A DNA stretch of 64,000 nucleotides from Odiellus spinosus (lineage: Eukaryota > Arthropoda > Arachnida > Opiliones > Phalangiidae). The notes beneath the pieces were generated by a model that made no database searches, was not told where the DNA came from, and saw only the letters and a list, made by a program, of their open reading frames with translations. The stretch's first letter is position 1, and each line of letters opens with the position of its first letter. The translations under genes and the position numbers were made by a program. The DNA is taken from assembly GCA_963920705.1 (NCBI GenBank), contig OY987225.1:1302001-1366000 (forward strand), given 5' to 3'. Positions 1-64,000 of this stretch are shown one piece after another.

Positions 1-178
1 ATTTTCCAACCCAATTAAAAATGAGGGTATTTTCCAACCCAATTAAAAATGAGGGTATTTTCCAACCCAATAAAAAAATGAGGGTATTTTCCAACCCAAT
101 AAAAAAATGAGGGTATTTTCCAACCCAATCAAAAATGGGTATTTTCCAGCCCAATCAAAAAAAAAAAAAAAAAGATTT
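1..178. repeat. 28-bp tandem repeat
   Basis: About six head-to-tail copies of a 28-29 bp unit containing TTTTCCAACCCAAT and ATGAGGGT. The last copies decay into an A-rich run near 157-172. The array probably continues left of the window. Confidence 0.9.
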
Positions 179-789
179 TCCAGCCCAAATAAAATTTTAT
201 TAACTTAAATTCGAAATATAGTATCGTGAATGAAATCGACTGATTAGCCTTCAGTATAGATTAAATCATTAAAAGTTACACAAATTGCAATAATTAATCT
301 TGACTATATTGAAATTAAACTATAGATAGTGATTATTTCAGCCCCTCTTTAAATTGAAATCTAGAGAAAAGTTGCGGGAAGAGGCTGAGAGACGGTTGTA
401 TATCGAGTGTGTAGTCAGACGAGGTGCTCCGAGAGAGGGGGGAGGTGCTCCGAGAGAGGGGGAAGCGATTAGTTCGAGAGGTAGAGAGCGCTTGCGTGGA
501 CTCAGTGACGTCATACGGGAAGAGAATCTCCCGTTATAAGATTGGGCGAAAGTGATCGCCTCAATTTCATTGTCTCTCGGCGAGACCTCGGAAGAGAGTC
601 TCACCGCTACTAGCTTCCTCGCGATAACGCCACAAGTACAACCGACGCTCCCACCATTCATTCCAAATTAAAAGATCTTAATTATAAAAGGATCAATTCT
701 CAAAATTATACGATTTATTAAATTACGCGTGAATATAATTTAGAGGTGAACTACATAATTGTTATAGAATTTATTTATTAAAAAGGATT
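179..789. other. No gene recognised
   Basis: AT-rich flanks around a GC-richer block at 350-655. The block has a 20-bp direct duplication (GGTGCTCCGAGAGAGGGG-like, near 422-462). Short ORFs on both strands match nothing I recognise. Confidence 0.4.
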
Positions 790-1125
790 GCCACAGTTTT
801 TTCAGATTCAAATTCCAGGTTTTTCGCCGACCTTTTCCAACGATTTTCCCTGACTGTTTCAGCTAATACTTCTACTAAAAGATCTTATTTGTCCGTATTT
901 TCCTCAGGCGATATATTTTTCATAAAAAGCGCTACAAATTTTGCAATCGCGTTCGCCAAACTTTTTGCACGCGTATCTTTGTTGTAATCTACACAACTGA
1001 CACGGTCAGCTGAGAATCTTTTCCGTGGATAATGATTGCAATTTCATGGCTTCTTCAAAGATCTTTAAATTCCCTGACTTTTTTGGATCATTTTCAAATT
1101 CCCTGACGTTTCCCTGTTTTTAAGT
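790..1125 (+). repeat. CCCTGAC-rich interspersed repeat (family E)
   Basis: Carries the family E hallmarks: TTTTTTCAGATTCAAATTCC followed by repeated TTCCCTGAC phrases. Related copies lie near 4029, 4439, 39734, 47050 and 54867. Ends are not clear in this copy. Confidence 0.6.
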
Positions 1126-1396
1126 TTTTTAATTAAAAGAAGAAAAGCCATAAGTATGATCTCATTTTTCGTAGTAAGCGTTGGTAAAAAGTAGTGGCGA
1201 GGTCAAAATCAATCATTATTAAGAAATCTACACGTATTTGAAATTTTAAACTTTACGTGTTAAAATCCCATAGATCTAATCGGATTTTGTTACACGAAGA
1301 ACATTCTATTCAATCTTTACCAACACATTGCCTCAAATACCTTAGACTGAAATTAAACCTAACCTAACTCGATATTGAGGAATGAATTATTATTAT

Positions 1397-1890
1397 CAGA
1401 AGTAGATGAAACCCTCCTTTGAAGTTTATTACTCCCTGGTCTTCTCTACCCCTCTCTGTATGGGTTAGTTTCAAAAAGCGCGATTCGTACGCCTCCTAAT
1501 ACCCTCTTCAGACGAGGCGTAATTCGCCGTGGTTTAATCAGATGTAACCGAGGTTTACATAGCCTTTTCAGTTCAATAAACCTGGGTTAATTTTGAATAA
1601 ACCATGGTTAAATCTGATTAAACCGGCTAGTTACGCCTCGTCTGAAAAGGGTATAACGGTAGATATTTTCGGAGCGGGAGTTCGTCGAGCGAATATCTCT
1701 AGCAGCCTTGGAGTTCGTCCAAAAAACGGCGTCGTTTGTGGAGAGAGAGAATTTCCAATTTTCCGTAGACAGGGGGGATGAAGTAGGACCCCTTCTAACT
1801 CGTAAAATTGGGAATTTTACCCATACAGAGAGGAGCGCTATATGGAACATTAGAGTAGTAGACTTCAAAGGAGGGTTTCATCGGCTTCTG
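1397..1890 (-). mobile_element. Family A MITE, copy 1, with nested insertion
   Basis: Non-autonomous DNA transposon in reverse orientation. It starts CAGAAG and ends CTTCTG, with terminal inverted repeats of about 35 bp and second inverted blocks around GTATGGGT. It is flanked by the 7-bp direct repeat TTATTAT (1390-1396 and 1891-1897). A 154-bp element interrupts it at 1500-1653; without that it is about 340 bp like the other copies. It encodes no protein. Confidence 0.9.
1500..1653. mobile_element. MITE nested in family A, TAA target duplication (family B)
   Basis: Inverted repeat of about 45 bp per arm, from TACCCTCTTCAGACGAGGCG to CGCCTCGTCTGAAAAGGGTA. The uninterrupted family A sequence here reads CCTCCTAACGG, so the insertion duplicated TAA (1497-1499 and 1654-1656). 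A 3-bp TWA duplication is typical of PIF/Harbinger elements; that assignment is inferred from the target site alone. Confidence 0.8.
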
Positions 1891-2030
1891 TTATTATATA
1901 CGAAAAATTCATTTTTAAATTATTTTCTTTTCGTGCAAGAGTCAGTGCTTTGTTTCCAAACTTTTAGCAGTAAGTTGCTAATTTTATTAGGAATATGTTA
2001 CTTCCTTCACAGTGAAATACGTGGGTGAGC

Positions 2031-2952
2031 ATTGCTGCAGGGCTAGTAATGAATCGCGTGTAACTTTATTTATAACGCTTTATGGCGAATATTTAACAGT
2101 ACACGGGTAGCTATTCTGATATATGTCCTTTTTTTCAAGCTTTTGCTTTGGCTTTCCCAAGTGAAGCTTACATTAAAACCATTTAGGTATCGGCTTCTCA
2201 GTCAATTGAAGCCTGTTATGTTAAGGGGCAGCGCACCATTTGGGTACACTCTTTACGCGCCGATCTGTTAAGAGATGTCGCTAACGTAGATCACATTCTG
2301 ATCCTATTCCAATTGGCTAAGCTATGACGAGAGAGACAAAACTAGGCGGTAACTCCTCCCTTCGCGCTTCGAGACTCGTCGCGTTTCCCGTAGCAACGGC
2401 CGTGTAATACGTGGATAAGTACGAGAGCGAGTGAGAGTGAGGCGCGCCATCTATCGTAATAACTCATTATATTCGTACACCAATAGCCGTAGCCCCTGGA
2501 AGTTGGTTTACGAGTATGGAGTTTTCGAATTCGTCAATAGGTAATCATTTACGTCATTTCCCTTTCAAGAGTGATACTCAAAATTTGCCTTAACTGTATT
2601 GAAAATGGTAACCAAATAGTCATCTAAAAATTAACCTTTCGCGCCAATTTATCGAAATAAATTTAATATACGGACGGTTTAGTCACGGAACTGCAATAAT
2701 ATATGTATATTTGGTAGGGTCGCCTAATTCTGAACGCTTCTAATTCTGAACACTTTCATTTAAAATGTATAACTTAATTTTGGTTTGGTCTATTTAAAGA
2801 TGGAAGGGCTCATTTTGTAGATTGAGAATGGGGCTATAGTATCTTGATGTTTCGAGTGCAACCCGCTATATATTAAATTTTTCTGGCAAGGCTTAATAAA
2901 AATTCCTACTCAAATCGTCAGGATTCTCGGTAATCCTTAATGTTAAATATAC
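2031..2952. other. No gene recognised
   Basis: Mixed-composition DNA without a convincing ORF, splice-linked exon or structured repeat. Confidence 0.4.
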
Positions 2953-2960
2953 GTGGCACC

Positions 2961-3377
2961 AGAGGTATATAATAACCCCGTTCGGGGGGAAGTATGAAAG
3001 GTAGGCAAAATCGACGAACAACGAGTGCCCGGCGTAAATCGCGGCGGATCGACACACCGCTTTACTCCCAAAAAATAGTTACACCATTTTGAACCTCACT
3101 AAATTTTCCCTACGCACACTTCCGGAACTCGCGAGCTGTAGTTTACCTTCCACTCCATTTTAACAGACAGCCTGACTCCCGAGACAGGAAATTCTAAACA
3201 CAAATCGAGCCGTCTCGTTTATACAAAGACCATTTACTAGAGTAGCGACATTGAGAAGTCCAGCGCGAGCTAGTGGCCTAGATAGTCAGCAGCGGGCTCT
3301 TGTTGTTCGTGATTTTTAGCATTGGTAGTATAGGGGCTTTCATACTTCCCCCCGAAGGGGGTTATTATATACCTCTG
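2961..3377. mobile_element. 420-bp inverted-repeat element (family C)
   Basis: Arms read AGAGGTATATAATAACCCC at left and GGGGTTATTATATACCTCT (with one more G in the run) at right. The inverted similarity continues inward about 80 bp (GTATGAAAG, then CGAACAACGAG against CTTGTTGTTCG). The 8-bp direct repeat GTGGCACC flanks it (2953-2960 and 3378-3385). No coding capacity; superfamily not assigned. Confidence 0.8.
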
Positions 3378-3635
3378 GTGGCACCGAGGAAATAGATTTT
3401 TTCCCCTCAATTTTTCACTCGAAAATAAAGGAATTAATATATTTTATATAAAAAATAACACAGTTAACCTAATACGAGCATAGTAACCAAATTACAAAAA
3501 TAGTCATTTTTGTAACCAAATTACAAGAATAATAACTTATAGTGGAAATAGTAACTTATAGTATCAGTCCTGCCCTAATTGGACAAACTTATAACAAATG
3601 ATTCGTTACCTATGCTCGAATGGAAGAGCTAATAT

Positions 3636-3973
3636 CAGAAGCCGATGAAACCCTCCTTTGAAGTCTACTACTCCAATGTTCCATATAGCGCTCCTCTCTG
3701 TATGGGTAAAATTCACAATTTTTCGAGTTAGAAGGGGTCCTACTTCATCCCCCCCTGTCTACGGAAAATTGGAAATTCTCTCTCTCCACAAACGACGACG
3801 TTTTTTGGACGAACTCCGAGGCTGCTAGAGATATTCGCTCGACGAGCTCCCGCTCCGAAAACATCTACCGTTAGGAGGCGTACGAATCGCGCTTTTTGAA
3901 ACTAACCCATACAGAGAGGGGTAGACAAGACCCGGGAGTAATAGACTTCAAAGGAGGGTCTCATCGGCTTCTG
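3636..3973 (+). mobile_element. Family A MITE, copy 2
   Basis: 338-bp copy with CAGAAGCCGATGAAACCC at left and its reverse complement at right. The 7-bp duplication CTAATAT is perfect (3629-3635 and 3974-3980). Confidence 0.92.
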
Positions 3974-4028
3974 CTAATATAGATCAAAAATAGAGACAGC
4001 TCACTAGGAGTCCATTTTAATGATTTTT

Positions 4029-4240
4029 AGTAATCATGTTTTTTCAGATTCAAATTCCCCGACTTTTAAAGGTTTTCCCTGAATTTTTCCATCGATTTTC
4101 CCTGACCGTTTTAATACTACACAATTTGCCAAACCTTTTGCACTGACACGGTTAGCTTCAAATGTTTCTGCAGATAATTATTGTAATTTCTTGGCTTCTT
4201 GAAATATCTTAAAATTCCCTGACTTTATATAGGGCTCATT
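4029..4240 (+). repeat. Family E repeat fragment
   Basis: Repeated TTCCCTGAC phrases with TTTTTTCAGATTCAAATTCC. Ends not resolved. Confidence 0.55.
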
Positions 4241-4438
4241 TTTCGATTTTTGCTCGATTTTTATCGAGTGGAGAAATAACTTTTACGAGTGGCGAAACAA
4301 TATTTTATGATCTTCAAATAATATACAGCATGCCTACTCTCTAAAGGTGCAATCGGTTTATGCCTAGGTGGTTGCAAAGAAAACATATGGCTTTTTGCAT
4401 TTTAATATAGGGCTCATTTTTGGACTTTTGCTCGATAA

Positions 4439-5316
4439 GGGATGCCACAGTGTGTTTTTTCAGATTCAAATTCCCTGACTTTTCGCGGTTTTCCCTGACC
4501 TTTTCCAACGCTTTTCCCTGACCGTTTTAGCTAATACTACCCAATTTTTAACCTTTTATTTATTATATAATTGCGTTAGCCAAACCTTTGCACTGACACG
4601 GTCACCTTCAAATCTTTTCTGTTGATGATTGTAATTTCCTGGCTTCTTGAAAGATCTTTGAATTCCCTGACTTTTCCCTGAGTTTCTTGGTTCATATTCA
4701 AATTCCCTGACTTTCTCTAACCAGTGGCCACCCTGGTAATACAGGGAGTTTCGAAAATGGTGGTAGGACTGAGCTACGACATTTTGTCGTACGGGGCGCC
4801 ATTTAAGAGTTACGAAATGAATCATGTACGGATGACCCCTTAACGTATATATTAATAAAGGCAGAATATGAGAAACAATTTGAAGCTTTAGGGAATTATT
4901 TTAAGTTTATAATAATTACGTTACAACTGATTGGTAAACCGATCATAAACAGTTCCTTGACACGTACCAAAATATTTATTTCCTCTGACCATTTGGGCTT
5001 TTCGGGCTATTTTCAAATTCCCTGACTTTTCCCTGACCTTTGGGGCCACTTTCCAAATTCCCAGGTCGTGTCAGGGACGGAAATAAGAAAATTTTCTTAT
5101 TGGAAAAATGTCCAGTAACCCCCCTTAAAAATTCAAAAGTTATCGGACAGTTAACAAAATTACATTTCCTGTATTAAAAAGTACTTTTTTTATCGGACAT
5201 TTGTCCAGTGACCCCCTCTTAAAAATAAAAAGTTATCGGACATTTGAAAAATTTATCGGACAATGACCAGTGACTTGTGCTTATTTCCGTCCCTGGGTCG
5301 TGTACGAACCCTGATT
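4439..5316 (+). mobile_element. Family E element with nested family D
   Basis: Begins near AGGGATGCCACAG and ends CGTGTACGAACCCTG, so termini resemble CAGGG...CCCTG. The interior is dense in CCCTGAC phrases. A family D element sits inside at 5072-5295. Termini resemble hAT-type non-autonomous elements, but no clean target duplication was found. Confidence 0.55.
5072..5295 (+). mobile_element. hAT-like MITE (family D), copy 1
   Basis: 224-bp element with inverted ends CAGGGACGGAAATAAG and CTTATTTCCGTCCCTG. It is flanked by a perfect 8-bp repeat GGTCGTGT (5064-5071 and 5296-5303). CAGGG ends plus an 8-bp duplication fit the hAT superfamily. It interrupts a family E element and is therefore younger than it. 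Confidence 0.9.
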
Positions 5317-7215
5317 AAGGGGTCATTCGCGCGTGTTTCATTTCGTAACTCTTAAACGGCGCATTACGGATGAAACCTATCTAACCCATTCTTACAATCC
5401 AATCATTTTTAAGGCAAATTTGTTCAGCAAACAAGGTGTATTTACATAATAAATATAAAACTAAATTTTTTCTCAAACGAATATTTTTTATATCACACGA
5501 CTCAAGAGGAGTTTTTCTTTTAAGATTGGTAGTTCCGGCTTTTAAGCGTGGGCCTCTAAGAAATATTAGGTTTTTAGATATCCAAGATATTAAAAATAAT
5601 TCACTGATTATTTTAAAATGAGATTAATACTTGAATTTATAAAAAAACATTTCAAGTTTTGAACATCCGATTCGCAATAATAATTTGGAAGACTTAAATC
5701 TATGGCAATTATTTAATTAAGTCAAAGTTCAAAACTGCTTGGGAAATACGGAAGAAGCCATGAAAATATTTACTCGAACTGAATAACTGGTAAAATTATA
5801 ATAATCGGAATTATTTGAAAGCCGCCTTCCGAGTTAAATTTAAGTACCAGTCTTACGATTTTAGGCCTAATTAAAGCGATAGCAACATTTCGTTTCAAAT
5901 ATCTGCTTCAAATTAAGCTTAAAACTATTCAATTATTATTAATTTAAATTCTGTTAGATAAGATAGCGAGACTTTGTTTATCTCAACTCAATTTATTGGA
6001 TCTATGCTTAGGCCCTGGTTGAATCTTGACAAGATATTAACAAATAAACTATTTAAATACCTTTGATGGAGATTTTACGTCAGGGTCCTTGTTTGAGAAT
6101 GATGAACTGCTCTTGGCTTCATGATGGCGTCGAAATTCCAAATGAAAACGCCGGTTTTAACGCAATTATCTTTGTCGCATCTTTGTTAGAAATATCCACT
6201 TTTACTATCGTTAAATATATCGCCGTTGACTCTCGAGTGTGGTACGAACTCCGCGGGTCTTCCGGTTTTGCAAAATATTATCCCAAACTAAAGAAATCTG
6301 ACGAGACATGAACTCACGACTTTGATTTTATACTCAATTTATATTCGAGGTATTCATCTAACCTTCCTTTTGGTTAGGCTTACATTTTAACTCCGCATTA
6401 AAGGCGCGAAAACTCTAATTTACTGTCTCCAAAAATTGTCGCTAAGCGTTACTTCATATTCAGGCGAACTGAAAAAATATTCACGTCTGCACTTTGTAAC
6501 AAAAGGAAAAGTGTAAGGGACTCAGGGTTGGGGGGGACGCGTTATGTGACGTGACCCAGAAAAAGGGACATAAGCCGCGATTTCTTTACCGGGTATATGT
6601 GCTAGGGTATTCGGAGTATTTTTTCTGGGGTATTGGTTTGCGAAGTTAAAAACCGTGGGGCTAATCATTCTCGGATTTCCTGTACATCGATTACGGATTA
6701 CGCGTAATCATTTCACGCTCACTCTCATCCATTTAGTGCAGTTAAACGTACAGCCTTTACACCGCGATTACGCTGAGTTACTGCCCCCTCGTTATAAACG
6801 GAACTTTTTATAAGTGAAGTACCTTCTAGAAAAGCCGCACTGGCTCAACACATTTCCTTTAGCCCGAGCTCGATTTGGGCAAGGTATTATAGAAAAACTG
6901 CTAGTCCGAGCCCGATCTGTGGAAAATTTTGAAAAAGCACAGTCTAAAGCACGATGAAATTCGTAATTTCAAGATAAGGAACTTATTTGAATTACCTTTC
7001 CATGAGCCCGACGTCGAACTCGAACTTAAGTGTGTTTATTTCTTGATTAACGTGATGACACCGAAGTGAGCCCTAAACATTGAACAAGCTTGGGCTAAAA
7101 AACGTGAGCAGAGCTCAGGCTGAGGGGTCCGAATTCGCTATACACCTGAGTTCTCTTATTTCAGCTTCGACAGTGCATTGAGTCCAAGCTATTATGAACT
7201 TTGAGTTCACCTGTG
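5317..7215. other. No gene recognised
   Basis: AT-rich DNA. An 82-codon ORF at 6063-6311 on + has no family I recognise and no obvious splice partners, so it is not called a gene. Confidence 0.4.
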
Positions 7216-8537
7216 ATTATATCAAAAATGTCTTTGCGAACAAAGACCCAGAAGGACATGTTATGGCCTTGAATGTCTGAAGTGACAGATATTTAATTTT
7301 CTTTTAAAACATTAAATTTAAATACAATTAAATTTTCTTTTAAAACATTAAATTTAAATACAATTAAATTTTCTTTTAAAACATGAAATTTAAATATAAT
7401 TAGATTTTCTTTTAAAACGAAATTTAAATATAATCACAATCTGGCACGATTTAGAGTTTCAAATTTCAAAACAACTGATTTTATTCACTCGGAAATATTT
7501 AAGAAAAAACATAACAGACGATTTTCTCCCATTGACGCTTAACATTAAATTTCGCTTAATTATTTTTCAGGGTAAACGTGTATTGAACTGTTATTTTTCA
7601 GTATAACGCGAGTCCACTTTTTGTTTTCTTAATTTAACTCGAATTTCCACGACTCGCGATTGAACGGATCGTTAAAAATACTCGCCGGTTTATTGGAATG
7701 GGTATATGATAAAGGGAAATGTGTTTTTTAAAGCCCGTTTAAAGTCACCTTCTTTTCTAACTTAGCAGACGACGCAAACCATAACAATTTGTACTTTCAA
7801 AGCTATATTGCGCGCGCGAGGGAAGAGAACTTCAAAGCGACGAATTTTAGAGCGGGTAAGGTTTTTAAATAAATTGTAATACTTTCGTTTTTCTTTTCAT
7901 TAAAACCGTACAATTTAAATGATGATTTCCATAAGGGACCACTAATTAGTTATTAGGAGTTATAATAAAACATTATCCATTAAATATGGGGAATTTTTAT
8001 TCCCTTTAAATTACTTGTATAAGCATTCATAAGCTAACATGAACGAATTGCCTCGACTAAAGTCGAGGAGTTATAATAAAACATTATCCATAGAAAACAT
8101 TATCCAATTAAGGTATGAGATCAGATCATAGAACTTTGATTCTACGCCTAAAGCCAAAGCTAAATTAAGTAAATTTTTCTATCGAACGAAAAGTTTCGTT
8201 TTGTTTGACACGTAATCCCTGAAAAATAATTAAGCGAAATTTAATGTTAAGCGTCAATGGGAGAAAATCGTCTGTTATGTTTTTTCTTAAATATTTCCGA
8301 GTGAATAAAATCAGTTGTTTTGAAATTTGAAACTCTAAATCGTGCCAGATTGTGATTATATTTAAATTTCGTTTTAAAAGAAAATCTAATTATATTTAAA
8401 TTTCATGTTTTAAAAGAAAATTTAATTGTATTTAAATTTAATGTTTTAAAAGAAAATTAAATATCTGTCACTTCAGACATTCAAGGCCATAACATGTCCT
8501 TCTGGGTCTTTGTTCGCAAAGACATTTTTGATATAAT
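7216..8537. repeat. Long inverted repeat, arms about 350 bp
   Basis: The left arm (7216 to about 7580) and right arm (about 8208-8537) are nearly identical reverse complements around a spacer of about 630 bp. The length difference comes from an internal 36-bp tandem unit (TTTTCTTTTAAAACATTAAA core): about four copies on the left, three on the right. A TTAA-type short element lies in the spacer near 7711-7864. It could be a foldback transposon or a recently inverted duplication. Confidence 0.88.
7711..7864 (+). mobile_element. TTAA-type MITE (family H), copy 1
   Basis: Shares AAAGTC...CTTTTCTAACTTAGCA and GCGCGCG...GGGAAG blocks with the copy at 41371-41526. The right side abuts TTAA (7865-7868). 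The left end is decayed. Confidence 0.55.
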
Positions 8538-8606
8538 ATCTGTCACTTCAGTCTAACACGAAAGTGTTAACTTCTATATTAAAAGACTAGCCCTTTAAAA
8601 AGTGAT

Positions 8607-10130
8607 TCAGTCAAATCTCTACATTTTTAACGTTGCCCTTTAAACCCAATTAAAATAAAAAATTTCATTATTTTTGATTTTAATAGCTGGGGCAGCCGCA
8701 CTTGATTCAGTCGGATCTCTACATTTTTACCATTGTTCTTTAAAACCAATTAAAATTAATTTTTTCATAATTTTTGATGTTAATAGCTGCGGCAGCTGCA
8801 CTTGATTTAGTCAAATTTCTTCATTTTTATCATTGCCCTTTAAACCCAGTTAAAATTAATTTTTTCATAATTTTTGATGTTAATAGCTGCGGCAGCCTCA
8901 CTTGATTCAGTCAGATCTCTACATTTTTATCATTGCCCTTTAAACCGAATTAAAATTAATTTTTTCATAATTTTTGATTTTAATAGCTGGGGCAGCCGCA
9001 CTTGATTCAGTCGGATCTCTACATTTTTACCATTGCCCTTAAAACCCAATTAAAATAAAAAAAATTTCATAATTTTTGATGTTAATAGCTGGGGCAGCCG
9101 CACTTGATTCCAGTCAAATTTCTACATTTTTACCAGTGCCCTTTAATCCCAATTAAAATTAATTTTTTCATAATTTTTGATGTTAATAGCTGCGGCAGCT
9201 GCACTTGATTCCAGTCAAATCTCTACATTTTTACCAGTGCCCTTTAATCCCAATTAAAATTTATTTTTTCATAATTTTTAATGTTAATACCTCTGGCAGC
9301 CGCACTTGATTCCAGTCAAATCTCTACATTTTTACCAGTGCCCTTTAATCCCAATTAAAATTAATTTTTTCATAATTTTTGATGTTAATAGCTGCGGCAG
9401 CCACACTTGATTCAGTCAAATCTCTACATTTTTACCAGTGCCCTTTAATCCCAATTAAAATTAATTTTTTCATAATTTTTTATGTTAATACCTCCGGCAG
9501 CCGCACTTGATTCCAGTCAAATCTCTACATTTTTACCAGTGCCCTTTAATCCCAATTAAAATTAATTTTTTCATAATTTTAGATGTTAATACCTCCGACA
9601 GCCGCACTTGATTCCAGTCAAATCTCTACATTTTTACCAGTGCCCTTTAATCCCAATTAAAATTAATTTTTTTCATAATTTTTGATGTTAATAGCTGGGG
9701 CAGCCGCACTTGATTCCAGTCAAATTTCTACATTTTTACCAGTGCCCTTTAATCCCAATTAAAATTAATTTTTTCATAATTTTTGATGTTAATACCTCCG
9801 GCAACCGCACTTGATTCCAGTCAAATCTCTACATTTTTACCAGTGCCCTTTAATCCCAATTAAAATTAATTTTTTCATAATTTTTGATGTTAATAGCTGC
9901 GGCAGCCGCACTTGATTCCAGTCAAATCTCTACATTTTTACCAGTGCCCTTTAATCCCAATTAAAATAAATTTTTTCATAATTTTTGATGTTAATAGCTG
10001 CGGCAGCTGCACTTGATTCAGTCAAATCTCTACATTTTTACCAGTGCCCTTTAATCCCAATTAAAATTTATTTTTTCATCATTTTTTGATGTTAATACCT
10101 CCGACAGCCGCAGCGAAATCTTCATATTTT
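8607..10130 (+). repeat. 100-bp satellite array
   Basis: About 15 head-to-tail units of 97-101 bp. Each contains CAAATCTCTACATTTTTACC, CCCTTTAATCCCAATTAAAA and TTAATAGCTGCGGCAGCCGC or close variants. Early units (8607-9000) are more diverged than those from 9100 to 10000, the usual result of homogenisation in the centre of an array. No ORF runs through it. Confidence 0.95.
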
Positions 10131-10257
10131 TCCCATTACCCTTTAAACTAAATTTAAATTATTTTTTCATTATTTTGGATGTTAATACCTTCCTTATTGC
10201 CGTTCGAAATGCCAAGTCGTTCGGACTTTCACATTTTTAAAAAGGAGAGTACTTTTA

Positions 10258-10945
10258 AGTTTTAAGGCGGAGAAATTGAAACTGAATGTTATTCTATGGG
10301 ATTTAGATTTTTTGTACGAGACTTACCTTTCAGATTTATTTTCTAATGATTCCAGATATTTTTCGGGCTTTATTTTAAGACTAATTTCATAATTTTACAC
10401 CGATTAGTTTGGCCACAGTCTATTTATAAAAACGAAAAAAAAAAAGGCGGAAAAATTGAAAATTAATGTAATTCTATGGGATTTAGATTTTTTGTAAGAG
10501 ACTTACCTTTCAGATTTATTTTCTAATGATTCCAGATATTTTACGGGCTTTAGTTTTAGACTAATTTCATAAACGGCAAAAATATGAAGAAGGAGAAATT
10601 AAGTCAGAGTTCAATATCCATAGCCTCCAAATCAAGCGCGCTCCTCCACGAGTCCTCCTGCACGTGATTTTAAAAAGCCATATAAAACCTAAGCCTAATT
10701 TGTCAAATTAGGCTTAGGTTTTTGGCGAATCTATTTCTCCGCCTTACTTTTTCGTCCGTTTTCATAAATAGATTGTGGGCCAACTAATCGGTGTAAAATT
10801 ATGAAATTAGTCTTAAAATAAAGCTTGAAACTTAATTCATACCACACGGAAAATCCAAGTCTGAAAAATATCCGGAAGTATTAGAAAATAAATCTGAAAG
10901 GTAAGCCACTTTCAAAAAACCAAATCCCATAGAATAACATTACGA
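10258..10945. repeat. Compound direct and inverted repeat
   Basis: A block starting AAGGCGGAGAAATTGAAA near 10264 is repeated directly from 10446 and again in inverted orientation at about 10720-10945. Shared landmarks are ATTCTATGGGATTTAG, CTTACCTTTCAGATTTATTT and CCGATTAGTTTGGCC. A near-perfect short palindrome (CCTAAGCCTAATTTG and its complement, 10688-10720) lies between the direct and inverted parts. Confidence 0.8.
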
Positions 10946-12003
10946 ATTTGGCCATGCGCGAAACCAGCTAAGTACCAAAAAAGGGTCAACTTCAGAATTA
11001 ATTTTAAAATACTTAGACTTAATATTTTTAAATGAAACTTGGAAAAGGCACACGTTCGAACCTTGCTCTACCATTTAAAATTGGTTTTAACCGTAACAAA
11101 TAATTACTCTTTTAGTTCTGCGATGCACAGGACATGTCCTCGAAAAAGTCGATTTTAATGTTATTTCAATGGGGAAATGGAGCGTTCTGATTGGCTAAAG
11201 GTCCATTTTTTTAAGGAAATCAAAATAGCATTACAGATGATGATGGGCCCATAACATAGAACCCTGCCGGCTTCTAAGAATAGTGCAAATAGTTTTAAAA
11301 TTTTGTACCCCTGAGTTCGCGAGTGTCAGCCCCCTCGGCTCAGGCTCATTGCTTTACAAATTGTTTCCTTACTCCGCGCACAGAATCGATCAATGTCATT
11401 GGCGAAGCGTAATAGGTATTTCAATATCTCTAAATGGAAGGGAGTGAGCTATGGGCGACTGTTGGAACAGTTATGTAGACTTTTCCAAGTATCGACTAGC
11501 CGCAACCCCCTTCTCATTATCCTGCCAGGGTAGATATATTCGGGTGGGAAAAGGAGTCAGCGGATTTCATATAGAAGTTGCGAGGCTGAGGTGGTAAACT
11601 TTTGAGCCCGAGGTGAGCCCGATACCCGTACTTGATGTATATTAAATAAGATCGACGAGGTGGGACATATGAGCCCGATCTCCAGTGCGCAGCTAGTAAT
11701 AGATTAAATAAAATAACTCGCGCAAGGACCTCTAAGCCTATTCCATCCAACAGCGTAATGTCAGCTAAGCCTACTCCGTCCTACAGCGCAAAGCCCGATA
11801 AGCTGTAATCAAGCCAATCTTAATGATGAGTAATAAAAACTGGGCGTTACTAAGCGTCATCTAACGGCAAACAGGTCTGCCCATGTTTGCCATTAGAGGT
11901 CGCTTCTGGACGCCAGATTTTGAGATACACATTTGTAGGAATAAATTTAAACAAAATACATTATGATAGGTGTATACGTTAGATTCTTTACTAGACTAAC
12001 CGG
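10946..12003. other. No gene recognised
   Basis: No convincing gene. A short hairpin near 11845-11905 pairs CTAACGGCAAAC with GTTTGCCATTAG. Confidence 0.4.
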
Positions 12004-12011
12004 TAAGAGTC

Positions 12012-12240
12012 CAGGGACGGAAATAAGATAATTTTCTATTGGACAAATGTCCAGTAACCCCCCTTAAAAATTCAAAAGTTATCGGACAGTTAACAAAATT
12101 ACGAGACAATGCTACATTTCCTGTATTAAAAAGTACTTTTTTTATCGGACATTTGTCCAGTGACCCCCTTTTAAAAATAAAAAGTTTTCGGACATTTTAT
12201 AAAATTTATCGGACTTATATTGTGCTTATTTCCGTCCCTG
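12012..12240 (+). mobile_element. hAT-like MITE (family D), copy 2
   Basis: 229-bp relative of the element at 5072, with the same ends (CAGGGACGGAAATAAG and CTTATTTCCGTCCCTG). The flanking duplication is decayed (GGTAAGAG against GGTAACAC), so this copy looks older. Confidence 0.82.
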
Positions 12241-12904
12241 GGTAACACTAGATCGCGATAAATTATAAAGAAACTTTTAGTAATATACTTCGTACGAAAA
12301 AATATAGCTTTCTGATAGTAAACGAAAGACTGGGGGATTTATAAGATGTCTCGAGGGATTTCCTGTAGATTTTTCAAAGAAATTCTTGTTTGCCCTTAAA
12401 CAGGAACGAGAAACTTTGAAGTAAGAATGTCTTCCTTTAAACCGCCCCCTTCCGAAACGTCACACCCACTTTATTTTTATTGAATACGTAATAAGCAACA
12501 CCCCACTAGTTGCTGGCTCGTCTTATAGTCAGTTTAAAACAAAATAAACTATTTTTCACCCAAAATGATTAAAACATTTATAGATCCATTGAAAGTTTTA
12601 ATTTGAATTGAAATTTCGTTTTAGTTAACGATAACACTTTCATTTCGCGAGCAATTGAGCTAGGAAGATCTATAATAAATGAAAGGGCAGAGAAGACAGC
12701 TGAAAAAATTGAAACGCAGCTCTTTCGAGTGTTGCTTACAGCAAAGTTATTTTAAATCTATTTGAAATACATATAAAAACAATATCAAAACTCGCAACTA
12801 AGGCTTCGTGGTAATTTCCGGTTAATTATCAAAGAATTTACTGAATCAGTTTCAAAGAAATTTCAGATTGAAATATAAGAATGAGTTATTCAGTGGCTTT
12901 AGGA

Positions 12905-13620
12905 CAGATATCTTACAACGCTACGGTGTATATACGCATATTTGGGGAAAAATGACTACTAGAGATCAGTGGCGCCATCCGCGAGACCAGTGGCGCCATC
13001 CGTGAGACCAGTGGCGCCATCCGTGAGACCAGTGACGCCATCCGTGTGACACGGGCCCATAATCGGTGGGAAGACACAGAATTCCATATCAAGGTTCTAA
13101 CACATTGATGACGTCAATTATTCGCGAAGCTGCCAGCGCCATCTACCAAAATGGCTAATCGGTCACAAATACGTGTTTTTCAAGATTTAAAAGATTTCAA
13201 ATTCGCGCATTTTTCAAATACGCGGAACACGTCATATTTTAGCAAATTAGATTAATTTGCACGTGATTTCTAGTACCCCCAACCAAGAAGGATCAGATAA
13301 GGAGAGGAAAAGTGGGAACGGCGCGGCTCCTACTGCGTCGGCCTAAACTCCCACTCTGGGAGAACGGGGGTAGAGATGCTTCGTGGTAAATTGTTGTCAC
13401 GTGGGTAAAACGGATCCTTTATGAGACGCGCTAGCTAGCGACCACGTGACAACAGTTTACCTCGAGAATTTCCTATCCCCCCTTTCCACCCGAGTGGGAG
13501 GTTGGCTCTTCTCTCTCTAACTCAACGCAGCCCCACTTTTCCTCTCCTTATCTGATCCTTCTTGCCCCAACTCAGAGATGGCGCTCTCTCTCTATAGCGC
13601 AGCGTTGTATTATCTCTTAT
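12905..13620 (+). mobile_element. Family I element, copy 1, interrupted by family J
   Basis: Related to sequences at 33285-34028 and 43125-43522; shared blocks include TGGCGCCATCC, GAAAGACACAGAATTCC and GAGATGGCGCT. The ends pair as CTTACAACGCT against GCGCAGCGTTGTA. A 21-bp unit containing CAGTGGCGCCATCCGTGAG is repeated about four times at 12968-13047. A family J element sits inside at 13284-13564. Confidence 0.7.
13284..13564 (+). mobile_element. Family J MITE, copy 1
   Basis: 281-bp element with inverted ends CAAGAAGGATCAGATAAGG and its complement. It is flanked by a perfect 7-bp repeat CCCCAAC (13277-13283 and 13565-13571). It has a conserved core around CACGTGGGTAAAACGGATCC and GCTAGCTAGCG. 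It does not encode a protein. Confidence 0.92.
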
Positions 13621-14380
13621 TTAGGCTTAGCGAGTGCAGTTCGCAACCTTCATAATATTAAGTTATTGTTTTTTTTTAACAGAGCAAATCTTTTAAAATA
13701 ACTTGATATAAAAGTATAGTACCCCTTTAAATTGTACAATTTTTCCAGAACCACCGGAAAGTTCGGCTTACACTCGCGCAATCTTAGAAACGTTTATGTT
13801 TTGAATGGACACCCATCGTTCAATTAATCCCTATTTAATTTAATGAAGATTATTTGGCTCTAAGCCTAGGTCTTAGACTCCTCGACGTACAACACCACCT
13901 GAGAGGGATAGAGTTAAGACGGGTCTACATATTCAAAGGCACGCGGACATCAGTAAACTAGATACTTGTCTCTATCTATAAGACAAACTAAATCTAAGCA
14001 CGTCGCTTTTACCGCTATTGACGTTAATTAATCGCGTTATTCGAAATCCAAACTGTACCTACTAAATCTGTTTTAAGGGACACGTTTAAAAAATGGCCAA
14101 AGACAACTACATACTTCGAGACAAATTTCTGTCCTTATATAATTCCAACTTAATTAATTCAAACTCATCCTAAGACGTACAAGTCGAAATACAGCACGTT
14201 TTAGCCACCTTTAAAGTGAAACTTAAATTTAAAAATGGAACAGCTTTTTAATTTATTTTCGGAATGACCTTGCCAAAAAACGTATTCGACAATTTTCAAA
14301 ACCATTTGCAAAACATATATAAAATTATGGGGTCACCTTTTAGAAATTTTATCAATAAACAAAATATCTCGGAGAGTCGA
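13621..14380. other. No gene recognised
   Basis: AT-rich DNA with no supported feature. Confidence 0.4.
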
Positions 14381-14389
14381 TTTTAAACA

Positions 14390-14515
14390 TTCGCAGGTTG
14401 ACCACTGAAAATTTTAAAATCCTATATAGGAAATTTAGGAAATTTCTTTGCGAAATATAGGAAAATATAGGAAGAATTTGATGTAAAATATAGGATAAAA
14501 TAGGAAAATAATTAA
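14390..14515 (+). repeat. ATAGGAAA-rich repeat
   Basis: Begins GCAGGTTGACCACTG and continues as degenerate AATATAGGAAA words. Related segments lie at 18720-18826, 29325-29440 and 62905-63010. The phrase GTGGTCACCCTGC at 18813-18826 is the inverse of this start, so these look like ends of one CAGGGTGACCAC element type. Confidence 0.5.
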
Positions 14516-14559
14516 TTACAAGTTGGGAAACCAAAATATAACCTCCCCGACCCCGACGT

Positions 14560-16195
14560 TAAGGTAATCTAACCTAACCTAACCCTACCTAAAATAAAAG
14601 ATGAAAAGAAATGTAGAGTATTGGATGAGTAGAAGAAACAGCGAAATAGGCAAAATATTATATCACATTGAACCTATATGCATTTCTTCAGTATACCAAC
14701 ACAACCCTAAATAATTCTCTACTTAAAACCAAACCTAACTAGAGAAAAAAAGGAAAATAAATAAGATATAACCACATAGATTTCAAGATAAATAATCCAG
14801 TCCATAATTCAGTATTAAAACAAAAAAATCAGAATTAAGACAACTGAAATTAGCAATCTTTGGTAATATGTAAAATAGCCCTTACACGAACAATTTAAGT
14901 AAAGCAAATTATCAAATAAACGCCAAATAAGTCAATTAATTAAAATTAAAAATATTAATCTTACCACTACCAAATAGCGGGCAGAAAACACAGACATCAA
15001 GATAACATTAGCAAAATAAATTTTCAACACCGGTAATCCTGAGAACTAGATTCTACAAAATCTTCTGGAATAATAAATTTATTTTAATCTAAAAAATATA
15101 AAATCTTAAAAAAAATATCTATACAAATAACATATTGATAAACCAATTAAAATTAGATGCGAAAAACATTTAATCTCGATATGAGATTAAATACACAAGG
15201 TCAAGGTTCTTCTTTTAAAACCATATCAGAATTTTGACGGTTGTAGAGTATTTGTAGACCAAGTAACGTGAAAAGGCAAAATGTTATATCAAATTGAACC
15301 TATACATGGCTTCAGTATACAACACAAGTTGTGAAACAAACGTTATTTTACGTGACTACACACTAGCTAAAACATCACCGAAAATAAACGACAGTAGGCA
15401 TTAATAACTCTTTTACGAAAACAAAAAATTACTACAGAGAAAAATGAGTCAGAAAAAAAAAACCTTTTGATTTCCAAACTAATATTTCAGTCACAACTCA
15501 GTAATAAAAATTAGAGTTCAGGTCAATGAAAATATACCAAAAATGTCCAAACAAATAATAAACGCATCAAATAAATGATTCAAATTCAAAATTACTTCCT
15601 TACCAATAAATTGTATTCAAACGAATGAAACTTAATTTAAAATTTCAACGAGTCAAATCTCTAGAGAACAAACTTCGTCGAAGATTTCAAAAGAAATGAA
15701 ACGATTTTACGTTCAATAAATTAAAATTTAGATAAGCAAGGTCAAGGTCCCTCAGTAAAATCATATCGGCGTTAAGAAAACTAGAGTATTTGTAGACCAA
15801 GTAACGTCATTAGGCAAAATATTTCATCAAAATCAAGTTATGACCTCGGTATCGTCATATAACCGTAAATAAACATATTCAATAAACAATTAACGAATAA
15901 GCTTTCCGCATAACACGCTAAACTACGAACTGTGACGTACAATTTCGCTTTTTGGTGCTACACGACCTACAGATACCTTATAAGCCTACGTCTAAAAACA
16001 CGTTTTTTGGTGATAATGCTGTGAGTAAAGAATAGATGTTTCTCTTTTGGCCCTACCATAAATTTTTTATATTTTTTTTTTCTGACAGGGCAGGCCTGAG
16101 TAAAAATATACCAAGTTGTGAAACAAACGTCATTTTACGTGACTCCACACTAGCTAAAATGTTACCGGAAATACACGACAGTAGGCATTAAAAGC
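14560..16195 (+). repeat. Degenerate direct repeats of about 0.6 kb
   Basis: Phrases recur in order at 540-800 bp spacing. GTAGACCAAGTAACGT is at about 15257 and 15795. AGGCAAAATATTATATCA-like is at about 14648 and 15271. TTGTGAAACAAACGT is at about 15318 and 16114. CGACAGTAGGCATTAA is at about 15388 and 16178. The region is A-rich and non-coding. Confidence 0.6.
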
Positions 16196-16422
16196 CTGGT
16201 TCTATTATACTTAATTGGGATTAACATTAAATTCATGTATGAAAAAGTGTGAAACTAAAACTAGCAGTCATCACGAGATCCAATCACGTGATTCTTTTCC
16301 TCACTCTGTCTACATTTCACTCTTGGGTCAACCATATCATACATGACTATTAAAACACGAGAAATTTCAATGTCAATCCGGTTTAAGAAAGTTCGTCAAT
16401 TGTTAATTGTGGCATGACTAAA

Positions 16423-16968
16423 GCCGGATTCACACAGACCTATTTTCACGCTTTTCACGGTCACGCGCGAGGGGCAATGGGCAAACCACTCTTGGAATCA
16501 GGTGTACAAACTAAATGGAATCACGCGAATCGATTCGGAATCAGGAGAATCTATACGGAATCACGCGAATCGATTCGGAATCACGCGAATCGATTCGGAA
16601 TCAGGAGAATCGATACGGAATCACGCGAATCGATTCGGAATCACGCGAATCGATTCGGAATCACGAGAATCGATACGGAATCACGCGAATCGATACGGAA
16701 TCACGCGAATCGATACGGAATCACGCGAATCGATTCGGAATCACGCGAATCGATTCGGAATCACGCGAATCGATTCGGAATCACGCGAATCACGAATCAA
16801 TTCGGAATCACGCGAATTGATTCGGAATCACTGACAATCAAATGAATCTGGAATCAGGTGTACAAAATTTTTCTAGAGTGGTTTGCACCTCGCTCGCGCG
16901 TGCTAATGGTACTTCTATGAGTTCACGAGCGTGAAACGCGTAAAAACAGGTCTGTGTGTATCCGCGTT
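16423..16968. mobile_element. Inverted-repeat element containing a minisatellite
   Basis: The left arm (GCCGGATTCACACAGACC, then GGGCAAACCACTC near 16481) pairs with the right arm (GAGTGGTTTGCACC near 16877, then GGTCTGTGTGTATCCGCG ending near 16966). The enclosed minisatellite is listed separately. The outer ends resemble those of a short element near 43517 that also starts AAGCCGCGTTCA. Confidence 0.75.
16518..16840 (+). repeat. 20-bp minisatellite
   Basis: About 16 tandem copies of AATCACGCGAATCGATTCGG, with C/G and T/A variants (GGAGAAT, GATACGG). Twenty is not a multiple of three, so all three frames give the same type of peptide with 20-residue periodicity; these ORFs are by-products of the array. 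Confidence 0.95.
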
Positions 16969-16969
16969 A

Positions 16970-18378
16970 ACCTGGTTCGCTCTGCGCATGTACACAATTT
17001 CGCACGAAATAAATTTGCGAAACGCGCGAAAATTATAAAAAAATTAATTTGAAAATCCGTGCCAGTAATTAAAACCAAATACGCCACTGTTTGCAAGTTT
17101 GCCAGAAGATTACGATATTTCCCCATACATGAAGCTGATTCTCCCAAGAATATCAAAAAAAAATCACATTGATATTTTCCATGCGTAAAGAGGTTTCCGA
17201 CTTCAAATTTAGTGGTCTACACATACTCGCGTGCTGGCGAACTCGATTTTACACGTGTCACAAATACACTGGAAACCTACTCTACTTATGTTCGAGGAGA
17301 GTTTTCACGACTATCATTTTTCTTAAGTGGTTTAACATTATGCATAAATCCGCCTCAGCTTCAAATCTTATACACCAATTCCCCTTGAACTGGTTAAAAA
17401 TTCACCGAGTATAATCGAAGTTATTATTGTCTTATCTCTTATCTAAATTATGTTGTTTCAATCTTCCATACCCGTGTAAACGCACCTTTATTTAAGTTCT
17501 TCAATCCACCCCAAGTTTGCACCAGAGATAAGCCTATACTGCCCGTTATACCTTTGCTTTTTCGAGTAAATGATATATATGGAAAATAGCTTAGGCGCAT
17601 GCTGCCAACTAAAACTGCCATTAATCGGTCAAATTTCTTTAAATTTTTGCATAAATTCTCAAATAACTTCTAAACTATCTCGAATTTTAAATTAATTTTT
17701 CGACTTTCTAATTAATTAGATTAAGATGAACCATTTTAATATTTTTAATTATAATATAAATTAATATTGCGTTTCATTTCCCTAAACAATATCAAACAAA
17801 ATCACCCCATGAGGCTAATTTGCATTCGTTCCAAAAAGATACTATATAAACCTTTCGAAGGGCTATATTAATCGAAGTAACCGTGCGTGATGGCCATGAA
17901 GTTAGGGGGAAAACCCCCCCCTTTCAATGTCTTGCTGATTCTTGATCTCTAGGCGCTTGGCGACGCAATTTACCCATTGGTGGGGCGATGTTTGGAGTCA
18001 GTGGAAGGTTGATGTGAACTGTACTAGTGGGGGACGCCTCGCTAGTATGGAACGCTGAGATCGGAAACTGGAGGTTGGACCTTGGTGCGGGGATGGTCGG
18101 AGGTGATTATGACAGTGGGAGACGTCCCATTGCTTATAATCGCCTTCGGCTGTTCAGCATCAAGGTTCGACCGTAAAGTGGATGGTGGAATGCGATGATG
18201 TGCAATGGGAGACGTCCTGTTGTATGTCTTTGCACGACACTTGAAACTCAATGTGGCAGCCACGCTTAAAGGAGGTAATTCCCCGGAATTGAACGATAAG
18301 CTGGTATGATTACGTCTCTAGACTTTTGGCTCCACGAGCTAGGTCACGTGACTTCCGTTTACACAGGATATCCGCTTA
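16970..18378. other. No gene recognised
   Basis: No supported gene. At 18110-18220 the phrase GTGGGAGACGTCC or a near match occurs repeatedly on +, suggesting a decayed local repeat. Confidence 0.4.
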
Positions 18379-18472
18379 CACACACAGACAGACACACAGA
18401 CAGACACACACACAGACAGACACACAGACAGACAGACACACAGACAGACACACAGACAGACACACAGACACG
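18379..18472 (+). repeat. CACACAGACAGA microsatellite
   Basis: Uninterrupted run of CACA and GACA words. It is followed by an imperfect hairpin (CTCCCCCTGAACTAAAG against CTTTAGTTCAG-like sequence) ending at about 18516. Confidence 0.9.
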
Positions 18473-18719
18473 ACCAGTGTAACACCTCCCCCTGAACTAA
18501 AGTTCAGTCGGGGAGGTAAAAAGTAGGAAGCATATTTATTATCGTGTCACAACTCTCGCCACCGGTTTAAACGTGGTATTAATATGATCCAATTGCTTAA
18601 ATAGTATGGAAATTTGCAGACTATTTTAACAGGAAAATGTACGGTTAAGCTAAAATAATCTTATACAGCCACAGCTGACAATATGATTTAGAACTTTACC
18701 CTTATTTAGAGATTTTGAG

Positions 18720-18826
18720 TAGAAATATAGGAGATTATAGGAATTGACATTAAATTATAGGACAAAGTAGGAAGGAGGTGAAATATAGGAAAAAATAGGA
18801 AATATAGGAAAAGTGGTCACCCTGCA
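18720..18826 (+). repeat. ATAGGAAA-rich repeat end
   Basis: Degenerate ATATAGGA words ending GTGGTCACCCTGC. Related to the segment at 14390. Confidence 0.5.
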
Positions 18827-18949
18827 TTCGAATCGGTGAACGTAGCTTTCACTATTCGAGACCCGGGTCACCGCATTGCCTACAGCATGCCCACCCGCCT
18901 ACCGCGAGAGGCAGCGAGAAAATGGCGAAATAGTTCATTTCCAAGTATT

Positions 18950-19045
18950 CCTTAGCCCCAGAAACACCGCGACCCCTATTACGAAAATGAGTGCCAACTC
19001 TTGATTTCTCATCCTAATAAATAACCCTTTACTACCGCCTTATTT
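18950..19045 (+). repeat. Dispersed 80-bp repeat, copy 1
   Basis: Matches 49322-49405 in order: GACCCCTATTA, GAAAAT...GTGCCA, TTATTTC/TGATTTCTCAT, CTAATAAATAA, CCTTTACTACCGCC. Nature unknown. Confidence 0.5.
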
Positions 19046-19343
19046 GTTAAAAAATATAAGAATAAAATTAAGATTGAGTTGGGCTCTTTTTGCGTTTCAG
19101 GATGATATATGTCCTAGAACAAATATTGAATCTTACGAATGAAATGGCAATTAGAAACTCAAGCGCTCTCTCATAAAGTAATTAGTTCTTAGCGCTGTTT
19201 ACCGGATTCAGTCATTAGAGAATTTCATTTCACATCTGTTCCCATTGATAAAATTTTTTTCTCTTTATCGTTTTTGACTTACTGGTATGTACTGGCTAGA
19301 TATTATTAGTTGCAGTTTCACTGCCATACCCAAACCCGCTCCA

Positions 19344-19390
19344 ATAATAATAATAATAATAATAATAATATTAATAAGAATATTAATAAG
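19344..19390 (+). repeat. TAA microsatellite
   Basis: Run of AAT/TAA triplets, imperfect at its right end. Confidence 0.85.
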
Positions 19391-19494
19391 GAAGAGGAAA
19401 TTCTTATAAAGACATTTTTTTTCCCAAAATGAACCAATTTAAAAATATCACAGTATTTAATAAATGATAAATTACCAGAGTTAAATGTTAATTA

Positions 19495-19710
19495 CAGTTA
19501 TACGGGTAATTATAATAATAATTAAAAATTTCAATTATAATTCAGGTAATTTACTATAAAATAGTAAATTAAAGAAACAATTGGTAATCTAATAAAACCA
19601 ATAGTAAATTACGATATCCCGGTAATTTACTATGAACTCTAGTATATGATAATGATCCCGGTAATTTAATAAAAACAATAGTAAATTAATGTTATCACGG
19701 TAATTTAGGG
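19495..19710 (+). repeat. GGTAATTTACTAT degenerate repeat
   Basis: Three to four loosely spaced copies of CGGTAATTTA and AATAGTAAATTA, about 65 bp apart. Confidence 0.6.
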
Positions 19711-19779
19711 GTCATTTTTTGACTTTTTAACCTCAATTTCTATCAGTGGCGAAAAATCTTTTTGAAGTGGCTCATTAGA

Positions 19780-19960
19780 TAATTGAAGCGTTTTAAAGGG
19801 AAATGGGAGCGAATTTGTTAAAGGGATAATGAAGAGAATATTTTAAAAGTAAAATGAAGCAGACATTTAAAGGGAAAATAAACAGATAGTTTAAAGGAGT
19901 ATAAAAGGCGACATTTTAAAGGGATGTGGAAGAGGATATTTTATTTTAAACTCGTATAAT
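19780..19960 (+). repeat. TTTTAAAGGGAAAATG degenerate tandem repeat
   Basis: Five to six units of about 32 bp, each with TTTAAAGGGA followed by an AG-rich tail. The unit contains the TTAAAGGG word found at the ends of families F and H. Confidence 0.6.
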
Positions 19961-21002
19961 TGCATTTAAAGATGAGTTACGCGCTTTCTAAATGTATAAC
20001 GAAAATAATATTTGATTTTGGTACGCGTACAAAACCAGTTTAACCATTTTTGTATCATTTTTATGACATAAGTTACTTTAAAGGGGCACGTATTAATTAA
20101 AACCCAGTTGGGCTATCCAACTAGAAGGGGGAAGTTATTCGTGATAGATATTAGATCTAAAAAGGGCAGATATTAGTCTTGGAATGGACAGATATATTTT
20201 TATAGTACAACTCAGAATTGGCGGATATATTAAATTTGGAAATCGGTGAAAATCAGCCAAAAATTTTACAAAAAACTCTTAAAATAACTCTTTAAAATAA
20301 ATAAAGTTAAATATTTCAGAGTTATTTGTGAAAGGCAACCTTGCTTTTCTTATGATTGATATACTGTCTATATTAAAAAAAATCGGTCTTGAAACAATAC
20401 CCTTCCTAAAGCACTATTCTAATGTCATTAGCGTGGCTTTTTCTATTCGAATTTTCCAGGATTGAGGGAGCTTTGGAGTCTTAATCAAGCGCGAGGATCT
20501 TGAGCCAAATACGTTTGACCCCCTTTTTAATTCAATATTTTGACGGTCGGCCACCCGCGTGATCCTGATCTACCCCCATTAATTAACAAAGAGCTAGAAT
20601 ATTCGCTCATTTAGCTGCTCTCCTTTTTTCGTAATGGACCGTTGGAGCTCTTATACGTTCAGTCCTCTTACTGATATTGAATACGAGCATAGGGAGGGTC
20701 AAGGGTTAGTTGACTTTTTTTAAATTTCATATTTAAATTACAAATTCCGGAATACTTTGGGTGAAACCATCTAGAGAGAAAATCGGACTCACTTGATCGT
20801 CACCCGCAGTATGCCTTTTTGTAAAGTTGAAGGATCAATAAATTGTCTATTTACAACTCAGACCACCATGAAAGAAAACTACTGTCCGTTAAATTCGCTT
20901 TTTAAACAGTAACGCGAACAAGGCGCCATATGACCTTTAAAATTCGTCTGCTCACAAAATTTCGCTCTAGGATTTTAATCGTTCGAATCAGCATTAATTA
21001 TG
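19961..21002. other. No gene recognised
   Basis: No supported gene or repeat structure. Confidence 0.4.
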
Positions 21003-21294
21003 CAATAGATGATATTATAAAAGAGGAGGAGCTTACTTATGGCACGTTGCCGTCGACGTCATCAGCTACGTAATAGCTCGTAAAGCTCTAGCGCTCGTGA
21101 GCACTGAGCATCCAGGTGCGCGAATTTCAGCCCCTGTTCTCAACGTCTAAGCCGATTTACCACCCCCTGGAGCGCGTGCGCGACTACGAGAAGTGGGGCT
21201 GAAATTTTCTCTGCTCACGTGATTTCGTGACGTACTTAGCAACATTCGAACAAGACGTCGCACCCACAACTTCTTTTATAATATCATCTATTTG
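21003..21294. mobile_element. Inverted-repeat MITE (family V)
   Basis: Ends CAATAGATGATATTATAAAAG and TTTTATAATATCATCTATTTG form a terminal inverted repeat of about 22 bp. The inner part is GC-richer. I could not find a clean target duplication. It starts CA and ends TG like families A, J and K. Confidence 0.7.
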
Positions 21295-21941
21295 TATTAT
21301 TTTTTGTGAAAATTTATTGATAATTTTTGAGTTGTACATTTTCCGTAAAAATGTAAATGCAGATAAGAAAAAAATTGTCAGCTTTGTAGATTTTTAAAAA
21401 GCCTATATATTTTTGCACGTTAAGCCGCGATCCCGATGGAAGCGAAGATTCTAAGTTATCGTAAATATTTACCTTGCCGCTACTTTGGTGTTAAATAATT
21501 GAAATAACGTTACTTTTTGCTGAATCATTCTGAGTTTTGGCTAGTTTTTCTTCTAGTCAATGGAAACAAAGCGAATTATTAGTTCAACTAACCGCTTAAA
21601 TGGAATTGTAGTTGTAGCCGTCTGTTTCAGGGGCTTTGGTTTTATTAATTGGGTGGGAGCGAACGGATAAATAGTGGCTTTTTACGCTAAGTATTGGTAA
21701 TCGAATTAGACAAGTGAGAAAACCACCAGCCCGAAAATCAACTCGTAACTAAGAAAGCCAGAATAAAAATGAACGTTTTCTACGATTTTACGAGGATATC
21801 ATAAAGGCTCAAAGTAAAATTTGACAAAAATAATAAAAATTCAAATTCATTTTAGGACTGACCAAAATGAAAGTTGGCCTTCATTTCAATAGAAACCAGT
21901 TTGCGAAATTGTACCTTATCATTATTATTCAATCAATTTAA

Positions 21942-22055
21942 AGGGAGAACGCAACCTTACAACATCTGATTTTATCAATTCTGTAGATCATTTAAATAGG
22001 CTGAATACACCAGTAAAACATTTTACTAACAAAAATTTAATTATAAATAATTTTA
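21942..22055 (+). mobile_element. Family F left arm only
   Basis: TTAA (21938-21941) followed by AGGGAGAACGCAACC and a stretch matching the left arm of the element at 43729 (ATTTAAATAGGC...AATACACC). No right arm was found, so it is truncated. Confidence 0.55.
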
Positions 22056-22144
22056 TTTTGGTTCGGAAACCAGTTTTCAATGGTGGTTATTGCAATTCTC
22101 TCTTCAACGTTTCGATTTTGTTTTTACGAACAGACACGTTAGTC

Positions 22145-22731
22145 CGAGGGGTCGGACATACAGAATTAAAGCGTACGGGATTTATAAATCCTCCCGATTT
22201 ATCGATTTTTTTTTTTCCTCAGATTTATGGATTTAAAATAAAATCTTTAGATTTAAAAAAATCTTAGGATTTAGAAAAAATCATTTGATTTAAAGATTTA
22301 TTCTCGATTTGGTGATTTATTTTCGGATTTAGAGATTTATTCCTCGGATTTATGATTTATTTCTGGGATTAATTGATTTTTTCGATGGTTTATGATTTAT
22401 TCCCCAGATTTAGGGATTTAAAAAAATCTTGGGGTTTAATAATGAAATCTTAGGATTTAGAAAAAAATCGTTTGATTTGAAGATTTATTGTAGATCTGGT
22501 GATTTATTTTCGGGTTTAGGATTTTTTTCCCTCGGATTTATGATTTATTTCAGGGATTTATCGATTTTTTCGATAATTTATGATTTATTTCAGGGATTTA
22601 TAGATTTTTATCGTGGATTTGAGATTTGTTTTTAAATCTGAAGATTTTTTATAAGATTTTAAATCTTTAACGGATTTATTTTGGGATTTTTTTGTTAGCG
22701 TACGGGATTTATACGAATGTCCGACCCCTCG
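22145..22731. mobile_element. 587-bp element with 8-bp target duplication (family S)
   Basis: Inverted ends CGAGGGGTCGGACAT and ATGTCCGACCCCTCG are followed inward by GCGTACGGGATTTATA, which is in direct orientation at both ends. A perfect 8-bp repeat CGTTAGTC flanks it (22137-22144 and 22732-22739). The interior is filled with degenerate GGATTTATGATTTATTTC-like words. The superfamily is uncertain; 8 bp would suit hAT or P. Confidence 0.88.
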
Positions 22732-23002
22732 CGTTAGTCGCGACTACTTGCCTTAAAAGACGACTCAAATAAATAAAAGTTAAAATGTCTTTATACGGGC
22801 ATCTCCCAATATTATAATAAGCTTTTTGCTTTTACACTATTCTCATCTTTTTTTTAGGTGAACATAAGATTAGTTGGTCTACTATTTATAAAATACACAT
22901 TCAGTGATATTTTTGATTAGCTCGCTACAACGTCCACTTCTTGTTAATTTCAATATTTTAAGTAAGGTTACGTTACGTACGTGGTACTCGATTCTCTAGA
23001 AG

Positions 23003-23310
23003 CAGAAGCCGATGAAACCGTCCTTTGAAGTCTACTACTCCAATGTTCCATTCCCAATTTTACGAGTTAGAAGGGGTCCTACTTCATCCCCCCTGTCTAC
23101 GGAAAATTGGAAATTCTCTCTCTCCACAAACGACGACGTTTTTGGACGAACTCCGAGGCTGCTAGAGATATTCGCTCGACGAACTCCCGCTCCGAAAATA
23201 TCTACCGTTAGGAGGCGTACGAATCGCGCCTTTTAAAAATAACCCATACAGAGAGGGGTAGACAAGACCCGGGAGTAATAGACTTCAAAGGAGGGTTTCA
23301 TCGGCTTCTG
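23003..23310 (+). mobile_element. Family A MITE, copy 3
   Basis: 308 bp. It lacks about 30 bp near the left arm (the stretch with CTCTCTGTATGGG). The 7-bp duplication CTAGAAG is perfect (22996-23002 and 23311-23317). Confidence 0.92.
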
Positions 23311-23317
23311 CTAGAAG

Positions 23318-26300
23318 TAATATTTTGGTTTTCCAAACTTGTTAACTCCTATTTTGTATTTAATTCGGAATAGCAAAATCTGACCATTGTAAAACGTTAA
23401 TATATCAGTTTATCAATTATTAATCTCTTCCGACGCGAGGGTTTAATTAATTTCAGCCACGTTTGGCTTATTTAAGCCAAATTAATCCTCGTTGAATACC
23501 CGAGATTAGTGAATAATTAGTAGCTCGCTATATTTGGTCAGACTTCCATCGTCTCGTAATAAGCGATCACGTATGGCGCCAGTCAAATATATCAGGAGTG
23601 CGAAACAATTTACGCCTTTGTAACTTTGTTTGGCGTTCATTCAGAATCATTATATTCGACAGTGTCGAAATATTTGCATCGGACTACTTTCTTCTACGAG
23701 ATTTGAAACATCGAGTATCAATCCGCCTCAGCTTTATGGATACGAAGTTACCGATAAGTTGGCACGAACTCCTTTAATTTCGGTGAAATTTAACATTTAG
23801 TGTAAGTCCGATGTATAATTGGCAATATGGCGAACATCTCTCGGTTTATAATATATATAAATCGCTATATTACAATCCGAATAGTGTTTAATAAGCGTAA
23901 TAAAGTATAAGGCGGGGCTTCGACGCTCAATTAATACATATACATTTACACGTAATATGTTTGTTTACCGCGCACCAGAGAATTTGCCCATTTCTCTTCC
24001 TATTAAATACTCTGCCATCAGGTAGATGGCACTAACCACGTAATCTTCTCCGAGCGTGAGAAAACAACGAATTTACCGTCATGATATTCGTGCGCAATTA
24101 ATAAAATCACAAGTAAATCATCCCCAAGTCTACAAGACGACATACTACGGGTTACAATGATGAAGGTCCGATTTCCTCAGTCAATGATTCCACCCTAAGT
24201 ATTCCAAATTTCTACAGAAGAGCGGTATGCGCGGCCCAGTATTGCTGGTAGAGTAAATCAAACTTGAACTCGCGACGCCCCGGCGAGGGCCTCTTTCGTT
24301 TCGCGAGAGAGAGGGGAAAGCCGAGTTTCTTAGTGACATTTCCTACCCCCCTTAACGATTCTACAGACGACGCGCGAACTCGCGAACGAACTTCAACGAA
24401 GGCAAAATAATTAGCACCGCCTACTTAGTTCCTATCTTAACCGCTAGAGAGGGCAATTTCGACTTCCGTTTCTCGGCCGTTTTACAATTTTGAGATTTTT
24501 CCTCTCTCCCCGCGCGAAAGTTGTGACGACACAACTCTCAGACCTTCAGTTCATTCGTTATATGCCCGGTTCTAGACCTTGAAGCATGATTTACCTGTGA
24601 TAAAATCTATTTCACTCGGTAATTAAATTGGTTTTATAAGAATTGCTCGCTGTTTTGATCTTAATTTCGAATAACGATTAATGAAAAATTTAAACTCTGT
24701 AATTACTTACTAAAATAAAATGTCCGATTAGAATTGTCTGACTTTAAAGTCGTCAATGACTTATCCCGATATCCTGTTGCGCTCTGAAATTTAAGTCTAA
24801 TAAATTGTTATTACTATTAGACGTCCATTCCCAAGGTTGGATGAAGGACGAATACCTCGTATTTGGTTATTTAAGTCGGTCATTCTCAAGGTTGGATCTG
24901 GTACGAACTTCGAATATTACAGAAAATATCACATCTCTAGAAATTATCCGCTATTTCCCTAAAGAGTGGCCCCCAATTCCCTAAATAGCGGCCACTATTA
25001 TTAAAACAGCAGATTTGAACTTCGGCGCTGTTTAGTGAACTACTATTATGGCGTACACACGGCAGAACTTTTTTTGGGGTCGAAGTTCTTTTCCAGCTAA
25101 TCTAAACCGTCTCGTTGCAGGGCACTCGGGGCAGAGCTGGGAAAATGTCTTCGTCGCGCGTGTCGCGTTGGTGAGATATCGTAAAACAGTCTAACGACGG
25201 GTGGGGTTTCGAACGATAGGCCACTAACTCCCTTACTTCGACCTTGACTGTTGTCGCCCACTCACTGAATATTTTATTTACCTATTCAGGGCTTCGTCTC
25301 TGCTGGGAATTTTCGAATCCATCTATGAGGTCCTATAAATCATTTTTTAGTGGTTTCAGACGCGTGAAAAATGCACCAGCCAGAAGGTTTTAGGTGTACA
25401 GCATTAAACATAAGCCTTGGCTCCTAATAATTCGTGTTGGACTGTTTTGTACCTACATTTTCTCGCGTATTTATAGATGTGCTAAAATCCTGGCCTTGAA
25501 ATGAACAATTCCCTTCAATTCATTCGGTCTAATGGAACGCCAAGTTTATTGGTGTTTATTTCGGAGTCGGGACACACTTCCGCAAAAGCGAGCGCGTTGT
25601 AAATTAATTCTAAAACAAAGGAGGAGGTTGTAAGGTGAAAGGCGTCGTAATGAATCGCTGTACTGATAGCGGGCTCAACAGGCAAATGGCCCTTAGGGTA
25701 TCCCTCCTCCATCCATCCCTCGATGGTACGTGTTTACTACTCCTTATCTTCCGAGCTACAAAGTCTAATGTTTGCCACAATCAATATACAATACAATCTA
25801 GCACGCTTCGCTCCTCCAATATGGCCCATCAACCCGCGTGTGTACGTAGTCCGTATTACCTTAATGATAAAGTAAGGTAACTGCCCTAATTTACGTTAAT
25901 CGCTTTGGCATCAGGCACGTTGGATCGAAATCAAATTCGGCAGAATGGGATTTTGGCTGTCCCACTCGACAGAATTCACATTACATTATCATGGGGTATT
26001 TTTTTGAAAAATAGAAAATGTAGTTCGTTTTTCTAAAATCGATGGCGCACCTATCTAACAAGGCCCTTGTTTTTTTTTCTCAAATGTTTTGTTCGCACTA
26101 CTAACATTATTTTCCAGCTGGTCAATGTAAGCCAGTTTGGGTAGGGTCTACTTTTGAAAGTGAGGGTAGAAGGATAAAATCAGAGCTCACAGGCATATTC
26201 CATTTTTTTATTTCAATGACCTGGAACTCTGCAGGGGATTGAAAACGGCTGGGGATTATTTCGGTTTTTTTTTTTTTTTATTTTCATTTGTTGCTCCAGT

Positions 26301-26700
26301 AATTTGACAAGCTAGGGCCTAACAGCTCCTTTTAGGTTCATACTGTTACTCATTTAGTCTAATATAGGAACACGTGGTATAACATTGATGGAGGGGAAAA
26401 AAACTAAAACGACCTTGTACTATTATTTTTCCTCCTGGTTTACTGAATTTGATATTTTGTACTGTATAAATGAAAATTTAGGAAAATTATTTCCTAATTA
26501 AATAATAGCAGGCCTATTGATAATAATGTTACAAAATGAGTCAGAACATACTCATAGCAAGAAAATTCTAGATAAATACACTGGTGGTATTAGCATATTA
26601 ATTATTATAACAATAATAATAAGTTCAATAATTACATTATGGACACAAATTATTGTACTATCAAGAATAATAATATTAATCATATATTAATAAGAATAAT
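23318..26700. other. No gene recognised
   Basis: No gene could be supported. GC-richer at about 24200-24560 without a visible ORF. Short ORFs at 25515-25880 on both strands overlap each other and match no family I know. Confidence 0.35.
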
Positions 26701-26727
26701 TATAATATTAATAATGATATTAATAAT

Positions 26728-26786
<59 letters not shown>

Positions 26787-26800
26787 GTACAATAATTACA
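26700..26800 (+). repeat. TAA microsatellite
   Basis: Long AAT/TAA triplet run, pure at about 26728-26784 and imperfect on both sides. Confidence 0.92.
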
Positions 26801-27654
26801 CTAATTAATTATTGTATTAGCAAGTGGTATTTGTTATAAGAGAATTAACTTAAAAACGTAAATGAAAATAAATATTGTAAGCTCAAAATATATTGACCAA
26901 ACAGGCCAAACTAAAATTCCTTTCTAATGGATATTGCAATGCTGTCAATTTACTAAGACGTAAATCGGATAGCATATTGAAGTATTAAATATAATCGACG
27001 TCAGCTTAACATTACAGTGGGCTTCTGTTGGAGGGGAAAGCCACAAAAAGTTTCCAGAACTGTAGGGGATGGAATAGGGGATAAAGATAAATCTTGAGAG
27101 GACGGACGGACGAAATGAAATTTTGCAAGGGGGGAACTGAAAAAGAGAAAAAGAAGAACATGTGACTAAAGTTTGCGTTTCTTTCCGGGTTTTTAGTGGT
27201 GGCGCCACTATGCAGGAGACAAAAATTCACGATTATGAGACTAAGTTCTTTGCCCGAAAGTGGGTGATAATGTACCTTTAATGCTTAAAAAATAAATGCT
27301 TTTCCATTGACTAGAGCTCGGAATTCGTATAACTTTTGTTAATTGAATAAGATCATCGTGAATGCCAATATAATACAACATATCCATTTCTTATTCGAGT
27401 AAACCTTTTATTCGTAATCATTGTAATAGAAGCTATTCCTTCGCCGATAAGAAAATTTCGAGTTTCTTCGCCGATTTTAAATTGAGATCTTAAAGCTAAA
27501 ATGTAATAATTTAGACGGCTCCTTCCAATTTAGATTAAAACATAATTATATTTCATTCTACACGGATTTCGAGAAACGTGATATTTTTACCTTCGCAATA
27601 TTTTTTCGAATAATCACTTAATTTGTTTATTAATCAAGCTTAAAATTTTAATTT
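26801..27654. other. No gene recognised
   Basis: AT-rich. Overlapping minus-strand ORFs at 26945-27230 have no recognisable family. Confidence 0.35.
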
Positions 27655-27745
27655 ATCCTAGATTAAAATATCTGAAAAAAGCCTAGTTATTAACATTTGG
27701 ATATCCGTAGTTATTAATTATTTGATTCCGGGGTCTAGCAGCATT
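27655..27745 (+). repeat. Dispersed repeat W, copy 1
   Basis: Matches 45165-45245 in order: AGATTAAAATAT, TGAAAAAAGCCTAGT, GGATATCC, AGTTATT, ATTCCG, TCTA. Confidence 0.6.
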
Positions 27746-27798
27746 AAACATATTTTAAACACCCCTTATATGAGACTAAATCGCGTATTTAATATCAT

Positions 27799-28136
27799 CA
27801 GAAGCCGATGAAACCCTCCTTTGAAGTCTACTACTCTAATGTTGCATATAGCGCTCCTCTCTGTATGGGTAAAATTCACAATTTTACGAGATCGGTGGGG
27901 TCCTACTTCATACCCCCCTGTCTACGGAAAATTGGAAATTCTCTCTCTCCACATACGACGACGTTTGGTTGACGAACTCCAAGGCTGCTAGAGATATTCG
28001 CTGGTCGAACTCCCGCTCCGAAAATATCTACCGTTAGGAGGCGTACGAATCGCCATTTTTGAGACTAACCCATACAGAGAGGGGTAGACAAGACCCGGGA
28101 GTAATAGACTTCAAAGGAGGGTTTCATCGGCTTCTG
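27799..28136 (+). mobile_element. Family A MITE, copy 4
   Basis: 338 bp with canonical ends and a perfect 7-bp duplication ATATCAT (27792-27798 and 28137-28143). Confidence 0.93.
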
Positions 28137-28143
28137 ATATCAT

Positions 28144-28905
28144 AATTTTGAGATTTTAGTTGTCGTGTTGTAGGTAAGTTGTTGTCCACACCTACTTTTT
28201 CATTACGAGACTCAACATTATGTATCAATCCGCCTCAACATTTCCAAAACTTTTTTAATATATAAAGAATATTTCAGTTCTAATCTAAATCTATATTTAA
28301 CAAATCAAAACCGTCAAAAACGTTTAACATTAAATCGTGATTTTTTAATTAGCTAACAGACATCCTCCTTAATATTGGAGTTAGATGGTAGTTGCATCGC
28401 TCTAGCTTAGATTGTTAAAGAGAGTGAAAGTTACTTAAGAAGGCGTATGGCGCGGTGAAAGCGCTGGTAAAATGGAACTAAAACAGGGTATCATTTTACA
28501 AGTGGCGGAAATGACCGTATATAATGTATACGTACGCATTTCGAGTCGCTCTTAATTTATCGTAGCAAATGCCAAGAAATTTCTAGTAAACAACCAAATA
28601 CCCGGAGGATTGCCACTATTCAATATATCCGATAATAAGATTCTCTCCGTGTCTGAATCCTACACAACCTCGTTAATGTATTCGCCCAAATCTTTCGCTT
28701 TAAAATCTCAAGGACCTTTTCATAATTACGCGAATCGTTTGTCCGATTTCAATTTTTAAAAAAATTCTGAAAGCAATAATTCTACCAAGAACGTATTTGA
28801 ATACCATTCGCCGTGAGAATGAATAAATTGAGACAATTAAGGCTATCTGGTTACAATTACACCTTCTATAAACGCTTCATTACGTTAATCCCAAAAGATT
28901 GAAGC
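28144..28905. other. No gene recognised
   Basis: AT-rich DNA with no supported feature. Confidence 0.4.
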
Positions 28906-29197
28906 CAAGAAGGATCAGATAAGGAGAGGAAAAGTGGGGACGGCGCGGTTCCTACTGCGTCGGCCTAAACTTCCACTCTGGGAGAACGGGGGTAGAGACG
29001 TTTCGTGGTAAAATGTTGTCACGTGGGTAAAACGGATCCTTTATCAGCTTCGTAGTAGCCAACGACGCTAGTGACCTCGTGACAACAGTTTACCTCGAGA
29101 ATTTCCTATCCCCCCTTTCCACCCGAGTGGGAGGTTGGCTCTTCTCTCTCTAACTCAACGCAGCCCCACTTTTCCTCTCCTTATCTGATCCTTCTTG
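28906..29197 (+). mobile_element. Family J MITE, copy 2
   Basis: 292 bp, nearly identical to the copy at 13284 except in the central 30 bp. Flanks TTGAAGC and GTGAAGC form a 7-bp duplication with one mismatch. Confidence 0.9.
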
Positions 29198-29324
29198 GTG
29201 AAGCTAACCTACTGCCTCTTCCATTGACGCGATTGCCAGTTAATGTCGGGCTGCGAGCAGCTTTGCCAGCTCACTCGCTCAGGTAGTGGAAAAAACAGCC
29301 GGTGGAAACCAGCAAAATATCGAA

Positions 29325-29440
29325 AGAAATCTTGAAATATGGGAAAATATAGGAAAGAAATAGGAAACGGTTGAAATTATAGGACTTTATAGGAACACAA
29401 TGAAAATATCGGAAAAATGATAAAATATAGGAAATATAGT
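29325..29440 (+). repeat. ATAGGAAA-rich repeat
   Basis: Degenerate GAAATATAGGAAA words like those at 14390 and 18720. Abuts a family O element. Confidence 0.5.
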
Positions 29441-29441
29441 C

Positions 29442-29753
29442 CATGGATTAATCAACCTCACAGAGATAATTCACTCTGGTAAAATGATTGTTCGAATCGC
29501 ACCCTGGTGAGAAAAATGGTCTCTACACCGGAAGATTCTAGCTACCGATACACGGGGTGAAATTTTGAAGGGGAAAAACACTCTAAAGCAGACGATGCTC
29601 TCATGGATTACTTCCGGATTTGTATCGGTAAGATGGTAAAATTGAGGGGCTGGATAAAATGTCTGGCAGCCATGTTTGAAACAAACATCTTCAACTACTA
29701 GTATAGCAAATCGTACCAGAGTCAATTATCCCTGTGAGGTTGATTAATCCATG
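29442..29753. mobile_element. Family O MITE
   Basis: 312 bp with ends CATGGATTAATCAACCTCAC and GTGAGGTTGATTAATCCATG. The inverted similarity continues inward (CTCTGGTA / TACCAGAG). Flanks TATAGTC and TGTACTC match at five of seven positions, suggesting an old 7-bp duplication. An 84-codon minus-strand ORF inside has no recognisable function. Confidence 0.82.
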
Positions 29754-29760
29754 TGTACTC

Positions 29761-30411
29761 ACTCTGGTTCAATCCTGGCTTACTTTAGAGACGGATAATT
29801 TGACTAATTACATCGCGACACCTTAAGTTTCACTACTTTCGCTCTCCCACGAAAAATTCTAAACAATCATGTTTAGTTCCTCTGAAAAAAAAATATACGT
29901 TTTATGGACTGCTACCTAAGTAAGAGAACCTAAAAGTACGTTTAGTACTTGGTAGAAACTTGCTACCTTTTGTAGTCCCTTCCTAAATTGACAGAGTGGC
30001 GGGCGCGCTTGCGTCGTAAAATTTAATTTCGCCAGACCTGTTGACAATATTTCGGGCGAAAATGGCTCGGAAACTTGTCGAGCGCGCGTTCACAAATCCT
30101 TTTTCTTGAATTTCGAGCGATAGAAGAAAAAGAGGGATTTGCTATTCTTCAATCGAAACTAGAGAGCGCCCTATAGTACGAAAATAGCGTCGAGAGGATT
30201 TGAATTCAAGCTAGATAAATTTAAATATATTTTTCGTCTTGGTGATGTAGAGTTGTAGAACACGATGCAAAGCCAATTTTCAATCGAACTTGACTCTAAC
30301 AACTGAAATATTAAAGGAATAGTAACGCGATCTTATCAAAATTTGATATGGCCAAAAAAAAAACTTAAATCACCGATCGTATCTCTAAGAACTCGGATGA
30401 TATAAAAGGCA
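29761..30411. other. No gene recognised
   Basis: No supported gene. Confidence 0.4.
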
Positions 30412-31425
30412 AGGTTCCAATTGCGCAGTTCCCACAAGCGCATTTTCATTTGCGCAGTTATTCATTTGCGCAGTTTTCCCATTTGCGCAGTTTTTCCATT
30501 TGCGCAGTTTTTCCATTTGCGCAGTTTTTCCATTTGCGCAGTTTTTCCATTTGCGCAGTTTTTCCATTTGCGCAGTTTTTCCATTTGCGCAGTTTTTCCA
30601 TTTGAGCAGTTTTTTCATTTGCGCAGTTTTTTCATTTGCGCAGCTTTTCATTTGCGCAGTTTTCCATTTGCGCAGTTTTCCATTTGCGCAGTTTTCCATT
30701 TGCGCAGTTTTTCATTTGCGCAGTTTTCCATTTGCGCAGCTTTTCATTTGCGCAGCTTTTCATTTGCGCAGCTTTTCATTTGCGCAGCTTTTCATTTGCG
30801 CAGCTTTTCATTTGCGCAGCTTTTCATTTGCGCAGCTTTTCATTTGCGCAGTTTTTCATTTGCGCAGTTTTCCATTTGCGCAGTTTTCCATTTGCGCAGT
30901 TTTCCATTTGCGCAGTTTTCCATTTGCGCAGTTTTCCATTTGCGCAGTTTTTCATTTGCGCAGTTTTCCATTTGCGCAGTTTTCCATTTGCGCAGTTTTT
31001 CATTTGCGCAGTTTTCCATTTGCGCAGCTTTTCATTTGCGCAGCTTTTCATTTGCGCAGCTTTTCATTTGCGCAGCTTTTCATTTGCGCAGCTTTTCATT
31101 TGCGCAGTTTTTCATTTGCGCAGTTTTCCATTTGCGCAGTTTTCCATTTGCGCAGTTTTCCATTTGCGCAGTTTTCCATTTGCGCAGTTTTCCATTTGCG
31201 CAGTTTTTTATTTGCGCAGTTTTTCACTCCAACTAGTCTGTCCCTCTTGTTATATTTTAAGATATAAGCCCAAAGTGGAAAACTGCGCAAATGGAAATGC
31301 GCAAATGGGAAACCGCGCAAATGGCAACTGCGCAAATGTAAATGCGCAGAAGGGAAACCGCGAAAATGGCAACTGCGCAAATGAAAATGCGCAAGAGGGA
31401 AACTGCGCAAGCGGACGCAAACCGA
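30412..31425. repeat. Hairpin array of 16-mers (family Q), copy 1
   Basis: Starts AAGGTTCCAATTGCGCAG. About 45 tandem units of 16-17 bp follow (TTTTCCATTTGCGCAG and variants with CTTTTC, TTTTTC or TTTTTCC) to 31225. A centre with ACTAGTCTGTCCCTCTTG comes next, then a short arm of inverse units (AACTGCGCAAATGGAAA type, 31280-31410) ending GCGGACGCAAACC. Variants occur in runs, which suggests unequal exchange or slippage. Long ORFs of about 250-270 codons in three forward frames follow from the lack of stops in the 48-bp super-period and are not genes. Confidence 0.93.
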
Positions 31426-31429
31426 TATA

Positions 31430-31869
31430 AACTTGGTGACTCGGTGGGTTTGAAGAGGAAACTGATACTATTCCTTGATGGTATTGACTCCCTTAGTTCG
31501 ACGTCAATTCCCGAGACCGGAAGGGACCCGGGGGAGCGTCGTGAAAGAGTAAATATACACGCAACCCCTCCTACCTATTTTAATATTTATGAGAAAATAA
31601 ACCGCAACAATAGGCCTAAGTAAACCTGGTCATGTATTGAATTCGCCTCCCTTCATTTTTTCGGACAATGGTTTGATATTGATAAATTCAGCCTATAGTT
31701 TGCAATATTGTCACGGAAGTACGAAAATTTGTATAACCGTAGGCAAAGTGTAATTAATTGGATTTTAGAAGAAGTATGACACTATATACTAGTGACGAAG
31801 TCCTGTTGATTCCTCTATTACATTTTGCGTAACATTCTGCCTAATATTGAACAAAAGAATACATTTTAG
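31430..31869. other. No gene recognised
   Basis: No supported gene. Confidence 0.4.
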
Positions 31870-32185
31870 CAAGAATTCATTCAGGTTCCATAAGAATATG
31901 GGAGGGCCGCGATTCAATAACCATCCTCCCAAACTTTGTAGCAAAAGTTCGTCCGCTTCGAATCGATTTTTCAAGTAAATCGCTCCTGACATCTATTATT
32001 AACCCGCGCCACTAACGACCTTGACATAATATTTTGGGTAAAAAAAATGGAGCCGACAGAAAAAAGATCTAAGCGTACAGATGTTGCGAAAATTGCGGAC
32101 GAACTTTTGTTACAAAGTTTGGGAGGATGGTACCAGAGGCTAAAGCTATGCTCTTATATTCTTATGGAACCTGAATGGATTCTTG
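31870..32185. mobile_element. Family U MITE
   Basis: 316 bp with ends CAAGAATTCATTCAGGTTCC and GGAACCTGAATGGATTCTTG (one mismatch). A perfect 7-bp repeat ATTTTAG flanks it (31863-31869 and 32186-32192). Both arms, read outward, carry a short coding-like stretch (ADELLLQSLGGW). The right one follows an ATG at 32048 (MEPTEKRSKRTD). This may be a remnant of a transposase or captured host sequence. Confidence 0.88.
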
Positions 32186-32192
32186 ATTTTAG

Positions 32193-32667
32193 TATGTTCA
32201 TCATGTTCATCATGAAAAATGAATGATAAATATCAATAAAACGCTTAATAGATGTCGCCTTCGTGCGGCTGAGATCTGACCCGCTTTTCTATACTTTATA
32301 ATAACCACTTAAATATAATTTAATTATAAACTGGTAAATTTTTCGTAGTTTTCTTGGTAATAGGTGCGTGGCAAATGACCTTTTTTTTGGTAAGTTTCCC
32401 GGATTAAGGCTAGAGTATCCGTAAACTAGGCCACAACCGAAGATTAATATATCCCAATGTCAGTAATCCTCAATTTTCTACACGAATACACTTTTCTGGG
32501 CCGCCTTAATATGTAGATATTAATCATTAAACTGTATATACGTTTATTTAATTAAAAGGGAAGCATACAGTAAATTAAGACCACAATGTTTTCTTTAAAG
32601 CGGTTACAGACGAAATAAAATCCACAAAGTATTTTATCAGTCAATATACGAGTAACAGAAACTATAA
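32193..32667. other. No gene recognised
   Basis: AT-rich, no supported feature. Confidence 0.4.
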
Positions 32668-32674
32668 TCTTCGA

Positions 32675-33011
32675 CAGAAGCCGATGAAACCCTCCTTTGA
32701 AGTCTACTACTCTAATGTTCGAAATAGCGCTCCTCTCTGTATGGGTAAAATTCACAATTTTACTAGATCAGAGGGGTCCTATTTCATCCCCCCTGTCTAC
32801 GGAAAATTGGAAATTCTCTCTCTCCACAAACGACGACGTTTGGTTGACGAACTCCGAGGTTGCTAGAGATATTCGCTGGACGAACTCCCGCTCCGAAAAT
32901 ATCTACCGTTAGGAGGCGTACGAATAGCGATTTTTGAAACTAACCCATGCAGAGAGGGGTAGACAAGACCCGGGAGTAATAGACTTCGAAGGAGGGTTTC
33001 ATCGGCTTCTG
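32675..33011 (+). mobile_element. Family A MITE, copy 5
   Basis: 337 bp with a perfect 7-bp duplication TCTTCGA (32668-32674 and 33012-33018). Confidence 0.93.
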
Positions 33012-33284
33012 TCTTCGATTAAATACTTCTGTTAAGTCTAGTTTTCAATCAATGTTTATCTAGCTTTTTGCTTTGGTTTTCCAAGAGAAACATATATCAA
33101 ATCCATTTAGACACCAACTTCTCCGGTTATCTTTTCACCCGTTAAAAAATTGCAAACAAATATTAAATTAAATAATAAGAGCTTGTTTCATTAATTTTTG
33201 CTGACTTTAATTCTGAAATATTTCTCTAAAAAAATGTCTAAGAATTTAATAATACAAGGGGGTAATGATGCAAAGGGAGAGCCA

Positions 33285-34028
33285 GACTTCAGAAATTAGA
33301 GATATTACAACGCTGCGCTATGTCAGAAGCCGATGAAACCCTCCTTTGAAGTCTTTTACTCCCGGGTCTTGTCTACCCCTCTCTGTACGGGTTAGTTTCA
33401 AAAAGCGCGATTCGTACGCCTTCTAACGGGAGATATTTTCGGAGCGGGAGTTCGTCGAGCGAATATCTCTAGCAGCCTCGGAGTTCGTCAAAAAAACGTC
33501 GTCGTTTGTGGAGAGAGAGAATTTCCAATTTTCCGTAGACAGGGGGGATGAAGTAGGACCCCTCCGATCTCGTAAAATTGTGAATTTTACCCATACAGAG
33601 AGGAGCGCTATATGGAACATTAGAGTAGTAGACTTCAAAGGAGGGTTTCATCGACTTCTGGCTATATATAGATACGTTTCTTTTGGGGAAACGTGACTTC
33701 TAGAGACGGGTGTCGCCATCCGCGAGACACGGATATAATCGGGTGAAAGACACAGACTAATATAGCGCCATCTACCGAAATTAGTAATTGGTCATAAATA
33801 CAATTTTTCAAGGTACAAGTTTCAAATACGCACCTTTTTCAAATACGCGCGGAACACGTCATAATTTAACAAATTATATCAATTTGCATATTTTTAGAAA
33901 TCAAATACGCACGCGTCACGCGCTTGGCCACCAGTTTCGAGGTGGGGTGGAAATGAGGAAGATACTGTCAAGCCAGGACTTGGAGATGGCGCTAGAATCA
34001 ACCCGCGGTTTGTTGACGACATAGAAGG
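33285..34028 (+). mobile_element. Family I element, copy 2, interrupted by family A
   Basis: Left part 33285-33323 (AGAGATATTACAACGCTGCG) and right part 33661-34028 (GACTTCTAGAGACGGGTG to GGTTTGTTGACGACAT) match the copy at 43125-43522. A family A element splits it. Confidence 0.7.
33324..33660 (-). mobile_element. Family A MITE, copy 6
   Basis: 337 bp in reverse orientation. Flanks GCTATGT and GCTATAT form a 7-bp duplication with one mismatch. It is nested in a family I element. Confidence 0.92.
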
Positions 34029-34659
34029 TTTTGGAAGGGGCGTATATCTATAGCTCATCCTTATAAAATCTCTCCGCCAGCCACCGAAGATGTGATAAAT
34101 TTAAGCAGACGATCTTCTTGAACGACGGCCTAATTTAAATGGTGAGGAATGATGATTTAAAAAAATAGGGGGACGGAAATAAATTTTATTTCTGGATCCA
34201 CACCCGTAGTTTCAAAACATCTCTCCTTCTGGTATCTACGACGTGGTACCAATAAATGACTGAATTAGGTATCGTACGCTGGACAGGGTTTAAAGTTTGG
34301 CAGCGTGTGCGGAAGGAGTTTTACAGTTATCTCGTTGATTTGTTGACCAAGAGATAGAAGGAATCCAGCTTTTCGAGCGCTGCCAAATCAAAGTGTTATG
34401 GATTATATATACATTGCGGCAAAGTTGAATATTGAAAACCGATAGTTCTTGGCCTGCATGTTTTTGTCGTATAATTGGATGTCGATATTTTTGCTCAAAG
34501 AAAATTCGTCGTTCCAAAAGCAAAAAGGATAAAAAAGGTGTGGAATTTGCTTTAATAGCTCACGCTTAAGTGGTCGCGTACAATTTAAAGGAAAAGTAAC
34601 ATTATCAATTTAAAATTTTAATTGGGACTCTAATATTTTCATTGTCCAAAGGGAATAGG
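34029..34659. other. No gene recognised
   Basis: A 77-codon minus-strand ORF at 34290-34523 is not recognised. No other feature. Confidence 0.35.
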
Positions 34660-35022
34660 TAAGGTTCCAATTGCGCAGTTCCCTTTTGCGCAGTTCCCAC
34701 AAGCGCATTTCCTTTTGCGCAGTTTTTCATTTGCACAGTTTTCCATTCCTGCAGGTTTCCATTTCCGCAGTTTCCATTTGCGCTTTTTTCATTTGCACAG
34801 TGTTCATTTGCAGGTTATGTTTGGTTACGTTAGGTTAGGTTTGATTAGTTAATTACTCGAACTAGCCTGTCCCTCTTCTTATATTATAAGTTAGGTTAGT
34901 TAATCACTCGAACTAGCCTGTCCCTCTTGTGGACAGCTCGAATGGCAAACTATGCATATGGAAAACTGCGCAAATAGGAACCGCGCAAATGGAAATGCGC
35001 AAGTGGTAAACTGCGCAAGCGG
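34660..35022 (+). repeat. Family Q hairpin element, copy 2
   Basis: Same start as copy 1 (AAGGTTCCAATTGCGCAG) but with only a few diverged TTTGCGCAG units. The centre CTCGAACTAGCCTGTCCCTC is present twice around short TTAGGTTAG runs. It ends in inverse units (ACTGCGCAAGCGG). Confidence 0.85.
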
Positions 35023-37015
35023 AATTCTCCTTCAGAATGTTCCTCTTAATAATTTCCCTATAAATCAACCGTAAGACTTTACGAACTTTACGCCAATGAT
35101 ATGATATATCGCGCTTGTAAGTCAAAAGTCATTGCTGATGCATTCAAATCAGGTAGTCAAGAAAATTATACTTTTTAAACGTTAGCTTATCTTAATAATA
35201 ATACTTCTAATGCTAAAATTAATGTCAATTCATAATATTAATAATATTAATAATATTATTTAGTTCATTACAAAAAGTTACAGGCAACGTAATTGCCAGG
35301 ACAAATAACAACATAATATTCAACAATAAAATTAAATTTGTGAAATTGTATATTTATTCTCAATCTTGGAAGCAACAATAATCTCTTAAGTAGAACCTGT
35401 TTATGGGGGAAATGTACCGGTATTTTAAGGTTGGGGCAATATATAGGACTTCCTCTACCTTGGAACCAACAAAAATGGCGTTAAATAGAACCTGTTTCTG
35501 GGTGAAATGTATCAGTTCTTCAAGATCGAACCCGAGTTTTTTATTACATCATTTATTCCCGAATTGTTGCTGTAAGACATGACCGCCGGGTATTCAAAAT
35601 AAAAACAGTTGACTCGCGATGGTGACCCTATCGCAAACATCTAGACGAACGTATCTGGTCAAAGATTCTGGAAGTGTCATCGACTCTTTAAAGTAAAGAA
35701 ATAAGCTGGTAACTTCACAGGGTACTATTTCTTTAAGAAAAAATGTCTAGATTATGCGGATTCGCGATCACAGACTCCATTACCGTACACACTTTAGAAC
35801 TCAGTTAAAAGGCTTTAATATTAATGAGCCAATTAATAGCTTAAATCTGACCATCTAGCGAAAAACTTACAAAAGGCTCTAGAAATTTAAATCCAACCTT
35901 GGAAGAACCAATACGTTAATGAGATTTAAAAGTAGTAATAAGCGAACAAAATAAAGATTCTAATGAATCTTAAAAATGTAATAAAAACGTTAAATCTGTA
36001 AAACTTACTTAGCTATAGAAGTAATAATATATTAAGCCATTTTTTTAATCAAGAGTTTTTGCCCAAAGTCAAGTTTATGCTCAATTAATACTCATTAATA
36101 AAGATGCGTGTCTATAATTCCCTAGGTTTACCTACCGCTAGCGCCAGAAGTGGATAGCGGACAACTCTGGAACTGCAAAATTATTCGAGCTTAGAATAAA
36201 TATTAACATAGTGTTTCTGTTTATCAACCCTTCGGTTTCAGTGACTTTGTCTTTAAAATGCATTAAGGAGTTGAAAATATCATCAGATAAAGTTTCTTAA
36301 GCCCCGTTTTCAATCAACGTTTTTCAAGCTCTGCTTTTAACAAATTCATTTAATTATCCGCATCTCTGTCACTCAAAGTCTGATAACGCGGGTTAAAACT
36401 AAAAGCTTGATGAGTCAATGCAATGGGTAAAGTTAGAGCCCCTTGAAACACAATGCTTAACATCACTATTCTGGACTACGACTAGTGTTAAACCAACGCC
36501 TCCTATATCGGGTTATCAAAGCCAGTGCACGTGGAAAAAAATCCAAACTGAGATATTTATTTCATAAATTTCAATAGAGGGCGCTGTAGCAATTAGTAGT
36601 GGACAGGGTATTTTTCTTAATACCTCGGTTTCCGAAAAGTTTTACGAGGATGCCTGCTGGCTGGCTGGCTGGTTTTCGTATTCGCCTCAAGGATCAACAA
36701 ATAGATTTTAATTTTCTATAGATTCTGGGACTTCTTATTTATGACGATACGATTTTTACCATTTGTTTTTTTATATTTTAAGATACTTTCGTGCAGTTAC
36801 GGGAGTGTTGGAGCTTAACCATGATAAAATTGAAATTTAAGTAAGTTCTATTTACAAGATCGATACTTCATAGTTTTAAACTTGCTTCAGGTCGCAATTT
36901 TTAACGCCAGAAACGTACTTAAAAAGAAGGGGATATGTTGGAGTTGTCTCCATCAAAGTTAAGTGTCTTTATTTCGTGATGTCAGGTTTTGGTCAGAAAC
37001 GTACTTGCATTCATT
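35023..37015. other. No gene recognised
   Basis: AT-rich. Contains a short CTGG microsatellite (about 36657-36672). No supported gene. Confidence 0.35.
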
Positions 37016-37017
37016 CG

Positions 37018-37385
37018 TGTAAATTCACTCAATTTAATAATTTATTAAAACAACCTAGAATTCCGAACAGTGGCTTTCGTAGATCAATATAACGATTGAA
37101 GTATATTACACAAAAATTGTTACGGAATATTTTGTTATTTTAGTTGAAATTTCCCACAAATCAAGGTATAAATTAAATGATAATCTATGCAATTTAATCA
37201 TGAACAATAAAATTATTAATTATAATTTCACCCAATTTAATATTTTTCTTAAAAAAATAGAATCCTGAATCAATCAATATAACGATTGAAGTACACAAAT
37301 TTGATACGGAATATTTGTTATATTTCAGTTGTATTTGCCCACAAATCAAGGTATAATATTACAGGATTATCTTTGTAATTAACCC
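37018..37385 (+). repeat. Tandem duplication of about 200 bp with exon-like cores
   Basis: Segments 37018-37205 and 37222-37385 share, in order, TTCAC(T/C)CAATTTAAT, CAATATAACGATTGAAGTA, TACGGAATATTT and CCCACAAATCAAGGTATAA. In each copy a 22-bp stretch ends CCCACAAATCAAG, is preceded by TTTTAG or TTTCAG and is followed by GTATAA. Both therefore look like a short exon with acceptor and donor. Confidence 0.6.
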
Positions 37386-37416
37386 TGTGTAAGTATTAAT
37401 TCTTATTATATTACAG

Positions 37417-37532
37417 ATGGCAACGCCTACCAGTCCTACCCAAAATCCAATAATCAAGAACGGAGAATGATGACGAATACTCGGAGAAAAGCCACTATCG
37501 ATTTCCATGGTTATAAGGGAAAACTCATTTAA
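37417..37532 (+). CDS. Possible terminal coding exon, unknown product
   Basis: An acceptor-like sequence (TTATTATATTACAG) precedes a 116-bp stretch open to TAA at 37530-37532. Joined in phase 1 to the upstream 22-bp exon-like unit it would read PTNQDGNAYQSYPK and end in GYKGKLI. I do not recognise the protein. The same DNA is partly open in the other two forward frames (for example ENDDEYSEKSHYRFPW, then in a shifted frame VIRENSFNVEPHHV from about 37507). The true frame is therefore uncertain and this may be a decayed gene end. A tRNA gene begins 60 bp downstream. Confidence 0.2.
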
Positions 37533-37592
37533 CGTTGAACCACATCACGTCGGGATAGGAATCGATGAAAAGACAATGGCTAGGTTAAAGAA

Positions 37593-37663
37593 GCATCGGT
37601 GGTTCAGTGGTAGAATATTCGCCTCCCAAGCGGATGACCCGGGTTCGATTCCCGGCCGATGCA
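37593..37663 (+). tRNA. tRNA-Gly (CCC)
   Basis: 71-nt cloverleaf. The acceptor stem GCATCGG pairs with CCGATGC, followed by encoded A. The D arm is GTTCAGTGGTAGAAT. The anticodon stem TTCGC/GCGGA encloses loop CTCCCAA with anticodon CCC. The T arm CCGGGTTCGATTCCCGG supplies the B box. A T6 run at 37671-37676 fits a Pol III terminator. No intron. Confidence 0.97.
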
Positions 37664-37670
37664 GCCTTTA

Positions 37671-37676
37671 TTTTTT
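37671..37676 (+). terminator. Pol III T-run terminator
   Basis: Six T residues, seven bases after the end of the tRNA-Gly gene. Confidence 0.75.
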
Positions 37677-37861
37677 GCTGTTAATTACGACGAGCCTTAA
37701 GTTGTTTTTTTAATTAAAGAAAATGAAAACTAATGATTTTTTCGATATTTATCGAACACACCAAGCTCTCGTTTTAATAAAAAACTGACAGACGTCACAA
37801 CACTGTTATGAAATTAACTAGGTATTGAATTTTGTATAATTAAGCCATTTTTGGATAATTT

Positions 37862-38305
37862 ACTAACAAGGAGACTACCCGAGGTGTTTATCGCCGATTT
37901 TGTCCCATTAGTTTTGCCATGGCAACCTAAATCGTTCTTGGCCATTTCAATCGAAACAATCTCCATTGAAAAAAGCATGGGATTTTTTAGGTTTCAAATT
38001 TTCAAATTGGTTTGAAATTGTCAAATGGGTAATATGCTACATATCTAGATAAAATTCATCAAGTATGGGTAAATTGGGACTTTGTTGGGCTAAAATTGGT
38101 ACAATTTTTGGGAAAAATATTGAAATGAAATTTCGTTTTTTCGACGAAGCGGCATAATGGCCAAATACATTTTCGGTTGCCATGGCCAAACTAATGGGTA
38201 GTGCATTGTCTCCTTTTGGGGATTTTAATATTTTATATATGTCTACATTATGGCAGACTTTGGACAAAATCGGCGATAAACACCTCGGGTAGTATCCTTG
38301 TTAGT
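37862..38305. mobile_element. Inverted-repeat element, about 440 bp
   Basis: The left arm (ACTAACAAGGAGACTACCCG, continuing through GTGTTTATCGCCGATTTTGTC) pairs with the right arm ending CGGGTAGTATCCTTGTTAGT. A second inverted pair is ATTAGTTTTGCCATGGCAACC with GGTTGCCATGGCCAAACTAAT. If the ends are CAAGGAG...TATCCTTG, the flanks TTACTAA and TTAGTTT match only weakly as a 7-bp duplication. Confidence 0.78.
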
Positions 38306-38324
38306 TTCTTCCATGAAACTAAAA

Positions 38325-38440
38325 CTCACTCTATTAGAGTAGTGTCGCTCCATTGCATTGACCATGGCGGCCATTTTGGAGGAAACTTTTTTCTTACAGG
38401 AAATAGTGTGGGTGACGTCGCGTCACGTCACACCGATATT
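38325..38440 (+). repeat. Dispersed repeat Z, copy 1
   Basis: Matches 49815-49920: TCGCTCCAT(T/A)GCATTGACCATGG, ACTTTTTTCTTA, GGTGACGTCGCGTCACGTCA, ACACCGATATTAC. Includes a GTGACG...CGTCAC palindrome. Confidence 0.75.
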
Positions 38441-38993
38441 ACCCTATTCCAAATCAATTTATTTTCAGTTCAAAATAAGAGTTACTTTCCATAAATACTT
38501 CTTTGCCGACTATGTAGACAGAGTAATTACAATTAATTCAATCTTTTCATTAATGAAGAGAGAGAGAAAATAAAGCTTAATTCGGTTTTAAATATGGAAG
38601 GGTTAGGTGTAAAATATTTGTACACTCTCTAATTTCTTGAGTCAAAGAAATAATTTCTTTCCTTGACAGTAATTGATCATATTTTTTTGTGCATCAGAGT
38701 AGAATATCAAGTTGTAATTTTTAGCCGTTTTTATAGCGTGTAAAGTTATCTCAAAAACCATTCGCTTCCCCTTTCGGTAATCAGTCGATAAAGTTGATCC
38801 ATATATCGACTGTAAATGCATAGGACCAATTATGAACTTGAATGACATATACACATATATCGTCCTCTGTAACTTTGGACTACATTGCTTTTAATTCCTA
38901 GATAAAATTTAATTTTCACTGCAACATTTAACACCGATTCGGCTCCAATAATTACTGGAGTTGTAGCAAATCTCTTTTAACTCAAAGCAGGAA

Positions 38994-39064
38994 GCATCGG
39001 TGGTTCAATGGTAGAATATTCGCCTCCCAAGTGGATGACCCGGGTTCGATTCCCGGCCGATGCA
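38994..39064 (+). tRNA. tRNA-Gly (CCC), second copy
   Basis: 71-nt cloverleaf almost identical to the gene at 37593. It differs by AATGGTA for AGTGGTA in the D loop (G15 becomes A) and GTGGA for GCGGA in the anticodon stem, turning a G-C pair into G-U. The B box is intact. A T6 run at 39075-39080 may terminate it. Both changes are tolerable, but position 15 normally makes the G15-C48 Levitt pair, so this copy could be less stable. Confidence 0.93.
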
Positions 39065-39247
39065 GGTATTATCATTTTTTGACCTTCGTACTTTAGACTA
39101 ATAAGACGTTGCACAAGAAATTTGTTTCACCTCGAATTATTAAACACACGCCTGCAGGCGTGTTTTATTTATAGGTGTCTCACTATTTTATCAGAAATGT
39201 CTATGAAGAATAACCTTATGAAGTGGTAAACTTTGTCATAATGATAA

Positions 39248-39736
39248 AAGTGGATATTTTTTGTTCAAGGCACACCTGATTGGCTATTAGATACGCTTGT
39301 TAGGGAAACCTTTTACCGTTTGCATTCCACGGGTGTAAAATGCATCGCCTTCGTACGCGATGGACTCGCATCTAACATTGCTATGTCTCACCGACTCGGA
39401 GTTGTTACGAATGACAAAAATCAGTTTTTACCAACCCTGGTAAAAACATTAACGGTAATGTGTTTATACCCTTATACTGTATATATCTTCCTGAATAACC
39501 AACGCAACAAAAATTTCGCCTTCATTTTGGAGGTTTGCCATATGTTGGCGAGTGCTTGTAATATGCCGGTTGATCAGCGAACTGGCAAAGTACATTTAGG
39601 CCTAAAACTCGACATCCTTAATTCTAGAAATCCTCATTCCAAAGACTACAAGGCGCTTATAAATAATAATAACATTACTGTTAAACGTGCGAGCCTGAAC
39701 AAAGCTACGGAATCCATATTGAACTCAACCAGGGTT
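39248..39736 (+). pseudogene. P-element/THAP-type transposase fragment
   Basis: One open frame of about 160 codons, beginning after a stop at 39245-39247. It resembles the RNase H-like part of P-element and THAP9 transposases. A helix with TLVRETFYRLHSTGVKC is followed by the strand AFVRDGLASN, with the Asp-Gly of the catalytic site, then IAMSHRLGV. Later NFAFILEVCHMLASACN fits the family's (F)ILDxCHMLKLxRN segment, though the Lys and Arg are not in the usual places. The N-terminal THAP zinc finger and the C-terminal part are missing, and the frame runs straight into a family E repeat at about 39734. It is a remnant, or one exon of a more complete copy. Assignment rests on motif resemblance only. 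Confidence 0.45.
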
Positions 39737-40151
39737 AGTACAAAATTTTGGAAGTTAATTTCCCTGACTTTTCCAGGTTTTCCCTGACCATTTCCAAATA
39801 ATTTCCCTCGCCATTTTTTTTTTTTTTTTTTTTTTTTTCATGAACATATTCTTACGAGCGAACTTCTGGCAATTCCCACATTTTATTTGAGATAGTTTGT
39901 CAATCGGGGTCAGCTGATAGTTTACTCAGAATATGAGAAACAATTTGAATCTTTAGGCAAATATTTTCAGTTTATAATAATTACGTTACAACTGATTGAT
40001 AAACCAATCATTAACAGTTCCTTGACATATACCAAAATAGTTATTTTCTCTGACCATTTGAGCTATTTCCAAATTCCCTGACTTTTCCCTGACCTTTGGG
40101 GCCACTTTCCAAATTCCCTGACTTTTCCAGGTTTTCCAGGTCGTGTACGAA
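39734..40151 (+). mobile_element. Family E element, copy at 39.7 kb
   Basis: Begins CAGGGTTAGTACAAAATTTT and ends near CAGGTCGTGTACGAAC. The interior is full of TTCCCTGACTTTTCC phrases and a poly-T run at 39817-39838. It gives the unfilled form of the sequence interrupted at 47.1-48.0 kb. Confidence 0.65.
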
Positions 40152-40159
40152 CATTTGCG

Positions 40160-41365
40160 AATCTGTTAATAAAACTGGTCCACTTCAATTTGTTATTTCT
40201 ATTACTTGCATTTTATACTTGGAGCAGTTATGTAAAGCCTGATGGTCACCTAAAGTATTTAAGATCTGTAAATTTGCAAGGCGGGCCTGGAAGATAAAAA
40301 CCAAACAACAGTTTCCACAACTACAGCCTTACATCGAATGGATTGATACGCTTACGAGATGAGGGAGGACTAATTTATCCATCTAAGATCATTATAACAA
40401 TCCTCCAAATCACTGAAAAAGTTTCAATCTTTAATATCATGGTACCAAAAATATGAGACTAACGTTAAAAATCGACTCTCTTGTCAGAAGGTGCCTCATC
40501 TCACGTTTACGCGACTTTAAGGATGAGGGAAATCGCGAAAAACGTTAACTAGAGCTCGGAATCGGATCGATCCATTATCTTCCGTTATTCCTATACTTTC
40601 AGATATGTAACTAAAAAATTAAATTAGTATATTCGTATAATTGTTAAATGTATAAGATTTATCCGAAGATAAGCGTTTGAAAAATATTTCAAATTTACTT
40701 TTAATTTGAAGAATATAAATAAAACAACGAAACTAAAATTTTACAGTGTCAACACTCCCAACTCGACCGATTTCTCAAAATTCACTTTTACACCGACTGT
40801 GACCGCTAGAGTGTCACGAATATTGATTGTGAAAGTCACTTGTATTTGTAATTCCGCTATTAAAACTATGACACGAATAGATTCCTAATTTAAATTAATA
40901 AAGCCGCGTTCACACTAAACACTTTGAAAGCTTTTTTAAACGGTAAGATTAGATCAGTGGTTCTCGAACTTATTTCGCCTACCGCCGACTTTCAGAATAA
41001 AAATTGTTGTAGTGCCCACCAATTTTTTTTAACTCACTTTCTTCTGAAGTAAATTAAGGAAATTATTACTTAACAAATATTGCAAGCTCAAATCTTTAAT
41101 TATTTCTAAGAAAATATATCGTCGAAATTATAATTTATTTTAATTATTAATCAAATGAAAATCTTTGGAATAATGAACTAAAACTACCAACTACAATTAA
41201 AAAGGCGAAATTGTGATTTCTCTGATAATTTTAAATTTCTGTCAGTTTTGAGGGTTTGACCCCAACGAGGCACTTGTCATTTTTTTAATGGTAGCCTCCA
41301 TTTGTACAATAATCATATTTTCTCGGGTAAGATTGAACGACGTATAAATAGGTCGGCAGGCTGGG
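40160..41365. other. No gene recognised
   Basis: AT-rich, no supported gene. AAGCCGCGTTCACACTA at 40901-40917 resembles the end of the repeat at 43517. Confidence 0.4.
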
Positions 41366-41370
41366 CGTAA

Positions 41371-41526
41371 AGGGATTATCTGCCATTTTTAAATCCCATT
41401 TAAAGTCGCTTTCTTTTCTAGTTTAGCATAAGACGTTGACCGTATCAAATTGTACAGTCAAAGCTAGGTTGCGCGCGTAAGGGAGGTGCATTTTAAAATG
41501 GATAAATTTCAGATCAGATAGGGCCT
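41371..41526 (+). mobile_element. TTAA-type MITE (family H), copy 2
   Basis: Ends AGGGATTATCTG and CAGATAGGGCCT, next to GTAA at left and TTAA (41527-41530) at right. Interior landmarks are shared with 7711 and 55487 (CTTTTCTAGTTTAGC, AAATTGTAC, CAAAGCTAGGTTGCGCGCG). Confidence 0.75.
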
Positions 41527-41984
41527 TTAAATTGTCAACTCTGTTTGAGTCTTGAGAAGCGTACACTAGTTTTAGAGTCAATATTTATAGTCGAGAAATC
41601 AGAATATTTTTTTCTAATAAACTCCGAATGTCAGTTAACAAATTAGTTCGAGCCGGAACGTATTTCGATGCTCGTCACAAACAGTAACGGATTGACATAG
41701 AAGGACGGTGTTTCGTTTAAATTGTACTAGACATAGAACTCGAAAAGGTGATAATTCGTTGTAAAACAAGAGCTCTAAAAGCCAATTAAGAACTTAATAT
41801 TTTTTTAAATTTAAAAAACGTTTACGAATTTTGAGAAATATAGGTCAATTAACTCGCGGTTGAGTCCCGGGATTCATTTCAGAGACTTAATTGGAGCCAG
41901 ATATTTGTTTTTTAACTGTTTCCATATCGGATAAAGGATACAGATTCCAGTTAAACGCTTATCTGAAGGCAAGTTATATATTAA

Positions 41985-42320
41985 CAGAAGCCGATGAAAC
42001 ACTCCTTTGAAGTCTACTACTCTAATGTTCCATATAGCGCTCCTCTCTGTATGGGTAAAATTCCCAATTTTACGAGATCGGAGGGGACCTACTTCATACC
42101 CCCTGTCTACACAAAATTGGAAGTTCTCTCTCTCCACAAACGACGACGTTTTTTAACGAACTCCAAGGTTGCTAGAGATATTCGCTCGACGAACTCCCGC
42201 TCCGAAAATATCTACCGTTAGGAGGCGTACGAATCGCGATTTTTGAGACTAACCCATACGGAGAGGGGTAGACAAGACCCGGGAGTAATAGACTTCAAAG
42301 GAGGGTTTCATCGGCTTCTG
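41985..42320 (+). mobile_element. Family A MITE, copy 7
   Basis: 336 bp. Flanks ATATTAA and ATATTAC make a 7-bp duplication with one mismatch. Confidence 0.92.
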
Positions 42321-42515
42321 ATATTACCTAATGTTTTTATGCCTTTTAACTGCGCCTTCTATCTGGGTCATTCAGTATGGTTTCCCCTAGTGTTCGTTCG
42401 GGGACCCCGTTCCCGTATTTAAAAAAAATTAAAAGCCTAAAAAATATCAATTATTTCGAATTTATTTATAACAAATGTTGTGAAAGATATAGATATTTTT
42501 CGAGATCAGTTTCAG

Positions 42516-42634
42516 ATTTCTCGTCTTTTATTGCATAAATGTGGAAAATGTCATGAGAATAACCCTAAAATCAAGCGAGTTATTGCTATTTTTGTCAGGG
42601 CTGAAAAATATTTCGAGGACACAATATTAAAATC
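42516..42634 (+). CDS. Candidate upstream exon of the IR-like gene
   Basis: An open stretch after GATCAGTTTCAG, with residues such as KIKRVIAIFVRAEKYFEDT, ends at a possible donor (AAATC|GTGGGG) in the phase needed by the exon at 42936. The junction would read ILKS-MTLNYTLTVW, which suits the start of a glutamate-receptor S1 lobe. The donor is not strong and the frame also runs on to a stop at 42666-42668, so this is tentative. Confidence 0.28.
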
Positions 42635-42935
42635 GTGGGGAATCACTCAAAACTTTGCCAAAAATTAGTTCATGTCTCGGTTCATTCGATCACAATGGAG
42701 CCCTAGCGTACATTTTTCACCAGCTTATTTTATACTATTTTAATTGCTAAAACAAAGCTTGTGAATATGGGTGAATCAATATAGAATACAAATATGTAAC
42801 AATAAATCCTCTAAATGCAGACCGACATGGTCTTTTATTGCGCATTAACAATTTTGTTTGAATTATTAGCGCACTTTTATAGCCACATTTTGAGGCGGTA
42901 ACTTGAAAAATCATTTTCGACCTTATATTCCCGAG

Positions 42936-45900
42936 AATGACTTTAAATTATACCCTGACGGTTTGGACAAAGGTGAGCGAAAGTCAACCTTTTTTACGAT
43001 ACGCAGTCTTCCTCTCATATTTTCCATTTTTTATCGAATTTGTTATTTTCTTAAACAGAGTTTCGAAGAGCTGGGCAGAGATCTGTTCCGAATCATGGGG
43101 TAATACTTAGAGAAAAGGCACGTCCTCTCCAGAGATCTCACAAAGCTGCGCTATAGAGATAAGCATCTCTGGGGGAAAATGACTTCTAGAGACGGGTGGC
43201 GCCATCCAAGGGACAGGGGTTGATATAAGGTGGAAAGACACAGAATTCCTTATCAAGATTATATTAATATGACCATCAATTATTCACAATACGTGTTTTT
43301 CAAAGCTTAAAAGATTTCAAATACGCGTGGAACACGTCGTATTTCAGCAAATTTTATCAATTTGCGTATTTTTAGAAACCAAATACGCACGCATCACACG
43401 CGTGACCTCCAGTCTCGAGGTGGGGTGGAAAAGGGGGACGTGTTCCTGTTAAAGCCGCGTATTATCCCACCTGACTCGGAGATGGCGCTACAATCAACTC
43501 GAGGTTTGTTGACGACATAAGCCGCGTTCAAAAACGTTTAGCTAGAGTTGATTCGATTTCTCAAAACTGCTTCGGGAACCAGTTTCATACCGATTCGCTT
43601 TCAACAACCGATAGATAAAGCTACAATAAATAGATTTTTTTAAAGATAATGCGTGAACGCGTGACGCTTAGAAAACGATTCGAGGCGATTTGAGTATTGG
43701 TTTGATTTTATTGTTTCAAACCGATTAAACGGAGAATGCAACCTAATTACAAGTGATTTTTTTATCGACTCCTTATCGTTTAAATAGGCCTAATCCATCG
43801 ATAAAAAGTTTACAATACAAATATTAAACTAGAAATAAATTTAAAACTTACCCTGAAAATAGGCTTAGCGGGACTCATGGAGATCCTGAATCGCGTCCGT
43901 GTAAGGTCTAGCGACCAATGAGCGAAGGCCCGTCGTTCACGCGAGATCTCCACGAGACTTACGTCGCGCGCGATTGGTCGCTAGACCTTACACGCGAGGA
44001 AATCAGGACCTCCATGAATCCCGCTAAGCCTATTTTCAGGGTAAGTTTTAAATTTATTTCTAGTTTAATATTTGTTTGTAAATATTTTCAGTGGTGGATT
44101 AGGCCTATTTAAACGATAAGGAATCGATAAAAATCACTTGTTAGGTTGCATTCTCCCTTTAAGAAATGCTAGCGTGACCGTGGCTATAGAGAGTATGGGA
44201 AGAGGTGTATTTTTATGGTTTGCGTCCACTTGCGCAGTTTCCCACTTGCGCATTTTCATATGCGCACTAGCCATTTGCGCGGTTCCCATTTGCGCAGTTT
44301 GCCATTCGAGCTGTCCACAAGAGGGACAGGCTAGTTCCAATGATTAACTAACCTAACCTAACTTATAATATAACAAGAGGGACAGGCTAGTTCGAGTGAT
44401 TAACTAACCTAACGTAACCTAACATAACCTGCAAATAAACACTGCGCAAATGGAAACTGCGGAAATGGAAAACTGCGCAAAAGGAAAACTGTGCAAAAGG
44501 AAATGCGCTTGTGGGAACTGCGCAATTGGAACCTTACCATTTCTATAGCGCAGCCTGGTAACTTGGTAAGATTTCTGGTGCTCTTCACGCGTTAGATTTA
44601 TTTATTTTTAGGAATATACACCTCATAGAATGTACCGACTGCGCTAGATTTCCAGTAAGTTATCTATTTGCCTATTTTTAAAGGGATTACCCTTAATTGA
44701 AATCAATTTTAAATTTTACAGGAAGCTGATATCTACTTATCACGAAACCAACTACCAGAAATATTTCTATTTATAAGATTGAATTACACCTGTGATTTTT
44801 TGGGATTCTTTCAAGTGGTGGCGTTTTCCGCTTCGCCAATCCCTTCCAAGTCCTCTACCACAGACGTTATAAGAATCGACCCCGCTGTAAGCTAATTGGG
44901 CCGGTTTTTCGTGGTCCTCCGTAACCACTCTCTCTCTCTCTCTCTACTTGGAATGAAGGTTCTGGTCTTTCTGTCTATATGCGGGGCTTTATGCGCTGCT
45001 ATTGCGGCAGTGGTGTCAAAACCGAAATCCAAGTTTAGGTCAATCTTTAATGCCTGGTTGGAAAACAATTGGATCAACTTTAGTCTCTTGTTTTTCGAAA
45101 GTAAGATTTTCGTCTAAACCGGGTTTGAAGGATCATTTTTTTTTAAACACGTAAATCAATTTATCCGAGATTAAAATATTTGAAAAAAGCCTAGTCAACA
45201 ATGGATATCCTAAGTTATTCATTATCCCATTCCGAGTTCTACGGGCAAAGAAACGTTTTAGGGAAGAGAAGAGGGCTATTGATATATTTTGACTTCGACC
45301 CTCGCTTCGACTTAAGCACAACCTTGGAAACTAAGTCCTTACAACCTCTGCCGTGACAATGATCTTCCTAATTCTGTTATTAAATTTTTTAAAAGGTAGC
45401 GAAAGACTGGCGTCGTCCTGGAAGGCCAGGGTGGTTTTGACAACGTGGCTCCTGACTGCTCTGTTAATCACCGTCGAAGTGAGCAGCTACATGAAGTCCA
45501 GTTTCACCGTCACGACCTACGACCTCATCGACCAATACCAGGACGCCTTCAAATACGAAGACGTTACTTTCGCGAAGATATTTAACAGTCCCGCCGAGAC
45601 TGTGCTTTGTTCTCGGGTAAAGTTAAATCAACGCCAAGATAATATAATCAGTAAAAATTAAAAATTGAGTTATATGCCTATATAATGATAAGTTTGGGCG
45701 GATTCAATAGTGATTTCAGGTGTCGAGTTTGAAAGTTCGAACAGGAATTTCGTCCGATATCCAGACTAAGTTAAATATAGATTTTTACGTTCTTAAAAAC
45801 AAATATATGGGTCTCTACTTTCAAGCGTGTTGACAACCAATTCCCATTCTGAATTGTAATTAAAGTTAACCGTGCCATTGTTATCGGACTCAGCACGCAT

Positions 45901-48900
45901 CTATGGCGTAGTAGTTAGTACAAGGTTCTGGTATTTTCCATTTACATTTTTGTTTCTCTCGATTAAAAGACGGTGAGGGATTATGAGTTAGGAAAACGTT
46001 TCCGCGTAACACTAGATTTAGCCGAGGAAACTAGCGAAATCGTCCCCAGTGGATCTTAGCCGTATGGCCATTAGGGACCGGACTAACAGTGCGGATCCGA
46101 TCTTGTCTACCCTTGTAGAAAATATGGTAGGCTTAAGACGAACTGGAACTTCAGAATTGCCTGTACAATGTTTTGGGGACAGGTTTAGTCGAGCTCTAGT
46201 ATCTTCACTTTCAGTAGCTGTCCCATTGGTACCGAGTGTCCGAGCAGACATTGAGCAATCGATAATGAAATGAGTGATCTAACTTGTAGTGCCTAGTTTC
46301 TAACTTGGTTATGGTGCACCTAACTTGTAATACCCATTAAAATATATGAAAAATTGGAATATTTTAAAAGCCAAGTTGAGTTGGCTCAACACCCTGTCCA
46401 GCTGGCTCCAACGATCCATTGACCTGGCATTTTGACGCCATATTTGGAATTAATGGTAACTGTACAGTGCTAACCGCATACTGTCCTTAAACAACCCTTT
46501 TATCTACTAGGCTACTTCTTTAAGTCTTTGTACTTGACGCTAATACCGAGTAATTTCCACAGGATGAAAACATCCAATATCCCGATTTTTGCGAAAGATT
46601 ATTATTATCGCCCGTTATTGTCGACATATTATCGATTCCGGAGAACAGGCGAGACAAATCCGGACAGAAATCGGTTTTTATGATAACACCGTCGAATTTG
46701 AAGCTCGTTATTAGGAAGGATTTTAACGAAATTCGTCAGAGCGGCAGACTTTTCTATTTGGGACAGAAGCCAGTCTATGTCTTCAATTATTTCGTAGCAA
46801 ACAATTGGATACGACGGAACTTATTCCTTACCGAAAATCTCAGGAAAAGGTAGAGTCTTAATTATCTCAAACCAAATGTACGGGATATTGGAATAGCTCA
46901 CTAATTTTCCTTCGTCTAAAAGTGCAGCACTTCGACGTGTTTGCTTTTTTTATTGGGAAAAATATCATTTTTTGGTTAGGAGATGGAGAATGTGAGCCGT
47001 ATTGGCTATTGTTACTTGGCCGTTGATATGCACCTCACGGTGTATTTAACAGGGTTCGTACAAAATTTTGGAAGTTAATTTCCCTGACTTTTCTAACCCC
47101 CCCTCCCCCCACCTGTCCGTGCGCAGGGTGGGGGTAGTGTTCCATCCTTGTCGTGGTGAGGGGGCCCGAGTTCTAGGATCCGTCCTAGTTCCGCGAATTG
47201 GAACACGGCCGTCTCGCCCACACCCGGCCGACTCGCAGGGCCCGAACTGGGCCCTGGCAGCTCCCTCTGCCTTTGAGTCGGTCTTGTTGGGTCACGGTTA
47301 CATTACTGGGGCCGTATGGCACTGCTGTGAGGAGTTGTGGTCGCCAAGCCGTTCCTCTTCCTTCTGCTGCCTTAGCCTCATCACGTGTGTGCGGGGGTAC
47401 TGGTCTGGGGTTCTTCGGTTCCCGCTCTTTGGCCTTGCTTCCCGTTCCGGGCACGGTTTCGCGTGCGGCACTTTAGGGACAAATGATGTAGCCGCACGGA
47501 TTGGCGGGGGGTGTAGTGTACTAGTTTACGGAGCACCCCCTTAACAATCAACACTGATGACCATTTCTAACCCCCCGCTTGTCACCACCTTCCCGCGGTG
47601 GGGGGGTTGAGCTGAGCTCCTAGGCCTAAAGGACTCATGACCAAGAGTGACACACTCCCTTTCTACTGAGTTGAGGTGTGATCGGTCTTGCCGGATTATG
47701 TAGCCCCCGTGGAGAGGTTACAGTCTCCTGGGTGTGTGAAGACCCTAAGGCGGTAGCTCCAATATGTGATCACATCTCGGGCTCAGGCTTTGATTGGGTA
47801 GAGTTCTGGGGTGGATGGTGTTACCAAAGCCTCATCCAGTCGAGGACGACAGTCAAGCTCATTATGGGTTTGGTTGGTTCGCTCTGTACTTTGCTGACCA
47901 CTTTCCTGGGGTGTGGTTTGCTGGTATCGACCTTCTCGGTCCTGGACGCGGTGATGATAAGACGGCGGATCATAGCGCTGGTGTGTGCAAACGGTACAGC
48001 GCTTTATAAATGTCGAACTGAGTGACCATTTCTAAATAATTTCCCTGATCAATTTTAATCTTTTTTCATGAATTTATTCTTAAGAGGGAGCTGTTGGCAA
48101 TTCCCACATTTTATTTGACATAGTTTATCAATCGGGGTCAGCTGATAGTTTACTCAGGATATGAGAAACAATTTGAATCTTCAGGCAAATATTTTCAGAT
48201 TATAATAATTACGTTACAACTGATTGGTAAAACAATCATAAACAGTTCCTGCACGTACCAAAATATTTATTTTCTCTGACCAATTGGGCCATTTTCAAAT
48301 TCCTTGACTTTTCCCTAACCTTTTTGGAGCAATTTTCAAATTCCCTGACTTTTCCCTGAACATTTGGGCCACTTTCCAAATTCTCTGACTTTTCCCTGAC
48401 CTTCTGGCAATTTGCAAATTCCCTGACCTTTCCAGGTCGTGTGCGAACCCTGTTTAAGTAAATTTCTCAGTGGCTTTACTCCCGCATAAATTAATTACTG
48501 TGTCCTAAGGAACATCTCTTCAGTAATCTAAGGAAGCTAAACCTATTCGTACCGAAGTTCTAAGCGTCAGCCCCCTTTTATGTCCTTTTAATTTCGATTT
48601 TAACGGTTAATAAACGGTAACAGGGCTTTCTCCAAGTTCAACTGTTCAAGAGATGTTTGCAAAAAGAGAAAACCTGAGGCGTTTTGATAAGCGATGTTTA
48701 AACTCAAAGAGTCACGCAATTTTGCGTGAAGATAAGTATATCTCTTATCGAAGATTCCAGTGAAATTCCAGGAATCTACAACGGATAATTTGATGCAGCA
48801 AGCATATGCCCGATATCCGGTTTACAAATCTGGGTTAAGTTAATTAGGGCTGAAACATTTTATTTTTCTGTCCGCTGTCTATCCTTAGGTTACAAAAAAA

Positions 48901-49204
48901 TTAAATCATGATTCCCATAATCAATTGAATTATTATTTCTTATAGCGCACTTGTTCTAAGGGAGACTAACGCCTGGGCATACGAGAATTTCGAAGGCGAA
49001 TACATGCTAGGAAGCATTTTGTGGAAAAAACCAAATGAGGAAGGAACCGAACTCTTTTGGGAAGACTGCGTCATTGTCTTCAACCTATGGCTGATTGGAA
49101 TGGCCATCTCGTGCGTCGTATTTTTGCTCGAAGTGTGGTCGAAATACGCGCTACGTCGAGACGAGAGAATTACTACAACTAGGCCTAAGAAATTCGGAAT
49201 GTGA
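42936..49204 (+). CDS. Ionotropic-receptor-like glutamate-receptor family channel (N-terminus unresolved)
   Basis: Eight exons join in consistent phase (397 codons): 42936-42972, 43059-43099, 44612-44654, 44722-44886, 44959-45100, 45396-45616, 46563-46849, 48946-49204 (TGA). All introns are GT-AG; the CT-rich tract before 44959 is a strong acceptor. The product shows a partial S1 ligand lobe (LNYTLTVW, EADIYLSRNQ, then FIRLNYTCDF with a possible ligand-binding Arg). It continues with TM1 (VLVFLSICGALCAAIAAVV), a pore stretch, and TM3 (WKARVVLTTWLLTALLITV) leading to SSYMKSSFTV, the IR equivalent of the SYTANLAAFLTV region. An S2 lobe follows (YFVANNWIRRNLFL), then TM4 (FNLWLIGMAISCVVFLLEVW) and a short basic tail. 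The layout fits divergent IRs, ligand-gated cation channels of chemosensory membranes. Upstream exons for the rest of S1 and any amino-terminal domain are not firmly placed; the first two exons are the least certain. Introns carry elements I, F, Q and E. Confidence 0.72.
43125..43522 (+). mobile_element. Family I element, copy 3
   Basis: Uninterrupted copy containing GACTTCTAGAGACGGGTGGC, GAAAGACACAGAATTCC, AATACGCGTGGAACACGTCG and GGTTTGTTGACGACATAA. It starts 26 bp after an IR exon and lies within that intron. Confidence 0.68.
43517..44185 (+). mobile_element. Family G element interrupted by family F
   Basis: Left part 43517-43728 and right part 44159-44185 match 59442-59734 in order: CGATTTCTCAAAAC, CCAGTTTCATACCGATTC, CAACAACCGATAGAT, GAAATGCTAGCGTGA. 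The family F insertion sits between CCGATTAA and GAAATGC; the uninterrupted copy reads CCGATTGAGAAATGC. Confidence 0.75.
43729..44158. mobile_element. TTAA-target hairpin element (family F), copy 1
   Basis: 430 bp, almost wholly palindromic with arms of about 190 bp. Landmarks on both arms are GGAGAATGCAACCT, AAATAGGCCTAATCCA, CCTGAAAATAGGCTTAGCGG and GTGTAAGGTCTAGCGACCA. TTAA flanks it (43725-43728 and 44159-44162). TTAA plus AGGG-type ends fits the T2/Kolobok group of MITEs (TTAAAGGRR). It is non-coding. Confidence 0.88.
44218..44538 (-). repeat. Family Q hairpin element, copy 3
   Basis: Reverse orientation of the elements at 30412 and 34660. It runs from GGTTTGCGTCCACTTGCGCAG to CTGCGCAATTGGAACCTT, with a centre containing CAAGAGGGACAGGCTAGTTC twice and CTAACCTAAC runs. 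It lies in an IR-gene intron. Confidence 0.85.
45165..45245 (+). repeat. Dispersed repeat W, copy 2
   Basis: Diverged copy of the segment at 27655 (AGATTAAAATATTTGAAAAA, GCCTAGTCAACAATGGATAT). Lies in an IR-gene intron. Confidence 0.55.
47097..47559 (+). mobile_element. GC-rich insertion 1 in family E
   Basis: About 460 bp starting with a C run after TTTTCTAA and ending AACACTGA before TGACCATTTCTAA. Composition is sharply GC-richer than the flanks. ORFs cross it in several frames, none recognised. The flanks TGACTTTTCTAA and TGACCATTTCTAA resemble an imperfect target duplication of the kind left by LINE/SINE insertion. Type unknown. Confidence 0.55.
47573..48009 (+). mobile_element. GC-rich insertion 2 in family E
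   Basis: About 440 bp from CCCCCCGCTTGTCACC to GTCGAACTGAG. It is flanked on both sides by the 13-bp repeat TGACCATTTCTAA (47560-47572 and about 48023-48035; its exact end is a few bases uncertain). Like insertion 1 it opens with six or more C and closes with ACTGA(G). No terminal inverted repeat, so a retro-inserted element is more likely than a cut-and-paste one. Confidence 0.55.
48495..48895 (+). mobile_element. Decayed family X element
   Basis: Aligns loosely to 56066-56594: CCTAAGGA near the start, GAGATGTTTGCAAAA.GAGAAAA, ATGTTTAAAC, GTGAAATTCCAGGAATTTAC-like, GGGCTGAA and CTGTCTATCCTTAGG near the end. Termini and target duplication are worn. Confidence 0.6.
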
Positions 49205-50430
49205 AGATTAACTAACTGATATAACGACTAAATGACCTAAAATCTTGTCCATTCTCTACGCATAGTCGACAATTGTTATTCCCACATAAATATGTTACAT
49301 GACTTAGACGCACTTTAAATATTGAAACACCTAGACCCCTATTATGAAAATCTGTGCCATCTCGTGTTATTTCATCGTACTAAATAAACCTTTACCGCCT
49401 TAAGACTGTTTCACATTCGTCATTTAATTGAAGCAAATTAAATTGAAATACCGCGACTCACAAAATCACATTCACAACTGAACCTAGTTAACGGACTAAC
49501 AAAAGCGCTAGTCCCAGAATGAATCAACATCTTAAAAAGTATGGGGATCATGGATCCTGGAGGGGTGGTAGATGATTTAGAATAAACTTAAATATCGCGA
49601 GAGTATCTCTCAATTTAAATCGGTGGCGACATCTGTCTACCTCTATTATATTTTTATGTATGTACGCGCAAGCGCCAGTTGGCAAAACTTCTCTCATTTC
49701 GTTCGCAATGTCACTTATTAAAGAGCATTTACACGAAAATTAATATAATGTGCATTGCATATTACTCTTATTAGTATTTGCAAAACAAGATTGAGGATGT
49801 TTTGCCCTTGGACTTTTCGAATAGAGTAGTATCGCTCCATAGCATTGACCATGGCAACTTTTTTCTTATAGGAAATAGCGTGGGTGACGTCGCGTCACGT
49901 CATGTCACACCGATATTACTCAAGTGTTCTCACGATTATATTATCAATAGTTGTTTCGCTATTACCATTTCCAGGATGTTATTACGTTCTACTTTTTCCC
50001 ATAGTCCTTTTGTCAACCAGTTTTCTACAATTATTAGATCGAATCTAAACAACGTTTTTTCCTCTCTACAAGATTCATCAAAATATTTCGAAGGAAATGT
50101 GGGTAGCGTGGTCATTGAGTATTCTTAGCTAGATAATCAAATATTGTTATGAAGATTTACGAAGCAATTTTTAATGGCTTAGACCAATTTCTTGCAATAA
50201 TCATCCGCTATTTTCCCCTCTACCAGCCTCATCCAAAACCTCGAGTAGCCATTCGTGTATTCCCGCCCAAAGGGTGGTTATATATACTGTATTTATTACG
50301 TTTAGCACCGAGTTAAGTATTTATACGATAGTTAAAATACAAAATAACAGTAACGATAACAATTAAAAGTTCGCTTACCGCGACATCGGGGACGGGGGTG
50401 ATGACTGTCCGATACAAAAGCGAAGACTAA
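49205..50430. other. No gene recognised; two dispersed repeats
   Basis: 49322-49405 is the second copy of the 80-bp repeat at 18950 and contains AATAAA at 49383-49388, a possible polyadenylation signal for the IR-like gene. 49815-49920 is the second copy of repeat Z at 38325. The remainder is unremarkable. Confidence 0.5.
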
Positions 50431-50434
50431 TGAC

Positions 50435-50764
50435 CATGGATGTATAAAGAACTAACGTTCATGGATATTGCACTCCGAGAAAAACGCGTGAACAGAATGC
50501 GCCATGTTCACTGGCGCCCTCTAGTAACGATGTTTCTCGTTAGACAGGAAGTGTACCATTGCGTCACATTTGAAATTGAAAAACTGCAGAACGTGCAGAC
50601 GACAATTTGTAAACAGGAAATCCGTTTCGCAAAAATTTCCCAAAAAGAGCCCCACTTCCGCCGTCGCTAGCGGACGATATTATCCGAACTCGCGATCTAC
50701 TGAAAATGCCTTACAGAAGGTACGAGTGCAATATCCATGAACGTTAGTTCTTTATACATCCATG
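50435..50764. mobile_element. Family K MITE, copy 1
   Basis: 330 bp with ends CATGGATGTATAAAGAACTA and its complement. Inverted arms of about 50 bp continue through ACGTTCATGGATATTGCACTC. The flanking 7-mers no longer match. A 76-codon ORF inside recurs in copy 2 but is not recognised. Confidence 0.9.
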
Positions 50765-51094
50765 TTCGAATTCACAAAATAGGTTGATACTGATAGGTGA
50801 CTTCAAAAGTTCAAATCCTCTTTACTGGTCGTTGTTTTAATTTCCCCCTAAGTCAGTTAAGAAAAATCTTACTAAAAGTACATCCGGGTCAGGTGTGGTT
50901 GATTGAAGTTTATCATTCGCGTAATAATTTGTTATTTTCGATAAGTGCGCATATCTTAATAGAAAGTTCGAATTTAATTTTGAATGAACTCTGATTCCTT
51001 TTAGTTTCGACAATATTACACCATCCATTAGCTACCACGGTTCCGGGTGAGGTTTGGGGAACTTCGCTCCAGCATGGATGTATAAAGAACTAAC

Positions 51095-51917
51095 CATCGA
51101 CAAACTACTACCAGGACTAGTAATGTAAGCTTATAAAACTTCGTCTCAAAACGCCGCGCTAAAACCCCTCTAGCGACATTGATTGGAGTTAAAAATTTAG
51201 TACAAGATGGCGGCGTCCATGGAATTGGAGATCAGGATATTGAAAGGTAAAATAGTATTGAATTTACAATATTATTTTATTTAAAGTAAGTTTGACCTTA
51301 ATATCTTCAGTATTTATGCGCGTGTTAAACCAACGTTGAATAAGGTTCGCGAAATATATTCTTCGCCGAGGCAGGGGTCGAAATCATCGCCCGTTTTAGA
51401 TCGTAAAGACGAAAACCGTTAGTAAGCCTAGGCTTATTCCGTTCCGCCTAAGGCTGGCCGCTGCGGCGTCGCCCGTCACCACGAAAAACGACGGCTAAGA
51501 GAGAGGAGAGAGCGTCACCGCTCTCCGTAGTCGTTGATCGCCGGCCGATAGGCTTACGCGGAACGGAATAAGCACGAGCTTTTTAACGCGGAAGGCCCGT
51601 TCCCCCGTAAAAGTCTTGAAGGTCTTCGCGAGCGAAGTGAAATTTGGTGATACAATGGTTTTAATTCGACAAAAAAGTATTAAGAAAGCCGCGGAAGGCA
51701 ACTGAAAAATTATATAAAAGGAAAGAAAAACCGGATTTATCTTAAAATTAATTAAAAAATAATAAATACGAAAGCGAGGCTTATCTCCATTGGGAATACG
51801 GTATAGCAGTAGAAGAGTATCTTGTACTACATATATGACTCCATTCGATAACGCACGGTGGCGCTCTCATCAATAACCGCGGCACTTAAGACAAGTCCTG
51901 GTAGTAGTTTGTCGATG
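51095..51917. mobile_element. 823-bp element nested in family K (family L)
   Basis: Inverted ends CATCGACAAACTACTACCAG and CTGGTAGTAGTTTGTCGATG, with a perfect 7-bp duplication AACTAAC (51088-51094 and 51918-51924). Inside are gene-like pieces on +. One is AAGATGGCGGCG opening a short frame (MAASMELEIRILKG) followed by GTAAAAT. Another is an open stretch at about 51311-51420 (IYARVKPTLNKVREIY). A third ends in TGA near 51704 (GDTMVLIRQKSIKK). Their phases do not all join, so no gene is called. It may have captured host exons. Confidence 0.88.
51432..51573. repeat. Inverted repeat inside family L
   Basis: GCTTATTCCGTTCCGC (51432-51447) pairs with GCGGAACGGAATAAGC (51558-51573). GC-rich between. 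Possibly a further nested element. Confidence 0.7.
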
Positions 51918-52500
51918 AACTAACGTTCATGGATATTGCACTCCGAGAAAAACGCGTGAACAGAATGCGCCATGTTCACTGGCGCCATCTAGTAACGATG
52001 TTTGTCGTTAGACAGGAAGTGTACCATTACGTCACATTTGAAATTGAAAAACTGCAGAACGTGCAGACGACAATTTGTAAACAGGAAATCCGTTTCGCAA
52101 AAATTTCCCAAAAAGATCCCCACTTCCGCCGTCGCTAGCGGACGATATTATCCGCACTCGCCATCTACTGAAAATGCCTTACAGAAGGTACGAGTGCAAT
52201 ATCCATGAACGTAAGTTCTTTATACATCCATGGCTCCAGTAAAGGGTAGAAATTATGGCGCGCGTTAGCGTCAGAAGGAAAATAACCGATTAAAAAATTA
52301 CTAGTTCCAGCTTGGAGACGTTCTGTAGTTTATTTTGATGTTTTTTGAAAACGAGAAAAGAAAAAGAGTCGAACTTTGTATCGTAAAATCACTAAACTAA
52401 TCTTAAAAAAAGTAAAAATCCCACCTCATTGACGTTTTGTGACAATGTAGTCTGCTGCAAAACACATGAGCGAAGTTAGCGAACAGTTCTTATATATTAT

Positions 52501-52781
52501 CAAGGAGGATCAGAGAAGGAGAGGAAATGTGGGGACGGCGCGGTTCCTACTGCGTCGGCCTAAACTCCCACTCTGGGAGAACGGGGGTAGAGACGTTTCG
52601 TGGTAAAATGTTGTCGCGTGGGTAAAACGAATCCTTTATGAGACGCGCTAGCTAGCGACCACGTGACAACAGTTTACCTCGAGAATTTCCTATCCCCCCT
52701 TTCCACCCGAGTGGGAGGTTGGCTCTTCTCTCTCTAACTCAACGCAGCCCCACATTTCCTCTCCTTCTCTGATCTTCCTTG
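52501..52781 (+). mobile_element. Family J MITE, copy 3
   Basis: 281 bp, starting CAAGGAGGATCAGAGAAGG (slightly changed from copies 1 and 2). Perfect 7-bp duplication ATATTAT (52494-52500 and 52782-52788). Confidence 0.92.
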
Positions 52782-52905
52782 ATATTATATGTCTATGTAG
52801 CGAACTTAGCTAAGGCGGGGCTGAAAATAAACAACAGAGAGAGTGTTTCTGGAAAGATGTCCAAATAAGATTTCGTTAGCCTATCGACTCCGTAGAGAGA
52901 GACCA

Positions 52906-53028
52906 TTGAGTTGGGAAATGTCCGTATTATGTTTTCTGAACAGGCCCCGTGAAACCTCCCTTGCCGAACGGAAAATGATAACTCTAGAAGACATATATAT
53001 ACATATTCCCATTTCCCAACTCAATGAA
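52906..53028. repeat. Short inverted repeat CATTGAGTTGGGAAATG
   Basis: CATTGAGTTGGGAAATG at left and its perfect complement at right enclose about 90 bp. It starts CA and ends TG, but the flanking 7-mers do not match. Confidence 0.6.
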
Positions 53029-53342
53029 TTTTTCCCCATCCCTAGAGGGCCTGGAGCCCTGGACTCCTGGAGGCCGGTTCCCATAACCGTCGTCTGCTAT
53101 ATATTCCTTCCGCTTTTTCCCTCGATTAAACAATACCAGTTATATTATTTATAATATCTATGGCCTATTTTATGACTGAGATCGATCGAATTTAGTTTTC
53201 GATCGGAAACCAGATTTCGAATGGAAACTCAATAGCAGAGACTGCTGCTAAATTTCCAAAAATGGGGCTCCAAATCTTTTTTGCTAATCCCGTGGTAATT
53301 TGGAGCTGTAAGGCTTTACAAGCCCTAGCTCGTCTTTTTAAA

Positions 53343-53370
53343 GGAGAAAAAAAAAAAAAAAAAAAAAAAA
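53343..53370 (+). repeat. Poly-A run
   Basis: Nearly pure run of about 27 A after AAAGGAG. No retrogene body was recognised upstream of it. Confidence 0.85.
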
Positions 53371-53671
53371 CTTTTAAATTGATATTTGATAAGGATGCTT
53401 GCTGCTCCTAATTCTAAAAATATAATTATAGACAAAAGTTAAAATATAAGTAAATTTTTAAGGATAAGTGGTCTGATGGCTTTCTTAAAATTAATTTGGG
53501 CTCGTTGGGCGAGATCTATAAGAACCTGGCAACTCTGCAGACTTTATCTGCCTAGTTACCATGAATACGTCACGTATTCATCATGAATAGTTTCACCGTG
53601 GTTTCAGGCTTGAAGTTTTTTGTGATGACGCGGACCCCTTCAAAATAATATAATATTTACGTTTGCTTAAA

Positions 53672-56600
53672 ATGCTAAAAGCTGTCATTTTAATTGGAGG
53701 ACCATTGAAAGGTTATTAATAGATATTTATATCGGTCTAGTAGTTAAACTCTAACTTTACAGAATTCCAACCAATTTAATTCAATCTTTAGGCACTCGCT
53801 TCAGACCACTTTCCTTCGATGTACCTAAAGCTCTATTTCCCGTGGCGGGTGCGCCCATGGTCCAACACTTGATAGAAACGTGTTGCAAAGTGTCAAATTT
53901 GAAAGAGATACTTATGATCGGCTTCCAACAAGCTGATGACGCGCTTACGAAATTTATATCGGCAATGACTAAAGAGTACAGCATAAGCATTAGGTTTGTA
54001 CGTATTTACACGTGTTCGGAGATCTCTATATTATTTTGGGACATGCAATTGGCCAAATGATAGCTATATGTTAGACAAACGCCACTCTTGACAAGTATGG
54101 TAACGACAAACTGACTGAAACGTATGATTGTTTCTATTAATGTCAAGAGTGGCGTACATTGAACAGGAAAAATGCCATTATAATTACATTCATAATTTAA
54201 ATATCATTGCACTTTACCAATCTTTCATCAAAACCAAATTGTAAATAAATTTAAACAGGTATTTGCAAGAATACGCGTCATTGGGAACCGCCGGAGGTAT
54301 TTACCATTTCAGAGACCTGATTAGGAGTGGAAATCCAGAAGCTTTCTTTTTAATCAACGGAGATGTTTGCGGCGACTTTCCTTTGTCAGAAATGCTGGAA
54401 TTCTCCAGGAAATTGGGAAATCAGAAGCTAGTTACTGTTCTAGGCACGGAGGTCCGTTCCCATTATTGTAGATATGATAAAAGTAACAAAATTTCGCCAC
54501 GAATCTTATTTTAACCGTTTCCTTTCATAGGCAACGAGGCAACAATCTCTAAACTATGGATGTATTGTTGAGAATAAAGAAACACACGAGGTATGTTTTA
54601 CAAATTGGGTTAAGGAATTTGGAAATTGGCCCAAAATGTTAGGGGAAAGTCACGGAATTTGAAAAATGCCCCAAAAGGTCAGGGAAATCGGGGAATTTTA
54701 AAAGAAACCCAATGGTCAGAGAAATTAAATATTTTGGCTCGATGAAAAACGATAAAAATTGGTCAGGGAAATCATTTAGAAATGGTCAGGAAAAAACTTC
54801 CAACATCTTGTATCTAAGCAAAGACAAAGCAAATTAGATCAGGTTAAGTAGCACTCATTTTTATCGCAGGGTTGCCACAGACCTGGAAAACCTGGAAAAG
54901 TTATGGAATTTCAAAATTGGTCTAAAAATTTTAGTCCGGGAATTTTAAAATTGTCCAAAGGTCAGGGAAAAGTCAGGGAATTATCCAAAAATAAAATTGT
55001 GGAATCTTGAAGTATGGATTTAATTAGACCAGGAAAGCTTCCATAAATATGTGTAAAAATTTATTATATGGGATCAGAGCCTTGAAAACATTTATGGAAA
55101 GTCCCTATTGAGAAAAGCACGTTTTTTATGAATACTTTCTCACAGTAGACTGTCTAACAGAACACATATTTTTGGGGAGAGGTGATTCGCGCAAGGAAGA
55201 GATCCCACGCCAATCTCTAGCAACCTTGGAGTTTTAAACCTTTAAATTGGTCAGGGAAAAACGGTGGTGATGGTCAGGGAAAATCTGGTAAAGGCAGGGA
55301 ATTTTGTTACGAAAAATCTGTGGCAACCCTGTTCTTGGGATTTTAGCTCTTTCACAACTTAATTTATAATTTTTAGCCCCCCCTAAAACAGTTAAAAAAA
55401 TTTTAAACCATGTACCAGCAAAAGCCCGCCTCCCCAGAAATAAAAAGAGTCGACAACCCTGTGCAAATGCAAAAGGGTTAACTTAAAAGGCCCTATCTGC
55501 TCTGAAACGTGCCCCTTTAAAATGCTCTTCCCTTACGCACACAGCTTAGCTTTGACTGTACAATTTGTTTTGTACAACGTCATCTGCTTTAAAGGGGATT
55601 TGAAAATCGCAGATAGTCCCTTTAATGGGGTGATTTCAATTTGATTATGAATGCATGATTTCATATCATAATAATTACATGTAGAATGGCCATTTTTTAC
55701 CTTGAAGTAATTTCATGTATATTAAAAGATTTCCCAATTTAAGTAACGTATTTTGGAATTATGGTTTTATGTTCATACATTCAAAAAATTGTTTAATAGA
55801 CTGTAATTACCTAGAAGTTTTGCGGGAAACGCGAAAGAAAAAAGGTAGTTTTTGAATTGGTTTTGCAAAAACCACTGGTTATTTTAAGTTTCATTGAATT
55901 TGGTGATTGATTTGTGATGACAGTCAACACACTTCAATTCATTTCAATTAGATTTTATTGAATTTGCTTAAAAGGAAAATGCAACATAACGAGTTATTTT
56001 TTATCGAATAAAACTACGCCCGCCATAGATGGCGCCACTGAAAGTAAATTTTGAAAATATAGAAACATGGATTAATTATACGCGCCTAAGGATAGACAGC
56101 AGAGGAACATTTCTTTTAAAAAAAAAAAGCTAAACCAGTCGGCCCGGGGGTTTGGGCTTCAGCCTCCTTGTTACTCCCCTTTTTAGTGGATCAAACTTCT
56201 ACGACGGACGGCTTCGAGCGAGAGAGAAAAGGGGGTGTCGCCCCATGACTGAATACAAAGACTTTTTTATCAGTAAATAAAATGTAGCCTTCCCTAAGTT
56301 CGAGAGAAGTTTGCAAAATGAGAAAAGCTGCGGCCGGTTGATGAACAATGTTTAAACGCGAAGAGTCCGGTAATTTCCACTTGATGAAAAGTACGTCCAT
56401 TATCTAGAATTCGAGTGAAATTCCAGGAATTTACGAGGAAGCTAGGGTTCGGTCCTTCTACATTCATTTTGATCTAGCAAACATAGGCCCTAAAACCGGT
56501 TTACCAGTTGCGGCCGATAGGTTGGATTAGGGCTGAACAATTTTGAACTTTATCTGCCTGCTGTCTATCCTTAGGCACGTATAATTAATCCATGATAGAA

Positions 56601-59216
56601 ACCAATATGTATTAAACTAGAAAGCTTAGATAAATGCGTACCTATTATTAAACGTCATTAAAATAAAAGTAGTTGACGCAAACTAAAATAACCCTTCCAG
56701 ATTGAACATTACGTTGAAAAGCCATCTACTTTTGTCAGCAATATAATCAATTGCGGAGTGTACTTATGTTCGCTAGACATATTCTCAGCTTTAGCCACTA
56801 TCTTCAAGAGCAAGCAAGACAATAGTTTTGGGTAATTTTTCAGGTCTTTACGTAGTTTACGTAAATTTTTAAACATTAATATTGTTATACGCAGCGAAGA
56901 TTTTTCTCAAGATACGGTTAACAAAGATTGTATTCGCTTCGAACAAGATCTGCTCATGCCTCTATCGGGCTCAAAATGTCTTTACGTTTACCAAACAACA
57001 CGATGGTGGAGCCAAATTAAAACGGCAGGGTAATTAATGTATTTTAAAAATCAAGTATTTCTTAAATCCAAAACTCTTTTCAAAGGTCCGCCATATACGC
57101 CAATCGTCATTATTTGGAATTATATCGGCACCATCATCTAGAGAGACTAGCCCAACACAACGAGAAGGGTCCTATAATTATAGGCGACGTTTTCGTTCAT
57201 CCTAACGCAACCGTTGACCCAACAGCTGTGGTATAATTATTTCAAATATAATTATGATTGCATTGCAAACCAAATTAAGGGCTGCAGGCTAGTACCCGAT
57301 AGATGGGTCTTTCTTGGACAGTTCAACGAATGCTTTGAACCCCACCCCTGTCGAAAACCATCATATTTTGTTTCTAGGGTTTTTTGGGCCATAGAAGACG
57401 ATTCCGAAAGTTTTATAGCGATCGGGCAAGCCATTTTTGAGATACAGTGTTGGTCATTTTAGAGAAAATGACCACCACCCCTAAAACACTTAAATTTATC
57501 TCAGCTGCTATTTGTCGTAAACGATCGTGTCAGAGCTTATTTTAAAGACTTTTTAGAGCTAAAAAGAATATTTCATCCGGATCATATTCAAAACATAATC
57601 AGTTTTCAAAATCTTTGACCTTTGATTTTGACCTTTCGCTAAAATTAAAGGTCAAAAATTTGGTCATTTTCGAAATCCTCGCCTTCTAATGCATATAAAT
57701 CACTTAAAATCCCAATGCAGTATTTTTTGTTTCCGAGATATCGATTTTTGAAATTTACAGCACATTTTGAAAAAAAATATATATATATATATATTTCTCT
57801 ATATTAAGGCTGCGAAACATAATTTGCTTGATTTGCATTCAAACTACCAGTATTTTTAGTTGGGACCTAACGTAAGCATTGGTACTGGTGTTAATATCGG
57901 AGCCGGAGTTAGAATCAGGGAGTCGATAATACTTGGCAATGCCGTAATACAAGTAAATAATATTCTAACAAATGTTTCGGAAATTTTACGAACAAACTAA
58001 CGAAGGAATTTAAATTATGATAGGACCATACGTTAATCTTACATAGCATAATTGGATGGAATAGTACGGTCGGCTGTTGGGCCAGGGTGGAAGGTACTCC
58101 GTGCGACCCCAATCCTAATAAGCCATTTACCAAAATGGAAAACGTACCCCTGTTCAATGCCCAAGGAAGACTTAACCCGTCTATCACCGTCTTAGGTTTG
58201 TATTTTTTTAATTTTTGAGAATGTAGGAAGTTGAAATGAAGACGAGTAATCCCCATTCAGACTATAGGATTTTTGCTGAAAACGCTCGCCCAACTTTTTC
58301 TGTACGATTTTAGTTGTTACAACTTCGTTTTCACACAGAAGCGCAAAAATTGCTTAACTCCTAATGCAATTTTCCTGACTTCACGCCATCTATAACGTCA
58401 AAATTCGATTTCTAGTTATAAATATTCAGACTAGAGGGCGCAATTTCCGAAAAAATAGAACCACGAGGTGGTAAAAAAGTCTGAACTGAACTTTACATTT
58501 GACTAAAAACAGATTTAACAAAGTGAATCTTGAAAGAGATATTTTCGAATTAAGAACCCAAATATTGAATAAAAGTGTAAATCATCTCGAAGGAACAGGA
58601 GATTCCACATTACCAAGAATAGATTTAACACAAGAATATGGAAGAGCTATACCTTTGCCCGCGCGCTAGTCACAATCGGGCGGAGCCTATGGGGGTCTTA
58701 CGCCTCACCTCGTCACGTGCACAGAAAGCGGTTGGCTGTTTTCTACGATAAGTGCGGGGATAGGCGCTGCCGGCAGAGCTAGCTCTCTGTCGCGGACGTC
58801 GAAGCTCGTGATAGGGTGAAAATCATAACGCATATGACGTCAAATCTAGTAAGCTCCTCCCGTTCGATACTAGCGTTATACCAGAGGTATAGCGTACGGT
58901 TCCATATTCTTGTGTTGAATCTATTCTAACGCAAGGGTAATTTATAGTAATTAAAAAAATCCCTTGAGGGGGTCTCCTCCCAGTCAATTCCTCTGAAAGG
59001 AAAAATAAGTAACTCGGGGGGGAAGGGGGAAGAAAATTTGCCATTTCATTTTCCCCCAGTTACACTAGTTTTTTAGTAATTTAATATCAATAAAAACGTT
59101 GTTTGAATTTTGTAGGTTGCAATGTGCAAGTGCCAGCCGAGGTCGTGGTTCTAAATTCTATCGTTTTGCCGCACAAGGATTTGGGTCAGAGTTATAAAAA
59201 TGAAATTATTCTATAA
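53672..59216 (+). CDS. GMPPA: Mannose-1-phosphate guanylyltransferase regulatory subunit alpha
   Basis: Ten exons: 53672-53711, 53792-53993, 54259-54451, 54531-54590, 56701-56831, 56895-57029, 57086-57230, 57860-57952, 58024-58195, 59116-59216 (TAA). Together they make 1272 nt, or 423 aa, against about 420 in animals; every intron is GT-AG and in phase. The N-terminal nucleotidyltransferase-like domain begins [11 protein letters not shown], with the alpha-type insert before [20 protein letters not shown], then [27 protein letters not shown] and QIKTAG. The C-terminal left-handed beta-helix has hexapeptides such as [19 protein letters not shown]. The GMPPA C-loop is present ([11 protein letters not shown]), and the end [16 protein letters not shown] matches the family. 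GMPPA binds GDP-mannose and restrains the catalytic subunit GMPPB, setting GDP-mannose supply for N-glycans, GPI anchors and O-mannose in the cytosol. Introns hold elements E, H, X and N. Confidence 0.97.
54080..54154. repeat. Intronic inverted repeat
   Basis: CGCCACTCTTGACA (54080-54093) and TGTCAAGAGTGGCG (54141-54154) in GMPPA intron 2 could form a hairpin or be ends of a very short element. Confidence 0.7.
54867..55331 (-). mobile_element. Family E element in GMPPA intron 4
   Basis: Ends CAGGGTTGCCACAGA and TCTGTGGCAACCCTG form the terminal inverted repeat. The interior has GTCAGGGAA phrases (reverse of CCCTGAC). Flanks TTTTATCG and TTCTTGGG are a weak 8-bp match. hAT-like by its ends. 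Confidence 0.75.
55487..55621. mobile_element. TTAA-type MITE (family H), copy 3
   Basis: 135 bp between TTAA (55483-55486) and TTAA (55622-55625), ends AAGGCCCTATCTGC and GCAGATAGTCCCT. TTAAAAGG-type ends fit T2/Kolobok MITEs. In GMPPA intron 4. Confidence 0.82.
56066..56594. mobile_element. Family X MITE in GMPPA intron 4
   Basis: 529 bp with ends CATGGATTAATTATACGCGC and its near-complement. The inverted similarity extends through CCTAAGGATAGACAGCAGA. Perfect 7-bp duplication ATAGAAA (56059-56065 and 56595-56601). Non-coding. Confidence 0.92.
57775..57796 (+). repeat. TA dinucleotide run
   Basis: About ten TA repeats in GMPPA intron 7. Confidence 0.85.
58614..58929. mobile_element. Family N MITE, copy 1, in GMPPA intron 9
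   Basis: Left end CAAGAATAGATTTAACACAA; right end TTGTGTTGAATCTATTCT, with the last bases changed. Inner inverted pair AGCTATACCTTTG / AGAGGTATAGCG. GC-rich core with TGCCGGCAGAGCTAGCTC. Confidence 0.85.
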
Positions 59217-59284
59217 TATATATATATACATCTTCATACTGTAATATTTGAAGCAAATGTTTTGCACTTTTTATGATATTATAC

Positions 59285-59290
59285 AATAAA
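59285..59290 (+). promoter_or_regulatory. GMPPA polyadenylation signal
   Basis: AATAAA 69 bp after the GMPPA stop codon, the first canonical hexamer downstream. Confidence 0.7.
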
Positions 59291-59441
59291 ATGCTTGTCT
59301 CCAACTTTCGTATTTTTATCGAGAATATCTGATTGGCTGTTTGCCTAGAGCCTATGCCTAAATTAAAGTAAAAAAAATTAGTCTATAGATTTTTTAGTCC
59401 ACCTCTAGATGCCTTCCATAATGATTTTGCCCGAAAATATA

Positions 59442-59734
59442 AGCTACGTTCATACTACGCCTTTTTATCGATTTAAATTGTTTCAAAACGTTCCGCTGGA
59501 GTCGTGTGAACGGAAAAGTCTTTTCTCAACTCGGATTTTATTCGATTTCTCAAAACCTCGTCGAGGACCAGTTTCATACCGATTCAGTTTCAACAACCGA
59601 TAGATGAAGCTACAATAAATCAATTTATGAAGATAATGCGCGAACGAGTAATGCTTAAAACGATTCCTGGCGATTTCAATATCGGTTTGATTTCACCGTT
59701 TCAACCGATTGAGAAATGCTAGCGTGAACTAGCT
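59442..59734 (+). mobile_element. Family G element, uninterrupted copy
   Basis: Ends AGCTACGTTCATACTA and TGCTAGCGTGAACTAGCT are an imperfect inverted repeat. It contains the empty site (CCGATTGAGAAATGC) of the family F insertion at 43729. Confidence 0.75.
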
Positions 59735-60632
59735 TTAGTGGGATCTGTCTGGGATTAACAGTCCCTTTAAATTATAATCAAATTGCGCTGTGTCAGTTCT
59801 AAACGTTCTTTTCGTAAAATTTAACCATTGTAATAATAGGGGCTTAATTTGGTCCCTGGAAGATGAAAGATTTTAAAAGAAAATTCTCCTTGGAGGATCA
59901 AACCTCACAATTTTTTCCGCTAAAAAATATGTAGCGGTGATGGTAAGAGATTGCGATAGCTTTTTCACCAACTGTTCTCCAGAATAAAGGTTCATTCAAC
60001 TTGCCATTGTTTTCAATGGCAAGTGTCATTAATCTTATTTTTCCACAAATTCTGAGCCAATTTTTCAGTTTTGAGACGCACATTTTATATCGAACTCTAA
60101 ATATCCTTAAAAGTCTTTGACTTGAGCGTGGGATTTTTCCTGAAGATGGTTACAATGCTCTAGATTTGCAAAGAGCATTTTATAAACGTTCGTGTTTATC
60201 GCCCATTCGACCCTGCAATGGCAGCGATGAAGGCTTTATACTTGGTCTACTGCCAAGGCTTAGGACCAAGGACTGTCGTGAAACTGGCAAATAAGTTATT
60301 TAATGTCTTGGTATCTGAAAATCTTGAATGGAGGATCCTGGTTAAATTACTTCTTTTATTACGTTAATGGACTTAGGGAAGCTTAGGATTAGGGCTCGTG
60401 AAATAAAAGCTAGCCTAGTTCGGAAGTGGTTCCTGGGGAAAATTCTCCAGGACTAGTACAGAGAAAGCCACGATGTTTCCTTAGGTTGATGTCTGATAAA
60501 AGAGTGTTCTTAAGGGAATGGAAAATTTAGATAGTAGCAACATAAACCAGCTCCTGGGAATTAGTTTGGCCAAACAGCCAAGATCAGTGCGCAGACTTCA
60601 CTAACTTTGAACGTTCCCAGAGTCAGTCACGT
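59735..60632. other. No gene recognised
   Basis: A short perfect inverted repeat (CTTGCCATTG / CAATGGCAAG, 60000-60023) is the only structure seen. No supported gene. Confidence 0.4.
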
Positions 60633-60979
60633 CAAGAATAGATTCAACACAAGAATATGGAAGAGCTATACCTTTGTCCGCGCGCTAGTCTCAAGCGGAT
60701 GGAGCCTACGGAGTTCTTACGCCGCGCCTCATGTCACGTGCACAGGAAGCGATTGGCTGTTTTCTACGATAAGTGCGGAGGGGGGGGGGAGGATATCAGG
60801 CTGCGGGGATAAGCGCTGCCGGCAGAGCTAGCTCTCTGTCGCGGACCTCGAAAGCTCGTGATAGGATGAAAATCATAACGCATATAACGTCAAATCTAGT
60901 AAGCTCCACCCGCTCGAAACTAGCGTTATACCAGAGGTATAGCGTACGGTTCGATATTCTTGTGTTGAATCTATTCTTG
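60633..60979. mobile_element. Family N MITE, copy 2
   Basis: 347 bp with complete ends CAAGAATAGATTCAACACAA and its complement. Flanks GTCACGT and GTTACGT give a 7-bp duplication with one mismatch. Compared with copy 1 it has about 28 extra bases starting with a G run at 60781. Confidence 0.92.
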
Positions 60980-61499
60980 GTTACGTGGTAAAACCCTATT
61001 TTTTGGGCCTAAAACTGGGCCCATCATCTCTTTGAAAGGTCGCGCGAGACATAAAATTAAGTAAAGAATCTCACATTCTTGAAATAATATGAAATTTAAA
61101 ATCACGATCTTAATTCAACACACTCGACACGTTTTTGAAAAGAAATATTTGTAAGAAAATTAAGATATCGAGATCTTTGACCCTTCCAGCCTTTCTGTTG
61201 AATAGAATCCAGCGGACAAAGCTTAAGTCGTAACTCAATACCAGTAAAAGGCGTGGGTACATTAAGTTTAACCTTAACATTTCTCAAGAAATTCTCAACT
61301 AGCTAAAACGTTACGATGAGGACGTCAAAGTCGCGTCTTCAATAGCATAAAGGGGCATCTGTTATAATCAGGTAAAGGTTAGTCAGTCGGGAGACACTTG
61401 AATATGAGATTAAGGGTAAACTACTCTATCTTATGCATCGTTAATCTCATTTGATAGTTCTATTTGGAATAAAGGCCCCATTCTATTAGAACACCTCTT
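60980..61499. other. No gene recognised
   Basis: No supported feature. Confidence 0.4.
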
Positions 61500-62460
61500 G
61501 CAATCTGGAGATGTTTGATGTTATTTCCGAGTTTGTTCTCCTAACAAACGATTCTTTATCATTTAAATTGGCCAAATCCACAAACAAACATTAAACTATA
61601 AATCTAATTAAAACTTAAAAGGAAAATAGGCTTAGCTGATTTCACGGAGATCAGCTGAGTTTCTTTGTATTGATGCAAGGATAATACAGAGAAGGATACA
61701 AAATTGAGTGCCTTACTGGCTCCCCACCCGTAATGCCTTTTTTTTCTTTTTTGTTAAAGGTGCGTAACAGTTAATGTTTTTGCACCCGTACGGGGGGCTA
61801 AGTACATAGCCACGAGCGATGGGGGGTCAGTAGAGTTTAGAAACTACGCAGGTATGAGGACTGAGAATTGCCCACGCAACGGATGGAGAAGGGAAAGGGG
61901 AAGAGGAAGGACCATACCGTTGCGGACCATTCGCAACACTCCCTATGGACAAGGGACCTGCGATTCGATCAGAACAATACCCAGACGTCAGTTTACAGGT
62001 TTACGCCACCACTCCCAGCCCCGTAATGGCTTTACTCCCACAAGTTGGGAGAGAAGGGGGAAGGAAATGGGGATCTGATCCTGGTAGCATCACTACTTGG
62101 CACCCTCGCTCCACAGTGGCGACGCCAGGGTTTTTTTTTTTACGCGAGAGGACTTTCTGGCGAGACTAAGCTAGTTGTGAAATTTTCCCTCTAGATGGAA
62201 ACCGCTAGCGATTTACCAGGATGCGGCTCCCACTTTTTAACCCACCCCCATCCACCCGTTTGGGGGTGAGTACTTCCACGAGCCAGGTAGTAGCTCGTCT
62301 CGTAATTACGTATCCTTCTCTGTTTGTGTTATTAAGAGTCTCTGAGACTTCCAATAACATTCGATTGGTGCAAAGAAATTCAGCTGATCTCTGTGAAATC
62401 AGCTAAGCCTATTTTCCGGGTAAGTTTTAAATTTAAAAATCCACTTATTAGATTCTCCCT
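61500..62460. mobile_element. Family F relative with a long GC-rich core
   Basis: Arms GAAAATAGGCTTAGCTGATT (from about 61622) and AATCAGCTAAGCCTATTTTC (to about 62419) pair with each other and match family F. The right end CTCCCT abuts TTAA (62461-62464). The left terminus is worn, so its start is approximate. The core (about 61690-62290) is unlike other F copies: GC-rich, with ORFs in several frames, none recognised. Confidence 0.65.
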
Positions 62461-62623
62461 TTAATAGTTCCGGATTTGTCATAACCATAGGCCTCAAAAT
62501 AAAAGTAATGTTTCACTAAAACTAAAATACCATTCGAATTAAAGTACCAAGTTCCGGGCTCCTACCACCCGTAAGACCAAAATGATTTAAGTTATAACAC
62601 ATTCTCTCGAAAGATGTTCATTT

Positions 62624-62629
62624 TTTATT
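62624..62629 (-). promoter_or_regulatory. RpS3 polyadenylation signal
   Basis: AATAAA on the minus strand, eight bases after the RpS3 stop codon, implying a very short 3' UTR as is common for ribosomal protein genes. Confidence 0.75.
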
Positions 62630-62637
62630 GGTTAGAT

Positions 62638-62825
62638 TTATTGAACAAGGGGTGGAGCGACCTTGGGAACGGCCTTTTCTCCCTTTGCCTCGCTGTACGG
62701 AGCCAATGGTTGTTCTTCTTCCTTGGGTTCAATGATATTCACGTTATCGGGAAGCGGTTTCTTTGGTCCAGTCTTGCCATTAGGGTCAAATGGCAACATG
62801 ATTTTCACCTTAATACCCAGCACAC
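62638..62825 (-). CDS. RpS3: 40S ribosomal protein S3, last exon (partial gene)
   Basis: Terminal exon of uS3, which sits at the mRNA entry of the small ribosomal subunit. The frame begins within the Gly of [18 protein letters not shown] and continues [19 protein letters not shown], the signature that follows the KH and C-terminal domains of animal S3. It ends in a lineage-variable Pro/Lys-rich tail (KVAPPLVQ) and TAA at 62640-62638. The acceptor on the minus strand is TTTTTGCAG just before GTGTGC (phase 1). The upstream intron fills the rest of the window and holds a family A copy, ATAGGAAA repeats and a family F arm. The other exons lie beyond 64000. Confidence 0.95.
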
Positions 62826-62904
62826 CTGCAAAAATGTTCAACAATACACTTTGAATACGTGTACTAAATACTGAAAATCATTTAAACAAATTTTTTATCC
62901 AAGC

Positions 62905-63049
62905 AGGGTGACTACAACTAAAAATCATAGGAAAATAGGCATTTTTTGAATCGAATTATAGGAAATATAACAAAATATAGAATTACTACTGAAATTCAGG
63001 GGACAGTATAGAACTATTACTGAAATTAAGAGGGTAATATAACGATTAC
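62905..63049 (+). repeat. ATAGGAAA-rich repeat interrupted by family A
   Basis: Begins GCAGGGTGACTACAAC, then AT-rich ATAGGAAA words. It resumes at 63388-63440 after the family A insertion. Lies in the RpS3 intron. Confidence 0.5.
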
Positions 63050-63387
63050 CAGAAGCCGATGAAACCCTCCTTTGAAGTCTACTACTCTGATGTTCCATAC
63101 AGCGCTCCTCTCTGTATGGGTAAAATTCACAATTTTACTAGATCGGAGGGGTCCTACTTCATACCCCCCTGTCTACGGAAAATTGGAAATTCTCTCTCTC
63201 CACAAACGACCACGTTTTTTTGACGAACTCCAAGGCTGCTAGAGATATTAGCTCGACGAACTCCCGCTCCGAAACTATCTACCGTTAGGAGGCGTACGAA
63301 TCGCGCTTTTCGAAACTAACCCATACAGAGAGGGGTAGACAAGACCCGGGAGAAATAGACTTCAAAGGAGGGTTTCATCGGCTTCTG
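63050..63387 (+). mobile_element. Family A MITE, copy 8
   Basis: 338 bp with a perfect 7-bp duplication CGATTAC (63043-63049 and 63388-63394). In the RpS3 intron. Confidence 0.93.
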
Positions 63388-63812
63388 CGATTACTGAAAT
63401 CATAGGATGCAAATTACTGGGATTGTAGGACGAGAATTGTTACTGAAATTTCAAAATTAATAGTGAAATAGTTGGTATAATAAAATAACCTTGGAAGCAG
63501 CCAAAAGCCGTTAAAAAGTACCAACTTCTATGGAAGATTTTGCCTTTTTCAAGGTTGGGTCGAAGTATAGGATAATCTATACTTTTTCCAACCTTGAAAC
63601 TAACAAAAAGATGCTCAGTTAAATAGAAAATATTTCTACGGAACATGGCGCCTTTTTTCAAGGTTGGGATGAAGTTTTATAATACCAACTATTGTAAGAG
63701 CATTTACTACGCAAATTGTAAGAACATTATTACCCAAATTGTAAGAGAATTACTACCGCAACGGGTTAATTACAAGGCAAGGGTAATATAATATTTAGAA
63801 AATATCCTTTGA

Positions 63813-64000
63813 AGGGAGGATGCAACCTAAAAACAAGTGATTTTTTATCGATTCCTTATTGTTTAAATAGGCCTAATCCACTATTTAAAAAATTTACAAA
63901 CAAATATTAAACTAGAAATAAATTTAAAACTTACCCTGAAAATAGGCTTAGTGGGATTCATGGAGCTCCTGATTTCCTCGCGTGTAAGGTCTAGCGACCA
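63813..64000 (+). mobile_element. Family F element, left arm, cut by window end
   Basis: TTGA then AGGGAGGATGCAACCT, followed by the family F arm almost unchanged (AAATAGGCCTAATCCA, CCTGAAAATAGGCTTAG, GTAAGGTCTAGCGACCA). Very close to the copy at 43729. The second arm should lie just beyond the window. Confidence 0.85.

Follow-up and report, generated by a model that had tools for sequence, protein, structure and literature searches.

The ends of the canonical P element start with CA, and 1360 is a member of the P superfamily with a 7-bp duplication. In Drosophila, 1360 has been treated beside the P element and described as having low target specificity (PMC4168063), and it is likened to the elements reported here by description. 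Canonical Drosophila P and the zebrafish P-like element contain RNase H-like and GTP-binding domains and, in some cases, a THAP domain (PMC7776569); their duplications are 8 bp long, as compared to 7 bp here. Galileo, a further Drosophila member of the superfamily, is reported with 7-bp duplications in most copies and 8-bp duplications in three, and with the palindromic target consensus GTATTAC (PMC4168063). By description, it resembles the elements reported here in its 7-bp duplications and in a palindromic target whose second base is T and whose sixth is A, and it differs in its long, internally repetitive terminal repeats (PMC3573991). In Anopheles gambiae ten MITE families are tied to six of nine P subfamilies, with which they have 114-198 bp in common when the two ends are summed, the internal part being unrelated (Quesneville et al. 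2006, PMC1562414). Having ends in common with P elements is a feature also of our families (J, K and L, see below), but the Anopheles P-MITEs are reported with 8-bp duplications and copy numbers of 5-310, whereas here duplications are 7 bp long and family U by itself gives about 2900 end matches on each strand.

In the 64,000-nt window, i.e. the whole stretch of DNA that was analysed, an inverted-repeat scan yielded 14 elements with inverted CA...TG ends and exact 7-bp flanking duplications (six of family A, two of J, one each of U, K, L and X, and two of extra families), and five more, imperfect copies match at 5-6 of 7 flanking positions. This bears out the claim of the first-pass annotation that many CA...TG families with 7-bp duplications are present, as well as the single mismatch it gave for N and the five of seven matches for O, and it adds two families (2960-3377 and 24108-24599) that were absent from its list, so that ten families have the common signature (A, J, K, L, N, O, U, X and the two extra ones). 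The features are, with flanking duplications and, where assigned, the strand:

1397-1890, MITE of family A, TTATTAT, exact 7 bp
2960-3377, MITE-like element of an extra family, ends CAGAGGTATATAAT, GTGGCAC
3636-3973, MITE of family A, CTAATAT
13284-13564, MITE of family J, CCCCAAC, two ends matching a transposase-bearing element in locus L045
23003-23310, MITE of family A, CTAGAAG
24108-24599, MITE-like element of an extra family, ends CACARGTAAATCAT, ATAAAAT
27799-28136, MITE of family A, ATATCAT
28906-29197, MITE of family J, 6 of 7 (TTGAAGC/GTGAAGC)
29442-29753, MITE of family O, 5 of 7 (TATAGTC/TGTACTC)
31870-32185, MITE of family U, ATTTTAG
32675-33011, MITE of family A, TCTTCGA
33324-33660, MITE of family A, 6 of 7 (GCTATGT/GCTATAT)
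39248-40493, plus strand, pieces of a decayed P-superfamily transposase gene from a translated search (PF21787, 24.9 bits, cut-off 24.6)
41985-42320, MITE of family A, 6 of 7 (ATATTAA/ATATTAC)
50435-50764, second MITE of family K, no duplication, flanks unmatched, showing the K site without L
51073-52232, MITE of family K, GCTCCAG, with L nested inside; coding relative C1:8060284-8065552
51095-51917, MITE of family L, AACTAAC, inserted in K; coding relative C7:2293077-2297685
52501-52781, MITE of family J, ATATTAT
56066-56594, MITE of family X, ATAGAAA
60633-60979, MITE of family N, 6 of 7 (GTCACGT/GTTACGT)
63050-63387, MITE of family A, CGATTAC

Comparison with an empty site is possible for L, as AACTAAC is present once in the K copy at 50435 and twice, flanking L, in the K copy at 51073. 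The A copy at 1397-1890 contains a nested insertion at about 1500-1653 with a 3-bp (TAA) duplication, which was left out of account. Around the decayed P gene neither element ends nor a duplication were found in the window. Exact 7-bp duplications were present in 14 of 407 CA inverted-repeat pairs of the window, the other 15 start dinucleotides combined giving three cases, all TT and all located in an AT-rich palindromic stretch at 7298-8455, and no inverted-repeat pair with an exact 7-bp duplication occurred in 20 Markov-1 simulated sequences. A looser scan of the window with 12-base ends gave 19 matches at 7 bp, 14 starting with CA and five with other starts, and in 145,650 other bases all ten exact 7-bp matches start with CA (eight) or CG (two).

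We conclude that the families are very probably MITEs, i.e. short elements without coding capacity that are carried along by DNA transposons of the P superfamily, in a genome rich in divergent P families. The genome of 443 Mb contains at least 150 P-type transposase matches (150 of 386 candidates from a search with PF21787, TNP-like RNase H, were scored, all above the cut-off). Matching ends together with exact flanking duplications of 7 bp were present in seven elements that bear a transposase, namely those in L039, L040, L042, L044 and L048 and the coding partners of K and L. Perfect inverted ends with exact 7-bp duplications were thus present at five of the ten transposase-centred 8-kb loci, or five of the nine other than that of the J partner, and in the remaining four (L041, L043, L046, L047) no convincing ends were found within 4 kb; the end scan of 3.4-kb loci gave nothing useful as the flanks are too short. 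CA ends are not universal among these seven coding elements, two of which start with CG, and the P duplication of about 8 bp given before is that of the canonical element, as compared to 7 bp in most copies of Galileo and in the seven elements found here.

The coding partners carry an RNase H-like domain and the P-type GTP-binding insert. PF21787 and PF21788 are both above cut-off in L039, L042, L045 and L028 (the L partner) and also in L048, there one per open frame on two frames; PF21787 was the only domain searched in L040, L044 and the K partner. A THAP domain scores above cut-off in L039 and L042 and below it in L048, and the frames that were read in L045 and L028 gave no match to it. These are the domain types of canonical P and the zebrafish P-like element, and phmmer recovered the Drosophila P transposase 6p5a from L039 (5e-19) and L045 (8e-8).

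The nearest fit suggested before, the P superfamily, is strengthened by J, K and L, which lack a transposase of their own and both of whose ends recur in elements containing P-type transposase matches. The L partner (C7:2293077-2297685) has L ends, 88% identical to L across 182 terminal bases, is flanked by GTTAAAC on both sides and encloses the PF21787 and PF21788 transposase. The K partner (C1:8060284-8065552) has K ends, ATTCAAC on both sides and a PF21787 match at 8062696-8063121. The J ends match the L045 element at 89% over 133 bases and 85% over 130 bases; this copy has no matching flanks and hence no duplication. No P reading frame of loci L009-L048 was matched by the MITEs J, K and L themselves. 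A K end next to an N-like stretch in L049, at first sight unrelated to a transposase, proved to belong to the K partner as its right end. The left neighbour of this partner is not an N end, and N was therefore not used as its empty site.

A P transposase, with its RNase H-like catalytic domain, GTP-binding insert and, in some, THAP domain, would bind the terminal repeats of a MITE, excise it and join its two ends to the target strands at sites separated by 7 bp, and repair of the gaps would yield the 7-bp duplication. Each MITE family would be served by a P family with matching ends, different P families acting on different MITEs.

When the window MITEs were compared with the P loci by blast, J, K and L could be connected to elements with the same ends that enclose a transposase match, and the other families could not. 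The sampled loci (10 of 8 kb, 30 of about 3.4 kb, plus 39 stretches upstream) contain no coding partner for A, U, N, O, X or either of the two extra families. Where A and X copies occur in these loci, they lie outside a transposase element or adjoin it. Upstream of the P match at C1:8067565, an N-like stretch (N bases 9-300, 89%) begins at a distance of 2.0 kb, as seen for true left ends; as it is interrupted by other repeats and breaks off inside other sequence, it is a lead for N and not a link. Longer U variants of 707-884 bp (L089-L092) gave no match to the P reading frames of the loci.

One might therefore argue for a P origin of J, K and L alone, the other CA...TG families having been mobilised by a different, perhaps undescribed, superfamily whose duplications are also 7 bp long. 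We consider this quite improbable, as A and U show the 7-bp spectrum and the same target preference as the coding P elements, and the exact-7-bp elements enclosing a transposase in the sampled loci, which were chosen for P, are P elements. The palindromic target with T as second and A as sixth base is enriched in A (22/30), U (28/42), the other families pooled (13/20) and eight P elements (12/16; the seven transposase-bearing ones and a 40-base K element), the background of this count containing positions that are biased themselves in an AT-rich genome. Beyond the window only A and U were deliberately sampled: 20 U copies elsewhere comprise six with exact 7-bp duplications, 11 matching at 5-6 of 7 and two at 4 of 7 positions, and one better fitted at 6 bp, and eight A copies, including the window copy at 1397, comprise two exact, five 6-of-7 and one 5-of-7 match. 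The copies of one family have common ancestry in their ends, but their insertion sites are separate events. From signature and target motif, the seven families for which no coding partner was found in the sampled loci (A, U, N, O, X and the two extra ones) probably belong to the P superfamily; that the abundant A and U and their relatives were moved by an undescribed non-P transposase that makes 7-bp duplications and prefers a P-type palindromic target by coincidence seems to us quite unlikely. Moreover, since the P-superfamily Galileo is reported with 7-bp duplications (PMC4168063), the undescribed group that had been considered is not needed for the 7-bp MITEs of this genome.

The best reading is that a number of divergent P families, and not one transposase or an undescribed superfamily, serve the MITEs. 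A single P lineage mobilising all these families, as the first-pass annotation proposed, would fit the equal duplication length and target motif of A, U, the pooled others and the P elements, but is very improbable: the transposases paired with J and L are 35% identical in their RNase H part, K pairs with a third element, and terminal repeats vary between families. In addition, 35 sampled transposase domains, excluding that of the K partner, form 19 clusters at 60% identity with a between-cluster median of 27%. J, K and L are thus each paired with a different autonomous element, the outcome named beforehand as speaking against one lineage, yet all within one superfamily.

Tabulated over 46 copies, duplication lengths have their sole peak at 7 bp, with a mean flank identity of 88% as compared to 24-35% at six other lengths, although the duplication is exact in only 21 of the 46 and one exact 6-bp and one exact 4-bp match occur. 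That the elements are hAT or Mutator MITEs, whose 8-9-bp duplications were mistaken for 7 bp via decay or boundary error, would fit a CAGGGACGG-ended element with an 8-bp duplication nearby (5072-5295; the six other CA pairs with exact 8-bp duplications lie within 7298-8455), but is refuted by this length spectrum, given that flank identity is 24% at 8 bp and 33% at 9 bp, that none of the 46 copies has an exact 8- or 9-bp duplication and that the same type of scan does recover 8-bp duplications for other elements.

The families described here appear to be a large new example of an already known kind of mobile DNA, P-derived MITEs. A single genome holds several divergent P families with 7-bp instead of 8-bp duplications, and these seem to be the source of thousands of MITE copies. 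For annotation this is a warning that P-derived MITEs are missed by an 8-bp filter, and together with the P elements of Drosophila and Anopheles, whose duplications are 8 bp long, these families constitute a natural series for the transposase determinants of strand-transfer-site spacing.

The families A, J, K, L, N, O, U and X, which the first-pass annotation had described as MITEs with CA...TG ends and 7-bp target duplications, represent a real finding and are best explained as MITEs of the P superfamily with a 7-bp duplication. A mechanical scan of the window for inverted ends beside identical k-mers gave 19 matches at k = 7, 14 of them starting with CA. With 16-base ends and up to three mismatches, an exact 7-bp duplication was present in 14/407 CA pairs, the remaining 15 start dinucleotides combined contributed three exact cases, all TT, and 20 Markov-1 sequences scanned in the same way contained none. 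A mismatch-tolerant scan recovered further copies:

Window copies with imperfect duplications
28906, J copy, duplication 6/7
29442, O copy, duplication 5/7
33324, A copy, duplication 6/7
41985, A copy, duplication 6/7
60633, N copy, duplication 6/7

A second K copy (50435-50764) is without a duplication. Thus, based on the exact and mismatched duplications, the family list is real but slightly short, two more families being located at 2960-3377 and 24108-24599. Many duplication-scan matches derive from a long palindrome with AT-rich internal repeats at 7297-8456, and a second, damaged N-like copy is visible by eye at 58616-58926.

The length of the duplication was determined from 46 copies, i.e. 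19 from the window and 20 U and seven A copies from elsewhere in the genome. At 7 bp the mean flank identity is 0.879 with 21/46 exact matches, and at 4, 5, 6, 8, 9 and 10 bp it is 0.24-0.35, with one exact match each at 4 and 6 bp. One L copy is nested in a K copy with AACTAAC on either side, and the K copy at 50435 has a single AACTAAC at this place. The scans do recover other lengths, as exemplified by the element at 5072-5295 (ends CAGGGACGG, 8-bp duplication GGTCGTGT), which is hAT-like by duplication length; an element resembling it by eye lies near 12013-12241. Another element, at 22145-22731, has ends CGAGGGGTCGGA, an 8-bp duplication CGTTAGTC and, by eye, an interior of repeated GATTTA-type units. 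Compared with another A copy, the one at 1397 carries a short inverted-repeat insertion at 1500-1653 with a TAA duplication, PIF/Harbinger-like by its 3 bp.

The window sits in contig C1 (OY987225.1) of a 443-Mb genome, in which a search with the RNase H-like domain PF21787 of P-type transposases yielded 386 candidates; all 150 that were scored exceeded the cut-off, and 14 control genomes gave no match. Ten matches were read with ~4 kb on either side (loci L039-L048), and in five of these loci perfect inverted ends with an exact 7-bp duplication surround the match:

Ends and duplications of five transposase-bearing elements
L039, ends CATAGACTAAG, duplication GTCTGTC
L040, ends CGTTGCCTACG, duplication GTTTATA
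L042, ends CGGTGCCTCCG, duplication TTTGAAG
L044, ends CATAGACAATA, duplication ATAGAGC
L048, ends CACTACCTCCT, duplication ATCCGAC

Two of these five start with CG, so that CA is not universal; no convincing ends were seen in 4/10 loci at this reading width. L039 and L042 encode THAP, PF21787 and PF21788, L045 and L028 (the L partner) encode PF21787 and PF21788, and the L048 transposase is divided between two frames. Drosophila P transposase 6p5a is matched by L039 (5e-19) and L045 (8e-8). In the window, a decayed P-superfamily transposase gene without ends, broken up by other sequence, lies at 39248-40493; it shares 83% identity over 52 residues with the transposase at C1:8067565.

Three MITE families can be connected to such coding elements. 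The L partner (C7:2293077-2297685), whose transposase contains both domains, has L ends (88% identity over 182 terminal bases) with GTTAAAC at both flanks. Opposed K ends at C1:8060284 and C1:8065552, each beside ATTCAAC, enclose a PF21787 match (8062696-8063121). The J ends of L045 match a window J copy, with 89% identity across 133 bases at one end and 85% across 130 at the other, and the duplication is absent. Ten 8-kb loci, 39 upstream windows and a further 30 shorter loci yielded no established partner for the two largest families, A and U, nor for N, O, X or the two extra families. An N-like stretch (988-1259 of locus L049) adjoins the K partner at a distance of 2.0 kb upstream from the P match (C1:8067565) and may represent the left portion of an N partner or merely a broken MITE. 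In locus L068 (1044-1083) two K ends stand back to back in 40 bases with an exact duplication, CTTGAGC, perhaps near the lower size limit for elements with such ends.

Other loci, picked around P matches and hence non-random, were scanned over 145,650 bases after removal of low-complexity words. Ten exact 7-bp cases were found (eight CA, two CG), comprising the five coding elements in the table and five shorter ones, among them a J copy; of nine 8-bp cases, three start with CA.

MITEs and P elements alike favour T as the second and A as the sixth base of the duplication:

Occurrence of T2/A6
A, 22/30
U, 28/42
other families pooled, 13/20
P elements (seven with a transposase, plus the 40-base K element), 12/16

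For the MITEs this amounts to 63/92 versus 114/276 at background positions 8-10 outside the duplication, the outermost of which are biased themselves (P = 5e-6).

A single P transposase lineage mobilising all families, as initially proposed, appears extremely improbable. Thirty-five transposase domains, selected among the top matches and from the 8-kb loci, form 19 clusters at 60% identity (median identity between clusters 27%), and the exact-7-bp elements span six of these clusters, plus the K partner outside the tree.

Regarding abundance, the first 30 bases of U with up to three mismatches occur 2903 times in forward and 2909 times in reverse orientation (reversed control, 0). As a complete copy yields one match of each kind, this suggests up to about 2900 U copies. 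An A-copy query returned 4688 first-look candidates, 40 of which were scored.

The window also contains the following features:

8580-10100, tandem array of ~100-bp units (by eye and scan spacings)
30420-31230, tandem array of ~16-bp units, CATTTGCGCAGTTTTC (by eye and scan spacings)
37593-37663, tRNA-Gly (CCC)
38994-39064, second tRNA-Gly (CCC) gene, 1.4 kb apart
53791-58201, nucleotidyl transferase gene exons, with element X between them

One stretch of the latter gene exceeds the cut-off for PF00483 and another matches GMPPB_C below it; the gene is perhaps a GDP-mannose pyrophosphorylase.

P elements and a zebrafish P-like element are reported to make 8-bp duplications (PMC7776569), and Galileo to make mostly 7-bp ones, with 8 bp in three copies (PMC4168063). 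The Galileo target consensus GTATTAC shares T2 and A6 with A, U, the other families and the P elements (PMC4168063). Galileo copies with unmatched flanks are reported and interpreted as chimeric (PMC3573991), a reading that may also apply to the J partner copy. Among the titles and abstract beginnings listed, which cover a minority of subscription papers, no description of 7-bp P-derived MITEs outside Drosophila was recognised. The Odiellus spinosus families are a new, large example of an already known kind of mobile DNA.
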